Below, one piece after another: positions 1 through 64,000 of a DNA stretch of 64,000 nt. The notes beneath the pieces are model-generated. The model was not told the DNA's origin. It ran no database searches and saw nothing but the letters and a program-made list of their open reading frames with translations. Numbering within the stretch: position 1 is the stretch's first letter; each line of letters begins with the position of its first letter. Position numbers and translations under genes: made by a program. Location of the stretch: positions 1 to 64,000 of the IMG/VR virus record IMGVR_UViG_3300037264_007501. One strand, given 5' to 3'. Source of the DNA: a virus.

Positions 1-1059
1 AATGGGGATCAGCCCTGCTTGCGCGTCAAGACCAGGCTCGGATCCACCCTAGAAATCACACTCAACCATCCCCTAAGAAAACTGCTGGGGTGGGTAGAGG
101 CAGATCGTTTAGTCGTTGGCGATAAGATCGCTTCCCTGCGAACCCTTGGGCAGTTCGGTAGCGTATCGAACAGCTGGGCCGGCCTCGTAGGCTTGTGGCT
201 TGGGGATGGGCATAGCTCGGGCAGCTTCGGGTTCACTCAGAAGAGCCCCGAGGTGCAGAGGTGGTTTAGCGAGCTCTTGGCCAAGTCTGGACATCCGCCG
301 CCCACCGCACGCTTGGACGTCCGCTCCGGGACTACAAAATTCTACCTTTCTCTCATGTCTGACTTTGGGAAGTGGGTAGAGAAGACCGGTCTCAAAGGAA
401 AGTTATCGGAGTCGAAGTTCATCCCAGAAGAGTGCTTTCAATACGACAGAGAGTCGACTCGGGACCTTCTCCGAGGTTTGTGGGCCACGGATGGTCACTG
501 CAAGAACGTTCACAAAAGCAAAGTAGACTTGGTCTACTGCTCAGTGAGCCAGACCATGGCTAGGCAGGTCCGGCTGTTGCTTAGGAAGTTCGGCATTGTC
601 ACTGTAGTAAGAGAAAACACGCCCACCAATAAGAACGCCAACAAGGCGTACGTTGTTCGCGTCGTTACACGCAAATCTATTGAGGCTTTTCACAGGGAGA
701 TAGGTCCTGTACCTGGCAAAACATTCTCTATTCCAGATGTCGCCTCAAACAGCAATTTAGACACACTTCCAAAAGATATACATGAGGTTGTAGTTCAGGC
801 TAGAAAAGACGCCGGTACTTACTGGCAAAGAGACGGCTTCCAGTCCAAAGGCCACTGCGTTAAACGAGCCTACTGCCCAACCTATGAGAAAATAGCGGCC
901 CAACAAAAAGAGCTACAAAGTCCCATCATTCAAAAGGTTCTGGATTCAGACATCATCTGGGACGAGATAGCTTCAATAGAAAACATCGGCGTGCAGCCGA
1001 CCTGGGCGCTGCAGACGGCGACTGAAACGTATATCTCTGATTTCGTGGTGAACCATAAC
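1..1059 (+). mobile_element. Intein with LAGLIDADG endonuclease domain in terminase Walker A (partial)
   Basis: The splicing block B-like segment is STLEITLNHPL (nt 46-78). Two LAGLIDADG helices are visible: GLVGLWLGDGH (about nt 181-213) and LLRGLWATDGH (about nt 466-498). The C-terminal junction is FVVNHN followed by Thr: the last intein residue is Asn at nt 1057-1059 and the +1 nucleophile is Thr at nt 1060. The following TTFLGNN fits insertion inside the GK-T/S of the ATPase P-loop, a common intein site. The N-terminal splice residue and block A lie left of the window. The endonuclease looks intact, because both acidic residues of the two motifs are present. Confidence 0.9.
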
Positions 1060-2526
1060 ACCACATTTCTGGGCAACAACTTGGTCATCTCGTCTGTTGT
1101 TCGGCCATACAACAAAGCGCTCTATGTCTCGCCGTCGCATTCACAGACCAGGCAATTCTCAAACGAAAAGCTGAAGCCTGTGCTCGAACAGAGCCCACTA
1201 ATCAAGCGATATTTTCAAGACAGTTTTGTAAGCCAGCAGGTCTTTGAGAAGGGGTTCACGAACGGGTCGTATATATTTTTACGCTCCGCGTTCCGTACTG
1301 CGGACCGGACCCGCGGGATCTCCGCCCGGCAGCTCTGCCTGGACGAGCTCCAGGACTTCTACGGCTCTGAGATCCCGGTCATCATGGAGTGCACGTCCCA
1401 CTTTCCCGACTCCACCGTACTGATGGCGGGCACGCCCAAGTCGTTCGACAATCCGATCGAGCAGCACTGGGAGAACTCCTCCCAGAACGAGTGGATGGTC
1501 CGGTGCCCGGCCTGTAACCACTGGAACTTTCTCGATGAGAAGAACATCGCCCCCACGGTCATGTACGTGGAGAAGAAGCTACCGCCCGGCCCCGTCTGCA
1601 GTAAGTGCGTAAAGCCCATCAACCCGGCCACCGGACAGTGGCAGTCCTTCTCCTCGATGCGAACCGTGCAGGGCTACCGCATCGCCCAGATCATGGTCCC
1701 GTGGATCGTAGAGACCTACGAGCAGTGGCTGAAGCTGCTCTGGAAGCGCGACACCTACCCGATGGGCCAGCTCTACAACGAGGTGCTGGGGCTGTCCTAC
1801 GATAACGCCAGCAAACCCATCACCAAGGCTGAGCTGACCGAGATCTGCGACCCCGGGCTGAAGCTGCTCAAAGAGTTTCCCACCCAGGAGGAGGCAACCG
1901 CTGTACAGGGCCAGATCCTGGTAGCGGGGGTGGACTGGGGCGAAGGCAACGACGGCGCTGACCGCACGCCCACGGGTAAGCTCCGGAGCGCTTCCTATAC
2001 GGTGCTCACGATCGGCACCTACGTTAACCAGAAAATATTCAAAGTCCTCTTCATGAAGCGGTACACCGGCAACCAGGTGGACCCGGACTTTGCCGTGAGA
2101 GACATCGTTCGCATTTGCAAGGCTTACGGTATCTCGCTGATTGGAGTCGACTACGGCCACGGCTGGGGCGTGAACAACCAGCTCGTGCGCATGATGGGCG
2201 CGCAGCGGGTGGTGCAGTTCCAGTACTTGCCCAAGCAGAAGAAGCCCATGATCTGGGACCCGCTCGGCTTCAAGTACATGCTGCTCAGGAACCTCATGAT
2301 CTCCGAGTTTTTTTACGCGCTGAAGGCCCGCCAAATCATCCTGCCCAGGTGGGAGGAGTTCGAGACCTTTGGTAAGGACCTGCTGTCGGTATTCACCGAG
2401 TGGCACGATTATCTTAAGCAAATCCGATACGATCACCGGCAAACGGATCCGGATGACTCCCTCCACAGCATGCTCTACGCGAAGCTCGCTGGGGATGTGT
2501 TCCTGGGCAAGCGCACGCGGGTGTAG
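1..2526 (+). CDS. terL: Large terminase subunit, intein-containing, 5' partial
   Basis: The reading frame is open to the left edge, so the gene starts outside the window. Codons 1-353 are the rest of an intein. The extein resumes at nt 1060 with TTFLGNN, which follows the missing Walker A motif. Walker B is LCLDELQD (about nt 1336-1359). A Cys-rich insert (CPAC at about nt 1507, CSKC at about nt 1600) looks like a zinc finger. The RNase H-like nuclease domain shows acidic motifs AGVDWGEG (nt 1924 on), IGVDYGHG (nt 2140 on) and DPDDSLHS (nt 2449 on). The known role of this family is ATP-driven packaging of DNA into the prohead and cutting of the concatemer. After protein splicing the extein should be a normal terminase. 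It ends at a hairpin cluster. Confidence 0.92.
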   Translation, partial: NGDQPCLRVKTRLGSTLEITLNHPLRKLLGWVEADRLVVGDKIASLRTLGQFGSVSNSWAGLVGLWLGDGHSSGSFGFTQKSPEVQRWFSELLAKSGHPPPTARLDVRSGTTKFYLSLMSDFGKWVEKTGLKGKLSESKFIPEECFQYDRESTRDLLRGLWATDGHCKNVHKSKVDLVYCSVSQTMARQVRLLLRKFGIVTVVRENTPTNKNANKAYVVRVVTRKSIEAFHREIGPVPGKTFSIPDVASNSNLDTLPKDIHEVVVQARKDAGTYWQRDGFQSKGHCVKRAYCPTYEKIAAQQKELQSPIIQKVLDSDIIWDEIASIENIGVQPTWALQTATETYISDFVVNHNTTFLGNNLVISSVVRPYNKALYVSPSHSQTRQFSNEKLKPVLEQSPLIKRYFQDSFVSQQVFEKGFTNGSYIFLRSAFRTADRTRGISARQLCLDELQDFYGSEIPVIMECTSHFPDSTVLMAGTPKSFDNPIEQHWENSSQNEWMVRCPACNHWNFLDEKNIAPTVMYVEKKLPPGPVCSKCVKPINPATGQWQSFSSMRTVQGYRIAQIMVPWIVETYEQWLKLLWKRDTYPMGQLYNEVLGLSYDNASKPITKAELTEICDPGLKLLKEFPTQEEATAVQGQILVAGVDWGEGNDGADRTPTGKLRSASYTVLTIGTYVNQKIFKVLFMKRYTGNQVDPDFAVRDIVRICKAYGISLIGVDYGHGWGVNNQLVRMMGAQRVVQFQYLPKQKKPMIWDPLGFKYMLLRNLMISEFFYALKARQIILPRWEEFETFGKDLLSVFTEWHDYLKQIRYDHRQTDPDDSLHSMLYAKLAGDVFLGKRTRV

Positions 2527-2567
2527 CTGTTCACTTTAAAGTGAACGTTCATTTACAGTGAACAGCT
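2525..2567. repeat. Nested palindromes after the terminase stop
   Basis: An outer inverted repeat AGCTGTTCACT (2525-2535) / AGTGAACAGCT (2557-2567) encloses a perfect 18-bp palindrome GTTCACTTTAAAGTGAAC (2529-2546) and a third imperfect copy, GTTCATTTACAGTGAAC (2547-2563). The half-site GTTCACT/AGTGAAC therefore occurs four times in 40 bp, which suits a dimeric repressor as well as a hairpin. The left arm includes the last bases of the terminase stop codon. Confidence 0.65.
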
Positions 2568-2598
2568 AAAAAGAAAGCCACGGTGGGTGACTTTCTTT
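2566..2598 (-). terminator. Hairpin terminator between convergent genes
   Basis: AAAGAAAG (2570-2577) pairs perfectly with CTTTCTTT (2591-2598), with a further CAC/GTG in the loop. Read on the minus strand the stem is followed by TTTTTAG, so it should end transcription from the minus-strand gene at 2608-3582. Read on the plus strand the tail is weaker. Confidence 0.55.
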
Positions 2599-2607
2599 CT
2601 GGTAGGT

Positions 2608-3582
2608 CTACTGCGCCTTTAAGACACCCAAAAGGATATCCATTTTTAGGTCTGGGCTTAGGTCAGGATCGTCGAGCATTAGCCCTATCGAGACTGGTAG
2701 CTTCCCAACTATAGGACGGATGGAGGCGACTCTTTGCGCGGTATTGAGGTCGGGGTCTTCCAGCATGAACTGGATAGAAACCGGAATTCCCTTTTTTTGC
2801 AGAACGACTGCGGTCGGCGGTGGCGCAATCGGTGGCGTCGGAGTATCGACGGTGGCAGCAATCTTCCCTTCTCTGATTTTTTTATTCCTCAGATTCTGTA
2901 CTTTTTTTCGCTTTGCAGCTCTCCGTGCTGCGGCCCAGGTCGTTTGCTCGGACCACTTCCCGTCTTTCGCACCTGAAACGACCCCGTCATCATTCAACAT
3001 GATCGCTATTTTTGCGTAGGAAATACCTCCGGAGTAAAGGCGCGTAATCCTGGTCGCTGCTATTTTTCTTTCTTCAGGGGTGAGTTTTCTGCTTCCATCT
3101 AGGCCGCATCCTCTCGTTCGCGGCGGCTCAGTCTCTTGCTGCAGTACTTCCGGCTTCGGTTCCGGTCTGGGTAAAATCCTTCCAAAGGTATCTGGAACCG
3201 GCGCTGACTTGGGGTGATATACAGAGACGTGCATTGCCATTTCTGAGACGGTTCCTTTAAAGAAACAATGCGGGGCTCCACACTCGATCCTGGCTTTCTG
3301 CGCTTCCTTGAGTAGAGCTTGCTCCACCTCCTTGGGCGAAGCTGGCACCATCTTCACCATGTCACCCACTTTTGCAGTGAGTGGACCTGAGCGTATTAGT
3401 TTAGAAGTATTGGCTCTGCGTATCACCATCTCGACCTCGGCGGTGGTGTGGGGGTTCTCCTTGTTGCCATTGCTGATAGCGACGGTGTTCTGATCTTTTT
3501 TCCATATGGTCGTTTTTTTGCTCGCCCTGTGCAGCTCAAAGCCACTCTTAATGAGTGCCTTTCTCGCTTCATTATTCGTCAT
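2608..3582 (-). CDS. Multidomain DNA/RNA-binding-like protein (HicA-like, zinc finger, recombinase-type HTH)
   Basis: 324 aa, not assignable to one family. Residues 1-55 (ALIKSGFELHRASKKTTIWK ... NPHTTAEVEMVIRRA) resemble the HicA mRNA-interferase fold, but the catalytic-like His position is not obvious. Residues about 99-125 contain C-x4-C-x11-H-x4-H, a zinc-finger-like pattern. Residues about 165-225 (ITRLYSGGISYAKIAIMLND) look like the HTH/linker region of serine recombinases. The C-terminus carries a tandem duplication: PVSIQFMLEDPDL and PVSIGLMLDDPDL, 34 residues apart. The start has a GGGAGAACACATG ribosome site and an upstream extended -10. A regulator or nucleic-acid-binding role is inference. 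Confidence 0.6.
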   Translation of the reverse strand: MTNNEARKALIKSGFELHRASKKTTIWKKDQNTVAISNGNKENPHTTAEVEMVIRRANTSKLIRSGPLTAKVGDMVKMVPASPKEVEQALLKEAQKARIECGAPHCFFKGTVSEMAMHVSVYHPKSAPVPDTFGRILPRPEPKPEVLQQETEPPRTRGCGLDGSRKLTPEERKIAATRITRLYSGGISYAKIAIMLNDDGVVSGAKDGKWSEQTTWAAARRAAKRKKVQNLRNKKIREGKIAATVDTPTPPIAPPPTAVVLQKKGIPVSIQFMLEDPDLNTAQRVASIRPIVGKLPVSIGLMLDDPDLSPDLKMDILLGVLKAQ

Positions 3583-3612
3583 GTGTTCTCCCTGGGTCAG
3601 TTGTATATCTAC

Positions 3613-3629
3613 TACTTTACTTATACCAA
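3613..3629 (-). promoter_or_regulatory. Extended -10 promoter for the 2608-3582 gene
   Basis: The minus strand reads TTGGTATAAG (plus 3620-3629): a TG-n-TATAAG extended -10, 38 nt before the start codon. The same TGGTATAAG appears upstream of minus genes at 23157 and 52328. No convincing -35 is seen. Confidence 0.5.
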
Positions 3630-3664
3630 TTAAAAAGGGCCCCTCCCGTTTCCAGGAGGGGCCC
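3628..3664 (-). terminator. Intrinsic terminator of the trypsin gene
   Basis: On the minus strand GGGCCCCTCCTGGAAACGGGAGGGGCCC forms a strong stem (10-bp arms) followed by TTTTTAATT. It lies just after the stop of the 3693-4604 gene and just before the promoter of the next minus gene. Confidence 0.85.
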
Positions 3665-3692
3665 GTGGCATCGCCTTCAGCGTCTTTTCAAC

Positions 3693-4604
3693 TTAGCGAT
3701 GACCATCAAAGAACTGCATCAGGAACTCGAACTGACGTTTGATGAAGTCGAGCTCGGCCTCGTTGCCGGGCAGCACTTCAGCATCGAACTTGACCATCTT
3801 GCTCGTGCCGGAGAACTTCATCGGCTGGGGCTGCGGGGTGCCGCAGTCCTTGGTAATGCCACAGACGATGGCGTTGTTGTTACTCGCACTCCAGGCCTTG
3901 ATGAAGTCCGTGCTCTCCACGATATCCAACCGGGCGTTGTAGTTCGTATCCTGGATGTTCCCCTTGGAGTTGATGCCGAGAAGAAGGGGTTTCGTGATGT
4001 CGGCGATATCAAATGCTGGGCCTCCCGAGTCGCCGAAGCAAAGTGCCGCTCCTCCTGGGGCCTTGCCGCTGACCACATCGTAGCCAGATATCCCCGTGAT
4101 CCGGTTCTTACCCTGTCGCAGCTGCCCGTCGTTGCCACCACCGCCACCTGGGTTGGTGCAGCCGTAGCCAAAGATCTGGATATCGACCCCGTTGACGACC
4201 TTGCCGCCGATGCTGGCCGGCTTCAGATCAGCAATCTCTTGGTCGAGGTAAACCATGGCAATGTCGTGGTCCTTGCCCGGGTAGATACTGCTGCGCGTGG
4301 CCGTACCGGTGAAGACCGCGTTGGGGTCACTGATGATGTTGGGCCGGGTCGCACGGAGCTTGAAGGTTACCTTGGCTCCGTTTTGCGCGCAGTGCGCGGC
4401 CGTAATGACGGCACGGGGACCAACGATGGTAGCCGTGCAGCGGGCGTTGTTGACGCTGATGTAGACCACCTCCGGAAAGAGCGGCAAAGGCACCACGGTT
4501 CCATTGATGAGTGTTGGGTGGATAGGCTGGCCCTGGGCATCCTTGAAGATAGGATCGCCGGCCATGGCCGTACTGCAAAGCAACGACAGAAGTAGTGTTT
4601 TCAT
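3693..4604 (-). CDS. Secreted trypsin-like serine protease (S1 family)
   Basis: 303 aa from ATG at 4604, which overlaps the previous stop as ATGA. Residues 1-16 (MKTLLLSLLCSTAMAG) are a Sec signal peptide, so the enzyme is exported. The catalytic triad is visible: H71 in TAAHC, D114 in HDIAMVYL and S193 in CFGDSGGP. Cys56 and Cys72 bracket the His as in trypsins. There is no long propeptide. The C-terminal 60 residues beyond the protease fold are of unknown role. The downstream partner is a terminator and the upstream partner is a small HExxH protein. A secreted trypsin is unusual for a phage. It could attack the host envelope, outer-membrane proteins or competing factors; the target is unknown. 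Confidence 0.93.
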   Translation of the reverse strand: MKTLLLSLLCSTAMAGDPIFKDAQGQPIHPTLINGTVVPLPLFPEVVYISVNNARCTATIVGPRAVITAAHCAQNGAKVTFKLRATRPNIISDPNAVFTGTATRSSIYPGKDHDIAMVYLDQEIADLKPASIGGKVVNGVDIQIFGYGCTNPGGGGGNDGQLRQGKNRITGISGYDVVSGKAPGGAALCFGDSGGPAFDIADITKPLLLGINSKGNIQDTNYNARLDIVESTDFIKAWSASNNNAIVCGITKDCGTPQPQPMKFSGTSKMVKFDAEVLPGNEAELDFIKRQFEFLMQFFDGHR

Positions 4605-4885
4605 CGTCCGTATGCCTCTTTCTCGAAGGGGTGTTTGAGGTACGCTAACCGGTGTGAGCGGTACTGGACAAGCCCTTTCAGGTAGTACCACAGGTACTTG
4701 ACGTAGAATCCAAAGACTCCGTGAGTGTCCATCTGCCGCTGGTGCACCATCTCGTGCTCGAGCAGCGCCTTTGAGACCTGCTCTTTGGCGTCTCTGAAAA
4801 GGATGGTGCGGCCGAAGACAGCGCCCTCGTACTTTTTCATCCATGGCATCTTGAAGTACCAGTGGGAGTATTTGATGGTGGTCAT
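4601..4885 (-). CDS. Small HExxH zinc-metallopeptidase-like protein
   Basis: 94 aa. The motif LLEHEMVHQRQ (H44, E45, H48) is the HExxH zinc-protease signature in a predicted helix. The rest is rich in aromatic and basic residues (KYLWYYLKGLV, KHPFEKEAYG). No signal peptide is seen. It forms a two-gene unit with the trypsin, with an ATGA start/stop overlap. The upstream minus-strand sequence AGTAGTAGATATAC, found also before the 3582 gene, sits directly against the start codon. Enzymatic activity is inferred only from the motif and its small size. Confidence 0.7.
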   Translation of the reverse strand: MTTIKYSHWYFKMPWMKKYEGAVFGRTILFRDAKEQVSKALLEHEMVHQRQMDTHGVFGFYVKYLWYYLKGLVQYRSHRLAYLKHPFEKEAYGR

Positions 4886-4926
4886 GCGTATATCTACTAC
4901 TGCAGCGCGCAGCTACAGGCAAGACG

Positions 4927-4935
4927 TGCTATACT
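4927..4935 (+). promoter_or_regulatory. Extended -10 promoter giving a leaderless transcript
   Basis: TG-C-TATACT (4927-4935) lies 7 nt before the ATG at 4943. Transcription would start at or next to the start codon, and no Shine-Dalgarno site precedes this gene. Confidence 0.5.
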
Positions 4936-4942
4936 CTTTCTG

Positions 4943-5080
4943 ATGAGCCGCCCCACTTGCCCAACTTGCGGAACAGTGGAGTGTGTCCAACGCACTACTC
5001 TCGTCGTTGATGGTCAGCCGCGCCTCTTTTTCGTTTGCGTTGAGTGCAACGAAGTCATCGCTGAAGTCGTAGTCAACTAA
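4943..5080 (+). CDS. Small zinc-ribbon protein
   Basis: 45 aa. Two Cys pairs, CPTC near the N-terminus and CVEC at about residues 33-36, separated by a strand-rich middle, make a classic zinc ribbon. The start was chosen at ATG 4943 because the -10 element lies just before it. It opens the plus-strand unit that contains the secreted 230-aa protein and the papain-like protease. Its function is unknown. Confidence 0.65.
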   Translation: MSRPTCPTCGTVECVQRTTLVVDGQPRLFFVCVECNEVIAEVVVN

Positions 5081-5093
5081 CAAGGAGATCCAC

Positions 5094-5786
5094 ATGAAAG
5101 CATTCATGCTTTTGTTGGTCCCGTTTGTCGCCATGGGTGATATCCGGTCCGACGTTGAAGCTTACCAATTGGCGTCCAAGGGGCTGGTTCCACGTATCAA
5201 TCTCCTTGGCGCACACAACGAAGTCAGCCGCGTGGCCCAGGACCTCGAGAACGGCAAGCTCCGTCAGCGTGTGCAGATGGCGACTGACGCCATCATTCGC
5301 ACGGCCGGCGCGCGCTTACGGGACAAAGGCTTCGTGGCCGAGGCCAACACCATTGAAAGCGAGTGGGCGTTCGTTTACATGCCCATATTCACCGACCGAG
5401 ATATCGGTGACCACAAGCCGCTTTCGGACTGGCTTGCAAAAACCTACGACGCCATTGAGGCAAAGCTCGGCATCCAACTGTGTACACTGTTGCATCTTTC
5501 AGATTTGAAAACCATCAACTTTGGAATTCCAGTTGTGTTCGACCCATGCAACGCTGAGTGGGACATGGTCGAATACGCCAAGCACTTTGTCGGCGACGAG
5601 AAGTACTTCGGATTGGCCCCCGTTATTACCTACTGGTGCGTATCCATCGCATGCACGGCGGCCACCTGGGGAGCAGGCATCGGCTGGCTCTGTGGACCGC
5701 TTGGGTCTGGGGCCGAGCTGGTCATGGCGCGATTCATTGCGCCGAAGCTGTCGGACAGGATCTACACCGCTGCTTGCAAGAAGTAG
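5094..5786 (+). CDS. Exported protein of unknown function
   Basis: 230 aa. The start follows an AAGGAG site 7 nt upstream. Residues 1-15 (MKAFMLLLVPFVAMG) form a signal peptide. The mature part is helical with Cys at about 150, 173, 203, 208, 220 and 228, suitable for periplasmic disulfides. A hydrophobic segment (residues about 195-215, VSIACTAATWGAGIGWL) could be membrane-active. It lies between the zinc-ribbon gene and the papain-like protease. I do not recognise a family. Confidence 0.75.
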   Translation: MKAFMLLLVPFVAMGDIRSDVEAYQLASKGLVPRINLLGAHNEVSRVAQDLENGKLRQRVQMATDAIIRTAGARLRDKGFVAEANTIESEWAFVYMPIFTDRDIGDHKPLSDWLAKTYDAIEAKLGIQLCTLLHLSDLKTINFGIPVVFDPCNAEWDMVEYAKHFVGDEKYFGLAPVITYWCVSIACTAATWGAGIGWLCGPLGSGAELVMARFIAPKLSDRIYTAACKK

Positions 5787-5793
5787 TCAGTGT

Positions 5794-5851
5794 CCGATCG
5801 GTTACAGAGTGGCCGTTTTAGCGATAGAATAGGCCATCTGTAACCGATCGG
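5794..5851. repeat. 20-bp inverted repeat in front of the papain-like protease gene
   Basis: CCGATCGGTTACAGAGTGGCC (5794-5814) is inverted as GGCCATCTGTAACCGATCGG (5832-5851), with one inserted base and a 17-nt loop. No U-run follows. A weak promoter-like pair (TTACAG 5802-5807, 17 bp, TAGAAT 5825-5830) lies inside, so this may be an operator or leader structure rather than a terminator. Confidence 0.6.
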
Positions 5852-5866
5852 TACCAGGGAGACCCC

Positions 5867-6817
5867 ATGAAGCTTATTCTCCTCTTTATGATTGTGTGTG
5901 CCATTGCGCTTCCCGCTCCCAAGCACAAGACCTACAAGTCCAGTAAGAAGCACCGCCACCACATGGGGCTCAAGAAGAAGAAGCTGAACAAAGAGCGGCG
6001 TAAGATGCGTGCGGCCGCCATTCCCATCCCGGACAAGCTCGACCTTCGGCCGAACCTGACGCCCATTTTGGACCAGGGCTCTTGCGGGTCTTGCTGGTCG
6101 TTTAGCCTGACTTCCATGCTGAGAGATGGGTACACGCTGAAGGGCATGGACCCGGGCCCAGTCTCGCAGCAGTACTTAGTCGATTGCGCTGAAACCAGCG
6201 CGGGTTGCAGCGGGGGGTATTTCGATGCTGCCGACTACCTGCAGCTCCCGAAGGGCTCGCCATCGGCAGAAGCGTACCCGTACCGCGGGGTTACTTCGGC
6301 CTGTCAAAAGGTCCCGCCAGTAAAGGGCGTCGTCGGCTGGCACATGCTCGGTGACGCTGATGGCGTGAGCACTCTGGATATCGAGTCGTACATGGCTCGG
6401 TCAGGAAAGCCGGTTTCAATCACGGTCGCGGCCGCTGCCGGCGAATGGGAAAGCTACGACTCTGGCATCTACAACGACTGTGTCTATGCCGGGGTGGATC
6501 ACATGATCAACATAGTCGGCTGGGACAACGAGGGCGCCTCCTTCGATGCCAAGGGGAATCTACCGCCTGGTAAGGGCATCTGGATCCTCCGCAACTCCTG
6601 GGGCCGCCGCTGGGGTGAGGAGGGCTGGATGCGCACCAAGATGACGGACGAGTCCGGAAAGAAGTGTAACAACGTCGCCGACGAAGCCGCGTATTTCGAC
6701 TTTGAGGCGCCTGCACCGCCACCGGAACCCGGCAGCAGCAATAGCTGGCCTATTGCGATTGGTTCTCTGCTGGGCCTCGGGCTGCTCCTAGCCCTCAGAG
6801 CCAAGAAGAGGAAGTAG
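5867..6817 (+). CDS. Secreted, membrane-anchored papain-like cysteine protease (C1A)
   Basis: 316 aa. Residues 1-16 are a signal peptide. Residues 20-48 are extremely Lys/Arg/His-rich and could be a short propeptide. The catalytic core is clear: Q70 and C76 in DQGSCGSCWSF, H212 in VDHMINIVGW and N243 in RNSWGRRWG, plus the papain GCSGG motif at about 113-117. After a Pro-rich linker (APAPPPEPGS) comes a transmembrane helix (about 293-311) and a terminal KKRK, the layout of a C-terminal anchor or sorting signal. Start: GGGAGACCCC precedes the ATG. Cysteine proteases of this class normally cut proteins outside the cytoplasm; the target here is unknown. Confidence 0.93.
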   Translation: MKLILLFMIVCAIALPAPKHKTYKSSKKHRHHMGLKKKKLNKERRKMRAAAIPIPDKLDLRPNLTPILDQGSCGSCWSFSLTSMLRDGYTLKGMDPGPVSQQYLVDCAETSAGCSGGYFDAADYLQLPKGSPSAEAYPYRGVTSACQKVPPVKGVVGWHMLGDADGVSTLDIESYMARSGKPVSITVAAAAGEWESYDSGIYNDCVYAGVDHMINIVGWDNEGASFDAKGNLPPGKGIWILRNSWGRRWGEEGWMRTKMTDESGKKCNNVADEAAYFDFEAPAPPPEPGSSNSWPIAIGSLLGLGLLLALRAKKRK

Positions 6818-6835
6818 ACACGCTCGAGCAGCTTC

Positions 6836-7132
6836 TTAGCGCGCGTGGAGGTGTCCGTTTGTGGTATTGAGGAATTTGTTGAATATCTCCCAAGTGTTAT
6901 TTGAGAGAGTCTTGTAGCCAGGGCTCAAGCCGTCCATCTCGGAGAGGTGCTTGGCCAGTATGATCCACGCCTTCCAGATATCGTGCGGGTCCATAGCTTT
7001 GAGGGTCTCGCCGTCGATAGAGAACATCCCCTGCTCACCGTCTTGAATCATGAAGGCGAGCAGGGCCTTGGATTCGCCTTCTATTCCCTTGTGGCCGCCG
7101 TCCTTCTCGTAGCTGATTTTGAACTTGAGCAC
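6836..7132 (-). CDS. Hypothetical protein
   Basis: 98 aa if started at GTG 7132 (LKFKISYEKDGG...). The frame stays open to a TTG at 7174, but that start would overlap the endolysin start on the other strand. The protein is soluble and mixed alpha/beta, with MDPHDIWKAWIILAKHLSEM predicted as a helix. It is alone on the minus strand between two plus-strand units, and convergent with the papain gene. No family recognised. Confidence 0.5.
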   Translation of the reverse strand: MLKFKISYEKDGGHKGIEGESKALLAFMIQDGEQGMFSIDGETLKAMDPHDIWKAWIILAKHLSEMDGLSPGYKTLSNNTWEIFNKFLNTTNGHLHAR

Positions 7133-7138
7133 AGTTAT

Positions 7139-7167
7139 TTGTACCTGCGGCTGACCGCGATTACAAT
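7139..7167 (+). promoter_or_regulatory. Promoter of the endolysin gene, leaderless geometry
   Basis: TTGTAC (7139-7144), 17-bp spacer, TACAAT (7162-7167), then 6 nt to the ATG at 7174. Both hexamers and the spacing fit a sigma70-type promoter, and transcription would begin at the start codon. No Shine-Dalgarno site is present. Confidence 0.6.
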
Positions 7168-7173
7168 GCCTCA

Positions 7174-7629
7174 ATGGACTTCGAAACGGCAGTGCGCATT
7201 GTCATCGCTACTGAAGGCGGCCTAGTCGATGATCCACTCGACCATGGTGGCCTGACCAAACACGGGATCTCCCAGAGAGCATATCCGGAGTTGGATATAC
7301 GGAACCTGACCGTAGACCTGGCCAAGGTCATCTACCGCGTGGACCGGTGGGACCCGTGCAAGTGCGACAAACTCCCGGACGGGCTCCGCCTCCCAGTCTT
7401 TGACATGGCCGTGAACCAGGGCGTGGGTGCGGCCATCCTGACGCTCCAGCGGGCCATGGGGGCCAAAGTGGACGGAGTCATTGGTGCGGGTACTCTTAAG
7501 GCATGTCTTAGGCCGGACGCCAGGGCCCGGTTCACCGCGGCCAGGATCATGCGCTACACCAACACTAAAAACTTCAGCCGATACGGCATGGGTTGGGTTA
7601 CCAGGGCCGTCCAGGCCGTGTTAGACTAA
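7174..7629 (+). CDS. Endolysin, GH108 N-acetylmuramidase-type
   Basis: 151 aa, the usual length for this family. The N-terminal IATEGGLVDDPLDHGGLTKH is the GH108 lysozyme signature, with catalytic Glu14. The C-terminal half (AVNQGVGAAILTLQRAMGA ... VDGVIGAGTLKA) matches the peptidoglycan-binding domain that usually follows. The enzyme cleaves the glycan backbone of peptidoglycan. There is no signal peptide, so a holin is expected for release. The nearby one-TM proteins (8691 gene, 41922 gene, 62064 gene) are candidates, with no direct proof. Confidence 0.9.
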   Translation: MDFETAVRIVIATEGGLVDDPLDHGGLTKHGISQRAYPELDIRNLTVDLAKVIYRVDRWDPCKCDKLPDGLRLPVFDMAVNQGVGAAILTLQRAMGAKVDGVIGAGTLKACLRPDARARFTAARIMRYTNTKNFSRYGMGWVTRAVQAVLD

Positions 7630-7683
7630 ACTGATCTTGCCGGTGGGCGGTGGCGCTGAAGCCACTATAACCGGAGACGACAC

Positions 7684-7980
7684 ATGGATGAGATGAAGCG
7701 ATACGGTACAAAGTACGAAGTAGGCCAGCACGTTAAGTATGTGAATCAGTTCGGGGTTGCACAGGACGCCTTGATCACCATTTGGTGGGCCGGGCCTGGG
7801 CAAACCATCCAGGACTACGTCAGTGCTACTGGGGAGCCCGGGTGTAACCTGGTCATCTGCAGCACCGACGCTGAGAAGAAGGACTCTTGCGGCCGCCAGA
7901 CGGAGCGAGAGACCTCGGTGGTTCACAAGACTAAGCAGGCCGCTCACGGGCGGTACTGGTGCTGGCCTGACGAACTGTAA
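7684..7980 (+). CDS. Hypothetical protein
   Basis: 98 aa, with a CGGAG site 8 nt before ATG. The N-terminal YEVGQHVKYVNQFGVAQDALI resembles small SH3-like or KOW-type beta-barrels common in phages. It has three Cys residues and two Trp-rich spots (TIWWAGPGQ, YWCWPDEL). It sits between the endolysin and the Cys-rich exported protein. The function is unknown. Confidence 0.6.
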   Translation: MDEMKRYGTKYEVGQHVKYVNQFGVAQDALITIWWAGPGQTIQDYVSATGEPGCNLVICSTDAEKKDSCGRQTERETSVVHKTKQAAHGRYWCWPDEL

Positions 7981-8111
7981 TCCATGAAACGGAACTGGAG
8001 CGGGCACCGACCTGGCACCTGCATGAGTTTCGGAGTCACAGCCGACTGGCAAGGCGATGACTGAGCCCGGGTAGAGTTATGTGTCCGACTTATCCAAAAC
8101 AGGAGAAAAAC

Positions 8112-8420
8112 ATGAAGAACCTCAGTCGGGGACTACTGTCCCTACTTTCGATACTAACCCTGGCTCTCAATGGGCCGGTCGCGAAGGCGGCGCATGCTCA
8201 CGACGGTGGCCAACAGGTCGCCGCGGAGGCTACCGTTCACGCCAACGCAGCCACGGTAAAAGACAGCTGTTGTGATGATTGCGACTGCTGCGAAGGTGGC
8301 GAATGCACTTGCGAAGACTGCGAATGTTGCGGTGATGGTGGTTGCTGTGAAGAAGGTTCCTGCGAATGTGACGGTTGCGGTAGCCAGCAGCCTAGTGGCA
8401 AGGAGCCGTGTGACTTTTAA
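8112..8420 (+). CDS. Exported Cys/Asp/Glu-rich small protein
   Basis: 102 aa from ATG 8112, preceded by AGGAGAAAAAC. Residues 1-27 are a signal peptide ending AKAAHA. From about residue 53 the protein is a low-complexity repeat of CC, CxxC, CDC and CEC units mixed with Asp, Glu and Gly, with about 19 Cys in under 40 residues. That composition suggests metal binding (metallothionein-like) or heavy disulfide cross-linking outside the cytoplasm. Its coding sequence overlaps the next gene by 11 nt. It could also be a lysis or envelope factor; no family is recognised. Confidence 0.75.
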   Translation: MKNLSRGLLSLLSILTLALNGPVAKAAHAHDGGQQVAAEATVHANAATVKDSCCDDCDCCEGGECTCEDCECCGDGGCCEEGSCECDGCGSQQPSGKEPCDF

Positions 8421-8694
8421 AGAATTCTGGCCGCAGTACTTGGCCCTCCATACGAAGTTTGGCACGCGGTTTTTTCACGTCCTGGGGCTTGTGACTGCGT
8501 ACTCTGTCGTCTTCTCGGCGCTGGTTCACTGGCAGCTTTGGTACATAGCCGCGGCTCCCATGTTTGGATACGGTCTCGCTTTCTCCGGCCACTTCTGGGT
8601 TGAGCACAATATGCCAGCCTCATTCAAGCATCCGCTGCTGTCGTTTCTCGCCGATCATCGGATGGCTTACCTAACGCTCCGAGGGAGACTATGA
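8410..8694 (+). CDS. DUF962 / Mpo1-like membrane protein
   Basis: 94 aa from GTG 8410, with AGGAG directly upstream. The sequence follows the DUF962 pattern: LHTKFGTRFFHVLGL near the N-terminus, GHFWVEHNMPASFKHPL and LADHRMAY near the C-terminus, with two hydrophobic segments between. In yeast Mpo1 these His residues bind iron for alpha-oxidation of 2-hydroxy fatty acids. Bacterial relatives are uncharacterised. It overlaps the preceding Cys-rich gene and shares ATGA with the next, so the three are translated together. Confidence 0.8.
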   Translation: MTFKEFWPQYLALHTKFGTRFFHVLGLVTAYSVVFSALVHWQLWYIAAAPMFGYGLAFSGHFWVEHNMPASFKHPLLSFLADHRMAYLTLRGRL

Positions 8695-8963
8695 CACTGA
8701 AGAACATCGGTACCGGCCTCGCGGCCCTGATCGCGGTCTACCTGGTGGGCTACGTTGCTCTTCACACCGAGATCAAGAGCGTTGGCTTGACAGCTTCCGT
8801 TGAGAAGGCCGTCCCTTTCGTTCACAGCGACCCGATGGCCAAGACCAAAACCTGGTGCGCCATGCAGTGCGGGGAAGTGCCCTTTCTTGGTTTCCAGTGC
8901 GGGATGGTCTGCGTGACTTGCACGGATGAATGGGGCGGCGGCTGTCAGATCACGATCTATTGA
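8691..8963 (+). CDS. Single-TM, Cys-rich exported protein
   Basis: 90 aa, ATGA overlap with the DUF962 gene. Residues 8-25 (TGLAALIAVYLVGYVAL) form a signal anchor. The outside part carries six Cys in CAMQCGEVPF, FQCGMVCVTC and GGGCQ, so disulfides or metal binding are likely. The context with two other envelope proteins suggests a joint role at the host membrane. It could instead be a small holin-like protein, but the long Cys-rich tail argues against that. Confidence 0.65.
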   Translation: MTLKNIGTGLAALIAVYLVGYVALHTEIKSVGLTASVEKAVPFVHSDPMAKTKTWCAMQCGEVPFLGFQCGMVCVTCTDEWGGGCQITIY

Positions 8964-9273
8964 ACGCGGCCCTCGCCTCGGCCAGGTTCTTCACCTTCAC
9001 GGTCTTCCCGTTTCGTAAGCTCATGGTAAAGCTCGTGTCCTCGCCTGTCTCCTTGGCGATCACCTCGCGCAGCTCCTGGTACATGTGGAAGAGCTTTGAC
9101 GGGTTTGTCTCTTTGGCGAGCATCTCTACGAGGGGCTTTGTGCTGCCGGTTCCGCCGAGCTTTTCGAGCTTGCCAAGGCACTCGAGGATCGCCTTCTTGT
9201 AGTGTCCGCCAGCCGCTGCTCCGTTACCCGCTTCCACAGGGCCCTTCTTTCGGCCCACTCCTTTGTTTCCCAT
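8950..9273 (-). CDS. Hypothetical protein overlapping rnhB
   Basis: 107 aa from ATG 9273 with GGAAAGG upstream. The N-terminus is Gly/Lys-rich (GNKGVGRKKGPVEAGNG). The middle is helical (YKKAILECLGKLEKL, LFHMYQELREVIA), and the C-terminus is NGKTVKVKNLAEARAAF. The first 148 nt overlap the 3' end of RNase HII in another frame, and the end overlaps the convergent 8691 gene. No family recognised. Confidence 0.65.
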   Translation of the reverse strand: MGNKGVGRKKGPVEAGNGAAAGGHYKKAILECLGKLEKLGGTGSTKPLVEMLAKETNPSKLFHMYQELREVIAKETGEDTSFTMSLRNGKTVKVKNLAEARAAFNRS

Positions 9274-9899
9274 GCTGCCTTTCCGCTTCTTACGAACGGC
9301 CAGTACCTGGCCCTGTGTACGCCTATTTGGAGACCGCTTTGGTCGAGGCCCACGAACTGGTTCTCGCAAGGGTATCCTTTGTTGTCGATCCATGAGTACT
9401 CCGGGTGCTCTTCGTGGAGACGGATCATGATCTCGTCTCGGTAAACTTTGGCTACCACACTGGCAGCCGCGATGCAGAGACTTTTGGCATCCCCTCCGCG
9501 GATGAGCTTGTGCCGTATAGGAGTCGGCAGAGTCAGCTCTCCGTCGATAAGTAAAAAATCAGGGGTCAACTGTTTCTTGCTGGCCGCGGTTGAGCAGGCC
9601 GCAATCGCCCTGAGCATGGCCAATCTGATGGCACTGTACTTACCCAGGTAGTCGATCTCTGGCGGGTAAACGGAGCCGATGCCGATTCCGAGCGCTACCT
9701 GCCACACCACTTCTGCGTGCTGTTTTCGGTAGCGCTCGGGAATCTTTTTTGAGTCGTTGACCTCGAAGATCCTGAGGTCATGTAAATGAAGGTCTATACG
9801 GGGTAGCACCACACAGGCGGCGACCAGAGGGCCGGCGATGTCACTGACGCCAGCTTCATCGACCCCTCCTATGTGGTCGCCTTCGCCGTAGTACATCAT
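9126..9899 (-). CDS. rnhB: Ribonuclease HII
   Basis: 257 aa. Family signatures are GGVDEAGVSDIAGPLVAA (D14, E15), NDSKKIP, LLIDGELT, GGDAKSLCIAAASVVAKVYRDE and the NKGYPCENQF region, so the metal-binding DEDD set is present. RNase HII cuts RNA at RNA-DNA junctions and removes primers or misincorporated ribonucleotides. The canonical fold ends near residue 205. The last 50 residues, rich in Arg, Ser and Ala, coincide with the overlap onto the next gene and may be a dispensable tail. Confidence 0.92.
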   Translation of the reverse strand: MMYYGEGDHIGGVDEAGVSDIAGPLVAACVVLPRIDLHLHDLRIFEVNDSKKIPERYRKQHAEVVWQVALGIGIGSVYPPEIDYLGKYSAIRLAMLRAIAACSTAASKKQLTPDFLLIDGELTLPTPIRHKLIRGGDAKSLCIAAASVVAKVYRDEIMIRLHEEHPEYSWIDNKGYPCENQFVGLDQSGLQIGVHRARYWPFVRSGKAAWETKEWAERRALWKRVTEQRLADTTRRRSSSALASSKSSAEPAAQSPS

Positions 9900-9909
9900 G
9901 TCCCATGTG

Positions 9910-10509
9910 TTATCCGTAAGCGCTCCCCCTTGCCATTACCAGTGCGCAGCTGCCCCAGTCCTTACCTAGGATGAGGGGCTTGTTATTGGCTGGTGACTGC
10001 TCTTGCAGCAAGTAGACCGAAGTGTATTGCAACATTTCCACCAAGGCAATTGCCAGATATCTTGGGTCCACACGAACCTCGTGCGGAAGGCCGAATGGGA
10101 AGGCCAGGTTCAGGGCTGTGTTCTGGACCATGAAGATATGCGTGGCGTTCATAGCCACCAACCCGTCCACCTTCTCCACCTCCTGGCAGAGGGTAATGAA
10201 CTCCCCAAGCCACGCGTGGGGGATCTCGCAGAGGGGGCGGGTCCTCTCAAACGGTGGACGGATCATGTCCACGTCCGGGTACCGCAACCCGTGCTCGTAG
10301 GTTGTCGGTACCAGGAAACCCTCTCTGCTGACATTGTAGACGCCGTCTGGCACGTCCACGAACCTCCTTACAAGAACGTGACCATTGGTAATGTTGGCGG
10401 TCTTGTTGACGACCCTGATGACTTTGAGCTCGTCCCTTTCGCATAGAGCAAATAGCCGTGAAGTGTTGGTGAACTTGGGCATTGCCGCGCCCGATACTGC
10501 AGCGAGCAT
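9910..10509 (-). CDS. Hypothetical protein, replication-module associated
   Basis: 199 aa, with AAGGAGATAGC before ATG. Beta-rich with repeated strand patterns (ITNGHVLVRRFVDVPDG, NATHIFMVQNTALNLAF, SCALVMARG). The C-terminal KPLILGKDWGSCALVM faintly recalls the last strands of sliding-clamp domains, but the true clamp is encoded at 50443-51498. It lies between the DUF932 gene and RNase HII in one minus-strand run. I do not assign a function. Confidence 0.6.
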   Translation of the reverse strand: MLAAVSGAAMPKFTNTSRLFALCERDELKVIRVVNKTANITNGHVLVRRFVDVPDGVYNVSREGFLVPTTYEHGLRYPDVDMIRPPFERTRPLCEIPHAWLGEFITLCQEVEKVDGLVAMNATHIFMVQNTALNLAFPFGLPHEVRVDPRYLAIALVEMLQYTSVYLLQEQSPANNKPLILGKDWGSCALVMARGSAYG

Positions 10510-10518
10510 GCTATCTCC

Positions 10519-11259
10519 TTAGTGGGTGAAGGTGTTCTCAAACCACTCAGCCGTGCGACTGAGCTTGTTGATGACGCCGATCTTGGTCGCTTTTGTTTCG
10601 TGGGTGATGTGATAGGTGATCTGGTTGTACAGGTCCCAAACGGACTCGCCCGCTGGCAAGGCTTTGGCCACCTTCTCTGGGATGAGTTTGGCCTGGCTGG
10701 CCTTATACAGATACTCACTGTAAGAGTTGAGAGTCAGTAGATCCGAGGAGTACTCCCCCCATTGTTTGGTGGCCGTTACAAAGCTCGCGTATACCATGGC
10801 CGGATCCGGGAACTTGATCTCCTGCTCGCCCTGGTGGCGGTAAGAGACGTTGAAGATATCCTTCGACACCAACATGCCGTTCAGGCACTTGAGGACCAGA
10901 GCGCCGACCCGGAACTTCAGACAGCTGCTGCCGTTGTAAGCGTTATGGATATACACTCGCATGCCGACCACTTCGCCAGTTTTTACCGCAAGCGTTTTAT
11001 CGGCGTAGGTGTATTCACCGACTAGGACGGCTCCATTCTTGGCCAGTGCAAAGTTACGGGTGGGTGTGCCCAGCTGGGTGATGAAGGCCTCGGCTGCGTC
11101 GACCACTTGCTTGTGCTCAAGTAGCCGGTACCGGGTGCTGACGGTGGCGATGGGGCCTCCTGTGTCCGTACGGACGACCCCGCGGACCCTGGGCGCTTCC
11201 AGGCCGCCGCGGGTGTATAGGGGTTGGAGGTCTACGGGGAACTCGTGTGCTTGCAACAT
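10519..11259 (-). CDS. DUF932-like phage/plasmid protein
   Basis: 246 aa from ATG 11259, with GGAGTAGTT upstream. The sequence has the order seen in the DUF932 family: an N-terminal VSTRYRLLEHKQVVDAAEAFI, a central beta region (GMRVYIHNAYNGSSCLKFRVG), LKCLNGMLV and a helical C-terminal half. DUF932 proteins are common in plasmids and phages and have no settled biochemical role; some are DNA-repair or recombination-linked. It is shorter than the usual 270-350 aa. Confidence 0.65.
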   Translation of the reverse strand: MLQAHEFPVDLQPLYTRGGLEAPRVRGVVRTDTGGPIATVSTRYRLLEHKQVVDAAEAFITQLGTPTRNFALAKNGAVLVGEYTYADKTLAVKTGEVVGMRVYIHNAYNGSSCLKFRVGALVLKCLNGMLVSKDIFNVSYRHQGEQEIKFPDPAMVYASFVTATKQWGEYSSDLLTLNSYSEYLYKASQAKLIPEKVAKALPAGESVWDLYNQITYHITHETKATKIGVINKLSRTAEWFENTFTH

Positions 11260-11261
11260 AA

Positions 11262-11909
11262 CTACTCCCAAATCCAGACTCGGTTGAGCTCTGGGTTGCT
11301 GGCTCTACTTCTCAGAAAGGGCAGGTCATACACCTCATGTCTCTTGGCCATGATTCGTTTCTGGCCATGTGTGGCAATGTTACCGATTAGGATATACGTG
11401 ACCTTGTCGACGAACTTCCACTCCTTTACTCCAAACACCGATCCTGGTGTTGGTGGCTTGTGCGGGTCCACCCACTGCGTGACCCACGACGCAAGCACCA
11501 CTTGCGGTCTGTACTTCTTGACAGCCTCAGCAGCGTCCAGCTGCTCGACATCGGCCGGGTACTTGATGACTGGCTGACCGAGGATGTCGTAGTACGCGAT
11601 CATCGCCGGCTGACACTGTATCTTTGAGTCCGTAGCGCTTATACCCAGGAGGCTCGCAAAGTCACCGTAGCCGGCGCCAATCTCGATCGTGTAGCGATCC
11701 GCTATGCGTGCGCGCAACCAATCAATCAGCTCGGCCGTGGGTAGGCCGTAGCGGCCGTGGCGATGGCACCAGTGGCGCAGCTGCTCATTGGTGGCGAGCG
11801 CATCCAGCTCGGCCGCCGGCAGCGCTTTCATTTTACCGTTTACGAGAAGCAGCTCGTCCAGGTGGCGGGTGTCCATCCTGGGATCGAGCAGGGATTGTGG
11901 TCCCAGCAT
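11262..11909 (-). CDS. SAM-dependent methyltransferase-like protein
   Basis: 215 aa, with AAGGAGTTCCC before ATG. Residues about 73-84 (TIEIGAGYGDFASLL) match the glycine-rich motif I of class I methyltransferases. A VVLASWVTQW strand near residue 140 could be motif IV, but it lacks a clear catalytic NPPY or DPPY, so the target (nucleic acid, protein or small molecule) cannot be read. The N-terminal 65 residues are helical. It ends 2 nt before the next gene. Confidence 0.65.
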   Translation of the reverse strand: MLGPQSLLDPRMDTRHLDELLLVNGKMKALPAAELDALATNEQLRHWCHRHGRYGLPTAELIDWLRARIADRYTIEIGAGYGDFASLLGISATDSKIQCQPAMIAYYDILGQPVIKYPADVEQLDAAEAVKKYRPQVVLASWVTQWVDPHKPPTPGSVFGVKEWKFVDKVTYILIGNIATHGQKRIMAKRHEVYDLPFLRSRASNPELNRVWIWE

Positions 11910-12057
11910 GGGAACTCCTTTCTATGTGTTCAGCAAGCTCCCAGCCGACCGCCTTCACAGCGGCCTCCAGGGCGTGCATGGTTTTCCAAAGCCCCATACG
12001 AGCGCACTCGTCCTTGATCAGTACGAGCTTCGTAGTCATGGGGTGTAGCTTCCTCAT
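11833..12057 (-). CDS. Small hypothetical protein
   Basis: 74 aa. ATG 12057 overlaps the previous stop as ATGA; an internal ATG at 12039 with AGGAAG upstream is an alternative. Residues 8-45 look like a helical domain (LIKDECARMGLWKTMHALEAA). The last 25 residues (HAGTTIPARSQDGHPPPG...) overlap the methyltransferase gene by 77 nt and are of low complexity. Confidence 0.55.
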   Translation of the reverse strand: MRKLHPMTTKLVLIKDECARMGLWKTMHALEAAVKAVGWELAEHIERSSHAGTTIPARSQDGHPPPGRAASRKR

Positions 12058-12389
12058 CGCTTCCTCTTCGACAGTGGCAACTCCTCATCGATCTCCCGCT
12101 TGGCCTGCGACAACCGCATGTCACGGATCATTCGACGCTTTTCGTTTTCTAGTTCGTTGAGGTCTATCTCGAAGAACTCGGCCACGAGGTCCCCCACGCT
12201 GCGGCTTATTGGCACGAAGCTTCGGCCGCGGAAGTGCCCAAACTCAATGCCTTTAGCTATCAGGAACTCCAGTATAAACTCGTGGATAGCCTGGCTCTTT
12301 TCCTGGACTTCGCGGAGGCGGTCGCACTGTGGAGTGGGGCGAGCTACCTGTACTTCTGTGTCTGGGTCGGTTAGAGCCACCTTGATCAT
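12054..12389 (-). CDS. Hypothetical protein
   Basis: 111 aa. Predicted mostly helical with a charged C-terminal half (FFEIDLNELENEKRRMIRDMRLSQ is one long amphipathic helix). It overlaps its neighbours on both sides by 4 nt (ATGA style), so it is translationally coupled in the chain 13008 to 11262. No family recognised. Confidence 0.65.
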   Translation of the reverse strand: MIKVALTDPDTEVQVARPTPQCDRLREVQEKSQAIHEFILEFLIAKGIEFGHFRGRSFVPISRSVGDLVAEFFEIDLNELENEKRRMIRDMRLSQAKREIDEELPLSKRKR

Positions 12390-12670
12390 CTCAGCTCCTC
12401 CACTTCTTTGTGGTACTTTTCGGATACCTTAGCGGCGTCTTTCACTGTGAGGCCCTGGTTATTAAGCCACGCAGCCAGCGTAGATCGAGAGGCGCCTGCG
12501 TACATGCCAAGTCTGCGTAACAGCTTCTTATCTGGAAGACCTCCGTAACGAACTTGGTACACACGATCCAAAACGCTGCGCAACTCCTCTAGGACCATGG
12601 TATCGACATCGTTGTACGCGAGAATTTCGGCTAATTGCTTGCGGACCTTCTTTGTCAGTTTTGTTTGCAT
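12386..12670 (-). CDS. Small helical protein, paralogue of the next gene upstream
   Basis: 94 aa from ATG 12670 with AAGGAATCG upstream. The C-terminal region AAWLNNQGLTVKDAAKVSEKY aligns with LPAWLSRRGVPPKDATLIAKKY of the 12655-13008 product, and LPDKKLLRRLG aligns with MPDFALLKLLKRG. The two look like a tandem duplication. The KDA-xx-I/V-xxKY helix pair is HTH-like, so DNA binding is possible. Confidence 0.65.
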   Translation of the reverse strand: MQTKLTKKVRKQLAEILAYNDVDTMVLEELRSVLDRVYQVRYGGLPDKKLLRRLGMYAGASRSTLAAWLNNQGLTVKDAAKVSEKYHKEVEELR

Positions 12671-13008
12671 TTGCGATTCCTTTTCTTGGCCATGATCCGG
12701 TTTAACTCTTTTCGAATGCGGTTGAACCCAACCCGTGTCCGGTACTTCTTGGCTATTAACGTGGCATCTTTTGGTGGTACGCCCCGGCGCGATAGCCAGG
12801 CAGGCAGGCCACCGTGGTACTTGCTGCCCCTCTTTAGAAGTTTTAGCAAAGCAAAGTCTGGCATCTCTTCGTACGGCGTACCGGTATATCCGTAGCGCAT
12901 TACCTTCTCCACGAACTCTTCCATCGACGTGCCCCACATCCTCATGTGAGCGTCTTTAGCCAGCGCCTTCTCCAACTGAACTCGGTGCCGTCTGGATAAT
13001 AGGCCCAC
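12655..13008 (-). CDS. Small helical protein, tandem paralogue
   Basis: 117 aa from GTG 13008, preceded by GGAGGTAGAGA. The segment around residues 50-90 (MPDFALLKLLKRG, LPAWLSRRGVPPKDATLIAK) is shared with the 12386-12670 product. The C-terminus is very basic (RIRKELNRIMAKKRNRKCKQ), consistent with nucleic-acid binding. It overlaps the next gene by 16 nt. Confidence 0.65.
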   Translation of the reverse strand: MGLLSRRHRVQLEKALAKDAHMRMWGTSMEEFVEKVMRYGYTGTPYEEMPDFALLKLLKRGSKYHGGLPAWLSRRGVPPKDATLIAKKYRTRVGFNRIRKELNRIMAKKRNRKCKQN

Positions 13009-13040
13009 TCTCTACCTCCACTATGCGGTCTCGGCGTTGC

Positions 13041-13499
13041 TTAGCGATTGAACCATACGACATGGGTGTATCTCCTATCCACTCCATTGGCCACATCCGA
13101 CGGGCGGATGACCACGTTGGACATGCGCTCGGCCGTGGCGTAGTAGCCGAAACCGTCGTCGACGAAGTCGCCATCCTCTACGTTTTTGATGAAGTGCTCC
13201 AGCGTGTAGTGTGAGCACTTACCAGCACGTGGCAGCGGCTTCAGCGCGAACTCCTCTTCCAGAGTGAGCCACTTCTTTGTGGTAGCGGACCCATCTTCCT
13301 GCTTGCATGGCTGCAATGGCCTCGCCTCGCGACATCGTAACTCCGTCGGCGCAATAGTTTGTTCGTGGGACCACTTCATGAGATCGGCCACTGTTGACGT
13401 GGACGGCAGGCACTTGGTCTGCCCAATCCAGTCGGCCACGAGCTCATCCAGGCGCGCGTGCAGCATCTTGTGCCGCTCTTTGTGTTCCTTGTAGTTCAA
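13041..13499 (-). CDS. Hypothetical protein
   Basis: 152 aa from TTG 13499, with AAGGAGAAACTT directly upstream; the TTG overlaps the previous TGA. The N-terminal half is helical and charged (KEHKERHKMLHARLDELVADWI). The C-terminal half has aromatic strands (GFGYYATAERMSNVVIRP, RYTHVVWFNR). Three Cys are scattered. No family recognised. Confidence 0.6.
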   Translation of the reverse strand: MNYKEHKERHKMLHARLDELVADWIGQTKCLPSTSTVADLMKWSHEQTIAPTELRCREARPLQPCKQEDGSATTKKWLTLEEEFALKPLPRAGKCSHYTLEHFIKNVEDGDFVDDGFGYYATAERMSNVVIRPSDVANGVDRRYTHVVWFNR

Positions 13500-13678
13500 A
13501 AGTTTCTCCTTCCAAGCTCTCTCAGCAGCACGTGCAGCACCGCCGAAGGCATTGCCATGCTGACCGCGCTAGATATCTTCATGATGTTAGATTGCCCCCG
13601 CGCAATCGCTACCAGCGCTGAAAGACAGAACCACGCCAGCGCGTGGGTGAGATATAGAAGAGTGATCTCAATTGCCAT
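13496..13678 (-). CDS. Small membrane protein
   Basis: 60 aa from ATG 13678, with GAGGAAAC as ribosome site. Residues 3-26 (IEITLLYLTHALAWFCLSALVAIA) are one strong transmembrane helix, and the C-terminal half has a second weaker one (VSMAMPSAVLHVLL). The size and two-helix layout would suit a holin or membrane-associated factor. It is, however, the first gene of a replication-side operon, so the role is open. Confidence 0.6.
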   Translation of the reverse strand: MAIEITLLYLTHALAWFCLSALVAIARGQSNIMKISSAVSMAMPSAVLHVLLRELGRRNF

Positions 13679-13694
13679 AAGTTTCCTCAAGTTA

Positions 13695-13704
13695 CTTATA
13701 CCTA
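13695..13704 (-). promoter_or_regulatory. -10 promoter element GGTATAAG
   Basis: The minus strand reads CTAGGTATAAGTAA, with the -10 TATAAG at 13700-13695. It is 16 nt before the ATG of the 60-aa membrane protein, leaving a short leader that carries GAGGAA. It matches the element before 3582, 23157 and 52328, but without the TG extension. Confidence 0.4.
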
Positions 13705-13941
13705 GAGTAGTGATGGTTCTTCAATTAGCTCCTCCCTTTGCCTGACAAGTTTGTCATGCTCTTTTACGATCCTCTCGGAGGTCTGAAGAATCAGTTCCGT
13801 GAAGGCGTCCTCTGCGCTGCCGTTTGGAGCCAGCGCCATGGCCCAGCCAGGCACTCGTTTGGTGCGCAGACACTTGGCGATATCTTTGAACACGCGTCTG
13901 CCGTCAAAGTTCTGTATCTGCCCGTCTTTGACGATTGGCAT
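13702..13941 (-). CDS. Hypothetical protein
   Basis: 79 aa, with an ideal AGGAGGTACCT site before ATG. A short strand-rich N-terminus (MPIVKDGQIQNFDGRRVFKDI) is followed by a long charged helix (ELILQTSERIVKEHDKLVRQREELI). No family recognised. Confidence 0.65.
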   Translation of the reverse strand: MPIVKDGQIQNFDGRRVFKDIAKCLRTKRVPGWAMALAPNGSAEDAFTELILQTSERIVKEHDKLVRQREELIEEPSLL

Positions 13942-13956
13942 AGGTACCTCCTATTT

Positions 13957-14376
13957 TTATCGGAGCTGTTGCAGGACTGGCTTGTAGTCTTTGTACGGAG
14001 TGACGAGGAGGACCTTCTTGCCAGAGTCCTCTGCGTATTTGATGAGCCTCTCGGTGTTGCTGCAGGCTCTGTCGAAGAAGGCGAGCACTACGTCAGCAGT
14101 ATCCACTATCTCTCGATCGCGTCTGGGCCCAGCGTTCACATCAAACTGCTTGCCGTCGGCCACTTTTATGGAAGCGTCTTTGTGTGACAGGCCGTACCAG
14201 TCGGCTACGACGTTGGTCACCTTCAACCTGAGGATAGCGGCTTCGTTGGCGGCGGCTTTGTTGACGATGCTGAACCGGCCCAGAACGAGGTGAGTCTTTT
14301 TGGGGAGACTCTTCAATACCTTCCTTACCTGACCCAGATCTGTGTAACGACTGGATCCGATAATGGCGACCTTCAC
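13957..14376 (-). CDS. SLOG/YspA-like nucleotide-binding protein
   Basis: 139 aa from GTG 14376, sharing TAGTG with the preceding stop. MKVAIIGSSRYTDLGQVRKVL opens a Rossmann-like fold as in the DUF2493/YspA branch of the SLOG superfamily. Later strands are LVLGRFSIVNKAA, DTADVVLAFFDRAC and KKVLLVTPY. SLOG proteins bind nucleotides or nucleotide-derived ligands and several act in phage-host conflict. The exact ligand cannot be read. Confidence 0.65.
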   Translation of the reverse strand: MKVAIIGSSRYTDLGQVRKVLKSLPKKTHLVLGRFSIVNKAAANEAAILRLKVTNVVADWYGLSHKDASIKVADGKQFDVNAGPRRDREIVDTADVVLAFFDRACSNTERLIKYAEDSGKKVLLVTPYKDYKPVLQQLR

Positions 14377-14615
14377 TAGCTCTCCTTTTTCCAGACCTCG
14401 AACTGCTTGTATGAGATATCTTCCTCGTTGAGTCGGTTTTGGAGGTAGTCGGAGAACCCCTCCAGATCATCTCTGTCGCTGATGGCGTTGCCGTCCGCGA
14501 TCGCTGTCACACGGCAGCCGGCCAATAGACCGTCCTCCATGTGTGTATTCCAGATCGTACCCGCTTCTTCCGGATCTATCACGACCAGGTGCACGTTGAT
14601 GTCTGTCTTGTTCAT
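14376..14615 (-). CDS. Hypothetical protein
   Basis: 79 aa from ATG 14615, 3 nt after the DNA polymerase stop (GGGGTAACC precedes it). Alpha/beta mix with INVHLVVIDPEEAGTIWNT and an acidic C-terminal half (DDLEGFSDYLQNRLNEEDIS). Probably translated by re-initiation from the polymerase. No family recognised. Confidence 0.6.
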   Translation of the reverse strand: MNKTDINVHLVVIDPEEAGTIWNTHMEDGLLAGCRVTAIADGNAISDRDDLEGFSDYLQNRLNEEDISYKQFEVWKKES

Positions 14616-14617
14616 GG

Positions 14618-15166
14618 TTACCCCTTCGTCCAATACGGGTGCACAGCCCCGTCCACTTCCATCGGCACATTTTTCATCCACACTTCCGCGGCCTCTTTCA
14701 TGAGGCGCAGTTTCACCTCATGGAAGCTCGCAGAGTCATCTTTGTTGGTGCGCGTTACGATCTCGTCATAGATGGCGTTCACAAAGCTGGTGCGGACGCC
14801 GTTGGCTTTGCGGTGCCGGCGGATATCTGCCATGGCCTTTTTGGTGATGTCGGCGTTCACCGACTGAATCATGAAGTTGCCTCCTTCGCGTTCGATCTTG
14901 GCTATCTTTCCCTTGTACTCATCGCCCCACTTGCCGCCTTCACAAGACTCTGGGTATGGGATGATCCAGTTACGCCGGCGGCCGTTGAGGTTGGCTAGGA
15001 ACCCCTCTCGCACGGCCTGGCGGCCAGCATCGCGGAGAAAGCCTACAGCCGTTGAATAGGTGGTGCAGTACTTACGGTGCAGATCGCGGGCCTCATCCAT
15101 GGTCACTGGGAAGCCGTCACCATTGAGGGCTTCGTAGAGCCCTCCTGGGCCTTGTCCATACGCAAT
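14618..15166 (-). CDS. polA: DNA polymerase I family, exon 2 (C-terminal polymerase domain)
   Basis: 182 codons of coding sequence after the intron. Exon 2 begins at 15166 with ATT GCG TAT GGA (IAYG), which completes motif B as NFG-IAYG with exon 1. Motif C is NAIYDEIV (about nt 14750-14773), carrying the catalytic Asp-Glu pair. The junction phase is exact: exon 1 is 425 whole codons and exon 2 is 183 codons including the stop. The spliced protein is about 607 aa, similar to other phage family A polymerases. No start codon of its own is needed. Confidence 0.88.
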   Translation of the reverse strand: MAYGQGPGGLYEALNGDGFPVTMDEARDLHRKYCTTYSTAVGFLRDAGRQAVREGFLANLNGRRRNWIIPYPESCEGGKWGDEYKGKIAKIEREGGNFMIQSVNADITKKAMADIRRHRKANGVRTSFVNAIYDEIVTRTNKDDSASFHEVKLRLMKEAAEVWMKNVPMEVDGAVHPYWTKG

Positions 15167-15753
15167 CAGCTGTTCCCTGATTACTCAGGGGCTAGACTAT
15201 ACCTTGTAGAACGCTAGCAAGGTTGCGTAACAGCAAAAGACTCCCAACAGCGGTGTTCGATCTGGTGGCAGCGCTTGCATAAGCACTCCAAGTTCGTCAG
15301 CTCGTTGTTGTACCTGTTCCCATCTTTGTGGTGGATTAGCAGGTGCTTTTTGCTGCTGCAACGCTCGCAGGCAGTGCGCTTCTTTAGCCTTCTGTACACA
15401 CCAATTCCACCTGTCCAATTGTTATTGCTTGGACCGGCCTGGCTGTACCCCTTTTTCACGTAGTGGTTTTTGTACCACTTTTGCATATACACTTTCTTAT
15501 GGATAGCTTGGCAGCCGACGCAGCGTTTTTGTGCTGGGCCAGTAGGTGTATATCTTTTTGAACATTGTACGCACTGTCTTCTCACGTTATACCTCGCCGT
15601 GTTTATGCCGTTGGCATACGCAGTCCGCGGGCGGTCTGTCCGCGCTGTCAGTCGTTGCACGCTTCCGCTGTTCCCAGCGGATTCGCTCAGGATTGCCCCT
15701 GAGGGGTTTCCCTGAATTGAGCGAGTTTTGATTCGGCTTGGTCGCATTAACTA
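15167..15753 (-). mobile_element. Group I intron in the DNA polymerase gene
   Basis: 587 nt between GGT (exon 1 ends in U) and ATT of exon 2; the intron ends in G. Without removal, TAG follows the GGT codon at once. Group I core signs on the minus strand: CAATCCTGAGC (15695-15685), the typical P4/J3-4 stretch; AAGGTATAGTCTA near the 3' end, typical of P7; and a P9 hairpin CCCTGA-GTAA-TCAGGG (15190-15175) with a GNRA loop. The insertion is in motif B, the most conserved polymerase site, where other phage polymerase introns also sit. An HNH endonuclease frame fills most of it. Confidence 0.87.
15214..15747 (-). CDS. HNH homing endonuclease inside the intron
   Basis: 177 aa from ATG 15747. The HNH motif is at the C-terminus: LLIHHKDGNRYNNELTNLEC followed by CKRCHQIEH, with extra zinc pairs CVQC...CVGC (about residues 59-78) and CERC (about 126-129). 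The N-terminal 50 residues run through the intron core, so the true start may be a later codon, for example near residue 57 or Met88. The known role of this family is nicking or cutting the intronless allele to spread the intron. Confidence 0.85.
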   Translation of the reverse strand: MRPSRIKTRSIQGNPSGAILSESAGNSGSVQRLTARTDRPRTAYANGINTARYNVRRQCVQCSKRYTPTGPAQKRCVGCQAIHKKVYMQKWYKNHYVKKGYSQAGPSNNNWTGGIGVYRRLKKRTACERCSSKKHLLIHHKDGNRYNNELTNLECLCKRCHQIEHRCWESFAVTQPC

Positions 15754-17028
15754 ACCGAAATTTAGATTCTTTGCTGGTGTTCGCAAGCGGCTGTTCTCGC
15801 CCTTCTTGGTTACCTCTACTCCATACAGGTCAGTGGCCACAGCGCAGTGGATATCCTCTCCTCGTTGGAAGATACCAGTCAGCTTCTTGTCCCCAGATAT
15901 CTCGGCCAGGATCCTCGACTCACAACCAGAGTAGTCGTCGCTCTCCATGACTTCGTCTGGGTAGCAGATAAAGCAATGGCGGAAGGCGTTCTCTCTTGGG
16001 ATGTTGAGCGGGTTGACGTCGCTCTCTCCAGCGGCAGGCCTCCCGGTGTCAGTTCCCATCTGCCAGAGGTTGGGGTGGATCCTACCAGTCAGCGGGTTGA
16101 TGGCGTCGATGAAGGGCTGACCGTAGGTGTTGATCCGCTTCTGCAGGCTTCTCCACTTTTGGAGGGCCTGAATGAATGGTAGATCCCGCAGCTTCTTCAG
16201 AGTCTTCTTGTCGGTCTTAGTCACAGGAAGATAGCTGTCACCCTCTTTGATTTTGACCTTCATCATTCGCAGGAGAGTAACCACCTGCGATGGTGAGCCA
16301 TAGTTCATGTCGACTTCGTCGAAGAGATTGACCCCAACGAAAGGTGACGCGAACACGTCCAGCTCTGACTTGGCCACAACCGCAAGACCGGTGTGCTTTT
16401 CGATCAGTGCCTGCCACGCCGGCACGTCGATGAGCATCCCGTCGAACTCCATGTCGCCAAAGGACGACACTACATCACACTCGAGCTGAAACGTGGGAAT
16501 GAGGCCAGCTGGCCGCATCTCGTCCAGCATCTTTTTGCAGAGCGGGATCATGTGCACGACGTCGTCCGCGGCGTATTGGAGCTGCTCCTTGGTGAACGCG
16601 CCCTTGTGGCCGATGAAGCTCTTCTGGAGTGTCTTGTCAGCCACGATGCCCAGACGCTCGAGGAGCACGTCCTCCAACCGGAAGCCGCGCTTCTTCTTGC
16701 CGGCGGTGAGAACCTTCTCGCCGATGAGAGTGTCTCGGATACCCTCCAGTTCGATCTGAGAGGTGCCCTTCAGCATCTTGTAGTCGAACTTGAGGTTGTG
16801 ACCTACTTTGAGCACGTTTACGTTTTCCAAAAACGGACGCAGCGGCTCTATGCTGGCCGTGCGCGTATCGATAACGAACTGCTCTTCTTGCCGACCGATC
16901 TGGAGCAGAACAACTTTGTCTTTGTGGGCATCCAGCCCGGTTGTTTCTGTGTCAACTCCCCACGACGGGAAGCGCATCAGCTCTGGCAGGATGGCAGCTA
17001 CGCCACCTGATTCTGTAATGTATTTCAT
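15754..17028 (-). CDS. polA: DNA polymerase I family, exon 1 (3'-5' exonuclease and palm/fingers)
   Basis: 425 codons. The exonuclease domain has VDTETTGLD (Exo I), GHNLKFDYKML (Exo II) and YAADDVVHM (Exo III), so proofreading should be active. There is no 5'-3' exonuclease domain. The polymerase part has DTGRPAAGESDVNPLNIPRE, motif A DDYSGCESRILA, and the first half of motif B, RTPAKNLNFG, where the intron interrupts. The ATG follows AGGATAAAA. It is the replicative polymerase candidate of this phage, working with the clamp, SSB-like protein and helicase encoded further right. Confidence 0.92.
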
Positions 17029-17064
17029 TTTTATCCTCTGGTTAACTTGTACCAGATATCGGTA

Positions 17065-17304
17065 TCATTGGAGGCTTCGAATGGCTATGACCTTGGCCTT
17101 TTGCGTGTCTGTATATCTACGCTTCTCGTGCCACGGGTCACCGGGGCCAGACCGGTACACACTGCGAGAGTCATCGATCCATCTTGCCAGCGTGGCGTTG
17201 GCAATCTTTGCCACGAGCTTGTAGACGGAGTCAAAGAGGCTGCACACCGGGGACCCGTCATTGACGGAGTCATTGAAGTGGTCAGGCGTAAACTGCCAGT
17301 CCAT
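17065..17304 (-). CDS. Hypothetical protein
   Basis: 79 aa with a strong AGGAGGCGTT site before ATG. Contains WIDDSRSVYRSGPGDPWHEK and a basic C-terminus. Located 36 nt ahead of the polymerase start and probably co-transcribed with it. No family recognised. Confidence 0.65.
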   Translation of the reverse strand: MDWQFTPDHFNDSVNDGSPVCSLFDSVYKLVAKIANATLARWIDDSRSVYRSGPGDPWHEKRRYTDTQKAKVIAIRSLQ

Positions 17305-17365
17305 AACGCCTCCTGATAAATTTTTAGGGAGATGTATATATCCTAGCGTGGAACCTGGGAAGCCG

Positions 17366-17566
17366 TTACCACAGCGGGCTACCAGGCTTGGGCTCGAACT
17401 TCTTTTCTTTCAGGAGAGCGTCAATCAGCTTCTCAATGACCTCGCTCTTGGCCAATTGATTCTCCCAGCAGTAGCTGTTGAAGAGAGTGTGTATATCGGG
17501 GTGGACGTAGGCGGTTATTGCTTTGCGGGGCAACCCTTTGGTAGAGACTCGCTTTGGACGGGGCAT
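17366..17566 (-). CDS. Small ribbon-helix-helix-like protein
   Basis: 66 aa from ATG 17566. The pattern KAITAYVHPDIHTLFNSYC followed by LAKSEVIEKLIDALL is a beta strand plus two helices, as in ribbon-helix-helix DNA-binding proteins. The N-terminus is basic (PRPKRVSTKG). It follows the tmRNA gene by 59 nt on the same strand. A local transcription regulator is a reasonable guess. Confidence 0.6.
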   Translation of the reverse strand: MPRPKRVSTKGLPRKAITAYVHPDIHTLFNSYCWENQLAKSEVIEKLIDALLKEKKFEPKPGSPLW

Positions 17567-17624
17567 CAACTGCAAGTATGGACTTGTTGCCACGGATTGC
17601 ACCGGTGGCCGCGGCAAAAGTTTT

Positions 17625-18026
17625 TGGAGGTAGCGGGGATCGAACCCGCGTCCAGAGTGCGTCATCAATTAAGTCCCACGAGCGTCTCCCGTTTAAAGCC
17701 TGGGCAGGCTGTAGGGGCAACCCTTTCGGATGGCCCTCCACCATCTGGTGTTGTCTCACGGTCCAGCAACCGCACTCACTCTCATTAGGGGGGAGGAGGC
17801 AACCCTTTTGCTGAGTTCTGTTGCCAGGCCTTCAGCGCCCCGATCGCTTTGCCCTCAGTGAAGAGGGTTAGGCGGCCATACGTTGACTTGCAACCTTGCG
17901 GCCGAAGTCGACGTGTACAACATTGCTGTTGTTACTTGTGTTTTGCCTATCCGTTTTAAGGAGTGGCTAGGCTAGCTCCGCTCGCACCCGATCGAATCAG
18001 TACCCTGTCGAAACCATTACACCCCC
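17625..18026 (-). ncRNA. ssrA: Transfer-messenger RNA (tmRNA)
   Basis: 402 nt, one-piece form. The 5' end is GGGGGTGTAATGGTTTCGACAGG (starting at 18026), the standard tmRNA start. The 3' end is GGACGCGGGTTCGATCCCCGC-TACCTCC-A, with a perfect T-arm. The acceptor stem GGGGGUG/UACCUCC forms 7 bp with a G3-U70 wobble, the identity mark for alanyl-tRNA synthetase. CCA is not encoded (AAAA follows). The tag frame ends CAA CGT ATG GCC GCC TAA (stop at 17870-17868), giving ...SQRMAA, close to the usual -LAA degron. The resume codon is uncertain. It would rescue stalled ribosomes and tag the products. Confidence 0.93.
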
Positions 18027-18048
18027 GTAAGCAGACTGTATATCCATA

Positions 18049-18057
18049 TGATACAAT
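18049..18057 (+). promoter_or_regulatory. Extended -10 promoter of the 69-aa exported protein
   Basis: TG-A-TACAAT (18049-18057) ends 10 nt before ATG 18068, so the leader would be only a few nucleotides and carries no Shine-Dalgarno site. It lies back to back with the 5' end of tmRNA. Confidence 0.5.
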
Positions 18058-18067
18058 AAGTCATCCC

Positions 18068-18277
18068 ATGAAATTACTGCTATGCCTCTTGCTTTTGAGC
18101 TCTATCGCACGCTCTTGCGACGATGACGAGCCAGAGGTGGAGTCAACTGACACCATTGAAATGGTTGAGCTAGTTGACCCGGATCCACCCAAGCAGTTCT
18201 ACAGCGGCAGCGACGTTGACACCTCGCATGAGCGGCAGTTCTACGACGATAGCAGGTACTACCCAGAGGATGATTAG
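18068..18277 (+). CDS. Small acidic exported protein
   Basis: 69 aa. MKLLLCLLLLSSIARSC is a signal peptide, possibly a weak lipobox (ARSC). The mature part is very acidic (DDDEPEVES, YYPEDD) with no other Cys. It is the only plus-strand gene between two long minus-strand runs and is convergent by 4 nt with the next gene. The function is unknown. Confidence 0.6.
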   Translation: MKLLLCLLLLSSIARSCDDDEPEVESTDTIEMVELVDPDPPKQFYSGSDVDTSHERQFYDDSRYYPEDD

Positions 18278-18498
18278 AAGCACTGCACTTCGGGTCTGGC
18301 ACACCGAACGATCGGGCCGCCCGGGTAGTTGAGATCCAGCCCGGTCATGACCTCGTCCCGGTATCGGCAGGCGGTGCCATATTCAACGTGCGCTGGCCCC
18401 AAGCGGGCCTGGCAGAAGATCTTGGCCACGTCCGACCCGTAGACCTTCATTGCGGTGAGGAGCAGAATGACTACGCTGACGGCGATAAGTTTTTTCAT
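18274..18498 (-). CDS. Small exported protein
   Basis: 74 aa from ATG 18498, with AAAGGAGGCAAC upstream. Residues 1-22 (MKKLIAVSVVILLLTAMKVYGS) are a signal peptide. The mature part has four Cys (FCQARLG, TACRYRD, VRCARPEVQC), likely two disulfides. It overlaps the upstream gene by 4 nt. No family recognised. Confidence 0.65.
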   Translation of the reverse strand: MKKLIAVSVVILLLTAMKVYGSDVAKIFCQARLGPAHVEYGTACRYRDEVMTGLDLNYPGGPIVRCARPEVQCF

Positions 18499-18719
18499 GT
18501 TGCCTCCTTTGGCGGAGCATAGCCCTTCTTCAGGGCCTTCGCCAGTTGGGCAAAGTAGCTGGAGAGCGCCTGGGCCACCTCTGCGTCGTTGCAAGCGATG
18601 CACAGCATCGAATCCTGCATGGGAGCCGCGTCCAGGGTAATCCCCTTCCACCCCTCATCCAGCGCTACTGACCGAATCTTTGTGTCCTGGTTGATCTCGT
18701 GCAGCCTCAGCTTTTTCAA
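18495..18719 (-). CDS. Hypothetical protein
   Basis: 74 aa. Strand-rich start (KLRLHEINQDTKIRSVALDEGW) and a helical end (AEVAQALSSYFAQLAKALKKGY). It overlaps the upstream Cys-rich gene by 65 nt in another frame and the downstream signal-peptide gene by 4 nt. No family recognised. Confidence 0.6.
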   Translation of the reverse strand: MKKLRLHEINQDTKIRSVALDEGWKGITLDAAPMQDSMLCIACNDAEVAQALSSYFAQLAKALKKGYAPPKEAT

Positions 18720-19266
18720 CTTTCACCTTCTTGTTGTATTGTGGTTCCCAGGTAGCCAAAGTCTGCTTCTTGTTCCACTGATCGACAAAGGCGACGAGCT
18801 CGTCCACGAGGATGAGATGGTCGTAGGCATCCTCGAAGAGGTCCTCGGTGGCTGCTTCCATGGCGTGGTGGATGTTGATGCCAGCGAAAGACTCTACCTT
18901 ACAGGGGTGAACGAACTCCGGCATGCTCTCTTCGTCGTCGCAGTAGTGATCGAGTAGCTCGTCCATGTCCATGAAGTAGCGCTTGTTGTCGAGCACTGGG
19001 CCGCCGTCGTATTCCACGAGCTCGCGCTTGGCCTCGTGAGCAGCCTCCTTGCAGTTGTCGCAGAGGATGTGCCACTTACCCAGCTTCTCCCCGCACTTGC
19101 AGTAGGTTTGCCGGCAGCACTCCTCCGCGGCCTTGTAGGTGCCGTCGTTCAGGGAGAGCTTGTGGCATTCGCCACAGGCCCACACGGGGCTGGGGATAGG
19201 GACGCTGTCCGCCCCCAGGGTGTATAGTTGAATGGGCGGTTTTAGATTATCCACTAGTGTCTTCAT
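18655..19266 (-). CDS. Cys-rich probable zinc-binding protein
   Basis: 203 aa. The N-terminal half has CGEC, CCRQTYCKC and CDNC pairs (residues about 31-72), consistent with two zinc-ribbon knuckles. The central region is acidic (DMDELLDHYCDDEESMPEF) and helical. The last 25 residues lie in the overlap with the next gene and are basic. It starts inside the stop of the upstream gene (ATGA type). Cytoplasmic; the function is unknown. Confidence 0.65.
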   Translation of the reverse strand: MKTLVDNLKPPIQLYTLGADSVPIPSPVWACGECHKLSLNDGTYKAAEECCRQTYCKCGEKLGKWHILCDNCKEAAHEAKRELVEYDGGPVLDNKRYFMDMDELLDHYCDDEESMPEFVHPCKVESFAGINIHHAMEAATEDLFEDAYDHLILVDELVAFVDQWNKKQTLATWEPQYNKKVKVEKAEAARDQPGHKDSVSSAG

Positions 19267-19532
19267 ATGTGTCTCTCCATGAACTCTCGGTCAGTTTGCG
19301 CGGGGTAGTCGTTGAACGCTCTTACGAGCTTTGAGCACCTCTCCAGTAGTTTGTCGACGTCTACAGGGCTGCAAGCCTCGTAGATAAAATACGGGTTTGA
19401 ATCTTTGGGATGTGGGCACACGGCACCGCCGGCCTCACCCGGGGTGCAGAACGAGTTCAGTTCCTCGATGGACCATCCATCTTCGGCGTAGAATCTGAGC
19501 AAAAGATTGCTCGAGAGGATCACTTTTTTCAT
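19263..19532 (-). CDS. Hypothetical protein
   Basis: 89 aa. MKKVILSSNLLLRFYAEDGW has a strand rather than a signal peptide. Four Cys are spread through the middle (SFCTPGEAGGAVCPHP, EACSPVDVDKLLERC). Coupled to the 19266 gene by overlap. No family recognised. Confidence 0.6.
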   Translation of the reverse strand: MKKVILSSNLLLRFYAEDGWSIEELNSFCTPGEAGGAVCPHPKDSNPYFIYEACSPVDVDKLLERCSKLVRAFNDYPAQTDREFMERHI

Positions 19533-19533
19533 A

Positions 19534-19887
19534 TCATGGAATAGCGAGGCAAGCGGCCATCAGCGCAGCCTTACCAGCGGCGCTGGCAAAGTCTAGGCTG
19601 CACTCCCACCTCTCCGGCACCTTCGAAGCCGCGGTAGCAACTATGACGTCCACTATCAAGCCGCATGTGAACGGGTTGAGGGCGACTGCGCCAGTGTCAG
19701 TGCAGAGCCCCAGTCCACGCGCCGCCTCTCGCACGTCCTCTTTGACGAGGTCTGCTCGTTTGCATTGCAGAAGAGCGACTGTGGCGCCGGTGACAGCAGT
19801 CACACCCACGTCTTGAATGACGCATCCTGGCTTTTTTGTGCAGGCCGAAAAGAACACAAATGGAAGGAACAGAAGTAGTTTTTTCAT
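19534..19887 (-). CDS. Lipoprotein of unknown function
   Basis: 117 aa. MKKLLLFLPFVFFSACTKK is a lipoprotein signal with the Cys at residue 16. The mature part has five further Cys and two hydrophobic helices (VGVTAVTGATVALLQ, FTCGLIVDVIVATAAS). It resembles small phage exclusion or envelope lipoproteins only in general layout. It is followed on the same strand by the 19532 gene, one base away. Confidence 0.7.
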   Translation of the reverse strand: MKKLLLFLPFVFFSACTKKPGCVIQDVGVTAVTGATVALLQCKRADLVKEDVREAARGLGLCTDTGAVALNPFTCGLIVDVIVATAASKVPERWECSLDFASAAGKAALMAACLAIP

Positions 19888-19896
19888 TCCCGGATA

Positions 19897-20367
19897 TTAC
19901 TTTAGATAGCTGCGGACCGCCTCAAATAAAGTGCGGACCGTCTCGGATCCAGCACTGAATCTGCGCAGGAGTCTGGTCTCTATCGTGCACACTTCGTTGA
20001 CGCAAGACTCGACGTCAGTGGTGAGCGCGGCCGCAGGCAACGACAAGCCGCTCTCTTGGAAGTAGGTGCGGTATATCTGGCGGCGGAAGTCGGGCTGCAT
20101 ATCCAGGCCAACTCCGAGTTTGGCTTTGTAGGCGGCTACTCCGGCTTCGGTTGGCTGAGAGGCGGGGTGGACGTCGGTCACTACGTAGACTGTGATGTAG
20201 GCCCGGGGGTCTAGCTTTCCTTTATGTCGGTCCACTTCTGGGATTTCTTCGTTGCACCCCCCGCACCATGGCGCAGAAAAGAGGAGCAGGTGTACGTTGT
20301 CATATCGTTCGTGTGGGGTAGGCGAAGCACTGCATGCAGCCAGTAGAAGAAATAAAAGAGCGCGCAT
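19897..20367 (-). CDS. Thioredoxin-fold lipoprotein
   Basis: 156 aa. The lipoprotein signal MRALLFLLLAACSAS has its acylated Cys at residue 12. Then comes a thioredoxin-like strand and active site, LLLFSAPWCGGCNEEIPEVD (C35, C38), as in TlpA/ResA proteins. Later strands (AYITVYVVTDVHP) fit the fold, and a second Cys pair (ESCVNEVC) may form a structural disulfide. It should act in the periplasm, anchored to a membrane, reducing or forming disulfides. The neighbouring exported Cys-rich proteins are possible substrates. Confidence 0.85.
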   Translation of the reverse strand: MRALLFLLLAACSASPTPHERYDNVHLLLFSAPWCGGCNEEIPEVDRHKGKLDPRAYITVYVVTDVHPASQPTEAGVAAYKAKLGVGLDMQPDFRRQIYRTYFQESGLSLPAAALTTDVESCVNEVCTIETRLLRRFSAGSETVRTLFEAVRSYLK

Positions 20368-20368
20368 T

Positions 20369-20491
20369 TCACAAGTCTACCATCAGCTCCTTCAGGTGTT
20401 TCCACCCGCTGCGCAAAACCATCCCGGCGGCTACGCCAGTCAAAAAACTAACCACGATGAACGCGGTTGTGCTTTGGTCAAGAGTGCACAT
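20369..20491 (-). CDS. 40-aa membrane protein
   Basis: ATG 20491 follows AGGAGGACGT, an excellent ribosome site. The product is MCTLDQSTTAF followed by a hydrophobic helix (IVVSFLTGVAAGMVL) and a basic tail (RSGWKHLKELMVDL). The stop lies 1 nt before the thioredoxin-lipoprotein start, so the two are coupled. A small single-pass membrane protein of unknown function. Confidence 0.65.
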   Translation of the reverse strand: MCTLDQSTTAFIVVSFLTGVAAGMVLRSGWKHLKELMVDL

Positions 20492-20499
20492 ACGTCCTC

Positions 20500-20841
20500 C
20501 TAGTTTTTGGGTTTTGCAAGCAGCTCGGCCACGACTTCGCGCGCCTGCTGCTCAATTCTCTTTTCTATCGCATATCTGAGATTGTAGTTCTCCTTGATGA
20601 CGGTATCCACAGCCTTCTTGAGTAGCTCCTGCATGGAGCGTGTCACCTGCTCGTGTATTTCACGGGCGAGATTTTGCTCAAAGTGAATCAGACCATCCTT
20701 GATGGCGGCGTTGACCACCGGCTCTAGCTCAGCGTCCCACATCCCCCGTACGTGGTGCACTATCTGTGTTTTCAATTCCGCGAGCTCGATGCGTACGAGC
20801 CCTGCTAGATGGCCGCCGTGCGACCGTCCTTCTGATTGCAT
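20500..20841 (-). CDS. Helical hypothetical protein
   Basis: 113 aa. Almost wholly amphipathic helix (LVRIELAELKTQIVHHVRGMW, REIHEQVTRSMQELLKKAVDTV, IEKRIEQQAREVVAELLA), so probably a coiled-coil or oligomer. AAAGGGATAACAC precedes ATG. It stands ahead of the 40-aa membrane protein. No family recognised. Confidence 0.65.
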   Translation of the reverse strand: MQSEGRSHGGHLAGLVRIELAELKTQIVHHVRGMWDAELEPVVNAAIKDGLIHFEQNLAREIHEQVTRSMQELLKKAVDTVIKENYNLRYAIEKRIEQQAREVVAELLAKPKN

Positions 20842-20967
20842 GTGTTATCCCTTTTGGAGGTGCAACCCTCCGAATATCTGTTCTCTGTGTCATCGTCTGT
20901 GAAATTGAGGAAGGTGGTCTTGACCGGCCCGTGAAGGCTCCAGTCCCACTCCCAGTCGCGGTATACG

Positions 20968-21165
20968 TCAGACGCCTAAGCTTGCCTTCGTAATGTACTC
21001 GGTGACATTCCCCTTGCAGCGCTGGTCAGCCAGCTTCTGGATTTTGGAGAAATCGCGCCTGCGAAAGCGAATTAGCTTGGAGACGTTCTTTGCGTTGATC
21101 GGCTCCGCTGCCTTTGCTTCCACAACCGCCTTTGCTTTCCGAATCTTCGTCACTTTCTTTTTCAT
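20968..21165 (-). CDS. Small basic protein, possible RHH-like DNA-binding protein
   Basis: 65 aa from ATG 21165. Lys/Ala-rich start (KKKVTKIRKAKAVVEAKAAE), then VSKLIRFRRRDFSKIQKLADQRCKGNVTEYI, reminiscent of the strand-helix-helix of small regulators. The stop context is GTC TGA C, and an open +1 frame continues for 54 codons with no start codon of its own. The start is uncertain; GGACGG is a weak ribosome site. Confidence 0.5.
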   Translation of the reverse strand: MKKKVTKIRKAKAVVEAKAAEPINAKNVSKLIRFRRRDFSKIQKLADQRCKGNVTEYITKASLGV

Positions 21166-21391
21166 AGACTGCCGTCCATATCCTCTGGTCCCAGCTACAC
21201 CTAAAGGGGCCATTATAGAGATTTGCGCATGTGGAGTTGTAGCGAACTCTGCATGATGCCTCCGGAGCGCCTAAGCTATCCAGAGTCAGTTGCTTTAGGT
21301 TGTAGATATACCCATTTTTATGATTCAACGCAAAAAATCCTTTACCTCTTTTTTCTAGCAGCTGACGAAGAGAACTGAAGATATAGGCCAC
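21026..21391 (-). CDS. Hypothetical protein with long 3' overlap
   Basis: 121 aa from GTG 21391, which overlaps the region of the previous stop (GAGGTGTGAGGTG). Residues 2-75 look like a real domain (IFSSLRQLLEKRGKGFFALN, GYIYNLKQLTLDSLG, YNGPFRCSWDQRIW). The last 45 residues lie in the out-of-frame overlap with the 20968-21165 gene and are low complexity. Coding status is moderately supported by coupling to the gene before it. Confidence 0.45.
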   Translation of the reverse strand: MAYIFSSLRQLLEKRGKGFFALNHKNGYIYNLKQLTLDSLGAPEASCRVRYNSTCANLYNGPFRCSWDQRIWTAVYEKESDEDSESKGGCGSKGSGADQRKERLQANSLSQARFLQNPEAG

Positions 21392-21392
21392 C

Positions 21393-21842
21393 TCACACCT
21401 CGTAGACCATGTCAAGTAGCTTTGGCTGATATCTGATCCAGGCTTTACCGATCGCATCCGAAGAGAAGTCGATGAACGTGTTGTCGGGCGCCTGGAACTT
21501 CACGTAGCCGGCGACAGCCAGACGATCAAGCCCTATGATAGAAGCCTCCTTGGGAATGCCGGCCTGCTCAAGCCCCCAGACCATGTCGCCGATGAGCCCC
21601 TCTTGCACGTCCTTTTGTTTCTCAAAGCAACTCAGCAGCGCGTGAAGCACGACCTGAGCCTCTGGCGGTAGCAGGGCTGGTACATTCTTGCTCGCCTCGT
21701 AGTAGGGGCGCAGCTTGCGCAACGGCTGCGGGTTGTTCTCCACCACCGCTTCCAGCGTCATCACGCTTGCTGGCGGTGTCGTCCCCTCCGGAGGTTTGGA
21801 ATCCAGATGCTTGAACTTTTCGGTGATCTCTCTATCGTCCAT
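21393..21842 (-). CDS. Hypothetical protein
   Basis: 149 aa. N-terminal acidic and Pro-rich linker, then a helical region (EAQVVLHALLSCFEKQKDVQEG) and a winged-helix-like end (LIGDMVWGLEQAGIPKEASIIG, RLAVAGYVKF, FIDFSSDAIGKAWIR). A DNA-binding winged helix is possible. It starts within the upstream gene (82-nt overlap). No family recognised. Confidence 0.65.
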   Translation of the reverse strand: MDDREITEKFKHLDSKPPEGTTPPASVMTLEAVVENNPQPLRKLRPYYEASKNVPALLPPEAQVVLHALLSCFEKQKDVQEGLIGDMVWGLEQAGIPKEASIIGLDRLAVAGYVKFQAPDNTFIDFSSDAIGKAWIRYQPKLLDMVYEV

Positions 21843-22003
21843 ATTCCCTCATCATGAGCTATTTTTATGCACTTGGGGCAGGTCAGTTCTTCTGGAGTGG
21901 TGGCGAGCTTGCCCTGTGGTTTCCACGGCTCTAGTCCGCACCTCCTCACTGGAGCACCGAGGTGTCCTCTGTTACTGCCGTACGGCTTTTCTGGTTTACC
22001 CAT
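21761..22003 (-). CDS. Small zinc-knuckle protein
   Basis: 81 aa from ATG 22003 with GGGAGGTAAG upstream. Contains LTCPKCIKIAHDEGIW and a further Cys at about residue 22. Its start lies 2 nt past the stop of the YhaM-like gene, so it is in the same operon. The last 27 codons overlap the 21842 gene in another frame. Confidence 0.55.
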   Translation of the reverse strand: MGKPEKPYGSNRGHLGAPVRRCGLEPWKPQGKLATTPEELTCPKCIKIAHDEGIWTIERSPKSSSIWIPNLRRGRHRQQA

Positions 22004-22004
22004 C

Positions 22005-22964
22005 TTACCTCCCGTACTGATAGAACGAAGCCTTCTCAAAGTAGGAACGTTCGCTGAACCCGGCTACGGGCCCAGTCTTTCCCTCGATCAAGTCAATGGC
22101 GTGCAGCATCTTAGCGTCGAGGTAATCCAGTTGATGAACAAGGATGGCCTCTAGGGACGCGGGCACCACCGGAGACCCCCACGCTACCTGCCCGTGGTGT
22201 GCGGCCAGGATATGCATGAGATGGGCGCGCTCCACCTTGAAGTTCTCTGGCGGTGCTGGGCACTTGTTTGCTTTTTCGTACACCCAGGCTGGTCCAATCA
22301 CAATGTGCGGAGTGAACTGCCCAAGAGCGCTGTAGCCAATCGTCGGCTTTGAAAAGTCGTACTCGATGACTTTGGCGGCGTCATGTAGCATCAGACCGAA
22401 GAGAACTTTGTCTCTGCTGAACGCGACGCCATACCTCTTCTGGTAGTGCTTAATGACCGGCTCAGCGATGGTGCACAGAGAGTGCACGTGTTCAATGAGT
22501 CCGCCATGCCAGTTGTTGTGGATGGTCTTTGCCGCCGGCGCCTTCTTGAACAGCTCGATGAAGTCGGCGTGCTTCAGAAGGATCTCTTCGGTCACGTACT
22601 TGGTTAGCGGCTCCGTAAAGGTGTCTACCAGTGCGACCAGCTCAGTCCACATTTGCTCGATGTTGAACCGAGTGCTATTGACGTAGTTCCCGTACGGCTC
22701 GGTGCTGGCGTAGGCATCGTTGACGATCATTTGCGGGGCGCCGTTGTACTCGTCCACCGGCCCTACTACTTGAAGGACTGCCCCCTCCTTTACGTTCGGG
22801 TACCTGTCCACGTCGAAGTTCCAAATCTTGGCCTGGATAGCTCCGGACTTATCTCTGAGGGTCAGAGTGGCGTACGGCTTTCCGTTCTTGGCCGTGCTGA
22901 CCACCATCTTCTCAACGAGTGCGTGTATATCTGCTACGTCGCCTTTCACAAGTGACTTAATCAT
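22005..22964 (-). CDS. YhaM-like 3'-5' exoribonuclease (OB fold plus HD domain)
   Basis: 319 aa, the family's usual length. Residues 1-90 are an OB fold (MVVSTAKNGKPYATLTLRD ... IQAKIWNFDV, GAVLQVVGPVDEYNG). The HD domain has HNNWHGGLIEHVHSL, GLMLHDAAKVIEY (His-Asp metal ligands) and HILAAHHGQVAWGSP. The end LEAILVHQLDYLDAKM matches the family's last conserved helix. YhaM enzymes degrade RNA and ssDNA from the 3' end. A phage copy may turn over host mRNA or process its own. Confidence 0.88.
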   Translation of the reverse strand: MIKSLVKGDVADIHALVEKMVVSTAKNGKPYATLTLRDKSGAIQAKIWNFDVDRYPNVKEGAVLQVVGPVDEYNGAPQMIVNDAYASTEPYGNYVNSTRFNIEQMWTELVALVDTFTEPLTKYVTEEILLKHADFIELFKKAPAAKTIHNNWHGGLIEHVHSLCTIAEPVIKHYQKRYGVAFSRDKVLFGLMLHDAAKVIEYDFSKPTIGYSALGQFTPHIVIGPAWVYEKANKCPAPPENFKVERAHLMHILAAHHGQVAWGSPVVPASLEAILVHQLDYLDAKMLHAIDLIEGKTGPVAGFSERSYFEKASFYQYGR

Positions 22965-23157
22965 TCAATTCTCCGTAGTAAGCGATCATTCTGTGCCCGT
23001 CAGAGAAGACTACCGCGCACTCCTCTGTTCCTGGGCCGTAATTTTTAGCAACGCGCACAATCTGGCCTGTATATCTGCTCATGTGTTTGTTGCGAAAAAT
23101 AAACGTGGCCCCTCTTCTGTATTTAAGAAAGCAGAGCCATCTTTTAAGGAAGCTCAC
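22957..23157 (-). CDS. Small SH3-like hypothetical protein
   Basis: 66 aa from GTG 23157 with GGGAGGAAATTACTT upstream; an internal ATG (residue 26) is an alternative. The C-terminal part (YTGQIVRVAKNYGPG, ECAVVFSDGHRMIAYYGEL) looks like a small beta barrel. It is the first gene of the minus-strand operon after the divergent promoter region. Confidence 0.6.
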   Translation of the reverse strand: MSFLKRWLCFLKYRRGATFIFRNKHMSRYTGQIVRVAKNYGPGTEECAVVFSDGHRMIAYYGELND

Positions 23158-23178
23158 AAGTAATTTCCTCCCGATGGG

Positions 23179-23188
23179 CTTATACCAT
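23179..23188 (-). promoter_or_regulatory. Extended -10 promoter for the 22957-23157 operon
   Basis: The minus strand reads CATGGTATAAGCCC: a TG-G-TATAAG extended -10 (plus 23179-23187), 21 nt before GTG 23157. It lies in the 78-bp intergenic region that also must drive the virion module on the plus strand (TTGACT at 23190-23195 is a possible -35). Confidence 0.5.
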
Positions 23189-23235
23189 GTTGACTGCTGT
23201 ATATCTCTCTACTAGCGTTTGGTCTCGGAGGACAC

Positions 23236-23439
23236 ATGGAACAAATTAATAACGTGATTCCCTTGAAGCCACAGTACGCAATCTTTAACCCGGGTCTTCG
23301 CAGCCAGCTGGAAGCCGTATCCAAACCCGAGACCGTGACAACGTTGGAGCAGATCATCTGCACCTACGCCATCGTGTGGGCCAGGCGGACGGCGATTGCG
23401 TGGGCCAACAATCTGGTGAAACGTTTTGAGCAACCTTGA
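23236..23439 (+). CDS. Small hypothetical protein, first gene of the virion module
   Basis: 67 aa with CGGAGGACAC before ATG. Helical C-terminal half (TVTTLEQIICTYAIVWARRTA, IAWANNLVKRFEQ). It overlaps the next gene by 14 nt. No family recognised. Confidence 0.6.
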   Translation: MEQINNVIPLKPQYAIFNPGLRSQLEAVSKPETVTTLEQIICTYAIVWARRTAIAWANNLVKRFEQP

Positions 23440-23761
23440 ACTTGTAGGACCTGACGGGGGACCGATCCCCAAGAAACTGTCCGTTCGTTACGGGGATCGG
23501 TACTATCCGTACCGTGTTGTCAGCGCTGAACAGCTGAACGACGTCAAGGATCCCCGGCTAGGAATGCTGGGGGTCCTGGTGCAGGTAGGAGACCAGACCA
23601 ATATCTCCTGGCTGGCACTACTGGCACTCGCCAAAGACATCTACTCCCGCCAGCCGGAGGGTACCCGCCACTTCCAGGACTTCGCCAGTGAGCTTGGCCT
23701 TGTCATCATAGATGGCAAACGCCAGGAACTTAGCGTTGCCGAAGAACTGAAGAAGCTCTAG
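23426..23761 (+). CDS. Hypothetical protein
   Basis: 111 aa from TTG 23426 (the only reasonable start in frame). Beta-rich start (KLSVRYGDRYYPYRVVSAEQL) with a helical middle (WLALLALAKDIYSRQPEGTRH). It precedes the portal-side structural genes. No family recognised and the start is uncertain. Confidence 0.6.
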   Translation: MSNLELVGPDGGPIPKKLSVRYGDRYYPYRVVSAEQLNDVKDPRLGMLGVLVQVGDQTNISWLALLALAKDIYSRQPEGTRHFQDFASELGLVIIDGKRQELSVAEELKKL

Positions 23762-23794
23762 TATTTGATGCTGGCCCGCCACACTAGGTCAGGC

Positions 23795-23800
23795 TATACT
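23795..23800 (+). promoter_or_regulatory. Possible -10 (TATACT) before the 303-aa virion gene
   Basis: GGCTATACTTTA, 29 nt before ATG 23830, matches the TATACT used at 4930. No TG extension or good -35 is seen, so this is weak. Confidence 0.3.
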
Positions 23801-23829
23801 TTAGCGAGCACCCTAATCCAAGGAGCCGT

Positions 23830-24741
23830 ATGTTTTTTGATTCGAGTACGCTATCCGAGTCAAAATATTCCATGGACCACTATCGGGAGTGGGCCGGCGA
23901 GATCGCGAACTCGTTCTTCAATGCTGGGGCCCTGCCCACGGGAACGCTGGTCAAGATAGCCAAGTCCGAGGAACTCACGCCCCATCAAGTGGCCACCCTC
24001 GCGGCCGAAGCCAACAAGCTCATCCACCACCACAAATACGCGAACGAAAAAGAGAAGTACTTCGCCGCGGAATTTCCCCACGCCGACGCCAAAGCAGCCC
24101 TCAAGGAGTTGCAGCTCGACGGCGGAGAGGTGAAGGTTGCCGGCGCATTCGTGGCTCCGAAGGTCCCCGACACGGGCCCCTCTCCCTATGAGATGTTCGG
24201 TATCCAGCCCGAGGTCATGGACAAGACAGCCGAGGTCAAGCACCGCCTCAAGTACGCCAGCGACCGGTCTGGGTTGCTCGAGCAAAAGCTCCAGGACAAG
24301 ATTTACGTTACCAAGACTGCGGCCGAGGACGCTTCCCGCGCCTTCATCAAAGAGGCCAGACAACACCTTTTGGATGAGTCTGGGTCGGCTGCGCGGATGA
24401 AGTCCCTTGGCCATTTCGACCACTTCGTAAAATGCGCCGGGTTCCCGGTCGGCCGCAAGCTCTTGGCCAAGCTCGCCTTCATTCTCATGAAGGAAGGGAA
24501 GCTCGAGCCCAAGCCGGCACAGGCCGCGATCGCGTACCTCACCAAGGAAGGCGACTGCAAGGCCCCGGTGGAGATGATCAGCCAGAACCTCCCCGCCAAC
24601 GTCATCAACGGCGACCACCCCCTGTACATCACCTTGAAAACCATCGGCGACCACGAAGCTGACCTACTGCGTTACGAGAACGATGCCCTGCTGACCCAAG
24701 ATAAGGCCCGCATCCTGAAGCAGAAAATCAGAGCCTTGTAA
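23830..24741 (+). CDS. Virion-module protein of unknown function
   Basis: 303 aa with AAGGAGCCGT before ATG. Largely helical and charged. Contains KIYVTKTAAEDAS at about residues 158-170, one of the K-T-A motifs repeated through the virion proteins, and LGHFDHFVKCAGFPVGRKLL. It may be an internal head or portal-associated protein judging from its place before the protease. No family recognised. Confidence 0.65.
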   Translation: MFFDSSTLSESKYSMDHYREWAGEIANSFFNAGALPTGTLVKIAKSEELTPHQVATLAAEANKLIHHHKYANEKEKYFAAEFPHADAKAALKELQLDGGEVKVAGAFVAPKVPDTGPSPYEMFGIQPEVMDKTAEVKHRLKYASDRSGLLEQKLQDKIYVTKTAAEDASRAFIKEARQHLLDESGSAARMKSLGHFDHFVKCAGFPVGRKLLAKLAFILMKEGKLEPKPAQAAIAYLTKEGDCKAPVEMISQNLPANVINGDHPLYITLKTIGDHEADLLRYENDALLTQDKARILKQKIRAL

Positions 24742-24742
24742 C

Positions 24743-24994
24743 ATGATGAAACTATTCACTTTAGCCGGGTCCCGTCATGAGAGCATCGTCAAGACTGCTC
24801 TGGTTGGTGCGCTGGCCGCTGGAGCGGGCAAGTTCGGTCTCAAGTCCGTTAAGGCCATGGGTAGGAACCTGGGCACCACCCTCGGGGTAGGCCTGGGCGC
24901 GGCCGATGTCATTGGCGGCGTCCGCCGCGGTATCCCTCTGACGCCCAAGGGCGTCGCTCCAATAATTCACAGCGTTAATGTGGGGACGGTATGA
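24743..24994 (+). CDS. Small Gly/Ala-rich virion-module protein
   Basis: 83 aa, 1 nt after the previous stop. Rich in Gly, Ala and Leu (VKTALVGALAAGAGKFGLK, GTTLGVGLGAADVIGG), with one glycine-zipper-like hydrophobic helix. It carries VKTA at residues 16-19. It overlaps the next start (ATGA). Possibly membrane-interacting. Confidence 0.6.
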   Translation: MMKLFTLAGSRHESIVKTALVGALAAGAGKFGLKSVKAMGRNLGTTLGVGLGAADVIGGVRRGIPLTPKGVAPIIHSVNVGTV

Positions 24995-26112
24995 AATACG
25001 CCTGGCTCGATAAGCTCGCCGAACAGGGACTCATTAGGCCGGCGGTTCTGGACAGCATCTACGCGGATGTGAACCAAACCGTCAAAGAAGGGGCAGTGGG
25101 CAGTCAGGCACGCGAACTCTTTGAGCGCGCTCTCAACATGGGGGTGATGGTCGGCACCGGAGCAGTCGCCAGCATGGTCGGGCGGCACCTGGGCGAGAAG
25201 AAGCACCTGCAACAGGGCATGGCCAAGATCGTTGCCTCAAGAAGCGCGATCGCGAGCGACCCCGAGTTCCAGGGGTCTGAGGATAAGGCGCAGGCCCGAT
25301 TCGACGAGATCGCTCTCTACGCCCCACACGTTGCCATGAACACGCCACTGGCCAAGCGCGTGGTCAAATCAAAGCTCAACGAGGGGCTGAGCGACAGCGA
25401 CGTACAGGCGCTGGCGTTGCTTCAGGCTCAATATTTTCCGAACGCTTTGCAGACCGACAAGTTTCAGCAGAAGGCCGCCTCTATCAGTCAGGAAAAGATG
25501 GGCGAAATGCTGGCCGATATCTACCTACTCAAGACTGCCGCCACCGACTTTTCAAAGATGACAAAGGTTCGTGGGTCAATGCCGTTCTTGGGCCGCCTTG
25601 GTCGCTATGCCCAGCATGTGGGCATGTACGCTTCTATCCCGCTGGTGGTGGGCGCTGCGGCCGGCGCTGCAAACGTCGCCCTGAGAAAACATGACCAAAA
25701 GTCGCTTGAGAAGAACCTCGAGGCTGCCTTTAGCAAGGCCATGTCCTTGAGCGACAAGGACAAGGAGCCGCTCCACGCCAACAAGGAAAAGGCGCGCCAG
25801 GCTTTCAGCGCCCTCGCCCATTTCGCCCCGCACGTCGCTCTCGAGCCGCAGGCCGCGCGCGCATTCATGACCAAGATCGTGGCCTACGACCAGGGGATGA
25901 ACATCAGCGACATCAAAGACCTGGCCGAGATTCAAAACAACATCAGCAAGAATCAAAAGGACGGGCCGTTTAGGTCGGGGTTCTTGGCTGCGGGCGCCGG
26001 CCTCGGCACCTCTAAGATAGTGCAGAGATCAATGGAAGAGGCTGGGTTTGATTTTGGCGTAGAGGGCAAGGAAGAGTTCGAAGACCCCGGTGGCAAGGTG
26101 CACTACCGCTAA
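24991..26112 (+). CDS. Virion-module protein with an internal duplication
   Basis: 373 aa. Two copies of one helical unit: RFDEIALYAPHVAMNTPLAK (about residues 103-122) and AFSALAHFAPHVALEPQAAR (about 268-287), each preceded by a charged helix with KDKA/KEKAR and followed by a D-V/I-QAL or DIKDLAEIQ helix. Between them are LLKTAATDF (K-T-A motif) and a hydrophobic stretch (YASIPLVVGAAAGAANVAL). A structural or membrane-contact role is likely; no family recognised. It ends in a 1-nt overlap with the protease gene. Confidence 0.65.
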   Translation: MKYAWLDKLAEQGLIRPAVLDSIYADVNQTVKEGAVGSQARELFERALNMGVMVGTGAVASMVGRHLGEKKHLQQGMAKIVASRSAIASDPEFQGSEDKAQARFDEIALYAPHVAMNTPLAKRVVKSKLNEGLSDSDVQALALLQAQYFPNALQTDKFQQKAASISQEKMGEMLADIYLLKTAATDFSKMTKVRGSMPFLGRLGRYAQHVGMYASIPLVVGAAAGAANVALRKHDQKSLEKNLEAAFSKAMSLSDKDKEPLHANKEKARQAFSALAHFAPHVALEPQAARAFMTKIVAYDQGMNISDIKDLAEIQNNISKNQKDGPFRSGFLAAGAGLGTSKIVQRSMEEAGFDFGVEGKEEFEDPGGKVHYR

Positions 26113-28070
26113 TGGACAAGCTACTTCTATTTCAAGGCAAGTCAGAGCGTGGGATATTCACCTACGTCATTGACCATGAGCACGCGCATCTGGTGAAGAC
26201 TGCCGCTGAGTACCACCCGGAGATATCCAACTACATCAACTCGGCCAGACGGATACCGGGGAAGACCCAGATTCTTTTGACGGCGTTGGGCGCTGGCGAG
26301 ATCTGGGGCGATAACCAAAATGGCGATTTTTTCCCAGAGGCGGCTCTTGCGCATGATGGGGCTGACTACGGACATCAGACTTTCAAGCATCACGCCAAGA
26401 TATACAAACACCACATTAACAAGGATCCGCTGGCTAGCTACGGAGATGTAGCTTTGTCAGTTTACAACACCAAGTACCGCCGCGTGGAGCTTATCGTCGT
26501 ATTGGACAATGAAAAGGCACCAGATATCGCCCAACGCATAGACTCCGGCGATTACCCAGACTGGAGCATGGGTACTCGAGTGCCGTTCGATCTGTGTTCC
26601 AACTGCGGCAACAAGGCGCCCAACCGGATTCAGTACTGCGAATGCCTCAAGTACTACATGGGGCGTATCCATCCAGAAACAGGGAAAAAAGTTTACGCCA
26701 TCAATACGATGCCCAAGTTTTTCGACATCAGCCTGGTCCTGATCGGTGCTGATCGCATTGCCAAGACTTTGAAGAAGGTGGCGTCTGCCGGCGGGCAAGT
26801 TGTCGGCTCAGCTCTTCTCGCTGAGAAGATGGCCGACGCCAACAAAGAGGCCGAGATCGAAAAAGAAGTGCCGGCGGAGACTCCTCCCGGGTCGCAGGAC
26901 CTGGTCGACTCCATTCCGGAAGTGAAGGCGCAGGAGCCGGTGTTGCCGCAGCCGCTCCTCGACGGGTTAGGCCAGCATCCTTTGTCGAAGGTATTCTCGA
27001 CTATGGCAATGCTGGGCATCTTGCCCAAGCCGCAGGAGTTTCAGCGCATCGTGTTGATCTCGATCGGCAAGCGAGACATGGCCAATGACCTGGACTCCCG
27101 CAATACCTGCTTTGACCCGATGATGACGGCGGCGCCGGCCGCCGCCCATGAGAAGCTGCTGCGCATTAGCGGCGACGATTTCTCTCCTCAGATCATGGGT
27201 ATGCTGTCTCCGCATGTCCCCGACCGCAGCTACGCCATACCACACTTGGTCCGTCGGGTTCTGCTGCTGTCCAAAACGGCTGCTCCGGAGACGGTGCCCA
27301 CCTTCGTCAAGTGGGCAGGAGACGGCGAGCGGAAACCTTTCGGCATTATCCCAATTATGGCCCTGCTGGCTGGGATGTATGCAGTGCTGGGCAAACGCGC
27401 ACCCGGTGAGGCCGTGGGCAAGATAGACGGCTTGATCGCTAAGCACCCCGGGCTGGCCATGGCATTGGCTGCCTCGGTACCAGCTATCTTCAATCAAGTT
27501 GCGGGCACGAACGTTAGAGGGCAGTATGACGCGTACGGCACTCCAGAAAACCCTGACATGAACGATCTCGGTCGTCGTATTGAGGAACGTCGTCAGCAGC
27601 CGTTTTTGAAAGTGAGCAGCATCATCGGACCCTCAGCCAAAAGATTGTTTCTTGGAGTACCTGCTGCCTATATGGCCTCCGGTCTTCTTCAGAAGCACAG
27701 AAACGCGAACCCATACGATCAAGAGGGCCGCGTGCACAGATTTTTTCGCCAGTATCCTGACCTTGTAGGCGGAGCTGTTGCACTGGATGCCTTTCTCGCC
27801 TTGAAGGGCGGGGGCACACATGGGATTTCTAAAAGAGTGGGTCAGGCTGCCAAGGTTCTCCTTGGAAAGACGGCCGCAATCTTAGAAAAGAACGCTGTAT
27901 CCGCCGACCTGATATCTAGCGGGTTGATCTGGCCCTTGGCTTACGGGCCGGCCAATCTTTCTAGCAGGATCGCAGGAGGCGTCGCCGACCATTTGATTTT
28001 GATGGGATCTAGAAAGATTTTGTCAAAGAAAAATGAGCGGAATACAATAACAAATACCGGGAGGATTTAA
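26112..28070 (+). CDS. Prohead maturation protease-like protein with long C-terminal extension
   Basis: 652 aa. Residues about 40-215 follow the pattern of T4-group/jumbo phage prohead proteases: WGDNQNGDFFPEAAL, HQTFKHHAKIYKHHINKDP, a SYGDVALSVYN-RRVELIVVLD strand pair, DWSMGTRVP and a Cys cluster CSNCGNKA...YCECLK. The His and Ser in these stretches are the likely catalytic residues. The remaining 430 residues hold K-T-A motifs (HLVKTAAEY, LLSKTAAPE, LLGKTAAIL) and hydrophobic helices; self-cleavage there is conceivable. It processes capsid proteins during head assembly. Confidence 0.72.
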   Translation: MDKLLLFQGKSERGIFTYVIDHEHAHLVKTAAEYHPEISNYINSARRIPGKTQILLTALGAGEIWGDNQNGDFFPEAALAHDGADYGHQTFKHHAKIYKHHINKDPLASYGDVALSVYNTKYRRVELIVVLDNEKAPDIAQRIDSGDYPDWSMGTRVPFDLCSNCGNKAPNRIQYCECLKYYMGRIHPETGKKVYAINTMPKFFDISLVLIGADRIAKTLKKVASAGGQVVGSALLAEKMADANKEAEIEKEVPAETPPGSQDLVDSIPEVKAQEPVLPQPLLDGLGQHPLSKVFSTMAMLGILPKPQEFQRIVLISIGKRDMANDLDSRNTCFDPMMTAAPAAAHEKLLRISGDDFSPQIMGMLSPHVPDRSYAIPHLVRRVLLLSKTAAPETVPTFVKWAGDGERKPFGIIPIMALLAGMYAVLGKRAPGEAVGKIDGLIAKHPGLAMALAASVPAIFNQVAGTNVRGQYDAYGTPENPDMNDLGRRIEERRQQPFLKVSSIIGPSAKRLFLGVPAAYMASGLLQKHRNANPYDQEGRVHRFFRQYPDLVGGAVALDAFLALKGGGTHGISKRVGQAAKVLLGKTAAILEKNAVSADLISSGLIWPLAYGPANLSSRIAGGVADHLILMGSRKILSKKNERNTITNTGRI

Positions 28071-28072
28071 AA

Positions 28073-28690
28073 ATGCCAACGCTTCAGGATATACTGGAGA
28101 ACGATCTTGGTCTTGGTTCCGACCAGCAAACCACGGAAAAAACGGCTTCTGAGAAGGACAATGCCGCCGAGACTGACGACATTGAGAAATTGGCGATGGA
28201 AATCGGGCTGGTCGAAGAACCAGATGAGACCTCGTCACAGGAAGAGACGACACTAAAAAAGGAGGCAGGAATGTCACTCGAAAACTTGTACGGAGATCTG
28301 TTTCCTGGGGACGCGGACATCGTCGGCGGCCAGCAGGGACAGGAAAAGGTGGCCGAGGAAGAGAAAACCGCGGCTGTCGAAGAGGCCATGGGGGAAGTGG
28401 CTTATGACTACTTCCAGCAGTGTGTTGATGGGCACATCACCAAGATGGCCCAGGCTGTTGCCGAGACGCTTGAGAAGGCTGGGGAGTCCCCGGCCCCTGC
28501 TCAAGCGCTCGCCAACAACGAGCACTCTGAAGACCAGGCCATCGACACGGATCCCAAGGTCGAAGATTCTGTGAAGGACACCTCGCCCGAAGGCGGCGTC
28601 GGTGACTACGAGCAGAAAAAGGGACCCATGGGCGAACTCAAACATGCCGCGGTCCGAAAGCACCTGCTTTTGGCGCAGCTCGAGAAATAA
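28073..28690 (+). CDS. Acidic scaffold-like protein
   Basis: 205 aa with GGGAGGATTTAAAA before ATG. Highly acidic and Glu/Gln-rich with predicted helices and no Cys apart from one, as in head scaffold or core proteins next to a prohead protease. Two K-T-A sites are present (TEKTASEKD at about 21-29, EEKTAAVEEAM at about 95-105). The scaffold role is inference from composition and location. Confidence 0.55.
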   Translation: MPTLQDILENDLGLGSDQQTTEKTASEKDNAAETDDIEKLAMEIGLVEEPDETSSQEETTLKKEAGMSLENLYGDLFPGDADIVGGQQGQEKVAEEEKTAAVEEAMGEVAYDYFQQCVDGHITKMAQAVAETLEKAGESPAPAQALANNEHSEDQAIDTDPKVEDSVKDTSPEGGVGDYEQKKGPMGELKHAAVRKHLLLAQLEK

Positions 28691-28700
28691 GGGGGCGAAG

Positions 28701-29330
28701 ATGAAATTTGAAGCACTCAGTAAAGAAGACCAGGCGCTCTTGAACACCAAGTTCCCCGAGGAACTTGAAAAGGAAGCGTCTGCGGAAGTCGGCCGGGCCA
28801 ACGAGCTCTACGCTGTCGGCTTCGAGAAAATGGCGTCGGGCGCAGCCGACGAACTCGACAAGTCGGCCGAGGAAGAGGAAGAGGAAGAGAAGAAAGAGAA
28901 GCCGGAACTCGACGAAGACCACAAGAAGGAAGCGGCCGCTCGCGGCGCTTTCATCGCTCGTGGCTATGTCGACGGCCTGAAGAAGCTCGGACAAGAGCGC
29001 CATCAGGACGAGCTTCACTACTTCTATCCCGCTCTCGAAGAGAAGCTTGGGATGGACGCGGGCAAGCTCAAAGGCGCGTTCTCCAGCTTCGCGGCCAAAG
29101 CGAAGGACCTCGCCAGCAAAGCGAAGGCCGGCGCCGGCAAAGCGGTCGAGAAGGGCAAAGCCATGCACCAGGCCTCCATGGCGCATGTCAAGAGCGTTGG
29201 CGACAAGTCGCTCTCGAAGATGGAGCGGACCAAGCACGGCCTGAAGGCTCTCCACCATCCCGGTGTTTACGGCGCCGGTGCGGCGGCAGCGGCCGCTGGC
29301 GCTCACCGCGCTCTGAAGAAAAAGGACTAA
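28701..29330 (+). CDS. Charged virion/core protein
   Basis: 209 aa from ATG 28701 (GGGGGCGAAG upstream). Contains YAVGFEKMASGA near residue 40 (the FEKxA motif), a run of nine Glu/Lys residues at about 57-70, and a Lys/Ala-rich histone-H1-like C-terminal half (KAKDLASKAKAGAGKAVEKG) ending in a Gly/Ala helix. It could be an internal, DNA-contacting head protein or second scaffold. It ends at a strong terminator. Confidence 0.6.
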   Translation: MKFEALSKEDQALLNTKFPEELEKEASAEVGRANELYAVGFEKMASGAADELDKSAEEEEEEEKKEKPELDEDHKKEAAARGAFIARGYVDGLKKLGQERHQDELHYFYPALEEKLGMDAGKLKGAFSSFAAKAKDLASKAKAGAGKAVEKGKAMHQASMAHVKSVGDKSLSKMERTKHGLKALHHPGVYGAGAAAAAAGAHRALKKKD

Positions 29331-29337
29331 CGGTTCA

Positions 29338-29370
29338 ATGGGGCAGGGGTAACTCCCCTGCCCCATTTTT
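29338..29370 (+). terminator. Intrinsic terminator inside the head gene cluster
   Basis: ATGGGGCAGGGG (29338-29349), loop TAACT, CCCCTGCCCCAT (29355-29366), then TTTTT. The perfect 12-bp stem with a U-run is a classic terminator. It separates the protease/scaffold genes from those leading to the capsid gene. Confidence 0.88.
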
Positions 29371-29383
29371 CAAGGGGCTGCTT

Positions 29384-29860
29384 ATGAGTTCACTCGACCA
29401 GCTTTTTAGAGACGCGGACGCTCTGATCAAGAAGCGAGCGGCCGCTGTCGTAACCTTGGCTCCTCAGCCAGATGACGAAGTAACGAAGCTCGCCGACCTG
29501 CTGGCCAAGGACGGAGAGGTCAAGCAGGCCGCACCAGTCGCCATCGAAGAGACGCTTTTTGAGAAGGTGGCCCATGCTATCGCCATCATTGAAACGATGG
29601 AGAAGCTCGGCGAGATCAATAAATTGGTCGAGTTCGAGAAAAAGGCCGCGGAAGCTGGTCACACCGCGGAGCAGATCGACGCCTTCATCGAGAAGAAGGG
29701 TATGAAGCTGTCTCCGAAATACCTGAAGATTTTGGGTGGGGCGGCGGCGCTGGGGGCGTCCGGCGCAGTCGGCGCGCACGCCGGCAAGAAGAAGGGCTAC
29801 CAGTCAGCCGTAGAGGACGTGAACAAGGCCCTCGAGTCCTACGCGAGCGCCAGTGAATGA
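29384..29860 (+). CDS. Virion-module protein with FEK motifs
   Basis: 158 aa, starting 13 nt after the terminator (AAGGGGCTGCTT site). It carries LFEKVAHAI (about 58-66) and VEFEKKAAEAG (about 84-94), so two copies of the FEKxA-type motif. The C-terminus has a Gly/Ala-rich hydrophobic helix (ILGGAAALGASGAVGAHAG). Head protein by location; function unknown. Confidence 0.6.
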   Translation: MSSLDQLFRDADALIKKRAAAVVTLAPQPDDEVTKLADLLAKDGEVKQAAPVAIEETLFEKVAHAIAIIETMEKLGEINKLVEFEKKAAEAGHTAEQIDAFIEKKGMKLSPKYLKILGGAAALGASGAVGAHAGKKKGYQSAVEDVNKALESYASASE

Positions 29861-30354
29861 TCAAGGAAGCCTTCTTGCAGGGGTTTTACAAGAGCGCCTC
29901 CAAGCTCTCCCGTGTCCACTCTGGTCTCAGCTCCATGGAGAAGAGGGTGCGGGCTGGGTACCGACGCAGTGGCGGATCCGCGGGGGGACTCGGAGGTTCC
30001 CTGTTTGAGATTCCAGTGTCAGCAGTGGCCAGGAAGCTGTTTGGAAAAGGCAAAGTGAACCGCGCCCTTCGTAATGTGAACCAAGCCGGGTTGAAGGCGG
30101 ATACATTGGTGGGGAGAGCAGGTCATGCTGTGACCAAGCATCTGCCCAAAGGTTTTGGTAAGGATCTTTTCGTGCAGAAGGATCTGGTACCAGTCGGAAA
30201 AGGGATGCACAAGGAAGTCCGCAGGACATCGGTACTGGCGCCGGCAAACAAGGCTATGGGCATTGCGGCACCCATCGTAGTTGGGGTAGTATTAGATAAG
30301 CAAATCCGAAAAGTTAAACACAGTGGACAACAACCTGAGAAAATTAGCCGCTGA
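29857..30354 (+). CDS. Virion-module protein with N-terminal FLQGFYKSA motif
   Basis: 165 aa, ATGA overlap with the previous gene. The N-terminus MIKEAFLQGFYKSASK is a version of the recurrent FWxGFEKxA motif. The body is basic and Gly-rich, with a hydrophobic stretch near the end (GIAAPIVVGVVLD). It overlaps the next gene by 32 nt. Confidence 0.6.
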   Translation: MIKEAFLQGFYKSASKLSRVHSGLSSMEKRVRAGYRRSGGSAGGLGGSLFEIPVSAVARKLFGKGKVNRALRNVNQAGLKADTLVGRAGHAVTKHLPKGFGKDLFVQKDLVPVGKGMHKEVRRTSVLAPANKAMGIAAPIVVGVVLDKQIRKVKHSGQQPEKISR

Positions 30355-30634
30355 GAAAATGCTCCAACTCCATAGTGAGAACAAGGAGCATGTAAAGCGT
30401 GCCCATGCACTGCGCTTGATTTTCAAGCAGGCAGAGCTTGGCTTTGGGGACGTCCCGCGCTCATACAGGGAGCTTCAAGAAAAAGTCGCCTCTCTACTTA
30501 CACAAGACCTAGTCATAGTCGAGAAAGCCCTGGAACTGACCGGTGGCAATATGAAGCTTGGCGAACTTGATCGAACTGATCTCTCCGCCAGCCCAGACGC
30601 CACAGAGCAATTTCAGGCAGCGATCATGGAGTGA
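30323..30634 (+). CDS. Small helical virion-module protein
   Basis: 103 aa from GTG 30323. Helical with KLAAEKMLQLHSENKEHVKRA and YRELQEKVASLLTQDLVIVEKALEL. No FEKxA motif beyond EKVA. It ends before the decoration-like gene. The start overlaps the upstream gene by 32 nt. No family recognised. Confidence 0.6.
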   Translation: MDNNLRKLAAEKMLQLHSENKEHVKRAHALRLIFKQAELGFGDVPRSYRELQEKVASLLTQDLVIVEKALELTGGNMKLGELDRTDLSASPDATEQFQAAIME

Positions 30635-30673
30635 GGCTGTGCCTCACTTCAAAACTGTAACCCGGAGGATCAG

Positions 30674-31159
30674 ATGCCTGTTTCTGTATCGGATATCCGC
30701 ACGGTTCCGGTTGGCGAAGACCTGACGACTGAAAGCCTGTCCTTGTCCGTGCTCCGTGGGATGGAAAAAGCCCACAGAGTCGATCACAAGTCGGCCGCAG
30801 CGTTGGCCCTCGTCGCTGGAGAGTGGGGAGTCCTTCAAACTGACGGTACCGTTGCGCGCCCTGGCGCGTCCTCGGTGCCGAATACCTTTCTGTGCTTTTG
30901 CGGCACGGATCGGTTCGACGCCCGCGCCACTGGTCAGGTTACCCTGATGCAGGGGTCGGCCCTTGTCTGCAAGACCAACAAGTACCTGTCCACCGACGTT
31001 TACGTCGCCGGCTCGTACTTGACGGTCGACGACCAGGGGTCGGGCAAGGCCGAACTCAGACTCGCCGCGAGCGGCGACTATGTGTTGGCCATGGTCGACG
31101 AAGTCGGCGATGGGTACTTGGTGTACACCATCGTTCCTGTGCCCTTTCAACTTCCCTAA
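30674..31159 (+). CDS. Head decoration-like protein
   Basis: 161 aa with CGGAGGATCAG before ATG, directly before the capsid gene. A beta-rich protein (GQVTLMQGSALVCKTNKYL, TDVYVAGSYLTVDDQGSGKAEL) ending EVGDGYLVYTIVP. The position, size and beta content fit capsid-decorating or stabilising proteins, for which short beta barrels are usual. The assignment is by context. Confidence 0.55.
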   Translation: MPVSVSDIRTVPVGEDLTTESLSLSVLRGMEKAHRVDHKSAAALALVAGEWGVLQTDGTVARPGASSVPNTFLCFCGTDRFDARATGQVTLMQGSALVCKTNKYLSTDVYVAGSYLTVDDQGSGKAELRLAASGDYVLAMVDEVGDGYLVYTIVPVPFQLP

Positions 31160-31168
31160 GGAGGAAAT

Positions 31169-32080
31169 ATGAACGAACTAGACGCAGTCACGTTCAATAA
31201 CCTCTTTATTGAGAGGTTGGACACGACCGAAGGAATCCAAAAAACCGCCGCCGCCGGAGCCGCGTTCGTGCGTTCCAAAATCCGTGAAATCGGATTTGGT
31301 CGCCGAGTGTTGCCACCGGAATCGGTAACCCGTGCCGATACCACTCGGTCCACTGATCACGACACGTTGATCAAGATCGTGGATATCGAGCACGACTCCA
31401 AGGCAATGGCTGTGAATTTCGCCGGCGAGTCCGACGAACGTTACATCCAAGGAAAACGCTACGCACTTCCCTTCTTTAAGATCGAATCTGAGAAGTTTGT
31501 GAAGAGCGAAGGCGAACTCCTGGCCTACGATTACCCCATCACGAAGGTAATCGAGGAGAACAGCATCAAGGACATCCAACGTACCGAGGACGAAAAGTTC
31601 ATCGAGTACGCTGAGTCTGCGATCACCATCACGGGGAAGCGCATTGTTTCTCCGGCGACCGCTGCGGACAGAAAAGAGCTGAACTCTCTTTTCAAGATGA
31701 TCGATTTCGATCAGCTGACCGCCGCGACCGTGCTCATGAACACCGTCGACTTCGACGACTACATGGTCCAGCCGGCTACTGAAGTCGGTTCGCCATTGGC
31801 CAGCGAAATCACCGTCAACGGTTACAAGTACCCGACGATCATGAAGCGCAAGCTCGTGGTCACCAACAAGCACGATATCGTGAAACCCGGATTCGTCTGG
31901 GCCTTCACGGATCCTGCTTACTTGGGTAACTTCTTCATCCTGAACGACGTAAAGTTCTGGATCAAGAAGGAAGCGGACCTTGTGATCTGGAAGACGTGGG
32001 AGTACGTCGCCGAAGGCTTCGGAAACATCAAGTCGATCGCCAAGATCGAACTTGACGTCCCGAGCCCGATCCCGGTCTGA
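31169..32080 (+). CDS. Major capsid protein (HK97-type)
   Basis: 303 aa with a strong AAGGAGGAAAT site, as expected for a highly expressed gene. The N-terminus has GIQKTAAAGAAFVRSKIRE (K-T-A motif at about 24-27), a plausible maturation cleavage point. The body has long strands and helices typical of HK97-type capsids (SEGELLAYDYPITKVIEENS, ESAITITGKRIVSP) and ends with WEYVAEGFGNIKSIAKIELD. A stem-loop follows the stop. The identification rests on fold-like features, synteny (protease, decoration, capsid) and the ribosome site. Confidence 0.78.
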   Translation: MNELDAVTFNNLFIERLDTTEGIQKTAAAGAAFVRSKIREIGFGRRVLPPESVTRADTTRSTDHDTLIKIVDIEHDSKAMAVNFAGESDERYIQGKRYALPFFKIESEKFVKSEGELLAYDYPITKVIEENSIKDIQRTEDEKFIEYAESAITITGKRIVSPATAADRKELNSLFKMIDFDQLTAATVLMNTVDFDDYMVQPATEVGSPLASEITVNGYKYPTIMKRKLVVTNKHDIVKPGFVWAFTDPAYLGNFFILNDVKFWIKKEADLVIWKTWEYVAEGFGNIKSIAKIELDVPSPIPV

Positions 32081-32092
32081 TAAGCGGATGAC

Positions 32093-32125
32093 GTCGGGGC
32101 AGGTATGAGATATACCTGCCCCGAC
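32093..32125 (+). terminator. Strong hairpin after the capsid gene, no U-run
   Basis: GTCGGGGCAGGTAT (32093-32106), loop GAGAT, ATACCTGCCCCGAC (32112-32125). A perfect 14-bp stem but followed by CGTCCCAAAAAGG, so it lacks a U-tail. It may act as an attenuator, an mRNA 3' stabiliser for the capsid message or an RNase processing site. Confidence 0.6.
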
Positions 32126-32147
32126 CGTCCCAAAAAGGAGAACACAC

Positions 32148-32651
32148 ATGGAAAAGTACAGGATCACGAATACCACCGTTAAGCCTCCCCGAGTTGGGCC
32201 ATCTGGCAAAGACACACGCACCACCATCGAAAGAGTCGGCCACTTCGTTCAGTGGAGAGACGAGCAAGACCGGATGATATCTTTCCCGGTTGGCAGCCCC
32301 AAGTTCGTCAACAAGGTTGACGGTGGGCTGATGGGGCTCGCTCGTGGTGGTTACATCAAGATTGAAAAGATCGGTGACGTCACCGAAGTTTTGGAAGAAC
32401 ACGCGTACCCGGTTCGACCCAAGGCTGCTCCGGCCAAGACAGCCAAGCGAGCGTCAGCCGTTCAGATGGGGCTCGATACACACGAAAGCAAGGGCGGGGC
32501 CGAGTACGAAGGCGCGGTCAACCCGGACGGTGACCCGAACTTCTTAGTCACGGCCGGCGCCGCCGGAAAGAGAAAGAGGAGAGCTCGCAATGGCAACGCC
32601 GCAAACACCGGAGTCCAAGCGTCGGTGGGAGAAGGCGAAGAAGTATCTTAG
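32148..32651 (+). CDS. Hypothetical virion-module protein
   Basis: 167 aa with AAAAAGGAGAACACAC before ATG. The N-terminal 85 residues are beta-rich (RVGHFVQWRDEQDRMISFPVG). Then follows a Pro/Ala/Lys linker (AAPAKTAKRAS) and a basic Gly-rich end. The last 62 nt overlap the next gene in another frame. Probably a head-tail joining or head protein by position. Confidence 0.55.
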   Translation: MEKYRITNTTVKPPRVGPSGKDTRTTIERVGHFVQWRDEQDRMISFPVGSPKFVNKVDGGLMGLARGGYIKIEKIGDVTEVLEEHAYPVRPKAAPAKTAKRASAVQMGLDTHESKGGAEYEGAVNPDGDPNFLVTAGAAGKRKRRARNGNAANTGVQASVGEGEEVS

Positions 32652-33069
32652 GCTTTTCCTACTAGACACGCCCGCTTTCAATCGACTGATCCGCACCGAG
32701 GAGTCTGACGACGACCTGATTTCGTTTGCCCTCGATATGGCGATCGATGACTGGAATACGACCGCGCCAGTCATAGGGAACACCCACATCGGAAACTTCC
32801 CCAGCCTCTATCTTTTGATGCACGCGGCAGCTATCCAGGTGCTGAAGAGCCAGGGACTGCGCCAGGCCCGCAACGAGCTCAATTACAACACGGGCGGGTC
32901 GAGCTTCATCAGGTCAAACAAGAGCAACTACTACATGTCGTGGCTCACTAATTTCGCGCAGGAATTTGAGGGGAAAAAAAGGAACCTCAAAGTTTTTCAG
33001 AACATTACTGGTGGCTGGGGCGGTGGAGGCGTTGCGTCAGAATATGATCGTATCGGATATTCGTGGTAA
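32590..33069 (+). CDS. Neck/connector-like protein
   Basis: 159 aa. Mainly helical (KRRWEKAKKYLRLFLLDTP, LISFALDMAIDDWNTT, LYLLMHAAAIQVLKSQGLR), then a flexible end (NITGGWGGGGVASEYD). Helical connectors of this size follow the capsid gene in many myoviruses. The identification is positional only. Its stop overlaps the HNH gene by 7 nt. Confidence 0.5.
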   Translation: MATPQTPESKRRWEKAKKYLRLFLLDTPAFNRLIRTEESDDDLISFALDMAIDDWNTTAPVIGNTHIGNFPSLYLLMHAAAIQVLKSQGLRQARNELNYNTGGSSFIRSNKSNYYMSWLTNFAQEFEGKKRNLKVFQNITGGWGGGGVASEYDRIGYSW

Positions 33070-33680
33070 GCCATTTGTCAAGAACTATTTGTCCAAGATG
33101 CGAAAAAAGTAGACCACTGACCAAGACCTACTATCACCCTCGATCCGGACCAAAACTCCCGTGCTGTGTTGTGTGTGAGAAGGTTTTGCTAGAAAAGAGG
33201 GCAGTGATGAAGCGCTGTGCTGCCCGCAATCCGGAAAAAATAAAAGCACGCGCAAAGGAATACGGAAAAAGTGAAAAGTGGCGAACCTGGCACAACGAGT
33301 ACAGGCGCGGTAAGAAAAAAGAGCGCGCTCTAGAAGCGAGACAATACCGAGCAAATAACCGAGAGAAAGTGCTGGCTTACAAAAGAGATTGGTACGCCAA
33401 AAACAAAGAAAGGCTGCAGCAATATAGAGCTGACTATGTCAAAAAGAACCCGTGGTTCAACAGGGCAGCGTCTGCAAGAAATCGTGCTTTAAGGATACAA
33501 CGCACCCCAGAGTGGGCCAACATGGAAGCCATAAAGAAATTTTACAAAGAGTGCCCGGTCGATAAGGTGGTTGACCACCAGATACCGCTCAGAGGAAAAA
33601 TCGTCAGCGGACTACACGTACCGAACAATTTTCAATATCTCACGCCTAAAGACAACAACGTGAAAGGCAACCGCTGGTGA
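33063..33680 (+). CDS. Free-standing HNH homing endonuclease
   Basis: 205 aa from GTG 33063. The N-terminus has CPRC and CVVC zinc pairs. The middle is a long, highly charged helix typical of this group. The C-terminal catalytic part VDHQIPLRGKIVSGLHVPNN and YLTPKDNNVKGNRW matches the phage HNH family with DHxxPLxGKxVSGLHV. It lies between two neck genes with short overlaps (7 nt, then 4 nt), so it invaded without breaking them. Its base composition is more A-rich than its neighbours. Confidence 0.85.
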   Translation: MVSHLSRTICPRCEKSRPLTKTYYHPRSGPKLPCCVVCEKVLLEKRAVMKRCAARNPEKIKARAKEYGKSEKWRTWHNEYRRGKKKERALEARQYRANNREKVLAYKRDWYAKNKERLQQYRADYVKKNPWFNRAASARNRALRIQRTPEWANMEAIKKFYKECPVDKVVDHQIPLRGKIVSGLHVPNNFQYLTPKDNNVKGNRW

Positions 33681-34543
33681 GCGCCTCCGCTCTAAAAAAT
33701 ATCAAAGTCAGTAAGCTGCGCACAGCCGTCTTGTCTATTGAGCATATTTCCCGCGTCCTGGTGAAGTGGGACCTGGCGCCAACCGCGCAAGACCTCAGTA
33801 ACCTTACGTTCGTCGTAGACCGCGGTGAGAGCCCGAGCGCCCTGGTCCCCATCAGCCACGCTATCCCGGCCACAGCACTGCGAGAGTTTGTCGACTACAC
33901 GGCCAAGCTCAAGAACGTTGAGAAGGTCTACTACTACCGCGTCCGTGCCGTCGAAACTATCGCCGACGTACCCACGCAGACGTTTCTGTCAGAGACGCTC
34001 CCCCTCGAGGGGCGACCCGATCTGGTCGCACTCTACATTGTCGAGGAGCACCTCTTCGCCCACAGGTACGTGTACGGCTCGCCCGCGCTCATCTTCAAGC
34101 ACATGATGGAGGGTACGGCTTGCAAGGACTGCTTTGACCCGGTTCTCAAGCGCGTGACCAAGAGCAACTGTACGACGTGCTATGGCACTGGTTTTCTTGG
34201 CGGGTATTATCCCTTCATGGAGTCCTGGATGGACTTCAACCCGGATCCTAAGCAGGTGCAAATAGCGGAGTGGGGAGCGCGCCAGCCCAGTCAAACTGAT
34301 ATACAATTCACCAACTACCCACTACTGGCCGTAGGGGACCTCATCGTTGAGCTGAAGCAGAACCGTTATTGGAAGGTGGCCAACGTTCGTAACACGGAGA
34401 AGAACCGCACCACCATTCTTCAGGTATGCCGGCTCGACGAGGTCAACAGGTCTGACATAGAATACAAAATCGAAGTGCCTGACGAGGCTCGTCTGCGCCT
34501 GCTCAAAGAGCTGGAAGACAGAGAAGCCGTACCGGAGTTCTGA
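33677..34543 (+). CDS. Neck/head-completion-like protein with zinc knuckle
   Basis: 288 aa from GTG 33677. Contains CKDCFDP and CTTCYGTGF (about residues 149-173), a zinc knuckle. The N-terminal 110 residues look like a fibronectin-like beta sandwich (HISRVLVKWDLAP, VEKVYYYRVRAVETI). The C-terminal part is beta-rich (PLLAVGDLIVELKQNRYWKVANV). The position between connector and tail genes suggests head completion. No named family. Confidence 0.55.
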   Translation: MSASALKNIKVSKLRTAVLSIEHISRVLVKWDLAPTAQDLSNLTFVVDRGESPSALVPISHAIPATALREFVDYTAKLKNVEKVYYYRVRAVETIADVPTQTFLSETLPLEGRPDLVALYIVEEHLFAHRYVYGSPALIFKHMMEGTACKDCFDPVLKRVTKSNCTTCYGTGFLGGYYPFMESWMDFNPDPKQVQIAEWGARQPSQTDIQFTNYPLLAVGDLIVELKQNRYWKVANVRNTEKNRTTILQVCRLDEVNRSDIEYKIEVPDEARLRLLKELEDREAVPEF

Positions 34544-34908
34544 TGCACAAACGCGCCGAGCCATCTTTGACTGCTGAACTTGAACCGGTCCAAGAGACCG
34601 CCCAGGGAGACACCTACGTTGGCAAAGTCAGCGACGGGTACTTCTGGGGCGGCTTCCGTAAGAAGGCGGCGTACCGGGTAGCTCTCGGTGAGAAGGCGAT
34701 GTCGCACACCACTGGTGGGAGCCTCAAGGGGCTGAGCCCTAAGACGGGTGTGGCGACGGCCGCCGCCTTCAAACCCAATCCTTTGCCTACACCTAAGCCG
34801 ATGGCTGCGGATAAAACGCTGGCCCCTGCGCCCACACTGGGAGGGCTTGGCAAAGCTCCGCGCCAGCCACGGCAGGGCGGAATGGGCGTTGCAAAAATGG
34901 TAGTATGA
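34543..34908 (+). CDS. Virion-module protein with central FWGGFRKKAA motif
   Basis: 121 aa, overlapping the previous stop by 1 nt. The motif GYFWGGFRKKAAYR is at about residues 32-45, with a disordered acidic segment before it and a Pro/Gly-rich disordered tail after it. The overlap with the next gene is ATGA. Confidence 0.55.
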   Translation: MHKRAEPSLTAELEPVQETAQGDTYVGKVSDGYFWGGFRKKAAYRVALGEKAMSHTTGGSLKGLSPKTGVATAAAFKPNPLPTPKPMAADKTLAPAPTLGGLGKAPRQPRQGGMGVAKMVV

Positions 34909-35045
34909 AGAAGCCAGTGCAGATCAAGCTACCGGGGCAACAGCGCTTCAAGACCATCAAGGAGGCGTTCCGCCATATCACGGAAACTTTGGATAGGCTG
35001 CATGTCCAAACCCATGATAATCTCAAGAGAAAGGGTCGGCATTGA
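34905..35045 (+). CDS. 46-aa basic protein
   Basis: ATG 34905 in an ATGA overlap; it ends at TGA 35045, overlapping the TTG start of the next gene. The product begins MKKPVQIKLPGQQRF and continues as one amphipathic helix (TIKEAFRHITETLDRLHVQT). It is similar in layout to the small connector genes between neck and tail genes. It is supported by coupling on both sides. Confidence 0.55.
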   Translation: MKKPVQIKLPGQQRFKTIKEAFRHITETLDRLHVQTHDNLKRKGRH

Positions 35046-35683
35046 TAGTCGAGAAAGCCACTGGGACTGGCGCCCTTCGAAAGAGAAGCATTGCGGACTC
35101 CCTTGAGATCCCCAATGTCGCTATCTTTCTAAAGCGCACCACGATAGAATTTCTACAGATTCTATTTTCCCAACGAGCCCCCGGCAGCTATCATTACTCC
35201 CCGGAAGACACACAGACTGAGATCCAGATATCTGATCAACACACGGTTAACTTAGAAGCAATCCACGTCCGTCCCGCTATTGTGGGTGTGCGTGGACCAC
35301 TCAGCTGGCACGGGCTTGGGCTTGGTGGAAACGCTTTCGAGCAGCAGAGCCGCACAACGGGGAACACAACGTTTAGCGATTTACTGACCGGTTCAGTGGC
35401 TTTTTCATGTTTGAGTCGTGAAGGAACAGAGGCAGAGCAGTTGGCACACCTGGTGTTCAACAGCTTTAAGTTTTTCAGGCCCGTTCTTCAGAAGTATGGT
35501 TTTTTTACCATCAAAAGCCTCAATATCGGCGGTGAATCGTTAGTGGTGCAAGAAGGAGATAATGACGATCTCTACATCGTTCCGGTGTTCGTCACAGCAC
35601 AGATCCAAGACAGGTGGACACTGAAAGACGACGCCGGCAGACGATTGGAGAAAATCATCATCGAGATACTAACGAATCCTTAA
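35042..35683 (+). CDS. Tail-completion/terminator-like protein
   Basis: 213 aa from TTG 35042. Alpha/beta protein with ANVAIFLKRTTIEFLQ-like start and a C-terminal DDLYIVPVFVTAQIQDRW strand. It sits immediately before the sheath, where myoviruses encode the tail terminator. The assignment is by position and size. Confidence 0.5.
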   Translation: MIVEKATGTGALRKRSIADSLEIPNVAIFLKRTTIEFLQILFSQRAPGSYHYSPEDTQTEIQISDQHTVNLEAIHVRPAIVGVRGPLSWHGLGLGGNAFEQQSRTTGNTTFSDLLTGSVAFSCLSREGTEAEQLAHLVFNSFKFFRPVLQKYGFFTIKSLNIGGESLVVQEGDNDDLYIVPVFVTAQIQDRWTLKDDAGRRLEKIIIEILTNP

Positions 35684-35692
35684 GGAGAGACT

Positions 35693-38125
35693 ATGGCTTA
35701 TCGCAAACCAGCAGTTACGGTTATCCAAGAATTTCTAGGACTGGTGCCGGCACTGGCGCCGTTCTCCCTTCCATCGGTGGCGGTTGGAGCTACCTACCAG
35801 CTGGTCGACAATGACCTCCTCGGTACTTACGTCGGCAACCTTCAAGCCTACCCCTACGCCAGTAAGATGGCCGGGGCCGCGGTCGACCTCGAGGAGGAAG
35901 ATCCGGAAGAGCTCTACCCCGCCACGAAGAAGCCCATTGAAGTTACTTTGAAAAACGCGGTCGTAGAAGTGCTGACCTCGCAGACGACCGGACGTGGCGT
36001 GGGCACGTCCTTTTCGGATGTGTCCGTTGGGCAGTTCGCTGACGTCCTGGCTGGTGACCTGGTCGTCATCATCCCCTCTTTGGGAGTGGAGATCATTGCC
36101 CCGCAGACGGACGGTGTGAGTGCCGCGGCTACGCCCACGGTTTTGACCGCCGGCACCCCTGGCCAATTCGCCGACGTTCTGGCCGGCGATATTGTCACGG
36201 TCACGGCCGGCACCAACGCCGTCCCCGGAGTGTTCACCGTATTGGTGAACACGGCCGGCAACTCGCTGAAGCTCGATAGCAGCGTCAACACCGGCGGCGG
36301 CGCGAGCACGGACACGGCCTACTCCATCGCGGGCGACCGGGGTGTGGTTACCGAGGGCTCGTACCGTGTGCGGAGCAAGACCGACCCCAACACTTTGGTC
36401 CTTGAAGGCGCTCTGGCCCAGGCCGAATACCCGCTGACCTACTCAGTCAACCGGGAAGTGGCCTTGATTGTCGTCGACCGGGATCCGCTGACTGGGTTCA
36501 CCCCGATCGCAGCCAGCATCTCCTTGCCGGCGGCCCTGAGCGTTGCCGCGGGCCCCATTCTTTCCGCTGATGTGTACGCGAATTACCGCGCTCTCCGGAA
36601 CGACAAGGCCGCGACCGTACTGGAATACGCGAAGCTCGCGGATCTCCAGGCCGACTTTGGCGTGACTCAGATCACCCCTCAGAACCCGCTGGCCTACGCG
36701 CTGTCGCTCATGCTTCAGAACACGGTCACGCCGGTCAACGGACTCGGCCTGGACGGCCTGGCCGTCACTGACGAGAGCCTGTCCTTTCTGAACGCGGCCG
36801 ACGTACTGGGCATGACCGAAATGTACGCCATCGTTCTGCTGACGCAGAATCCGGCCATCCACCAAATCTACAAGACTCATGTGGAAGGTCAGTCTGCTCT
36901 TCAGAAAGAGCGCGTGGTCATCGTCAACAGGACGATCAAGCTGGAAGAGACGCTGGTGCCGACTTCGACCACGTCCGTCGCTACCAGTGGCGCCAGGATC
37001 ATCGTCAACACGCAGCTGGACGGCGACGCGCTCGTTGCCTTCCCCACGATCTTGAACGACGCGACCCCGGATGCCTTCTTGAATGTGCAGCCGGGCGACT
37101 CCGTCGTTATCGTCGGTGGAACCAATTCGGTACCGGGCACCTACACGGTGGTCAGCAAGCAGAGCTCGAACCAGATCACGCTCTCGGGCAACGTTGTCGT
37201 TGGTGGCAACTCGACGGACCTTCAGTACTACATCGTCCGCAGGGACGGTCTCAGCTTCAACGGGACCACCTTCTACGACCGTGAGGCTACCTTCATCAGC
37301 AGCGGCGTCTCGGCTGGCATGATCGTTCGCATCGCCTCTGGCACCTTCGCCGGTGACCAGACCATTGCGTCGGTTACGAGCGAGACCGAGCTGGAAGTGG
37401 CCCAGGTCCCCGGAGTGGTGACGCTGGAAACCGCGGTCGAGTACTCGGTCGTCAGGAACCTGAGCAAGACCGAGCAAGCCGCCTTCATCAGCGGGTACTC
37501 GGCGGCACTCGCCTCTCGTCGGGTGGTCAACGTTTGGCCAGACACTCTGAGCGCGCCCGTTGGGCAGACTCTGGAGGATGTGCCCGGGTTCTACGGCGGT
37601 TGCGCGATCGGGGCCATCACTACTGGCCTGCCCACTCAGCAGGGGTTCACGAACCTTTCCATCAGCGGGTTTTTGGGGCTGCAGCACAGCACCAAGTACT
37701 TCACGGACGCGCAGCTCGATACCATCGCGGACGGCGGTACCATGATCTTGGCCCAGGAGGGGGATCAGTCGCCGCTCTTCATCCGGCATCAGCTGACGAC
37801 CGACCGCTCTGCGATCAAGTTCCAAGAGTACAGCGTTACCAAGAACGTGGATTTCATTTCCAAGTTCTTGCGACGGACGTACGCACCGTTCATCGGGGTC
37901 TACAACATCACGGACGCTGCCAAGGATGAGCTTCGCGGGACCGCGAAGGCTGCCCTCAGCTTCCTGAAGGACTCCACCAGGCTGCCTAAGATTGGCGGCG
38001 TCATCAGGGGCGGTCAGTTGGCGTCGTTGATTGAGGACCCGGCCAACATCGACACCATCTTGATGACCTTCCGGTTGGATATCCCGATCCCGTTGAACAA
38101 CCTCATTATCACGGTCCAAGTTTAA
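35693..38125 (+). CDS. Contractile tail sheath protein
   Basis: 810 aa with AAGGAGAGACT before ATG. The C-terminal region (DFISKFLRRTYAPFIGVYNI ... DIPIPLNNLIITVQV) and the central GFYGGCAIGAITTGLPTQQG follow known sheath proteins, and the C-terminal strand is the one that links subunits. An N-terminal insert contains three copies of a beta domain: QFADVLAGDLVVI, QFADVLAGDIVTVTAGTNAV and NVQPGDSVVIVGGTNSV. These probably decorate the outer surface. It is larger than the usual 400-700 aa because of these repeats. It shows the phage is a myovirus. Confidence 0.88.
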   Translation: MAYRKPAVTVIQEFLGLVPALAPFSLPSVAVGATYQLVDNDLLGTYVGNLQAYPYASKMAGAAVDLEEEDPEELYPATKKPIEVTLKNAVVEVLTSQTTGRGVGTSFSDVSVGQFADVLAGDLVVIIPSLGVEIIAPQTDGVSAAATPTVLTAGTPGQFADVLAGDIVTVTAGTNAVPGVFTVLVNTAGNSLKLDSSVNTGGGASTDTAYSIAGDRGVVTEGSYRVRSKTDPNTLVLEGALAQAEYPLTYSVNREVALIVVDRDPLTGFTPIAASISLPAALSVAAGPILSADVYANYRALRNDKAATVLEYAKLADLQADFGVTQITPQNPLAYALSLMLQNTVTPVNGLGLDGLAVTDESLSFLNAADVLGMTEMYAIVLLTQNPAIHQIYKTHVEGQSALQKERVVIVNRTIKLEETLVPTSTTSVATSGARIIVNTQLDGDALVAFPTILNDATPDAFLNVQPGDSVVIVGGTNSVPGTYTVVSKQSSNQITLSGNVVVGGNSTDLQYYIVRRDGLSFNGTTFYDREATFISSGVSAGMIVRIASGTFAGDQTIASVTSETELEVAQVPGVVTLETAVEYSVVRNLSKTEQAAFISGYSAALASRRVVNVWPDTLSAPVGQTLEDVPGFYGGCAIGAITTGLPTQQGFTNLSISGFLGLQHSTKYFTDAQLDTIADGGTMILAQEGDQSPLFIRHQLTTDRSAIKFQEYSVTKNVDFISKFLRRTYAPFIGVYNITDAAKDELRGTAKAALSFLKDSTRLPKIGGVIRGGQLASLIEDPANIDTILMTFRLDIPIPLNNLIITVQV

Positions 38126-38135
38126 GGAGAGCTAA

Positions 38136-38840
38136 ATGCCAGCAACCAATTCTTTTTCAAACTGGGACTTTTACAACTACCACATCCAGAGCGATCTGGT
38201 CGGTGGGCAGTTTGTAAGTGCGGAGTCGACCCTGGTAGCGGCCGGGCCGCCCCAGATCAGTCAGACCTCCGGAGGCGGGACTACCGGGGGTATCTACCCC
38301 ATCGGTCTTCTCGAGTCCGTGGGACTCCAGCAGTCCAAGCAGCTGCAGAGGATCTTTGAGATCGGGTCGAACCGGTCTTACTTCATCCCCGGCCGCGTGA
38401 TTGGTTCGCTGTCGATCGGGCGCACCTTCTACTTCGGGCCCAGTCTTCTGCGGGTGCTCTACGCTTACTACCGCAGCACGAGAAACAACATCGTCTTCGG
38501 GACCGCTCCTCAAGGGTCGACCATCGTTGTCGACGGCATCGAGGTTCCGGATCCGGCGGCAGTGTTGCTCGATGTGGTTGAGGAGTCGGCGCTCCACGCC
38601 CTTCGCCGGACACCTGGCGAAGATTACTTCTTCGTCGAATTGGCGTCGGACCTCTTCAACCAGCCCACTGGCATGGCTATCTACTTCAAGGACCAGAACG
38701 CCACCAGCGTTGGTGCCTTGTACTTGGAGTTCTGCTACGTTCAGGGGCATCAGATGTCCATCTCGAGCGGTTCCGTTTTGGTCATGGAAGGTGTTTCCAT
38801 GCAGTACGACCGAATCGTTCCTATCAAGGTAATGGTGTAG
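38136..38840 (+). CDS. Tail tube protein
   Basis: 234 aa with AAGGAGAGCTAA before ATG, right after the sheath. Beta-rich fold with Gly-rich loop (SQTSGGGTTGGIYPIGLLE), ISRTFYFGP-like strands and the ending SGSVLVMEGVSMQYDRIVPI seen in tube proteins. Sheath-tube order is conserved in myoviruses. Confidence 0.75.
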   Translation: MPATNSFSNWDFYNYHIQSDLVGGQFVSAESTLVAAGPPQISQTSGGGTTGGIYPIGLLESVGLQQSKQLQRIFEIGSNRSYFIPGRVIGSLSIGRTFYFGPSLLRVLYAYYRSTRNNIVFGTAPQGSTIVVDGIEVPDPAAVLLDVVEESALHALRRTPGEDYFFVELASDLFNQPTGMAIYFKDQNATSVGALYLEFCYVQGHQMSISSGSVLVMEGVSMQYDRIVPIKVMV

Positions 38841-38842
38841 TT

Positions 38843-39157
38843 GTGGAAAAATTCTGGGCCGGGTTTGAGAAAACCGCAGTATCTGTTGGCCTGGCTACCA
38901 GGGCAATGGCGTCCCGTGGTTTGCGTACTAACAAGAGCGCGCCCGGTGAGTACGCCAGAATGCTTCGTAGCGGCGGTGTGGATGTTAAAAAATTCATACG
39001 ATCTAACAAGGCCATGAAAGAAGAGGCTAATAGACTCGGAGTTTTGGTCGGCACTGACCGGATGTTAGAGCAGCCAGTCCGCAGCCTTCTCAAAGAACCC
39101 CATAGTTCCTGGAAATCCGTAAAAGATATTCGAAGCTTCACGAAGGGCAGCAAATGA
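38843..39157 (+). CDS. Small virion-module protein, FWAGFEKTA motif
   Basis: 104 aa from GTG 38843. It starts EKFWAGFEKTAVSVGLATRA, the best form of the repeated N-terminal motif, and the rest is basic and helical. First of a run of six short genes that share this start and overlap by 1-4 nt. The function is unknown. Confidence 0.6.
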   Translation: MEKFWAGFEKTAVSVGLATRAMASRGLRTNKSAPGEYARMLRSGGVDVKKFIRSNKAMKEEANRLGVLVGTDRMLEQPVRSLLKEPHSSWKSVKDIRSFTKGSK

Positions 39158-39414
39158 AAACTTTCTGGGCAGGATTTGAGAAGCAGGCCAGCATAGCCAG
39201 CGTCGTAGGTGGTGCAGGTACCGCCGTCAGGCGCGCCGGCGTCGGTATGATGGGCGGAGGCAAAGCGAAGCAGCTTGTAGGCCGCGCCATGATGGGCGCT
39301 GGCAAAGTCGTTGCTCGTAACCCGGTTGCAACCGCGGTGGGTGCTGCCGGAGCAGCGGGCCTCGCCGGCGGATACGTGGCCGGCAAGAGTCAGCCACAGC
39401 CCAGGATGTACTAA
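39154..39414 (+). CDS. Small virion-module protein, FWAGFEKQA motif, Gly/Ala-rich
   Basis: 86 aa, ATGA overlap. Starts MKTFWAGFEKQASIASVVGG. The rest is Gly/Ala/Arg-rich with one membrane-like stretch (VATAVGAAGAAGLAGGYVA). It may insert in a membrane or fill the tail lumen; no evidence beyond composition. Confidence 0.6.
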   Translation: MKTFWAGFEKQASIASVVGGAGTAVRRAGVGMMGGGKAKQLVGRAMMGAGKVVARNPVATAVGAAGAAGLAGGYVAGKSQPQPRMY

Positions 39415-39761
39415 TGAGCAATTTTTGGATTGGTTTTGAGAAGCGTGCCGGGGCCGGAGTTCTTGAACCGTTCTCGGCTGTCGGTGGCGCCATTGGCGGC
39501 CGGACGGACAAGGCCAAAGAGAGCAATACCGTGAAGGCCAAGGCGCACGCCTCTAACGTTGTGGACGCCAAAAAAACGCGTAAACAGAACATCATGCAGT
39601 ACCTGATCAACCCAGAAACCCCTGGCCCCTTTTCTGAAATAGGGCACAGACTCAGCCGCCGGCACCGGGCTTCGATGGTGGAGCACCCGACTCGCACTGC
39701 ACTGATTCCTTTGTACGGCGAGATCCGCGGCGGGAAGGCCGGAGAGAAAGACGTAAAGTGA
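39414..39761 (+). CDS. Small virion-module protein, FWIGFEKRA motif
   Basis: 115 aa, TAATG overlap with the previous gene. Starts MSNFWIGFEKRAGAGVLEPF; the middle is basic with KKTRKQNIMQYL and the end is RHRASMVEHPTRTALIPLYG. No family recognised. Coupled to its neighbours by 1-4 nt overlaps. Confidence 0.6.
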   Translation: MSNFWIGFEKRAGAGVLEPFSAVGGAIGGRTDKAKESNTVKAKAHASNVVDAKKTRKQNIMQYLINPETPGPFSEIGHRLSRRHRASMVEHPTRTALIPLYGEIRGGKAGEKDVK

Positions 39762-40114
39762 CACCCTTTTGGACAGCCTTCGAGAAGCAAGCTGGGCTCG
39801 CCGGTGCAGCAGGTGCAGCCTGGGGAAGCGCCCGTACACTCGGTGGTGCTCCTCGAGCGGTTGGAAAGTTTTTCAAGAAGACTACCCGGGCGGCCAAGTC
39901 TGAGTTCCACCGCGGCCTGCGATCGACGGACCCCGCGGCCCGGGCCAAAGACATCGCCAGTGTCGCGGCCAAGCGCCAAGCCCAAGAAGGGCTGGTGGCC
40001 AAGGCAAAGCGTTTACCGTCTCCTGTGAAGGCCCTGGGCCTAATCGGCGCTGGCGTCGCCGGCCATGCGGCCTACTCCGGAAGGGACACCTCGCAGCCGC
40101 AGGGATACTACTGA
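39758..40114 (+). CDS. Small virion-module protein, FWTAFEKQA motif
   Basis: 118 aa from GTG 39758. Starts MTPFWTAFEKQAGLAGAAGA. The middle is strongly basic (FFKKTTRAAKSEFHRGLR) and the end has a Gly/Ala helix (KALGLIGAGVAGHAAYSG). Same layout as the 39154 product: motif, basic middle, hydrophobic end. Confidence 0.6.
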   Translation: MTPFWTAFEKQAGLAGAAGAAWGSARTLGGAPRAVGKFFKKTTRAAKSEFHRGLRSTDPAARAKDIASVAAKRQAQEGLVAKAKRLPSPVKALGLIGAGVAGHAAYSGRDTSQPQGYY

Positions 40115-40722
40115 TGCACACGGCTATCCGCCGCGGAGTTGCCAAATCCATGGATGACATCAGAGACCTTGGCAACCGCGCCTCACAAGAAATTCTGAAG
40201 AGCCCAAAGCTGCATGCAGCTATCAAGCCGCGCCGGCGAGAGGAGAAGACCGCGTTTTGGGTGGGTTTTGAGAAACAGGCCATCAGTACGAAGCTGATGC
40301 GCAAAGCTATCCGTCGTGCCGAAGACGCCAGAGAGCTCGTCTCCGCCATCAGCCGCGCCGAGGGCTCGGCGGGCGCAGGAGTACTCGCCGGGAAGCACGG
40401 TGGGCATATTGAGAGGTTCAAGCAAGCTCTGGGCGCGCACATGAGAAAAGGCGAGCTCCCCCTGCAACGTCGCAAACACTTGCGTAAGAAGTTCCGAGAC
40501 AAGGCCTACAGCGGTGCCTTCGTACGTCGAAATCACGCCAATTTATTTCAACGGCTCCCGGTACACCCGCAAGCGTGGCTGGACACTGTGCAAGCTGCGC
40601 GAAAAAACCCGGAAATGGCTGCTGCTCTGAGTAAAGCCATCCCCGAAAATGGACCGCTGGATAAAAAGACTTTGTTTAAGTTGACCGACTACAACATGGC
40701 CCAAAGGAAGAGCTGGAAATGA
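40114..40722 (+). CDS. Virion-module protein, internal FWVGFEKQA motif
   Basis: 202 aa. Here the motif (EEKTAFWVGFEKQA) is at residues 44-57, after a basic leader, which could be removed if the motif is a cleavage site. The rest is helical and basic (MRKAIRRAEDARELVSAISR, RKHLRKKFRDKAYS). Overlaps on both sides. Confidence 0.6.
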   Translation: MHTAIRRGVAKSMDDIRDLGNRASQEILKSPKLHAAIKPRRREEKTAFWVGFEKQAISTKLMRKAIRRAEDARELVSAISRAEGSAGAGVLAGKHGGHIERFKQALGAHMRKGELPLQRRKHLRKKFRDKAYSGAFVRRNHANLFQRLPVHPQAWLDTVQAARKNPEMAAALSKAIPENGPLDKKTLFKLTDYNMAQRKSWK

Positions 40723-41234
40723 GCTTTTGGAAAGGATTCGAGAAGCGCGCCGTTAGCGAGAAGTACTTTTCACGCATTGCCAGTGGTGCAAAAGGTGACC
40801 GGTCTAAAAGGCTGAACAGGGCGGGCGGGCTTTGGCAGGAGCGCATGATGACCGGCACTCGGGGTTCTAGCAGTTACCGAGAAGGCTTTCAGAGCGAGCT
40901 GCACAAAGCCCACGGCGACTGGCGGATGGCCGCTCTCAAGCGAATTCATTCAGAGCCGAAGGACTGGCAAATAGCCGGGTTGGCCGCGGCGGCCGGTGGA
41001 GTAGCCGGCGCGTTAGCGGCGCGGCTCAGAGGTAGTAAGGAAAAGCGTGCTTACCAGGAAAGCTCCGACGAACTGCTAAACACGTTTTACAAGCCGGAGA
41101 AGAAGGCGCCCTCCTTCTTGGACGGTATCGGCACGAGCTCCCAGCTCGATGCCAGAGATATCGGCGAGGGACAGCCGAGGATGTTCAGCCGCAACGAAGC
41201 CATGTCGGACACGTACGCTGGCTTAAGCAGGTGA
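40719..41234 (+). CDS. Virion-module protein, FWKGFEKRA motif
   Basis: 171 aa, ATGA overlap. Starts MSFWKGFEKRAVSEKYF. It has an Ala-rich hydrophobic segment (IAGLAAAAGGVAGALAARL) near residue 90 and an acidic C-terminus. Last of the small motif proteins before the Nudix gene. No family recognised. Confidence 0.6.
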   Translation: MSFWKGFEKRAVSEKYFSRIASGAKGDRSKRLNRAGGLWQERMMTGTRGSSSYREGFQSELHKAHGDWRMAALKRIHSEPKDWQIAGLAAAAGGVAGALAARLRGSKEKRAYQESSDELLNTFYKPEKKAPSFLDGIGTSSQLDARDIGEGQPRMFSRNEAMSDTYAGLSR

Positions 41235-41235
41235 T

Positions 41236-41922
41236 ATGCGACTTTTTCTCAGAAGCTTTTACAAGACCGCTGGCCTCGCCGAGGTCTCCACCGTTGGTGT
41301 CATCGACGGCGACAAGTTTCTCATGGGTAAGCGCCGGGATAACGGTCGGTATACCAACCCGGGCGGTCACCTGGATCCCGGGGAGGACCCCAAGGCCGGC
41401 GCCAAGCGCGAGCTCGTGGAAGAAGCTGGCATTGACCTGCCGCTGTCTGCCTTCGAGCATCTGACCTCCGAAAAGGTCACCACCCCCACCGGCAAGCAGT
41501 TGATGATCCACGCTTTCAAATGCAACGTGTCAGGGCAGAAGACCACCATGAAGGGAGACCCCGACCAGGAGGTTGAGCGATGGTCCTGGATGAGCACCAA
41601 AGGCGGTCTACCCTCTGAGGTGATGGAGAACCTTCACAGCCCCAAGAACGTGCTCCTGAAGGCACTGGGGCTCATGGAGAAGACCGCTATGGCGTTCTGG
41701 GCAGGGTTCGATAAGCAGGCCCGCAAGCTGACCTCCAAGGCACGCGCTGACCTCCAGGAAGGCAGCTTCGTCTTCCCCCAGGAACGCCGGTATCCCATCC
41801 ATGATGAGAACCATGCCAGGGCTGCTCTCCAGCGGGTGTCGCAGTTTGGCAGCCCCAGTGAGAAGGCCGCGGTCCGCTCGGCCGTGCACTCCCGGTACCC
41901 GCAGATCCAACAAGAAAAGTAA
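41236..41922 (+). CDS. Nudix hydrolase fused to a DUF6582-like domain
   Basis: 228 aa. A perfect Nudix box spans G44-I66 (GGHLDPGE...REL-VEEAGI), so it should hydrolyse nucleoside diphosphate-linked compounds. It starts LFLRSFYKTA and has a second motif MAFWAGFDKQA at about 152-162, so both halves carry the virion-protein motif. The C-terminal half (TSKARADLQEGSFVFPQERR, YPIHDENHARAALQRV) matches a small phage domain I recall as DUF6582. Possible virion-carried enzyme acting on host nucleotides early after entry; that is inference. Confidence 0.82.
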   Translation: MRLFLRSFYKTAGLAEVSTVGVIDGDKFLMGKRRDNGRYTNPGGHLDPGEDPKAGAKRELVEEAGIDLPLSAFEHLTSEKVTTPTGKQLMIHAFKCNVSGQKTTMKGDPDQEVERWSWMSTKGGLPSEVMENLHSPKNVLLKALGLMEKTAMAFWAGFDKQARKLTSKARADLQEGSFVFPQERRYPIHDENHARAALQRVSQFGSPSEKAAVRSAVHSRYPQIQQEK

Positions 41923-42254
41923 TGGAAGATTTCCTCCAGAAGCTTCTCAGTAAACTGACCTTCTTGAATGTGAAAGGTGCGCTGGCAAGAGCTGAGTTCG
42001 CTAACCACATTGGGTGGGGCTTCACCATTCCCCTGTTCCTCTACTGGGTAGCTGGCGACATCGCTTTCAACGTTGGCATCGTTAGTTGGTTCGCGTACAC
42101 GCTCTACAAAGAGCTGATCGTTGACGAGCACCTTGTACTGAGGCTCCGCAAAACGGAGACAGCTGCGTACAGCAAGGATATGTGGACGGACCTGATTTCT
42201 AGGTTGCTCCCAGTGGTCGTTTTGATCACTATCCAGATATGGAAGAAAACGTAA
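41922..42254 (+). CDS. Two-TM membrane protein
   Basis: 110 aa, TAATG overlap with the Nudix gene. Two hydrophobic segments (IGWGFTIPLFLYWVAGDIAF, and LLPVVVLITIQIW at the C-terminus) with VGIVSWFAYTLYK between. The size and topology allow a holin, but the gene is far from the endolysin. The start of the next gene lies 16 nt inside it. Confidence 0.6.
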   Translation: MEDFLQKLLSKLTFLNVKGALARAEFANHIGWGFTIPLFLYWVAGDIAFNVGIVSWFAYTLYKELIVDEHLVLRLRKTETAAYSKDMWTDLISRLLPVVVLITIQIWKKT

Positions 42255-43294
42255 ACGGCTGGTATATCGCCCTTCGGTGGACGCTGTTCGTAGTAGTCGG
42301 GATACCTTTTCAGGTTCTCTGTTACGCGCTCTACCCACTCCTACTGGTGTACTACCGCTTCTACGTTAAGCCCACGAGCGGAGAAAAGCTGGTGTTACCA
42401 GCAGAGCGCTGGTCGATCGACGAGCTGATTGGGCGCGCTAGTAACGATCGGCTCCGCGACGAGTTCTTTCTGGATATACAGGATGACCACGCGGCCCTCT
42501 GTCATTACGGACTGTGGTTCCTTCGGCCGGGCCTGGCCGCTGGTGGGCTGCGGGCCCTGCTGTACCCCAATGGCGGCCTACGTCGGCGCTATCCCAATGA
42601 CGGGGGTAACCCGGTCAGCGGCGACGCTCTATCAAGCTGGGCTGCTTGCTACGCCATGCACGGCGGGGACAAGGAGCTGCTTAGATCGCTGGCAAAGCAC
42701 TACACCGTCAATTGTATGGGGCTCGGTGCCTACGCCCACGATTGGAAGGTATCCAACCGCTCCTCGAACAGTGGTGTGAACTACGTCTTCGACGGCTGGA
42801 AGGGGATCAACCAGCCCTGTCTGGGGCCGCAGTACTTCACCTCGGCAGCGCTCCTGGCGCTTGCTGCCCGCGACCTGGGTGGCTGGTGGCATGTCGTCTA
42901 CTTTTTGCACTGGCTGTTGATGGGCGGCTGGATGTTCTCCATTGTCCCGTTCATCGGCACGCACCTGGCGGATCTCTACTACGTCCAGCACGTTACCATG
43001 CTGAACCTGTACACGGTGTCTCGATGCAGCCGCAACCCGGTCTACAAGTGGGCCATGAGGTACATCGCCATCCACTGCTCGCCGGGCAAGAACGTGAACC
43101 CGCTCTTCTACGCGCTGGCAGCGACGGCTCTCACTGAGAGCGAGCGAGAGGAGGCCCTGAAGGTATGCACGCGCATCAAGCACTTGTGGCCGCAGGTGTC
43201 CCCCACCAGCCAGTCCTTCTTCGACTCTGGGATGGACAATGACTTCTACTCAATAGTTGCGGGAGCGGCGGCGATGCTCAGGGGCAAGGCGTAG
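42239..43294 (+). CDS. Membrane-anchored protein of unknown function
   Basis: 351 aa. A hydrophobic N-terminus (LRWTLFVVVGIPFQVLCYAL, LYPLLLVYYRFYV) anchors it. The body has repeated helix-turn patterns (GDALSSWAACYAMHGGDKEL, SAALLALAARDLGGWWHVVY, NPLFYALAATALTESEREE) that recall alpha/alpha toroids of glycan-active enzymes. Seven Cys. Last plus-strand gene of the virion module. An envelope glycan-active role is a guess from the repeats. Confidence 0.6.
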   Translation: MEENVNGWYIALRWTLFVVVGIPFQVLCYALYPLLLVYYRFYVKPTSGEKLVLPAERWSIDELIGRASNDRLRDEFFLDIQDDHAALCHYGLWFLRPGLAAGGLRALLYPNGGLRRRYPNDGGNPVSGDALSSWAACYAMHGGDKELLRSLAKHYTVNCMGLGAYAHDWKVSNRSSNSGVNYVFDGWKGINQPCLGPQYFTSAALLALAARDLGGWWHVVYFLHWLLMGGWMFSIVPFIGTHLADLYYVQHVTMLNLYTVSRCSRNPVYKWAMRYIAIHCSPGKNVNPLFYALAATALTESEREEALKVCTRIKHLWPQVSPTSQSFFDSGMDNDFYSIVAGAAAMLRGKA

Positions 43295-43493
43295 CCTTGA
43301 CCACGCGCTCGAGCACGCAGTCTTTCAGCAGCTTCTGCTGCCGGTCGGCGCTGGCCGTGCCCGTGGGATCCGCCTTGAAGTAGCACTGCACGTACTCCTG
43401 CTGGCAGTTCAGCTGGTACTTGTCAGCTCTGGCCATGTAGGGCTGGTTGGCGCTGACCTGGCAAAGGGCGGCGATAGCAATTAGGACATCCAT
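43278..43493 (-). CDS. Small exported Cys-containing protein
   Basis: 71 aa from ATG 43493. MDVLIAIAALCQVSANQ is a short signal peptide. The mature part has YQLNCQQEYVQCYF and DCVLERVVKATPCP, so two disulfides are likely. It is convergent with the previous plus gene by 17 nt. No clear ribosome site. Unknown function. Confidence 0.55.
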   Translation of the reverse strand: MDVLIAIAALCQVSANQPYMARADKYQLNCQQEYVQCYFKADPTGTASADRQQKLLKDCVLERVVKATPCP

Positions 43494-43503
43494 AGGTAAA
43501 ATT

Positions 43504-43968
43504 CTACACCAGAGTGTTGAGAACCTCAAAGAGCTTGAGGTTCATTTTGGCAATACTGGTCCCATTCACATTCCACGCCACGGATAAGCCCATGGCCTTG
43601 AAGGTGATTTCCTGTAGGTCCCAGTCGGCCATCGGTAAAAAAATCCTCACTTCTATTGTCTGTGGGATTACCCCGTTCATGACTTTCGCGATCGCGTAAA
43701 CCACCCGGTCGATGCTGACCCGCCACGGCTTCTTGGGGTGGAACGCGCTAATGTGCCATACGTAGTCTTCGCCATGGTGCCCGTGGGATATCCGGATATA
43801 CCCGGACTGCTGGTCCACGAGCTCCGGTGCCGAGACTTGATCTACGGCACCGGAGACAACCCTAGAGTAGTCCCCCGGGTCAGCCACCAGGGACTTGATG
43901 GCTTCCATGAATGTTTCCACCTGCTCTTCAGGTGTATTGAAAATGTCATCGAGGAGGTTCTTTTCCAT
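43504..43968 (-). CDS. Hypothetical protein
   Basis: 154 aa. Acidic helical N-terminus (LLDDIFNTPEEQVETFMEAI), then beta strands (GYIRISHGHHGEDYVWHISAF, WRVSIDRVVYAIAKV). Weakly similar to capsid-tail accessory proteins but not assignable. It is in the minus-strand operon ahead of the exported Cys protein. Confidence 0.6.
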   Translation of the reverse strand: MEKNLLDDIFNTPEEQVETFMEAIKSLVADPGDYSRVVSGAVDQVSAPELVDQQSGYIRISHGHHGEDYVWHISAFHPKKPWRVSIDRVVYAIAKVMNGVIPQTIEVRIFLPMADWDLQEITFKAMGLSVAWNVNGTSIAKMNLKLFEVLNTLV

Positions 43969-43977
43969 AGTCTTACG

Positions 43978-44391
43978 CTAAAGATATCTCATGAATGGAG
44001 TTATCTCCAGCCATGGCATGGCCTCCCACGGGCCACCGCTACGAAAGTCGCCAGACACCCAATTGCCAGAGTGTGGAATCAACCTACTCTCTACTAGGAA
44101 CATCCTGCCAGCTTCCTTCACAGCTATCAGCCCCACGGCCATGTGGCCAGCGAGGCGCACGCTCTCCATGAAGGTCAGCTGCTCTCCGGAGAATGGGTGC
44201 TTCAATAGCCGCGCCTTATCGCTTGGCCAATCAGAGATGAACTTGCACTCCATAGCCAGCGTGCGGCTGTTGTGCAGGATCAGAAAGTCGCTGATCCCGA
44301 TCGTGAACTTGTCAGCGACCTTGATGGCAAATATCCCTGCCTTACGAAGCTGCTTGCTCAAGGCTGCATTGAAATCGCCCTCGGTCTTCAT
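43978..44391 (-). CDS. VRR-NUC/PD-(D/E)XK-like nuclease
   Basis: 137 aa from ATG 44391, with GGAGTTATTCCC upstream and an ATGA overlap. The pattern FNAALSKQLRKAGIFAIKV, then TIGISDFLILHN and TLAMECKFI fits the small phage Holliday-resolvase/VRR-NUC nucleases (Asp then Glu-x-Lys). HPFSGEQLTFMESVRLAGH is the conserved following helix. Likely role: DNA junction cutting or recombination. Confidence 0.75.
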   Translation of the reverse strand: MKTEGDFNAALSKQLRKAGIFAIKVADKFTIGISDFLILHNSRTLAMECKFISDWPSDKARLLKHPFSGEQLTFMESVRLAGHMAVGLIAVKEAGRMFLVESRLIPHSGNWVSGDFRSGGPWEAMPWLEITPFMRYL

Positions 44392-44984
44392 GGGAATAAC
44401 TCCTGTGTCCATTCACGGACTTCGCCGGCGTTAATCTTCGCCAATGGAAAAGAAGACAACCCCCCATGGTGCATCTTCGTAACGATGTGAGGCTCCTTCT
44501 TCTTGGCCTCGAGCATGGCATTGATTATCTGTGGCGACGGCTCTTCCTTGGATATCAGAGCCAGCTCGTCCGCGCAAAAGCACGGCTTGCCGTTGGCCCA
44601 CTCCTTTTCAAAAATTGGGGAGAACCGTGGAATCCAAGTCTGATTCGTACAGTGCACTACCAGTGGGGAGAACTTGAACCAGTTCCATCCTTTGGTCAGA
44701 ATCTTGGAAAGGCTCGCGTACTGGTCTGCAACCATGCAGTCCATGACCATGGCCTCGAACAGCCTTTGCACATTTTGTTGGTGGTAGCGAAGGCAGGCGC
44801 AGTACTTCTCCTCGTTACCTTCACTGACGGCGGTGCTGATGTTTTTGACTGAGTCTCTGAGGAGACCAGCCATCGTTCGCCACTGGCCCGGCCCCTTCAT
44901 CTCTGCCGAGTAGTCGGCAAAGCTCTCTAGGGCATCGTTTGATACTGCGGCCCTGTAGGACGCGTAATGAGCAGACAGGTTCAT
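44388..44984 (-). CDS. Hypothetical protein
   Basis: 198 aa, ending in an overlap with the nuclease. Helical N-terminus (HYASYRAAVSNDALESFADY), Cys-rich middle (MVMDCMVADQY, YCACLRYHQQN) and a strand-rich end (ALISKEEPSPQIINAMLEA). Coupled to the nuclease, so perhaps in the same process. No family recognised. Confidence 0.6.
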   Translation of the reverse strand: MNLSAHYASYRAAVSNDALESFADYSAEMKGPGQWRTMAGLLRDSVKNISTAVSEGNEEKYCACLRYHQQNVQRLFEAMVMDCMVADQYASLSKILTKGWNWFKFSPLVVHCTNQTWIPRFSPIFEKEWANGKPCFCADELALISKEEPSPQIINAMLEAKKKEPHIVTKMHHGGLSSFPLAKINAGEVREWTQELFP

Positions 44985-44992
44985 GTGTCCTC

Positions 44993-45415
44993 CTATTGGT
45001 TAAGTAGCTCCTCCAAGCGCTCGAGGGCGGCCGGCAAATCCCGGCTTCGTTTCAATATGTCCAGGGCCTGTTTCAACCCCTGGCGGTAGGTTGCTGTGTC
45101 GGCTGATTCATCTGGGTAGACGGCAAATGACCGGACTCGCACCTGGTCGTGACCGTCTACGTGGTCTTGGCGGAGGTACCCGTCCACTGTGTACCTCGCG
45201 CCTTGGCGCACACGCTGGACGGTGATGTCCGCGCTCTTTCCAAGACTCTCGACGCGGATCAAGTTCGACTTCAGCTGGGCTACCCCGCTTCTGTCGATGA
45301 ACCGCTCGCTGACTTGGATTGTGAATGTGGTGAACGGGGTTTTAGAGGCCAGCTTTGTCAGAATTGGCTGTGTCACTACCAGGCCAGAAAGCCATACCTT
45401 GTTGATATCGCCCAT
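44993..45415 (-). CDS. ssb: Single-stranded DNA-binding protein-like (OB fold)
   Basis: 140 aa from ATG 45415, with GGAGAACACAC upstream. MGDINKVWLSGLVVTQPILT, TTFTIQVSERFIDRSGVAQL and NLIRVESLGKSADITVQRV match the SSB/PriB OB-fold strand order, and GYLRQDHVDGHDQVRVRSFAVY the last strands. A helical C-terminal tail replaces the usual acidic DDDIPF-type tip. It would coat ssDNA for replication and recombination with the polymerase encoded at 14618-17028. Confidence 0.75.
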   Translation of the reverse strand: MGDINKVWLSGLVVTQPILTKLASKTPFTTFTIQVSERFIDRSGVAQLKSNLIRVESLGKSADITVQRVRQGARYTVDGYLRQDHVDGHDQVRVRSFAVYPDESADTATYRQGLKQALDILKRSRDLPAALERLEELLNQ

Positions 45416-45460
45416 GTGTGTTCTCCGTGTTGTCACGGTAACACAACGCAATGGAAACGA

Positions 45461-46477
45461 CTACTTGGATAGTTTCAGTGGGCCTTGTGCCAACGACTGC
45501 CGCTTCTGCTCGGCCAACCGGCTGAGCTGTCCGCTGCCAGAGAGCGTGCGGTAGAGTGCGTCCTCTTTTCCGAACTCGCAGTGGTGCGGGCATTCGGTAA
45601 AGCGACAAGACCTTGTACCGCAATTCGCCCGCTGATGTAGCGGCACGGATCCGTTCAAGCACCGCTCGCACATGTGCCGTGTGACCCCGTCGATATGCGC
45701 GAGATCCACGCACCACGAGCCCAGGCCGCAGTTGACACAGCTCTCTGGTGAGCGTGCTAGTCGCTTCACGTGCTCACCGCTGATTAGCATCCCTTCGTAC
45801 AGATAGGCGTAACCACTGCGTGAAGCCGCAAAGAAAATGTCGTGGTACTGGTACCTGAACACGCGCCCCGGCGGTCCTATGAACCACAGAAACGCTGCCC
45901 ACGCTGACAGCTGGAAGTACGGCATTATCTTGCTAACTTCATCTCCACACTGCTTGATCAGCCACTCTCGATTGTCCGCGCTGATATCCTCGTAAAGTGG
46001 GTCATTACTGCAGTGGTCACCCCACAAGATCTCGTCTATAGCATCGCCTACCGAATACGGAAGCGCAGCCAGTCCGGGCTTGGCAATGCACTCGTTGAAG
46101 ACTTCCACGTCGCCGCCTGGTACGAACGTGAAGCTCTCTAGCTGCTCTGGGTTAGCCTCGTGGATCTTCTCGTCCACCGTAACTTCGTAGGCGAAGTTGG
46201 CCCAGTCATCAGTTGCGTGCACGTCGCTGAGGCCACACAAATAGGCGTAGGGGTCCTCGAAGTCTAGGTAGTAGTGAGAGGCCCAGGCTCCGGTGCGAAT
46301 CACTTCTTCTGGCGGAACCGGTACGTTGAACCTGAGGTACTGCGATTCACAAAAAGCTATTAGGTCACACGGCAGATCTTCTCTCCCTTGCAGCCCAGTC
46401 AGTCCGTAGCCGTTGTTATGCACCCAATCGTAGAGCGACGTTTCTTTCTCCCATTGCTTCTCTCCGCCTATCCGCAT
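45461..46477 (-). CDS. Hypothetical protein with C-terminal zinc-binding cluster
   Basis: 338 aa. The N-terminal domain (LIAFCESQYLRFNVPVPPEEV, FQLSAWAAFLWFIGPPGRV) is shared with the 46678-47094 product. The C-terminal third has CVNCGLGSWC, CERC, CGTRSCRFTECPHHC, a multi-Cys zinc cluster. Probably a protein or RNA-binding adaptor; no named family. Confidence 0.6.
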   Translation of the reverse strand: MRIGGEKQWEKETSLYDWVHNNGYGLTGLQGREDLPCDLIAFCESQYLRFNVPVPPEEVIRTGAWASHYYLDFEDPYAYLCGLSDVHATDDWANFAYEVTVDEKIHEANPEQLESFTFVPGGDVEVFNECIAKPGLAALPYSVGDAIDEILWGDHCSNDPLYEDISADNREWLIKQCGDEVSKIMPYFQLSAWAAFLWFIGPPGRVFRYQYHDIFFAASRSGYAYLYEGMLISGEHVKRLARSPESCVNCGLGSWCVDLAHIDGVTRHMCERCLNGSVPLHQRANCGTRSCRFTECPHHCEFGKEDALYRTLSGSGQLSRLAEQKRQSLAQGPLKLSK

Positions 46478-46763
46478 AAAACCCCCTCGTATCTACTGGC
46501 TTGAGTGTCTCCCCAGCCTTCAGTTGTCGTGTATTCCACAGCACCTTCCAGTGCGGCTGCAGCATGAACCTCGGCGTGACGGCTCCCTTCGAGAGCCAGA
46601 TAACGAACTTCACTGGGTTGCGCCCGTACTGTACGAACTTGGTCCCGTTCTTGTAAGTCAGCATGTCCCATCCAGTCTTAAGCCAGCGAAAGCTGTACAG
46701 GGCTCCCTCCGGAAACCTGCTTGACCGGAACCTTGGTATTAATCTTGCGATACCACGCCACAT
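46416..46763 (-). CDS. Hypothetical basic protein
   Basis: 115 aa from ATG 46763, with GGGAGAAGAAC upstream. Rich in Arg, Trp and Phe (RGIARLIPRFRSSRFPEGAL, YGRNPVKFVIWLSKG). It overlaps the upstream gene by 86 nt and the downstream one by 62 nt in other frames. No family recognised. Confidence 0.55.
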   Translation of the reverse strand: MWRGIARLIPRFRSSRFPEGALYSFRWLKTGWDMLTYKNGTKFVQYGRNPVKFVIWLSKGAVTPRFMLQPHWKVLWNTRQLKAGETLKPVDTRGFYADRRREAMGERNVALRLGA

Positions 46764-47094
46764 GTTCTTCTCCCTTCTCAGACCAGCAAAATAGCAACGC
46801 TGCCCACGCCACCAGATGGATCTGGTCAGTGGTGACTGACTGGCGTAACTGCACCTTGAGGTGGTACTCAAGCGGTCCAATGATTTGGAATTTCTCTGGC
46901 TCCGTCAGCCCGGGGCGAGCGTATCTAGCCGCCGCCTCCGGAGCGCTGACGAAGTAGTTGTTCTCAATGGCGTAGTTTACGACGAAGTCACCGATGACAT
47001 CGATGGTTTTGTCAGACGGGGCAGGCGCACGAAACCGCTTCAGTTGCTCGTCGATAAAGACGACCAGCTCTGGCGGAACAATCCATGGGTGCAT
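46678..47094 (-). CDS. Hypothetical protein, paralogue of the 45461 product N-domain
   Basis: 138 aa. ELVVFIDEQLKRFRAPAPSD and IHLVAWAALLFCWSEKGEEH correspond to stretches of the 45461-46477 product, so the two genes derive from one duplication separated by the 46416 gene. The helix pair HLVAWAALLFCW is hydrophobic and may be a core or membrane helix. Confidence 0.6.
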   Translation of the reverse strand: MHPWIVPPELVVFIDEQLKRFRAPAPSDKTIDVIGDFVVNYAIENNYFVSAPEAAARYARPGLTEPEKFQIIGPLEYHLKVQLRQSVTTDQIHLVAWAALLFCWSEKGEEHVAWYRKINTKVPVKQVSGGSPVQLSLA

Positions 47095-47124
47095 GTGTCC
47101 TCCGGGGCAACGCCCCGAAGGGCA

Positions 47125-47484
47125 TTAGGCTAAGGTAAAAACTTTTACCTTAAGGTCTGGCATACCGTTGCCGTCGCAGCAGTCCTCGAACTCAATGTGA
47201 AACGTACGTTTCACTGCGACCAGGTACTCGTCGGTTTTCACCAGCAGCCGCCGGATCATCGCCGTGCCGTCAGAGACGTAGGCGTTGTCTGCAAAACCCT
47301 TATTCCCGATTCCGCGCGGACTGTGCAAAAGTCCTTGCACATCAACGGATTCGGCCCACCACAGTTCGCCCTCTGGTGCGGCCTTCGGAACCGAGTCCCT
47401 GACGGCGAGAGCAGGCTTCTCGTCCGGGGTGTACTCGATCGGGTTGCCCTTCATCTTTCCGCCAGTTACGCCTTTGATCTTCAT
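47125..47484 (-). CDS. Hypothetical protein
   Basis: 119 aa with AAGGAGGCACT before ATG. Beta-rich throughout (GELWWAESVDVQGLLHS, TAMIRRLLVKTDEYLVAV, TFHIEFEDCCDGNG). Its stop lies 31 nt ahead of the 46678 gene's start. No family recognised. Confidence 0.6.
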   Translation of the reverse strand: MKIKGVTGGKMKGNPIEYTPDEKPALAVRDSVPKAAPEGELWWAESVDVQGLLHSPRGIGNKGFADNAYVSDGTAMIRRLLVKTDEYLVAVKRTFHIEFEDCCDGNGMPDLKVKVFTLA

Positions 47485-47493
47485 AGTGCCTCC

Positions 47494-47751
47494 TTACGAA
47501 CCCCATTGAGAGCCGCAGAGGTTCTCTCCAACGGTGTCTACTAGGTTGTGAATATCGGCCAGATGTTGTTCTTGCAAATCGCATAGTTGCGCGATTGCAT
47601 ACGGCATTTTACGTTCAGACCCGTCTTTTTCAGCTCCGCCGCCAGTCACTTTTACAGACAGCTTATGTAGCTTTGCTTCGAGTAACACCAAGCTGATCAG
47701 GTTGTTCTCTAGCTTCCCTATGATGCCAGGGTCTTTCGCTTCTTCGTTCAT
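47494..47751 (-). CDS. Hypothetical helical protein
   Basis: 85 aa, ATGA overlap with the zinc-ribbon gene. Helical with IIGKLENNLISLVLLEAKLHK and QLCDLQEQHLADIHNLVDTV. It may form a small coiled-coil oligomer. No family recognised. Confidence 0.6.
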   Translation of the reverse strand: MNEEAKDPGIIGKLENNLISLVLLEAKLHKLSVKVTGGGAEKDGSERKMPYAIAQLCDLQEQHLADIHNLVDTVGENLCGSQWGS

Positions 47752-48209
47752 GTGTTCTCCTTTGCAATGACGTTGGTGCCGTCAGAGAGATACTCTCCGT
47801 CGGGCATGTTCTTGAGCATGTCCGCGGCCGAGGTTACCTTGGCGCGCTTGCGGCTGTGCTCCGTGCGCAGCATTTGATCCTGCTCTGTTTTCTCCAGGTG
47901 CTCCCGATAGGCGGGCGTGTACTGATTCTCAATCTTGCCCGTTTTCATGTAGTGGAGCTTGGTCTTGGATATGTAGCTGATGCTGCCATCTCTCCCTCTG
48001 ATGGCCATGCCTTTGCGGCCATTCTGGTCGAACTCAACCTGAGTCGTCTGCCTCAGTTCAACAGGGACGAAGCCCATGTACTGAGCTTCGCCCCCGCATT
48101 GGGGACAGGCGGTAGTCGGCGGCATCTCGCCGGCTGGGCCGCCCACCATGAACTCGTGCTCTGCGCACTTGTAAAGGTAGTCGTACTGGATATCGTTTAG
48201 CCAGCTCAT
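47748..48209 (-). CDS. FmdB-type zinc-ribbon protein
   Basis: 153 aa. YDYLYKCAEHEF and TTACPQCGGEAQYMG (residues 10-47) give a zinc ribbon like the small FmdB family. The C-terminal half is a charged helix (YREHLEKTEQDQMLRTEHSR). It follows the RecB-like nuclease gene by a 4-nt overlap. Role: perhaps a transcription or nuclease cofactor; not certain. Confidence 0.65.
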   Translation of the reverse strand: MSWLNDIQYDYLYKCAEHEFMVGGPAGEMPPTTACPQCGGEAQYMGFVPVELRQTTQVEFDQNGRKGMAIRGRDGSISYISKTKLHYMKTGKIENQYTPAYREHLEKTEQDQMLRTEHSRKRAKVTSAADMLKNMPDGEYLSDGTNVIAKENT

Positions 48210-49450
48210 GATTTGTACCCGGCGAACCTGGTTTCTGTCTTCCTGGGGAACAGGTTCGCAAGCTCTTTCACCAGGGCCTCGTTCTCTGTCAGCCAGATCG
48301 TTTTGGAAGCAGTCTGGTTGAAGCTCATGAAGCTCTTTGGGTCAACACCATGCTTTTCAAAGATAGCGTACGTGTCTTCCCGTAGTCTCGTGTTGACCTT
48401 GTCCCAGTTGATCCCGTCCGAAGCCCGATACTCATAGATTTTGCCTGGTATGGCAACTCTGCCCTCGCCCTCTTTGACGAACTCGCGGAGCTCGTCCTTG
48501 GCCACGCTGACTGCCTCCTCGAGCACGTTCAATACTCCAGCTATCTTCACGGCTTTGTTCTGGTCGCCGAGGATTCGAAAGGACTGGGCTGGCGACACAC
48601 GGGCCGCCCCAGTATCGTCGATTTGGACGTACTCCCGCATAGTGGGGCATTCCAGGATGAACGCGCAGTACTGGCAGTTATTGTGCGGGGTAGGCGACCA
48701 CTCGGCGCGGTTCTCGATGATGGAGGCGCGGGTCAGAAATCCCTCCTCTATTTTGTTGAGGTCCTGCTGAGTCCAAACGTATGGGTCGGAGTACTTGCCA
48801 TACCTGGCAAAGTGCAACACCGTGTGAATCTCATTCAGGAACGGATATATGCGGCTGATGACCCAGGCGTAGAAGCCCATCTGGAAGGTGTCAGCCTCCT
48901 CAACATTTGGCTGCGTCTTATGATCGTAAACAATAGCGGTCGTTGTATCATCCGAGATAACAAGGATATCCGCTCTGCCTCTGGCCCAGGCATCTGGATC
49001 GTTGTAGTCGCACTCTTCAAAGAGAATCCTTTCAATGGGCTGGCCTGGGAACACCTTATCGTCTAGGTAGGTAGCGATCTTATCGCCCACCATCTTCGGC
49101 TTAATGGCAAGCCTCAGCTCGATGCCGGCGTCCTCTGTGAGCACGCTGGGAGGGCGTTGCACATAGAGTTTGACCATGTCAGTGATAGAGTCGACTTCCT
49201 GGTAAGCGGTGGGGTGGTTGTTGACGGCCTCTACTACCCAGGCCCGGACTTCATCGGCGTTGAAGACGCAGTTGCCGGTAACCAGACGCTTGGTAACCTT
49301 CTCAAGGACTTCGTGGATGGCGGATCCGCGGGCGGCGGGGAGGCTTTCAATCTCCTGACGCTTCTCGATGTACCGCTTATTGAAGGCAAAGCCACATACA
49401 CCCGTGTCTAGACGGGATGGGCTGTATGGCCCGTACTTGAACTTCATCAT
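48206..49450 (-). CDS. RecB/Cas4-like PD-(D/E)XK nuclease with Cys cluster
   Basis: 414 aa from ATG 49450 (GGAGAACACACA upstream). PYSPSRLDTGVCGFAFNKRY at the N-terminus, then RGSAIHEVLEKV, GRADILVISDD and IVYDHKTQPNVEE form the nuclease core (His, Asp, Glu/Asp-x-Lys). NCQYCAFILECPTM supplies the other Cys ligands of a Cas4/AddB-style iron-sulfur cluster with the N-terminal Cys. Likely a replication- or recombination-linked DNA nuclease. Confidence 0.85.
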   Translation of the reverse strand: MMKFKYGPYSPSRLDTGVCGFAFNKRYIEKRQEIESLPAARGSAIHEVLEKVTKRLVTGNCVFNADEVRAWVVEAVNNHPTAYQEVDSITDMVKLYVQRPPSVLTEDAGIELRLAIKPKMVGDKIATYLDDKVFPGQPIERILFEECDYNDPDAWARGRADILVISDDTTTAIVYDHKTQPNVEEADTFQMGFYAWVISRIYPFLNEIHTVLHFARYGKYSDPYVWTQQDLNKIEEGFLTRASIIENRAEWSPTPHNNCQYCAFILECPTMREYVQIDDTGAARVSPAQSFRILGDQNKAVKIAGVLNVLEEAVSVAKDELREFVKEGEGRVAIPGKIYEYRASDGINWDKVNTRLREDTYAIFEKHGVDPKSFMSFNQTASKTIWLTENEALVKELANLFPRKTETRFAGYKS

Positions 49451-49463
49451 TGTGTGTTCTCCG

Positions 49464-49856
49464 TTAACTGTAGTCGGTCTTCGAAGGCCGTATAGATTCA
49501 ATCTCTCCAGACTTCAAAGTGCTTATACCCTTTTTGCGCGGGCTCTTCATCACCAGTATTTCTGTGTTCTCCTCGAGTAAGTCGTGCAAGTGCTCATCCG
49601 GCACCCACAAAGTTTCGCTGTCGCTCTCCCCAATAACGGCCAGGCCTTTGAACTCTTGCGTGACCGCGTCGAACATAGACGCGATGTGTTCCGCACTCTT
49701 TCTGTAGATACGGTCTATGTTGACTTTGCCGGCCACGCCAGAGGTTCGGATGAACCCGTTGCGGCAGTAGATATAGACGATATCGTTGACCAACTGCTCT
49801 ACGTCGGCCGTCCCTTCAAGGAGCTTCAGGATTTCCGGGTGGAGCTTGATCTGCAC
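49464..49856 (-). CDS. Hypothetical protein
   Basis: 130 aa if started at GTG 49856; the frame runs back to TTG 49880. An extended -10 sits 6 nt before this GTG, so the message would be leaderless. Alpha/beta protein (LHPEILKLLEGTADVEQLVND, FKGLAVIGESDSETLWVP, LEENTEILVMKSPRKKG). It overlaps the upstream gene by up to 41 nt. No family recognised. Confidence 0.55.
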   Translation of the reverse strand: MQIKLHPEILKLLEGTADVEQLVNDIVYIYCRNGFIRTSGVAGKVNIDRIYRKSAEHIASMFDAVTQEFKGLAVIGESDSETLWVPDEHLHDLLEENTEILVMKSPRKKGISTLKSGEIESIRPSKTDYS

Positions 49857-50151
49857 CACTCGATTGTACCATGTGGGCAATGGACACAGCTTGCCCGGCG
49901 GCGCCTTGCAGTGCAGGAGCGGGTGGCGGCGCCAGGTGCCTCTCCGCGGCCGCCTGCAATTCCTTCAGCAGCTGCTGGTAATCGTTAGAGACTTGGTCCA
50001 GCCGCATACCAACCACCGTAGCCGCCTCGTAGTGCTGGCTGGCGATGAGATCGTTCATGCTCGCGAGCAGAATGGTCACCTTCTCGTAAGAGTCGCGCAA
50101 GACTTCCACTACTTCTGGGTCAACGTGCTTGTAGAGTTCACTCTTCTTCAT
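49816..50151 (-). CDS. Helical hypothetical protein
   Basis: 111 aa from ATG 50151, with GAGGAGACAGACG upstream. Residues 1-75 form a helical domain (EVVEVLRDSYEKVTILLASM, GMRLDQVSNDYQQLLKELQA). The tail is Pro/Ala/Gly-rich and mostly in the overlap with the next gene. No family recognised. Confidence 0.6.
   Translation of the reverse strand: MKKSELYKHVDPEVVEVLRDSYEKVTILLASMNDLIASQHYEAATVVGMRLDQVSNDYQQLLKELQAAAERHLAPPPAPALQGAAGQAVSIAHMVQSSGADQAPPGNPEAP
49863..49871 (-). promoter_or_regulatory. Extended -10 promoter (TGGTACAAT) inside a coding overlap
   Basis: The minus strand reads ATGGTACAATCGAGTGGTG: TG-G-TACAAT at 49871-49863, then 6 nt to the GTG at 49856. The same TGGTACAAT occurs at 62039. 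It lies within the 3' end of the upstream gene. Confidence 0.45.
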
Positions 50152-50260
50152 CGTCTGTCTCCTCATCATTCAAAAGGATCTCTTCTTTGTCGTCATCTTC
50201 TGGCTTGACCACCGGCGTGGTCGGAGTCGTCGCGGCCTCTTTCTCAGGTTCTTCCATCAT
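50138..50260 (-). CDS. 40-aa highly acidic protein
   Basis: Starts MMEEPEKEAATTPTT and ends in a Glu/Asp-rich tail (LLNDEETDDEEE). AAAGGAGCTAGAATGTG precedes the start. It overlaps the genes on both sides. Short acidic phage peptides often act as DNA mimics or inhibitors, but nothing specific can be read here. Confidence 0.5.
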   Translation of the reverse strand: MMEEPEKEAATTPTTPVVKPEDDDKEEILLNDEETDDEEE

Positions 50261-50468
50261 CACATTCTAGCTCCTTTCCCAGCTCTTGTAACACTTCGGC
50301 GATGACTTGCTTGCGCTGAACTCCGAAGGCCATGTCTATCCTCCCAGATACTCCTTCCGGAATGCAGAGGTTCAGGGCGACCTGCTTAAGGAACGCCTTA
50401 GCGGCCGCCCTGACCTCTTTTATTCTGGCCTCGCGAAACTCCTCAGAGTCGCTTTGGCATGATGACAT
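50244..50468 (-). CDS. Small hypothetical protein
   Basis: 74 aa from ATG 50468, which lies 26 nt inside the clamp gene's end. Helical (REARIKEVRAAAKAFLKQVALN, RKQVIAEVLQELGKELECD). It follows the clamp in the operon. No family recognised. Confidence 0.55.
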   Translation of the reverse strand: MSSCQSDSEEFREARIKEVRAAAKAFLKQVALNLCIPEGVSGRIDMAFGVQRKQVIAEVLQELGKELECDDGRT

Positions 50469-51498
50469 GGAGATAGCCTCCGTCAGTTATGGCTACGGGA
50501 TTGGTCGGCTGCCTGACCTCCAGGGTGACGGTCTCAGCGTCCATTTTGCTGGTCGCCTGGCGGACATAGTCCACGTTCATGCCCACGGCAACGTCAGGAC
50601 CCTGGTACATGCACTCCAGAGCGCACTCAGCCGACCCGGTCTCGTTGGATTGCGCCACCAGCTTCAGGCTACCCTGAGAGAACTGAAAGCTCACAGTGAA
50701 CTGGTTGTCCGTAACCAGGTTGACCAGGCTCATGGCCTGCCTGAGGTCTGCGAGACGCACTACAGCCTTTGTGTGGGCTCCGGAGGGGATTACCCTACGG
50801 TAGTCAGGGAAGGTCCCCTCAAGCCCACGGAGCGTCCCGTAGCACCCGTCCTGATGGAAGTGAACCTCGGTGCTGCCGAAGGACACGTTCACAGACTCGC
50901 CAGGGAACACCTTCGACAACTTGGCCAGTGCCTCAGCAGGTAAAATTGTGCTCTTGGGCAACTCGTAAGCATGTGGGTACACGGCCATGCGGTGACCGTC
51001 GATGGCGACTACGCAGCCGGCCGTCAGGTATACCCCCCGTAGAAGCGGCCTATCGTCGGACTTGGCCGCGGCAAAAACCACCTTGTCGATGGTCTTGAAT
51101 AGCCCCTCCATGGGAGAGTAGCTGAGCCTGTCGTACTCAGGCACGACCGGAAACATGTCGGCCTCGAGCGCGTTCAGATGCGCCGCTGACCTGCCAGCCG
51201 TAATCCGCACCCTCCCCTCTCCGGAGAAGTCCACGGTGACTTTCCCAGGCGGCATCTGACCGACGATGTCGGCCATGGCCTTGCCAGCAACGCATACGGC
51301 CCCCCCGGTTCTTACCCTAGCTACAGAAGAGGACCTAAGGGTCAACGTCTGCGGATCGCAGGCGGTCAGTGCTATGCTGCCATTCATGGCTTCCAGTTTG
51401 ATGGTGCTACACACCGGTAGCCCGGTTACTCCGCCGACAGCCGGCAGCACTTTTCTGATGAGTTTATTGAACTCTGGTTGTTCGATATCGAATTTCAT
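50443..51498 (-). CDS. dnaN: DNA polymerase III beta subunit-like sliding clamp
   Basis: 351 aa from ATG 51498, with AAGGAAGACACA upstream. Three clamp domains can be followed: N (IEQPEFNKLIRKVLPAVGGV, GSIALTACDPQTLTLRS), middle (LLRGVYLTAGCVVAIDGHRM), and C (FPDYRRVIPSGAHTKAVVRL ... GGYLHVIMPKRL). The ending YLHVIMPKRL is the beta-clamp C-terminus. It tethers the polymerase to DNA. A bacterial-type clamp with a family A polymerase is an uncommon pairing. Confidence 0.9.
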   Translation of the reverse strand: MKFDIEQPEFNKLIRKVLPAVGGVTGLPVCSTIKLEAMNGSIALTACDPQTLTLRSSSVARVRTGGAVCVAGKAMADIVGQMPPGKVTVDFSGEGRVRITAGRSAAHLNALEADMFPVVPEYDRLSYSPMEGLFKTIDKVVFAAAKSDDRPLLRGVYLTAGCVVAIDGHRMAVYPHAYELPKSTILPAEALAKLSKVFPGESVNVSFGSTEVHFHQDGCYGTLRGLEGTFPDYRRVIPSGAHTKAVVRLADLRQAMSLVNLVTDNQFTVSFQFSQGSLKLVAQSNETGSAECALECMYQGPDVAVGMNVDYVRQATSKMDAETVTLEVRQPTNPVAITDGGYLHVIMPKRL

Positions 51499-51512
51499 TG
51501 TGTCTTCCTTAC

Positions 51513-51538
51513 TAAAAAAGAGCCCCTCGTGGAGCTCT
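51513..51538 (-). terminator. Terminator upstream of the clamp gene
   Basis: On the minus strand AGAGCTCC-ACGA-GGGGCTCT forms an 8-bp stem (one G-U) followed by TTTTTT. It ends 15 nt before the clamp start with no room for a promoter after it, so the clamp must be expressed by read-through or by a promoter further up. Confidence 0.75.
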
Positions 51539-51550
51539 CTAGCCGTTAGG

Positions 51551-51712
51551 CTATTTCTTTGTCGTCGTAGGCGCGGCCACTGGCTCTGCCTTAGAGAACA
51601 ATTTGGTCCAAGCAAGCTTGACCCCCTCAATGAGGAGGTTGCCAACGATAGCTCCGGCCGCAGCATACCCAACAGCCTCGAGGCTGGCCGATACCGATGA
51701 CGGACGGTTCAT
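51551..51712 (-). CDS. Small one-TM protein
   Basis: 53 aa from ATG 51712; a longer start at 51745 is possible, but a TATACAAT element lies directly before it. SASLEAVGYAAAGAIVGNLLIEG is a membrane-like helix, followed by a basic and Pro/Thr tail. No clear ribosome site. Function unknown. Confidence 0.5.
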   Translation of the reverse strand: MNRPSSVSASLEAVGYAAAGAIVGNLLIEGVKLAWTKLFSKAEPVAAPTTTKK

Positions 51713-51812
51713 AGGGAGCACTTTAGCTACTTTCAACGGTTCCATTGTATATACATCCTACTTGCATAGTTTGATAGAGACTGCCTGGCAAGCAGCAGGC
51801 TTTCTCTTGCCG

Positions 51813-51851
51813 CAAAATAAAGGGACCCCGGGTTGCAACCCGGGGTCCCTT
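51813..51851 (-). terminator. Intrinsic terminator, 32-bp perfect palindrome
   Basis: AAGGGACCCCGGGTTG and its exact inverse CAACCCGGGGTCCCTT meet without a spacer (51820-51851). On the minus strand it is followed by TATTTTGC. It ends the 51855-52328 transcript. Confidence 0.85.
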
Positions 51852-51854
51852 ATG

Positions 51855-52328
51855 TCAGACATGTCTTACGGCTTGCTCAACGTTTTCAAAGGGTCTTAAG
51901 AATTCCGTCAGGCCTCTTGCTTTGCCAACGCAAAGAGCCTGTCCGACGGCAGGATAGTGGTCAGCAGCTGCCTTTACGTTATCCACAAAAATGTCACAAG
52001 CCATGTCAAAGTGTGGCGTATCGCGCAATTGCAACAACAGGGTTATTTGGTTCCCGATGTCGTTGATCTGCTTTTCTTTCTCCAGGCTGACTTTTACCTT
52101 GCAGAGACTTGCCTCCAGGTCGTCATACCTTCGATGGAACTCTTCTCTATCGACGGGGCTAACGGACAGCTCAAAAGCTGACTTCTCTTCTTCGTGCAGC
52201 TTCTCAGCGTCCGGTGCTTCATCTTTCTTTGCTGGCCTCCTATCTTCTCCTAATAAATACACGGCAGCTCCAATTAACCCCAATAGTGCTGCCGCGATTC
52301 CACCGCCTACCCAGCAGTTGCGATTCAT
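51855..52328 (-). CDS. Signal-anchor coiled-coil protein
   Basis: 157 aa, with GGGGAG 2 nt before ATG 52328. Residues 7-27 (VGGGIAAALLGLIGAAVYLLG) are a transmembrane helix. The rest includes a coiled coil (EFHRRYDDLEASLCKVKVSLEKEKQIND) and a C-terminal helical domain. The layout recalls inner-membrane spanins or superinfection-exclusion proteins, without proof. It has its own promoter and terminator, so it is regulated as a single gene. Confidence 0.65.
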   Translation of the reverse strand: MNRNCWVGGGIAAALLGLIGAAVYLLGEDRRPAKKDEAPDAEKLHEEEKSAFELSVSPVDREEFHRRYDDLEASLCKVKVSLEKEKQINDIGNQITLLLQLRDTPHFDMACDIFVDNVKAAADHYPAVGQALCVGKARGLTEFLRPFENVEQAVRHV

Positions 52329-52390
52329 CTCCCCTAGTCTCCCCTACTCAATGATGTGATAACGAAATGACTCCGTGTCACTTCAAGACT

Positions 52391-52400
52391 CTTATACCAA
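52391..52400 (-). promoter_or_regulatory. Extended -10 promoter of the 51855-52328 gene
   Basis: The minus strand reads TCTTGGTATAAGAG (TG-G-TATAAG, 52400-52391), 62 nt before the start. Identical in 10 nt (TTGGTATAAG) to the promoter at 3620-3629. Confidence 0.55.
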
Positions 52401-52403
52401 GAT

Positions 52404-52775
52404 TTACCTGGTGGTTAGGCGGGATTCGATGCCACTATTGTACAGCTCCGCAGCGTGCGGGCCAGTGCATAGCACTCCGGTAATGGCACCGGATACGTTT
52501 CGGCAGGTGTGTACGGCGGCCTTCTTCATGTCAATCACGCGGTCGCGGATATCGTCGAGGCTAGCTACCTGTACGACCTTCGGGGAGTAGAAGATCCAGA
52601 ATATGCAGGTGCTCATGGATGATTCGTAGCTTCGCTTGTGCCTTTCCTCATATTGCTTCTCTACCGACGATACGGCATCCTCCAACGACGGATATCCACA
52701 CAGTACACCATCTTTGTCAGAGCCCAGATACAGCCGCCCCTCAGAGCGGTACATCATCAACGTTATCTTTTCCAT
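52404..52775 (-). CDS. Hypothetical protein
   Basis: 123 aa. Beta-rich start (ITLMMYRSEGRLYLGSDKDG), a helix (LEDAVSSVEKQYEERHKRSY) and a Cys-containing end (AAVHTCRNVSGAITGVLC). Its start overlaps the DUF7768-like gene by 35 nt. No family recognised. Confidence 0.6.
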   Translation of the reverse strand: MEKITLMMYRSEGRLYLGSDKDGVLCGYPSLEDAVSSVEKQYEERHKRSYESSMSTCIFWIFYSPKVVQVASLDDIRDRVIDMKKAAVHTCRNVSGAITGVLCTGPHAAELYNSGIESRLTTR

Positions 52776-53091
52776 AGAGCCTCCTGTACTCCACCGGTAT
52801 CCTTTCTATTCGAGCAATCTCGACAGCGGCACGCATGCCGGCTGAGACGCCACGGTCTTGGTATACGACCACGGCCTCAGCAGCCGGTATCCACGTATGC
52901 CCAGCCTGCATGCCTAATTGGCGGTGCTCTGGCACGTCGTCATGTAGGATACCTGGCTGCGTGAACAGAAGGTGACTGACTATGGGCGCGTCTCCGCGGG
53001 ACAAGCAATCCAAGATGCACGCTTTCGCGTACTCAATGTTACCCTCCACATCGCCGGCAAACGGGCTTTCTAGCACGACTCTTCTCACCAC
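52741..53091 (-). CDS. DUF7768-like (deoxyribosyltransferase-fold) protein
   Basis: 116 aa from GTG 53091 with GGAGGGG upstream. LESPFAGDVEGNIEYAKACI, RGDAPIVSHLLFTQPGIL and the later AEAVVVYQDRGVSAGM show the strand-loop pattern of a small family related to nucleoside 2-deoxyribosyltransferases (recalled as DUF7768/DUF4406). Such proteins may salvage or modify nucleosides. Confidence in the fold is fair, in the reaction low. Confidence 0.65.
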   Translation of the reverse strand: MVRRVVLESPFAGDVEGNIEYAKACILDCLSRGDAPIVSHLLFTQPGILHDDVPEHRQLGMQAGHTWIPAAEAVVVYQDRGVSAGMRAAVEIARIERIPVEYRRLYGKDNVDDVPL

Positions 53092-53303
53092 CCCCTCCTT
53101 TTGGCTTGCTTGTCGCCGGTCAAGTCGTCTTCGATCTTGGTCAGCCAGTCCGTCTGCTTCTTGGTAAGCTCAGCCACCGGCTTATCCTTCACCGAGTGCC
53201 AGAAGCCTGCCACACCGACCCAGTACTCAGACGAAGCAGCGCGCTCGTCTATTTCGCTGTCATCGAACTGATAAACGTCTCCGGCTGTTCGATTGTTTTC
53301 CAT
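53085..53303 (-). CDS. Small hypothetical protein
   Basis: 72 aa from ATG 53303, starting 55 nt inside the helicase's 3' end. Acidic and helical (DDSEIDERAASSEYWVGVAG, AELTKKQTDWLTKIEDDL). It continues the operon to the DUF7768-like gene by a 7-nt overlap. No family recognised. Confidence 0.6.
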   Translation of the reverse strand: MENNRTAGDVYQFDDSEIDERAASSEYWVGVAGFWHSVKDKPVAELTKKQTDWLTKIEDDLTGDKQAKRRGW

Positions 53304-54892
53304 CCATCCTCCGCTGTGCGTAGAGCTGCCTTGAAGTCCACGGGAAGGCTCTTCTCCACTTGTTTTTTGAATATCTCGAATTGGCTGTCCAGCATGAAGT
53401 TCTCGCACCAGTCCTCGGTACCGCGCATGCCGCGGCCCTTGGATTGGACCAACGTCTTCAAGGTTTGGTACGAGTACCAGCCCCAGTCTTCGTTGGCTTT
53501 GGCCTTGACCAGCCTGTCTCCAAGGCTCGGGTAAGGGACCTTGCACATGATCTGAAAGCGCACGCGGGATCCCTTGCCATCGACTCCTTCCGTCAGAGAC
53601 GGGGAGAAGATGACAGAGGGCTCGTCGCTTTCAAACAGCTCGTTTACGGTCTCCTCTCGCTCAGATGGTATGGGGAACTTGCACCGCGGATTACCGGCGA
53701 AGTGGCGTTCCAAGTAGTCCTGGATGCCTTCGTACTTGTGCGTGTGCACGATGCCCTTGAGCCCTGGGCGCGAGTTGATGATAGCCTCCACAGTGCGTGC
53801 GATCTCTGGCTGGCTCGCAGTCATCGTCTTGTAGCTCATGTTGCCGACGCTCATCACGTAGAGAGGGGACCTCTCCGGCGGGAACGGGGACGGCCGCACG
53901 ATCTTGTAGGCTTCGCTCTTGTCGATACCAAGCTCACCGGCGTACCTGGCAAAGTCGACGATGGTCGCCGACTGCAGGATGAATTGGCGGGCCTGGTTCT
54001 TGAAGAGCATGTTTTGAGCAAAGTACCCGGTGTCAATCGGCCTGGCCGTGAGAATATCTCGCCCACGGAACTCGTGCTCCACTATCCATCTGACGTTCTC
54101 AACCAGCGACTTCTGAAACCACCGAATACGACCTGCAATATCCTCGAGCTTCCCCTTTTCCTTTGAAGAGAACGCGTAGTCCTCTTCAACCTGCTCCAGC
54201 ACGAGCTCTACTTCTTCCAGAAGCTCAGAGAGGTAATCCGAGAACGGGTCCAGCTCAACCAGCTCACTGCGTGTACTACCAGTACACAGCTCTCGCGGCA
54301 CCCTGATTGCCAGCTTCAGATCCCCCAGCTTTTTGTCGTCGATTACCAGCGACGTGAGCTTCAGGATCTCGCCAGGCAGGTTGTGTGCTTCGTCGAGCAC
54401 GGCCAGTTCTCGCTGCTCCCACAGCATCGCGTTTCTACAGGCTAGGGCGTAGTAGGTGTTGTTGGTAAGGGCGATCTTTGCCGCAATGGCATTGTCCCGC
54501 TCACGCTTGTAGGTGCAGAAGTCGCCGTCTTCTTTTCCATGCGACTTGAAGTACGGGCACTTGTTATCGCCGCCCTCGCCGCAGTTGTCGTACCTGTCGC
54601 TCCTGCACTCGTAATGGGTCTTGCCCTTAATGAAGTGGAAGTCGGGCTCGTTACCGAAGTCGTCGAGGTACTGCTTGATGAGCACGTTCTGTGAGGTGGT
54701 GATGAACGCCTTCTCCGGGCATGTCTTAGCCAGCGCCATAGCAATATCGGACTTGCCCAGCCCAGTGGGGAGCTCTGCAATGATGAACTTGGTGCCAGCC
54801 TCTAGTTGTTTGGCCGTTGCTTCAAGAGCGGTTTCTTGGCCTGGGCGGAAGGTTGGATATCTGAAGTTACTCTTCCAAGCTGTGTAATCCAC
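53249..54892 (-). CDS. DinG/XPD-family superfamily 2 helicase
   Basis: 547 aa. Motif Q/I: FRPGQETALEAT and ELPTGLGKSDIAMALA. Between motifs I and II lie ECRSDRYDNC...KCPYF...FCTY, the four Cys of the iron-sulfur cluster of XPD-like helicases. Motif II is AVLDEAHNLPGE (DEAH). C-terminal motifs: KGIVHTHKYEGIQDYLERHF, SVIFSPSLTEGVDGKGSRVR (motif V) and VQSKGRGMRGTEDW (motif VI). It unwinds DNA 5' to 3' and may remove R-loops or serve replication or recombination. Confidence 0.92.
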   Translation of the reverse strand: MDYTAWKSNFRYPTFRPGQETALEATAKQLEAGTKFIIAELPTGLGKSDIAMALAKTCPEKAFITTSQNVLIKQYLDDFGNEPDFHFIKGKTHYECRSDRYDNCGEGGDNKCPYFKSHGKEDGDFCTYKRERDNAIAAKIALTNNTYYALACRNAMLWEQRELAVLDEAHNLPGEILKLTSLVIDDKKLGDLKLAIRVPRELCTGSTRSELVELDPFSDYLSELLEEVELVLEQVEEDYAFSSKEKGKLEDIAGRIRWFQKSLVENVRWIVEHEFRGRDILTARPIDTGYFAQNMLFKNQARQFILQSATIVDFARYAGELGIDKSEAYKIVRPSPFPPERSPLYVMSVGNMSYKTMTASQPEIARTVEAIINSRPGLKGIVHTHKYEGIQDYLERHFAGNPRCKFPIPSEREETVNELFESDEPSVIFSPSLTEGVDGKGSRVRFQIMCKVPYPSLGDRLVKAKANEDWGWYSYQTLKTLVQSKGRGMRGTEDWCENFMLDSQFEIFKKQVEKSLPVDFKAALRTAEDGWKTIEQPETFISSMTAK

Positions 54893-54895
54893 TGG

Positions 54896-55132
54896 CTACT
54901 CCTTTTTGCCCTCTTTCATCGCATCACCGAGTGTGCTGAATGCCGGGGGCGGCTTACGATATACAATGAAATCTACTGCCTGTATCTCCATTGCTTTGAT
55001 TTGTTGGTGAAGGCCGTACTTCCACCCGAACGTGGCCCTGCAGCCGGTGGCCTGCATCCACTTGTCGAACCTGTCATTGAAGTCAGAGACGATGGCTGCG
55101 AGCTCTATAGATACCTTCTCCTTGTCAATCAA
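54896..55132 (-). CDS. Hypothetical protein
   Basis: 78 aa from TTG 55132 with GGAGGTGTCC upstream. Helical start (KVSIELAAIVSDFNDRFDKWM) and a middle with FGWKYGLHQQIKAMEIQAVDF. It lies immediately before the helicase gene (3-nt gap). No family recognised. Confidence 0.6.
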   Translation of the reverse strand: MIDKEKVSIELAAIVSDFNDRFDKWMQATGCRATFGWKYGLHQQIKAMEIQAVDFIVYRKPPPAFSTLGDAMKEGKKE

Positions 55133-55334
55133 AGGACACCTCCGTCAGATTGATGACGACGTCCTTGAGTCCAAGGACTCTGACCTGACCTTTCATTTCA
55201 TCTGGTGACTTAAGCACCACCAAGAACATTGGATCCTCTTCAACCTGACCGAAGGTGAAATCAAGGATGGTGGCCTTATGGCTGGTCCCTTCCTTGATGG
55301 TCACCGTCGCCGGTATCGGACCTTTAACTAGCAT
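55125..55334 (-). CDS. Small beta-rich hypothetical protein
   Basis: 69 aa. Strands ATVTIKEGTSHKATILDFTF, MFLVVLKSPDEMKGQVRVLG and VVINLTEVSF suggest a small beta barrel (Lsm/SH3-like size). ATG 55334, 11-nt overlap with the previous gene. No family recognised. Confidence 0.6.
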   Translation of the reverse strand: MLVKGPIPATVTIKEGTSHKATILDFTFGQVEEDPMFLVVLKSPDEMKGQVRVLGLKDVVINLTEVSFD

Positions 55335-55590
55335 CTTTTACTCCTAGGTAAGCCCTGGCCTCTTTGGCCTCGCGGGCAATGATATTGAAAGCGGTGATGT
55401 GCTTGTGGCACGAGAGATCGGGCCGTGGGTCTGCTGCCTCAATGATGATGAGGTGGCGGTCCAGCTTGGGCGCCCACGTAGCACACTGAGCTTGTATATC
55501 GTGGTTGATCTCATCGGTCACGTCTTCCGCGGACGGCCCCTCGGGGTAACGTGGGTCCGAGTATACGGTGACTTTGATTGGGCACTTCAC
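55324..55590 (-). CDS. Hypothetical protein
   Basis: 88 aa from GTG 55590, which shares GTGA with the zinc-ribbon gene's stop; the frame is open further up but would lie fully on that gene. Residues VTVYSDPRYPEGPSAEDV, LDRHLIIIEAADPRPD and AFNIIAREAKEARAYL form an alpha/beta protein. No family recognised. Confidence 0.6.
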   Translation of the reverse strand: MKCPIKVTVYSDPRYPEGPSAEDVTDEINHDIQAQCATWAPKLDRHLIIIEAADPRPDLSCHKHITAFNIIAREAKEARAYLGVKDAS

Positions 55591-55742
55591 AGCGTTGCCT
55601 TCATGACTTTTCTCAAGCCCCTGCACCCACATCGCGGGCACTCTTTCTCACCAAGTGTGAGTCCTTTGAGTATGACCATCCGGCCTTGCCAATCGCAGTT
55701 GTTGCAGTAGGCAGTTACTTCGTATGTGTCATCTACGATCAC
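55587..55742 (-). CDS. 51-aa zinc-ribbon protein
   Basis: GTG 55742 to TGA 55587. YCNNCDWQG and ECPRCGCRG (residues about 12-43) are two Cys pairs in a rubredoxin-like zinc ribbon. It is flanked by coupled genes on both sides (14-nt overlap before, GTGA after). The ribosome site is weak (GGAG about 20 nt upstream). Confidence 0.6.
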   Translation of the reverse strand: MIVDDTYEVTAYCNNCDWQGRMVILKGLTLGEKECPRCGCRGLRKVMKATL

Positions 55743-56148
55743 TTACGGCTTCATCGACCTTCTCCTTCATGTATGTCAGCCCCATCGGGGTGTAATAGAC
55801 GCAGGCGCGAGCGCCAGTGCGTTTGCCAGTCACTGTGTTGTCGACTGGGATTACTTTCACTGTTACCAGGCGCATGGCCTCGAGCTCGTCCAACGTGGAC
55901 CTACGGACCCCGCTGGCCAAAAGCTCGTCACGAAGCGTGGGGATCTGCCTCCGGGTCATTTTGATGGCCCTGACCCAGTCGCCCAGGTACACCATGGCCT
56001 TGTGATGCAGTTCAGTGAAGTTCTCCGGGATGGTCAGAGTTACCTCTGGCAACGGCAGCATCTCTTCCACACCGTCGTGGTGGCAAACTGGGGACTCTCC
56101 ATCGACGGTAAACTTCGTGTAGAACCGTGGCAGCGAGTCAGTTTCCAT
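55729..56148 (-). CDS. Hypothetical protein, possible winged-helix
   Basis: 139 aa from ATG 56148 with CGGAGGAGTGCG upstream. The C-terminal half (IPTLRDELLASGVRRSTLDELEAMRLV, RACVYYTPMGLTYMKEKV) resembles a winged helix-turn-helix with its wing. The N-terminal half is strand-rich with PVCHHDGVEEM. A DNA-binding role is possible. Confidence 0.6.
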   Translation of the reverse strand: METDSLPRFYTKFTVDGESPVCHHDGVEEMLPLPEVTLTIPENFTELHHKAMVYLGDWVRAIKMTRRQIPTLRDELLASGVRRSTLDELEAMRLVTVKVIPVDNTVTGKRTGARACVYYTPMGLTYMKEKVDEAVSDRR

Positions 56149-56299
56149 CGCACTCCTCCGGTGTCTTGATTGGCACCTCGGGCACCGGCAGCTTTGCCTC
56201 CAGGTACTTGATGTAGTCAACAAGCACCCGCATCCGACATTCCAAGATATCTTTGTCCACATCCTGCTGCAGCCATAAGTCGACATCTGGTCTTACCAT
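56138..56299 (-). CDS. 53-aa helical protein
   Basis: ATG 56299 to TGA 56138, overlapping the J-domain gene's stop by 7 nt and the next gene by 11 nt. Product: VRPDVDLWLQQDVDKDILEC then RVLVDYIKYLEAKLPVPEVP. A short helical dimer-type protein of unknown function; a GGGGGG run 9 nt upstream may be its ribosome site. Confidence 0.55.
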   Translation of the reverse strand: MVRPDVDLWLQQDVDKDILECRMRVLVDYIKYLEAKLPVPEVPIKTPEECDGN

Positions 56300-57099
56300 T
56301 TGATGAGCCCCCCTAGCTCAGTGAATTTGATTTCCAAGCGCTGCTCCTCCTCGTCTTCAGAGTGGTGACTCCAGTTAATATCCAGCCCTTTCCAGCTGTT
56401 CTGCTTGAGCTGGTCCGCGGACGGAAAGACTGGGTCGACGATGACGACGTGGCTGCCCATCTGGCCCACCCCGCACCTTCGTATGGGCACTCTGGCACCA
56501 GGCTGGGTCCCGGGGCTGATCCAGCACGTCTTCAGTCCGTACATGGTCTGAACAGTAATCTCACCGCCCTTGAGAAGCGTCTCGAGCGGGATCTGTTCCG
56601 TCGTCACAACCTCCAGGCCCTCTATGCTAAAGCGTGGGTGATTGGCCGGCACAGTGGTAACAACGGCATCGCCGTACTCTTCACCACATCGCAGCCCTTT
56701 GCCTGGAAAAACCATGTCGTGCTTGTTGCCGCCTGGTGCAATCATGATATTGAGCGTGATGATGTCCTGCTTCTCCTTGATAATTGGTTCACCGGTCTTC
56801 GTCACTTCGTTCTGATTATAGGAGATGGTAACGCTCCTGCCAAAGAAAGCGTCTTCAAAGGAGATCGGTATTCGCAGTGTCATATTCAGCAGCGCCCGCC
56901 TGTCAACGGTGGCGTTTAGTCGACGGTACGACGGGTCTGAGATCATCTTGTAAGCGTGCATGATGGCGAGGAACTTGTCCTTGTCGCCGCCCTTGTCGGG
57001 GTGGTGCTCACCGATCTTCTCACGCCACGCCTTCTTCACCTCTTCGGCCGTGTGGTCTTTGTCTGGGTCAAGCCCCAGGGCGATTATGGAATCTTTCAT
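56293..57099 (-). CDS. DnaJ-like J-domain co-chaperone
   Basis: 268 aa. Residues 1-60 are a J domain with the HPD motif in EHHPDKGGDKDKFLAIMHAY. There is no Cys-repeat zinc domain. The rest is a DnaJ C-terminal-type substrate domain (LRIPISFEDAFFGRSVTISY, VFPGKGLRCGEEYGDAVVTT, IPLETLLKGGEITVQTMYG). It should stimulate host DnaK for virion folding, replication-complex handling or reprogramming. Its start overlaps the end of the dNMP kinase gene by 32 nt. Confidence 0.9.
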   Translation of the reverse strand: MKDSIIALGLDPDKDHTAEEVKKAWREKIGEHHPDKGGDKDKFLAIMHAYKMISDPSYRRLNATVDRRALLNMTLRIPISFEDAFFGRSVTISYNQNEVTKTGEPIIKEKQDIITLNIMIAPGGNKHDMVFPGKGLRCGEEYGDAVVTTVPANHPRFSIEGLEVVTTEQIPLETLLKGGEITVQTMYGLKTCWISPGTQPGARVPIRRCGVGQMGSHVVIVDPVFPSADQLKQNSWKGLDINWSHHSEDEEEQRLEIKFTELGGLIKW

Positions 57100-57637
57100 G
57101 AACCATCTCCGTAATGCTTTTGACTATTGCGTCCACCGGCATGACAGAGCTGTCGTACACCTGGTCGAAGCGGTGTAGCCAGTCATCCAAGTCCACCTCT
57201 GATGGGTGGGTTTCGTTCTCCCTCCACTGGTCGCAGCGGGCCTTGCGAATGTCACGGGGGCACTCCAAGCGCACCGCGAGCCTAGGCTTTATCGGTATCT
57301 CAAGCTCGTTCTTGAACCGGCAGTCATCTATAATTACGACCGCGTTGGCTCCGTCGAAATCCTTGTAGTGATTCACAGCGCAGGTGATCCAACCGTTTTT
57401 ATCGACGGTGTTTCTCATCCACTCCGTACCGAGAACTTGAAGAAGGGCACCGTCCTTTTTCACATCGAGGCAGAGCCCGTGCTTCCTGGCGATTGCAAGA
57501 ACCGCATCGTGCATCTCATAGAGAGGGCCTGCGAACCTGGGCCGGCTCACCGGGTACACCTTGCTAAGTTCTACAGCTAGCCTATCAGCCGTCGTTGTCT
57601 TACCACTGCCCATCTTCCCGCTAATCAGAACCAACAT
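57068..57637 (-). CDS. Deoxynucleoside monophosphate kinase
   Basis: 189 aa. The P-loop is LISGKMGSGKTTTADRLA. The later LLQVLGTEWMRNTVDKNGWI is the pattern of T4 gp1-type dNMP kinases, and DCRFKNELEIP and VRLECPRDIRKAR follow the family order. It converts dNMPs to dNDPs to feed phage DNA synthesis. It starts just after a terminator, with GGGGGACAC before the ATG. Confidence 0.85.
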   Translation of the reverse strand: MLVLISGKMGSGKTTTADRLAVELSKVYPVSRPRFAGPLYEMHDAVLAIARKHGLCLDVKKDGALLQVLGTEWMRNTVDKNGWITCAVNHYKDFDGANAVVIIDDCRFKNELEIPIKPRLAVRLECPRDIRKARCDQWRENETHPSEVDLDDWLHRFDQVYDSSVMPVDAIVKSITEMVHERFHNRPGA

Positions 57638-57646
57638 GTGTCCCCC

Positions 57647-57686
57647 AAAAAATAGGGCGAGGTCGTATTATAATACGACCTCGCCC
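57647..57686 (-). terminator. Intrinsic terminator, 32-bp perfect palindrome
   Basis: GGGCGAGGTCGTATTA and its exact inverse TAATACGACCTCGCCC (57655-57686). On the minus strand the stem is followed by TATTTTTT. It separates the Gp3-like gene from the dNMP kinase. Confidence 0.88.
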
Positions 57687-57691
57687 GAAGG

Positions 57692-58774
57692 TTAGATCAG
57701 TCCGTCTGCATTGCCCTGAGGCATGGGAGCTGCCGGCGGCGGAGGCGAGGCCTTGTGCTCCACCGTAGCCGCGGCTTTGGCCTTGGCCTCAGCGTCTGCT
57801 ATCTGCGTGTTGAGGTAGTTCATGAGCGCCCCCTTGATGTCGGTCGCCTTCTCGAACTGTCTCGCTGTCAGCTGGCGCGTCTTGGGCGAGTTCGCCTTAC
57901 CTTTCAACGCGGTCAACTTCACAAACAGCGGAGCCAGCTCAGGGTCCTCTGCGATCGCTTCAATGCCTGGCGGCTTGGCACCCACTTCTTCGACGATGAT
58001 GTCGTTCGTGGACTCTTCCAGTAGCTTCTGCGTAGGCACGGCCATGGCCGCTCCGGAGGATAGCTCCAGCAGCGTGTTTCTCATCAGGTCGCCGTGCTTG
58101 GCCAGGAACCCTTCCTTATTGGGTACGATGTTGAGTACGTAGTGGACCCGGCTCTGGCTCTTGCCGTCCTTGTCTACGAATTGAATGTTGGTCGGCTCAC
58201 GGTAGATGCGGAAGGGGATGTTCTTCAGAACGCCCCACTGCGCTTTGATGCTCCCTACGATAGAGATGAAGTTGTTGATGGCACTGACGCTGTTGGTGTC
58301 GATCTGGTACACGCCGAACAAAGAAGCAAGAGGCACCAGCACATAGACACTCATCGACGGCCGGCACTGTTGCTTACCGTTGACTATCCAATCTGTGCAC
58401 TTCTCAGCCAAGCACGTCCTGGTCGGCACAACCCGGGTAACCGGATCGCGTTTGGCCATGTGGTGTGCCACTTCTCCGTTGCCGTAGCACTGGAGGCGGC
58501 CACCGACCATCTTGCCGTCCTTGTCCTTGGCGCCTCCAGCGTACCATTTGTACCAATAGGGCATGACCTCGTTGGGATCATCCGAGATAAAAAAGCAATC
58601 GATGGAAGTGGGTGCGTCTCCGTAGACACGGGCCACATCCGGTGCGTCCGTCAGGACGAAGTGCGGTGTTTCAACTGGGTACTCCTTGCCACCCTGGCTG
58701 ATCTTCTTCTCACCCAAACGAATTTTGCCAATGACACCCATGTGGCGGTTTTTTTCAAACGATGCAATAGCCAT
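57692..58774 (-). CDS. Gp3-like protein (recombination directionality factor family)
   Basis: 360 aa with AGGAGGATAT before ATG. VIGKIRLGEKKISQGGKEYP, THFVLTD, RVYGDAPTSIDCFFISDD, YKWYAGG, GRLQCYGNGEVAHH, then CLAEKCTDW and QQCRPSMSVYVLVPLASLFG follow the phage Gp3-like family, named after the phiC31 recombination directionality factor but also found in lytic phages. Cys residues suggest zinc. The C-terminus is Ala/Pro-rich. The actual role here (DNA or recombination) is open, as no integrase is visible. Confidence 0.7.
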   Translation of the reverse strand: MAIASFEKNRHMGVIGKIRLGEKKISQGGKEYPVETPHFVLTDAPDVARVYGDAPTSIDCFFISDDPNEVMPYWYKWYAGGAKDKDGKMVGGRLQCYGNGEVAHHMAKRDPVTRVVPTRTCLAEKCTDWIVNGKQQCRPSMSVYVLVPLASLFGVYQIDTNSVSAINNFISIVGSIKAQWGVLKNIPFRIYREPTNIQFVDKDGKSQSRVHYVLNIVPNKEGFLAKHGDLMRNTLLELSSGAAMAVPTQKLLEESTNDIIVEEVGAKPPGIEAIAEDPELAPLFVKLTALKGKANSPKTRQLTARQFEKATDIKGALMNYLNTQIADAEAKAKAAATVEHKASPPPPAAPMPQGNADGLI

Positions 58775-58802
58775 ATATCCTCCTAATCCCTTTTATTGCT
58801 AT

Positions 58803-59957
58803 CTAAAGTGCGTCCGTTATCGACCGCTGTTTAGTTACCACTTCACCGACGCTTCGTAGCGTCTCCGTGGCCGTTACTTCGCCGCAAGCCGCGGCTAGCT
58901 TTCTCAAGTTGATGGCAGCGTTTAGATCGCGATCGATCCTCACTCCGCACTCACACTGAAAAGTTCGTTCGCCAAGCGATAACGTACCCTTGACTAGTCC
59001 GCAAGAACTACACGTCTTGCTGGACGGGAAGAAACGGTCCGCCACTACTATTTTAGTTCCGTATATCTCTGCTTTGTAAGCGAGCAGGCTTCGAAACTTA
59101 GAAAAGCCAGCGTCACTGATAGCCTGCGCCAGCTTGTGGTTCTTCTGCATGTTGCTAACAGCAAGATCCTCAATCCCTACCGCTTGGTTTTCACGGCAGA
59201 GTCTCGTCGTCAGCTTGTGCAAGCCATCATGGCGGATGTTCCGAATACGGCGGTGAATCTTAGCCACTACCATTCGCTGCTTGTTCCGGTTTTGCGATCC
59301 TTTCACACGGCGGCTCAGCTTACACTGAGCACGTCGTAGTTTTTTCTGGGCTTTGCGGAGCGGCCTTGGATTTTCGATTTGCTCCCCCGTGGATAACGTG
59401 ACCAGTGTTCTTATACCAAGATCCACTCCGGCAGTCCCGCTACCGTCGCGCTTCTTGCGCAGCTCGCCGACGTCTACTGAAACGCACAGGAACCACTTGC
59501 CGGCTTCTTCGACGACGCGGGCTGGATGGATTTTGCCGGTGAGACGGAGCGCTTCGTGCATTTTTACTCTGCCGATCCTAGGCAAGCGAACACTCTTACC
59601 AGCAGTGTAAAAGGTGTGGTTTGGAACGTAGAAAGACGCTCTAGCCTTCCCTTTGCATTTGAACGTAGGCCATTGGGCTCGTTTTGAGAAAAAATTACCG
59701 AAGGCTCTTTGCAGATCTATAAATGGCTGCGAGTGGCAGCCGCTATGAGCCTCCTTCACCCACGGGAACAGCTCTGGATAAGTGGCGTTAAATAATCTCT
59801 TGATCGAGTGCCCCGTTGGTCTGCCGCCAGCCTTGTACTGGCTGTTCCACTCAGCCAATCCCCAGTTATAAACAAAGCGCGTGGTACCGGCAGCACGGCG
59901 AAAATATTCGGCCTGTCTTACCGTAGGATCCAGAGCTATTTTATGTGAGAGGGTCAC
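58803..59957 (-). CDS. tnpB: TnpB (IS200/IS605-type RNA-guided nuclease)
   Basis: 384 aa from GTG 59957, near the usual 370-410 aa. RuvC motifs are intact: GVDLGIRTLVTL (Asp), GIEDLAVSNM (Glu) and RIDRDLNAAINL (Asp). The zinc finger is CSSCGLVKGT...FQCEC. The N-terminal REC/WED part (RFVYNWGLAEWN, NATYPELFPWVKEA, HSQPFIDLQRAFGNFF) is typical. The start overlaps the previous stop (CAGTGACC). No tnpA is near, so it moved alone or lost its transposase. The omega-RNA should lie at or just past the 3' end (about 58700-58900); its guide cannot be read with confidence. Confidence 0.92.
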   Translation of the reverse strand: MTLSHKIALDPTVRQAEYFRRAAGTTRFVYNWGLAEWNSQYKAGGRPTGHSIKRLFNATYPELFPWVKEAHSGCHSQPFIDLQRAFGNFFSKRAQWPTFKCKGKARASFYVPNHTFYTAGKSVRLPRIGRVKMHEALRLTGKIHPARVVEEAGKWFLCVSVDVGELRKKRDGSGTAGVDLGIRTLVTLSTGEQIENPRPLRKAQKKLRRAQCKLSRRVKGSQNRNKQRMVVAKIHRRIRNIRHDGLHKLTTRLCRENQAVGIEDLAVSNMQKNHKLAQAISDAGFSKFRSLLAYKAEIYGTKIVVADRFFPSSKTCSSCGLVKGTLSLGERTFQCECGVRIDRDLNAAINLRKLAAACGEVTATETLRSVGEVVTKQRSITDAL

Positions 59958-60151
59958 TGTGCGTCTCTCTGACCCAGATCCAGCTCAGATATTTTCCCCC
60001 GTACTTGGTGCAGTTCCGACTCAATGGTGGTCCTGTCCGAAGCCGTCTTGGTAGGGTCTGACATCAGCGCCTGCATCTGCCGCATAAGCGCGGCCTCTCT
60101 GATGCGAAGCTCTCCGTAAAGCACCTCGTTACTGACTCCGTATTTATCCAT
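59954..60151 (-). CDS. Helical hypothetical protein
   Basis: 65 aa. A coiled coil (REAALMRQMQALMSDPTKTAS, RTTIESELHQVRGKISELDLG). It starts inside the zinc-ribbon gene's stop (8-nt overlap) and ends at the TnpB start. TnpB insertion may have trimmed its 3' end. Confidence 0.6.
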   Translation of the reverse strand: MDKYGVSNEVLYGELRIREAALMRQMQALMSDPTKTASDRTTIESELHQVRGKISELDLGQRDAQ

Positions 60152-60500
60152 TTTCTGCCTTTGCTGCTCCCAGGACTAGCCCTTGCTTGAGCCCATCAAA
60201 CCACATTTGCGTACCGTACTCGAGGAGCCTGGCCGTGAGCAGCGCCTTCGTAGCCGGGTTCATGGTCTCTCCTCCCAGGGTCTCTGCCAGGGCCCGCTGA
60301 CTTAGCGTAGCCCCGCGGAAGATATCACGCAGCCGTTCCGTGTCCTCTACGAACTCGCCGCCGTCCGCCTTGAAGGCAAACCCGCACTTGCGGTTCTGGC
60401 AGGCAAATACGGCAATGCTGCGGTCGTGGTTCTTGAGAGGGGTGATGTTGATTGCGGCGCCCTTGCACTTCGGGCAGTCCATTTTCTCACCCGGGTTCAT
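60144..60500 (-). CDS. Zinc-ribbon protein
   Basis: 118 aa, ATG 60500 (GAGGAAAACACACT upstream). DCPKCKGAAINITP and FACQNRKCGFAF (residues 8-42) make a zinc ribbon. The C-terminal part is helical (RLRDIFRGATLSQRALAETL). Overlaps its neighbours by 4 and 8 nt. No named family. Confidence 0.65.
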   Translation of the reverse strand: MNPGEKMDCPKCKGAAINITPLKNHDRSIAVFACQNRKCGFAFKADGGEFVEDTERLRDIFRGATLSQRALAETLGGETMNPATKALLTARLLEYGTQMWFDGLKQGLVLGAAKAENG

Positions 60501-61018
60501 AGTGTGTTTTCCTCAGTGAAGGTGGCGCTAAGAGCGGACACTTTGCCCCGGCTACGGCGCTTGGGCTTTCGGGACTCGCCCCGCTGGTCGAAGCCTGCGA
60601 CCTCAGCAAACAGCTCTTCCCCATCTACGACGGATAGCGTCGCCTCTGCCTTGGCCTCAGACCGCGGGTCATCCACGGACATGTCCTTGGCGATGTCATC
60701 CTCAGTGAGGCCGCCGGTAGCGGGCACCATAGCATCCTCGTTGGTGTCCCCTTCCACGTCCTCTGGCTCCGTGTCGCCCAGGCCGTCTGAGAGGTTGGTG
60801 ATGTCCTCAAATCGTTTCTTAGGCGGATCAGCTTTGCGAACCACCGAGATGTTGAGCTCAGCCGCAATGCGCGCGGTCAGCTCCTTGTCCAAGGTAGCGG
60901 ACACGAGCTCGCTCAGCTCCCGGGTGATCTCCTCAATGGGTTTGCCACTCAACGTGGCGTACCCCTTAAGTACCCGGAACGCTCTCTCGGTTAGGTGTAA
61001 CGTCACTTCTGTCGTCAT
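60497..61018 (-). CDS. RHH-like protein with acidic tail
   Basis: 173 aa. The N-terminal TEVTLHLTERAFRVLKGYAT followed by GKPIEEITRELSELVSATL looks like ribbon-helix-helix. A long acidic and disordered middle (GDTEPEDVEGDTNEDAM) is followed by a basic C-terminus (ESRKPKRRSRGKVS). A DNA-binding regulator is likely; it could also be a decorative phage protein. Confidence 0.6.
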   Translation of the reverse strand: MTTEVTLHLTERAFRVLKGYATLSGKPIEEITRELSELVSATLDKELTARIAAELNISVVRKADPPKKRFEDITNLSDGLGDTEPEDVEGDTNEDAMVPATGGLTEDDIAKDMSVDDPRSEAKAEATLSVVDGEELFAEVAGFDQRGESRKPKRRSRGKVSALSATFTEENTL

Positions 61019-61193
61019 ATTTCCCTTTCATGTGTTCAATGAACCCGCGCAATGCTTCCTCTGGCGTTGCCGCTTTCGGGGGCGGCGACTCCTCGAATCG
61101 CATCCACAAGACGATGTACTGCCCATCTGCGAGCTGCTCTACCTCGACTGGCCTGCCAGCTAGCTTACTGGCTTCTTCTAGTAGCTCTTGCAT
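60966..61193 (-). CDS. Small hypothetical protein
   Basis: 75 aa. EEASKLAGRPVEVEQLADGQ, YIVLWMRFEESPPPKAAT and EEALRGFIEHMKGKY make a small alpha/beta protein. Its last 17 codons overlap the RHH-like gene. No family recognised. Confidence 0.55.
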   Translation of the reverse strand: MQELLEEASKLAGRPVEVEQLADGQYIVLWMRFEESPPPKAATPEEALRGFIEHMKGKYDDRSDVTPNRESVPGT

Positions 61194-61350
61194 TTCTTAC
61201 CTCCGCTGCCGTTATGCCAAGTAGCTTGGTCTCTTCTGGCTTAGGCTGTATCCACCCAGAAGTGATATTAACCAGACGATAGTAGTTGATCTGACAGGTG
61301 GCCGCGGCATTTCTCAGCGTCCCGTACTTCTTCTTCAACCGCTCTTTCAT
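61165..61350 (-). CDS. Small HTH-like protein
   Basis: 61 aa from ATG 61350. TLRNAAATCQINYYRLVNIT and PKPEETKLLGIT resemble a Cro/XRE helix-turn-helix. No Shine-Dalgarno site is visible upstream. It is the first gene after the structured element at 61395-61467. A repressor role is a guess. Confidence 0.5.
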   Translation of the reverse strand: MKERLKKKYGTLRNAAATCQINYYRLVNITSGWIQPKPEETKLLGITAAEVRNARATRRSQ

Positions 61351-61394
61351 GTTTGTTGTTGTAGCAGGATATCTGCTGGTAGGCAAAGGAAAGG

Positions 61395-61467
61395 TGGGGC
61401 GCCACGGGGACTCTCACCCCTTACTCTTTAGCTTCCTCCGTTGGTTCCCTCCAACGGCCAAGGCGCC
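61395..61467 (-). ncRNA. Folded tRNA-like or leader RNA element
   Basis: Closing stem GGCGCC (61462-61467) with GGCGCC (61398-61403). Inside are hairpin CCGTTGG-AGGGAA-CCAACGG (61457-61438) and hairpin GGGG-TGAGAGT-CCCC (61420-61406). The second hairpin resembles a T-arm with an altered loop, and CCA follows at 61397-61395, but no anticodon stem can be drawn. It may be a degenerate tRNA or a leader RNA for the HTH-like gene. Confidence 0.3.
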
Positions 61468-61473
61468 GCAATG

Positions 61474-61716
61474 TTATAACACTCCCAGGTCTTCGAAATA
61501 CTTCTCACTTTCACGGTTCAAGAAGAAAGCGAGGTGACTCACGTCAGCACGGAAAACGATCCACCCGTCATGTTGAGCCAGCAGAATACGATATCCGGCC
61601 ATGCTCATGGTGTCTTGGCTCAGGTCATACTTCTCAAAGAAGGTGATCTTGTAGCCTTCCATGAGTTCACCGGTGTGCTTTGCCATCAGCACGTGGGCTA
61701 TTGGTTTGTCAGCCAT
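61474..61716 (-). CDS. Small hypothetical protein
   Basis: 80 aa from ATG 61716 with an ideal AGGAGGATAT site. Beta/alpha: AHVLMAKHTGELMEGYKITF, MAGYRILLAQHDGWIVFRAD. The same AGGAGGATATATGGC start region is found at 58774. It overlaps the MbcA-like gene by 8 nt. No family recognised. Confidence 0.65.
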   Translation of the reverse strand: MADKPIAHVLMAKHTGELMEGYKITFFEKYDLSQDTMSMAGYRILLAQHDGWIVFRADVSHLAFFLNRESEKYFEDLGVL

Positions 61717-62020
61717 ATATCCTCCTAACAGCTCCGCGCACTTCGCACCAGCCGTCTTCAGCCGTTTCAATGTTGCCGATGCGAAGTAGCTCCTGAATGA
61801 AGTCCTCCGCATTCATATCACCGAACACGCTGTGTTTGGTATTTAACCAGGTATCGACTGCCTCTTTCGACTTGAGCGCCTTCAGAAGAAGGTCTCTGAC
61901 CTCGTTGTACACCTCGTACCAAAGATCGGGCCGAAAGCCTGGCCGATGCACCCCGCACTTTGGGCAAGGGGCACCACCACTTAGCACGGAACACAAGCAC
62001 TTTTCGCAGAACCAGGCCAT
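61709..62020 (-). CDS. Zinc-ribbon protein with MbcA/ParS-like antitoxin domain
   Basis: 103 aa. FCEKCLCSVLSGGAPCPKCG is an N-terminal zinc ribbon. The C-terminal half (KEAVDTWLNTKHSVFGDMNA, EDFIQELLRIGNIET) resembles the toxin-binding domain of Xre-MbcA-ParS antitoxins (WLNTxxxxxxGxxPxxLL). No RES-type toxin is adjacent, so it may neutralise a host toxin. AAAGGAGACGGCCT precedes ATG. Confidence 0.5.
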   Translation of the reverse strand: MAWFCEKCLCSVLSGGAPCPKCGVHRPGFRPDLWYEVYNEVRDLLLKALKSKEAVDTWLNTKHSVFGDMNAEDFIQELLRIGNIETAEDGWCEVRGAVRRIYG

Positions 62021-62038
62021 AGGCCGTCTCCTTTCGTG

Positions 62039-62047
62039 TGGTACAAT
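62039..62047 (+). promoter_or_regulatory. Extended -10 promoter (TGGTACAAT)
   Basis: TG-G-TACAAT (62039-62047), 16 nt before the ATG at 62064, with a GAGGAA ribosome site in between. The only plus-strand gene of this region depends on it. Confidence 0.55.
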
Positions 62048-62063
62048 TTAGAACGAGGAACCC

Positions 62064-62510
62064 ATGACAACCTATCTCCTTGCCATCGCTACGCAAGCTC
62101 TTGCGTCCGAGTCCGTACCTGTGTCTGCGTACGTGAGCCTCCTTATAAGAGTGGTCCCAGTTATTGCCGCTCTCATTGGTGTAGTTGGCGTCTACTTCTT
62201 CAGAAAGAAAGCGTCTGAAAAGGAACTTGCCGAAATCCATAAAATTTACGCCGAGACGCATGTTCTTCAGCAAGAGGGCACCTCCAAGACTTATAAGGAC
62301 TTGCTGCTAATGCAGAAGGAAATGATCGATAACCAGGCCGACGCCATCAAGTGCATGCAGTCACGCCTTGATAAGTTGACCGGCGACGTCGAAGACTTGT
62401 GGGAACAAAACCGACAGTGCAAAGAAGAAAATGCGAAGCTCAAAGAGGAGGTAGACGACCTGCGGTCTACTCTAGCCGCAAATCCTCAACGTGCTCGTAC
62501 CACATCTTGA
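62064..62510 (+). CDS. Membrane protein with coiled coil
   Basis: 148 aa. Residues 22-47 (VSLLIRVVPVIAALIGVVGVYFF) are a transmembrane helix, preceded by an exported N-terminus with a possible cleavable leader. Residues 50-140 are a long charged coiled coil (RLDKLTGDVEDLWEQNRQCKE). It is a lone plus-strand gene in a minus-strand operon. A spanin- or exclusion-like role is possible but unproven. Confidence 0.6.
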   Translation: MTTYLLAIATQALASESVPVSAYVSLLIRVVPVIAALIGVVGVYFFRKKASEKELAEIHKIYAETHVLQQEGTSKTYKDLLLMQKEMIDNQADAIKCMQSRLDKLTGDVEDLWEQNRQCKEENAKLKEEVDDLRSTLAANPQRARTTS

Positions 62511-62679
62511 GTATTTGCTGGTGCTCTTCGTGCGCTGCCTTGCTCGGGTCTCCGTGCTTCCAGCGACGGCATAAAGCGTTGCCAAACTCCCAGAGTGCTG
62601 CCTTGTAAGCGCCGGCGTTCGTTGCCGCCTCGAACTCTTCCCGCTCCTCGGGCAGGTTAAATTTTAGGATTCCTTCCAT
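62467..62679 (-). CDS. Small phage protein
   Basis: 70 aa. MEGILKFNLPEEREEFEAAT and ALWEFGNALCRRWKHGDPS are close to a widespread short phage protein (FNLPE...EF) of unknown function. The last 44 nt are convergent with the 62064 gene. The stop of the gene before it meets its start (1-nt overlap). Confidence 0.65.
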   Translation of the reverse strand: MEGILKFNLPEEREEFEAATNAGAYKAALWEFGNALCRRWKHGDPSKAAHEEHQQILKMWYEHVEDLRLE

Positions 62680-62930
62680 CAGTCCTCCACTTGTTCAGCC
62701 TTGCAGAATGCCTCTAGCGTCTTCCTAAAGTCTTTCAAAGTCAGCTCATCCAAGAACTTCTTGGGGTAGCCTGGGTGACTCTCCCAATGGCTGGGCCTGA
62801 GCTGATTGCAAAAATCTTCTGCTGCCCATGCCACGCCGGCGAGGAACGCTTTGCGCTGTGCCTCGTCGACGTGGCAGACAGTGGCGGCCTTACGAGCGGC
62901 TTCCTCGTAGGCGTACTTAATATGCCTCAT
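62679..62930 (-). CDS. Hypothetical helical protein
   Basis: 83 aa. KYAYEEAARKAATVCHVDEA, AFLAGVAWAAEDFCNQLRP and LKDFRKTLEAFCKAEQV are helical with two Cys. ATGA overlap with the previous gene. No family recognised. Confidence 0.6.
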   Translation of the reverse strand: MRHIKYAYEEAARKAATVCHVDEAQRKAFLAGVAWAAEDFCNQLRPSHWESHPGYPKKFLDELTLKDFRKTLEAFCKAEQVED

Positions 62931-63178
62931 CCTTTCACCTCCGCGATCGCGGCCAGTGTGGCCCGCAGCAAGCGGCCGTTTTCATAGTGGCCGCCCTGGT
63001 GGTGCGGCAGCACAGACTCGCACGTGAGCCGCGCCTTCTCAATCACGATCTCGAGCGCGGCTATACGAGCGAACAACTCTGGTCTCTCCTTCATTCGAAA
63101 CGCGTGGTACTCCCGTTGCTGCTCACCCTCGGAATACGCGTTGCTAAGCTTCTCTTGCCAGTACGTGAGCTCGTTCAT
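62927..63178 (-). CDS. Hypothetical helical protein
   Basis: 83 aa. A long helix (YWQEKLSNAYSEGEQQREYH, RIAALEIVIEKARLTCESVL) ending with a His/Gly patch (PHHQGGHYENG). It overlaps its neighbours by 4 nt. No family recognised. Confidence 0.6.
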   Translation of the reverse strand: MNELTYWQEKLSNAYSEGEQQREYHAFRMKERPELFARIAALEIVIEKARLTCESVLPHHQGGHYENGRLLRATLAAIAEVKG

Positions 63179-63345
63179 TTCAACACCGTTACCTTGTATA
63201 TATCGCCGTTCTGCTTGATGGCGCTGACGCGCACCCCCTGTCTACAGGCCGCATTGCGGATGGCCTGGACGTACTTCCTGTGGACCACAATGATCGTACC
63301 AACAGTCATGAGACGCTGCCAGTGATTCTGGGGGTGCTTCTTCAT
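63175..63345 (-). CDS. Small hypothetical protein
   Basis: 56 aa from ATG 63345 with GGGAGATCAA upstream, in an ATGA overlap. LMTVGTIIVVHRKYVQAIRN, ACRQGVRVSAIKQNGDIYKV shows a beta-alpha-beta unit. No family recognised. Confidence 0.55.
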   Translation of the reverse strand: MKKHPQNHWQRLMTVGTIIVVHRKYVQAIRNAACRQGVRVSAIKQNGDIYKVTVLK

Positions 63346-63782
63346 TTGATCTCCCACTGCTTCAGAGACCGCTTCCACAGCTTCCACGTAACCCAGCGGC
63401 AGCCAGTAGCGCGCCACTCCTGGTACGCCTTTTCGAAAGGCCAGCCCTGGTACAGGCGGTAGACCGCAGCCACGTAGCCAGTTCTCTCTCGGTGGGCGCG
63501 GCAATGGAAAACAACTGGCTGGTTCGCCGGGTCGCTGATCACCCAGAGAATACTCTCGATATCTTTGCGAGCAGGCGGAAGCAGCCCGGACAAGGCGTAA
63601 TCAAACAACCGTATCTTGAGGGATATACAAGCCCGCAACTCCACGTTGCAGTCACGGTCGAATAAGATCTCCCAGAACCCAGTCTGCAGGTTGACCACCG
63701 ACTTAGCCGATGGAAACCGAAACGGATATAGAAGGGCGTCTTCTTTGTTTGCACGCCATACGCCTGGTCCGAGCTCAAGCAT
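63342..63782 (-). CDS. Dual-specificity-type protein phosphatase
   Basis: 146 aa. PVVFHCRAHRERTGYVAAVY carries the C-x5-R-T phosphatase loop, with the nucleophile Cys about residue 98. The WPD-like Asp is in an upstream loop (possibly ISDPANQ). The family removes phosphate from Tyr or Ser/Thr, and some members act on nucleotides or polyphosphate. The C-terminal half (LYQGWPFEKAYQEWRATG) is the usual helical cap. TAATG overlap with the next upstream gene. Confidence 0.8.
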   Translation of the reverse strand: MLELGPGVWRANKEDALLYPFRFPSAKSVVNLQTGFWEILFDRDCNVELRACISLKIRLFDYALSGLLPPARKDIESILWVISDPANQPVVFHCRAHRERTGYVAAVYRLYQGWPFEKAYQEWRATGCRWVTWKLWKRSLKQWEIK

Positions 63783-64000
63783 TACGCCACTCCTTCATCT
63801 TCAATTAGCATGAACTTCATCGCCTCTCGAGCGCGCTCTTTGACGTCACCATCCACGGAGTGTTCTCTGATCAGCCGGTCCAGGCCGTACCGTATCGTCG
63901 ATAGGTGCGGCCTCATCCGTCTGAGCAGGTTCTCGTTGGTGATATCTGAGATGCAGTCTAGGCTATCGCGCTCACCGGGGATGACCCGGTCGTTGAATCG
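63782..64000 (-). CDS. Hypothetical protein, 5' partial
   Basis: The frame is open to the right edge. The visible C-terminal 72 codons read RFNDRVIPGERDSLDCISDI, then ENLLRRMRPHLSTIRYGLDR and a helical end (VKERAREAMKFMLIEDEG). The stop overlaps the phosphatase start (TAATG). No family can be read from this fragment. Confidence 0.55.
   Translation of the reverse strand, partial: RFNDRVIPGERDSLDCISDITNENLLRRMRPHLSTIRYGLDRLIREHSVDGDVKERAREAMKFMLIEDEGVA

Follow-up and report, generated by a model that had tools for sequence, protein, structure and literature searches.

In phage T4, the prohead protease cuts the core proteins to fragments and strips the N-terminal propeptides of the capsid protein and the internal proteins (PMC5694885). 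The proteases of T4, phiKZ, 201phi2-1 and SPN3US all cut after Glu (PMC5694885). Here, we analyzed a window of 64,000 bases, the first part of the 71,398-base record IMGVR_UViG_3300037264_007501, in which proteins encoded around a head gene cluster share the nine-residue stretch FxxGFxKxA. We consider it likely that this stretch is a removable N-terminal capsid-targeting peptide, whose K-x-A end would be cut by the prohead protease encoded at 26112, freeing the cargo in the head for ejection.

Searching IMG/VR with the capsid protein of the window yielded 42 loci at 61-90% identity. As several of these loci sit on contigs of 150-182 kb, the window probably represents part of the genome of a large phage. 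Its nearest annotated relatives were Salmonella phage Arash (180.8 kb) and the Vibrio phages D69, D148 and D181. The capsid proteins of Arash and D69 are 32-33% identical to that of the window, and D148 and D181 are also among the Vibrio phages with a homologous capsid protein and protease. Eleven related contigs were obtained whole or nearly so, besides the complete Arash record; genome-wide comparisons covered 12 genomes, Arash included, with genes called by a simple home-made caller. Four further genes of the window were recorded in passing: at the left edge (19-2526, + strand), a gene for the terminase large subunit (GpA-type ATPase), which contains an intein and a LAGLIDADG domain; an IS605 OrfB/TnpB-like gene with a Cas12f1-like TNB domain (58803-59957, - strand); an ORF between the head genes (33063-33680, + strand) with CxxC pairs and a DHQIPL stretch, which looks like an HNH homing endonuclease and had no Pfam match; and a gene with an OB-fold and a weak HD-domain match, resembling YhaM-type nucleases (22005-22964, - strand).

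The initial annotation had named ten copies of the nonapeptide in nine genes, and we recovered all of them, in frame. A six-frame scan of the 71.4-kb record with the pattern F..[GAS][FY].K.A returned 10 matches in 9 genes, each on the same strand as the virion genes, where shuffles give 0.10:

29872..29898, + strand: tag FLQGFYKSA, in gene 29857-30354
34642..34668, + strand: tag FWGGFRKKA, inside gene 34543-34908 (about residue 34)
38852..38878, + strand: tag FWAGFEKTA, N-terminus of gene 38843-39157
39163..39189, + strand: tag FWAGFEKQA, N-terminus of gene 39154-39414
39423..39449, + strand: tag FWIGFEKRA, N-terminus of gene 39414-39761
39767..39793, + strand: tag FWTAFEKQA, N-terminus of gene 39758-40114
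40255..40281, + strand: tag FWVGFEKQA, about residue 48, with EKTA immediately before it, in gene 40114-40722
40725..40751, + strand: tag FWKGFEKRA, N-terminus of gene 40719-41234
41245..41271, + strand: tag FLRSFYKTA, N-terminus of the Nudix protein, gene 41236-41922
41695..41721, + strand: second tag of the Nudix protein, FWAGFDKQA, with MEKTA before it, between the Nudix and DUF6582-like domains

The usual position of the tag, which the annotation had not remarked on, is the extreme N-terminus; the exceptions in the window are the copies at 34642 and 40255 and the second copy of the Nudix protein. In gene 40114-40722 (EKTA-FWVGFEKQA), as in loci L136, L144 and L170, a K-x-A lies directly ahead of the tag, and the peptide looks as if it were cut at both sides.

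The tag is present in about 30 related contigs, nearly always 1-6 residues past the start codon. Over all loci, the start codon lies at most 6 residues before the tag in 149 of the 157 distinct tagged ORFs. Most of the better-covered genomes carry 10-22 tags against 0.1-1.0 expected (15 against 0.7 in shuffles for G001, 14 against 0.4 for G002, 22 against 0.65 for G003, 15 against 0.95 for G004 and 13 against 0.2 for G009). Close relatives mostly have the form M-x-x-FWxGFEKxA, and more distant ones M-FxxGFxKxA. Since K and A were fixed in the first search pattern, we rescanned with FxxGF only: K at +6 and A at +8 followed in 125 of 163 N-terminal cases versus 13 of 69 internal ones, and several of the exceptions have Ser in place of Ala (K-x-S).

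The same tag scan against shuffles found no strict tag in Arash or in contig G008; the latter has the variants FSRGLQKIA (MKFSRGLQKIA) and MTFSTALQKTA. The FxxGF tag was likewise absent from the 41-kb region of Vibrio phage D69 that we examined. Over all Arash genes, N-terminal K-x-A was not above chance (18 against 17.5 expected), and Arash therefore has no tag of the K-x-A form. A short made-up tag used as a tblastn query against phages gave no match. Scanning 257 Gb of bacterial and archaeal genomes for the tag with a start codon gave 2 matches, in ORFs that end about 20 residues further on, and we judged both to be chance. We judged the same of the viral matches L131, L145, L150, L155, L158-L160, L171 and L176, mostly short ORFs. 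A capsid-protein search of 11 further tag-bearing or chance records, mostly fragments, found none.

The annotation had also pointed to a shorter KTA form in the capsid protein, the protease and the scaffold-like protein. These copies are indeed present (GIQKTAA at 31241-31249 in the capsid protein, 26196-26204 in the protease, and 28139 and 28364 in the scaffold-like protein). Bare KTA is frequent by chance; the genuine short form is K-x-A preceded by a hydrophobic residue at -2 from K and often by E at -1. We defined a head-core set as the capsid gene plus 8.5 kb upstream, with tags masked, and ranked about 1560 spaced residue pairs. K.A was the top pair in the head-core genes of 8 of the 12 genomes, including Arash, and among the top five in 11. 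Pooled over the 12 genomes, which are related so that counts are not independent, K.A occurred 591 times in head-core genes against 321 expected, and at expectation in the remaining genes (1972 versus 1992). Within-protein shuffles gave p of about 0.001-0.005 for K.A in each genome, and the control pairs R.A, E.A, A.K, K.S and K.G showed no enrichment in head-core genes. The next-ranked pairs (L.K, EK, KT, I.K and, shortly after, K..S) are pieces of one motif, [L/I]-E-K-T-A-S, and the core consensus is [LIFM]-E-K-x-A|[S/A/G]. The form [LIFM][EDQT]K.[AS] was about 4-12 times denser in the core than elsewhere in all 12 genomes. Whole-genome K-x-A was just 1.0-1.4 times the expected level, and the signal is therefore local to the head genes.

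Beyond this set, K.A likewise ranked first in the head-core region of Vibrio phage D69. It was weak in the head region of phage G (rank 4, 27 against 15.8), weak and not outstanding in Mycobacterium phage Megamind (rank 27, 27 against 16.4) and at expectation in the head region of Rhodococcus phage E3. Close to its N-terminus, the protease of Bacillus phage G (gp19, L123) reads LGLVKTAAKV, and its specificity may likewise be for K-x-A.

The head genes of the window and their predicted sites are:

23830..24741, + strand: head-core protein in the operon position of Arash gp220, with 11 K-x-A sites against 4.2 expected
24743..24994, + strand: small core-region protein with a single K-T-A site (24791-24799)
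24991..26112, + strand: core-region protein that contains K-x-A sites and occupies the operon position of Arash gp221
26112..28070, + strand: prohead (head maturation) protease (PHROG 18299, E=1.2e-6)
26196..26204, + strand: K29-T-A31, N-terminal site at which the protease is predicted to process itself (K29 invariant and A31 at least 90% conserved in 19 homologs, including Arash and Vibrio D69)
26775..26783, + strand: K222-V-A224, a second predicted autoprocessing site, where the protease domain ends on its C-terminal side (both residues invariant in 19 homologs)
28073..28690, + strand: scaffold-like acidic protein with 7 K-x-A sites against 1.8 expected, predicted to be chopped by the protease
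28692..29330, + strand: core protein in which K-x-A sites are conserved (LEKEA keeps its K and A in 24 of 24 sequences)
29384..29860, + strand: core protein whose K-x-A sites include one at the place of FEKVA in 33 of 33 sequences
30323..30634, + strand: core protein (K and A of QEKVAS conserved at 1.00 in 38 sequences)
31169..32080, + strand: major capsid protein (PHROG 2522, major head protein, E=9e-14; 33% identical to the Arash major capsid protein gp226)
31241..31249, + strand: K25-T-A27, predicted cleavage site of the capsid propeptide (neither K25 nor A27 varies in 16 homologs, the most distant at 32-33% identity)

K-x-A was conserved or enriched in the capsid protein, the protease and the scaffold alike. 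In the capsid protein, the residue between K25 and A27 varies among the 16 sequences; the model of this protein (pLDDT 42) was too poor for placing K25-A27 in the fold. In the scaffold-like protein, six sites have K/A conservation of 0.72-1.00 against a mean of 0.40 (18 sequences), and in this protein and the neighboring core proteins many K-x-A sites are conserved at 0.9-1.0 against mean identities of 0.28-0.48. Sites 42 and 174 of the head-core protein at 23830 are conserved at 0.95 against a mean identity of 0.40, and Arash gp220 is among the proteins detected in the virion by mass spectrometry (PMC10585845). K-x-A is also conserved at the corresponding capsid and protease places in Arash and Vibrio D69. 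Concentrated in the proteins of head assembly, and conserved in capsid protein, protease and scaffold, K-x-A acts as the protease site would.

The enzyme predicted to cut there is the product of the 26112 gene. It is a phage-encoded protease within the head gene cluster, matching gp77 of Rhodococcus phage E3, annotated as a prohead protease (tblastn, 3e-9). Residues H100, H101, S152 and M153 are invariant in a 19-row alignment of homologs that go down to 40% identity; His100/His101 (26409-26414) and Ser152-Met-Gly (26565-26573) probably form the active site, their catalytic role being a prediction. A PDB fold search with an AF2 model of the protease (pLDDT 76.6) gave no significant match (HSV-1 protease at E=0.57), and profile searches against PDB sequences and NCBIfam returned noise only. 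In two relatives, at L002:3536-6610 (G001) and L028:3335-6535 (G006), the protease is split by a large in-frame insert right past Ser-Met-Gly. Both inserts contain a LAGLIDADG domain and that of L002 an intein splicing domain, and each is probably an intein.

The annotation had left the choice between a site cut by the prohead protease and a signal for packing proteins into the particle. The comparative sequence evidence, together with one virion-proteomics link, favors both at once. By its placement and conservation, the FxxGF- ahead of K-x-A acts like a packaging tag at the N-terminus of unrelated cargo proteins. We propose that scaffold, protease and tagged cargo come together as a core, in which the FxxG part docks the cargo during assembly. 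At [LIFM]-E-K-x-A|[S/A/G], the protease would then process its own chain along with the core proteins, the capsid propeptide and every tag, and the cut at GFxKxA would free the cargo inside the head, from which it would be ejected into the host.

A simpler account is that K-x-A is a protease site, that FxxG merely improves cutting, and that the cargo enters the head otherwise. A hydrophobic residue at -2 from K is enriched in core sites too, which would make half of the tag protease recognition. However, the F and G are specific to the N-terminal tag: at the equivalent positions of core sites there is a mild preference for Gly, and Phe is not among the commonest residues. The tag also stands at the extreme N-terminus of unrelated, non-core proteins, as a targeting peptide would, and we consider this account unlikely. 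It is less probable still that the tag is an uncleaved docking peptide for the capsid interior, the portal or the tail. Several tagged genes do lie near tail genes, and cleavage itself is deduced from sequence; yet the tag ends in the very motif that is concentrated in the capsid, protease and scaffold proteins, and small residues often come next (A in 31 and G in 27 of 157). We infer from this tendency, and from the analogous P3/P1 motifs in T4 and giant phages, that a removable tag would be cut after Ala.

The tagged proteins are, as the annotation had it, otherwise unrelated: comparing the parts after the tag by blastp placed the 157 tagged ORFs in 104 groups. When 68 tagged representatives were scanned against Pfam and PHROG, the majority had no domain match. 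Among the rest, we found Nudix, SNF2 helicase, ATP-dependent DNA ligase, thioredoxin, DnaJ, SWIM, glycine-zipper and DUF6582 domains, and one minor head/DNA-pilot match. Some tagged genes stand in tandem arrays (38843-41922), as they might if the small tagged proteins were recently duplicated paralogs with a common beginning. This explanation is very improbable, given that the 104 groups, which include enzymes of unrelated folds, have no detectable similarity past the tag. The codons of the tag, moreover, are fully mixed (for Gly and Ala all four codons occur, for Lys and Phe both), and selection therefore acts on the peptide. A signal at the DNA or RNA level, such as a translation start or regulatory element, would suit a tag that adjoins start codons, but the codon mixture, the varying distance to the start and the existence of internal tags leave it next to no credibility, and we rejected it along with gene duplication.

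Two kinds of cargo were followed individually. The Nudix protein of the window (41236-41922) has a NUDIX domain (PF00293, E=2.3e-15) and a second domain matching DUF6582 (PF20223, E=5.6e-5, below the curated cut-off) and PHROG 16160 (E=3e-13). Its second tag is predicted to separate the two, and the double tag suggests that one ORF would give rise to two cargo proteins. Among the helicases, two fully tagged ones match Arash gp217 at 38% over the full length. The alignment begins at residue 19-22 of the tagged helicase and at residue 5-6 of the Arash protein, the tag being an extra N-terminus. Arash virions yielded 38 peptides and 1148 spectra of gp217, a spectral count near the 1333 of the capsid protein, within a virion proteome of 116 proteins, some of them probably contaminants (PMC10585845). 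The link of the tagged proteins to virions thus runs through one type, the helicase, by way of a homolog in a phage that itself lacks FxxGF. In the five helicase homologs of the fetched relatives, the tag lies just ahead of the helicase domain, in strict, variant or degenerate form (MHSFWLGFEKRA, MTVDSFWSGFEKAA, MFTSGLNKLA, the internal VLRGFYKAA and the degenerate MEHFLKKFAA), and L144, L149, L164 and L170 apparently encode further tagged helicases. We also observed homologs of about 2000 residues of the Arash virion RNA polymerase beta subunit at G002:7532-13558, G003:22467-28568 and G013:23645-29743; in G002, two tagged genes follow directly, the second of which is a helicase.

Proteins injected by phages are hard to recognize, being small and fast-changing, and a strict tag would allow them to be listed by sequence in a clade with almost no cultured members. 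On balance, although with less assurance than for the targeting peptide itself, we think it probable that a clade of large phages loads about a hundred protein groups, helicase, ligase and Nudix among them, by one nine-residue signal unrelated to that of T4 and removed by a Lys-x-Ala prohead protease. If so, the ejected proteome of uncultured phages could be predicted from genome sequence alone, and the gain of nine codons would turn a new gene into virion cargo. It would also add a prohead-protease specificity that does not end in Glu and possibly offer, beside the peptides of T4 and P1, another orthogonal one for loading enzymes into phage heads.

The arrangement is not new in kind, because the capsid-targeting sequence (CTS) of T4 and DarB of phage P1 show that N-terminal head-packaging peptides exist (PMC3012670, PMC9024508). 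The opinion of the initial annotation that no motif of this kind had been described holds in part: the short, cleaved CTS of the T4 internal proteins follows the same logic (PMC3012670, PMC5694885), while the sequence and the Lys/Ala specificity appear undescribed in the literature searched. We found no K-x-A prohead motif in open-access papers and, as far as these show, the tag sequence, the K-x-A specificity and the breadth of cargo are new.

Like our tag, the T4 CTS, cut by gp21, is a short N-terminal peptide common to diverse internal proteins and removed by the prohead protease, and the same enzyme cuts the scaffold/core proteins and the capsid propeptide (PMC3012670, PMC5694885); here, both kinds of cutting are predicted. 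The tag ends in GF[E]KxA and the core consensus is [LIFM]EKxA, so that it too ends in the putative prohead-protease site. The two differ in sequence, in the cut, which falls after Glu in T4 (PMC5694885) and is predicted here after Ala with Lys at P3, and in the cargo, which here includes enzymes such as SNF2 helicase, Nudix and DNA ligase. As the tag ends in K-x-A and not in Glu, it is a functional analogue of the T4 CTS and not a member of its family. SPN3US gp245 and the phiKZ-type proteases (A-X-E, S/A/G-X-E) resemble the present system in having fixed P3 and P1 residues with any residue between, in the Ser preferred after the cut (SPN3US) and in several sites within propeptides (PMC10052503, PMC5694885); they differ in having Glu at P1 and Ala/Ser at P3 rather than Ala and Lys, and mostly long propeptides as opposed to tags of about 10-15 residues. 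In phage P1, the N-terminal 30 residues of DarB suffice to bring a reporter into the capsid, but this was described for one protein, without a shared nonapeptide family (PMC9024508). Of the nearest annotated phages, Arash and Vibrio phages D69, D148 and D181 have the homologous capsid protein and protease. Arash and D69 also share K-x-A at the same places and as the top-ranked pair of their head-core genes, whereas the FxxGF tag was not found in Arash or the 41-kb D69 region.
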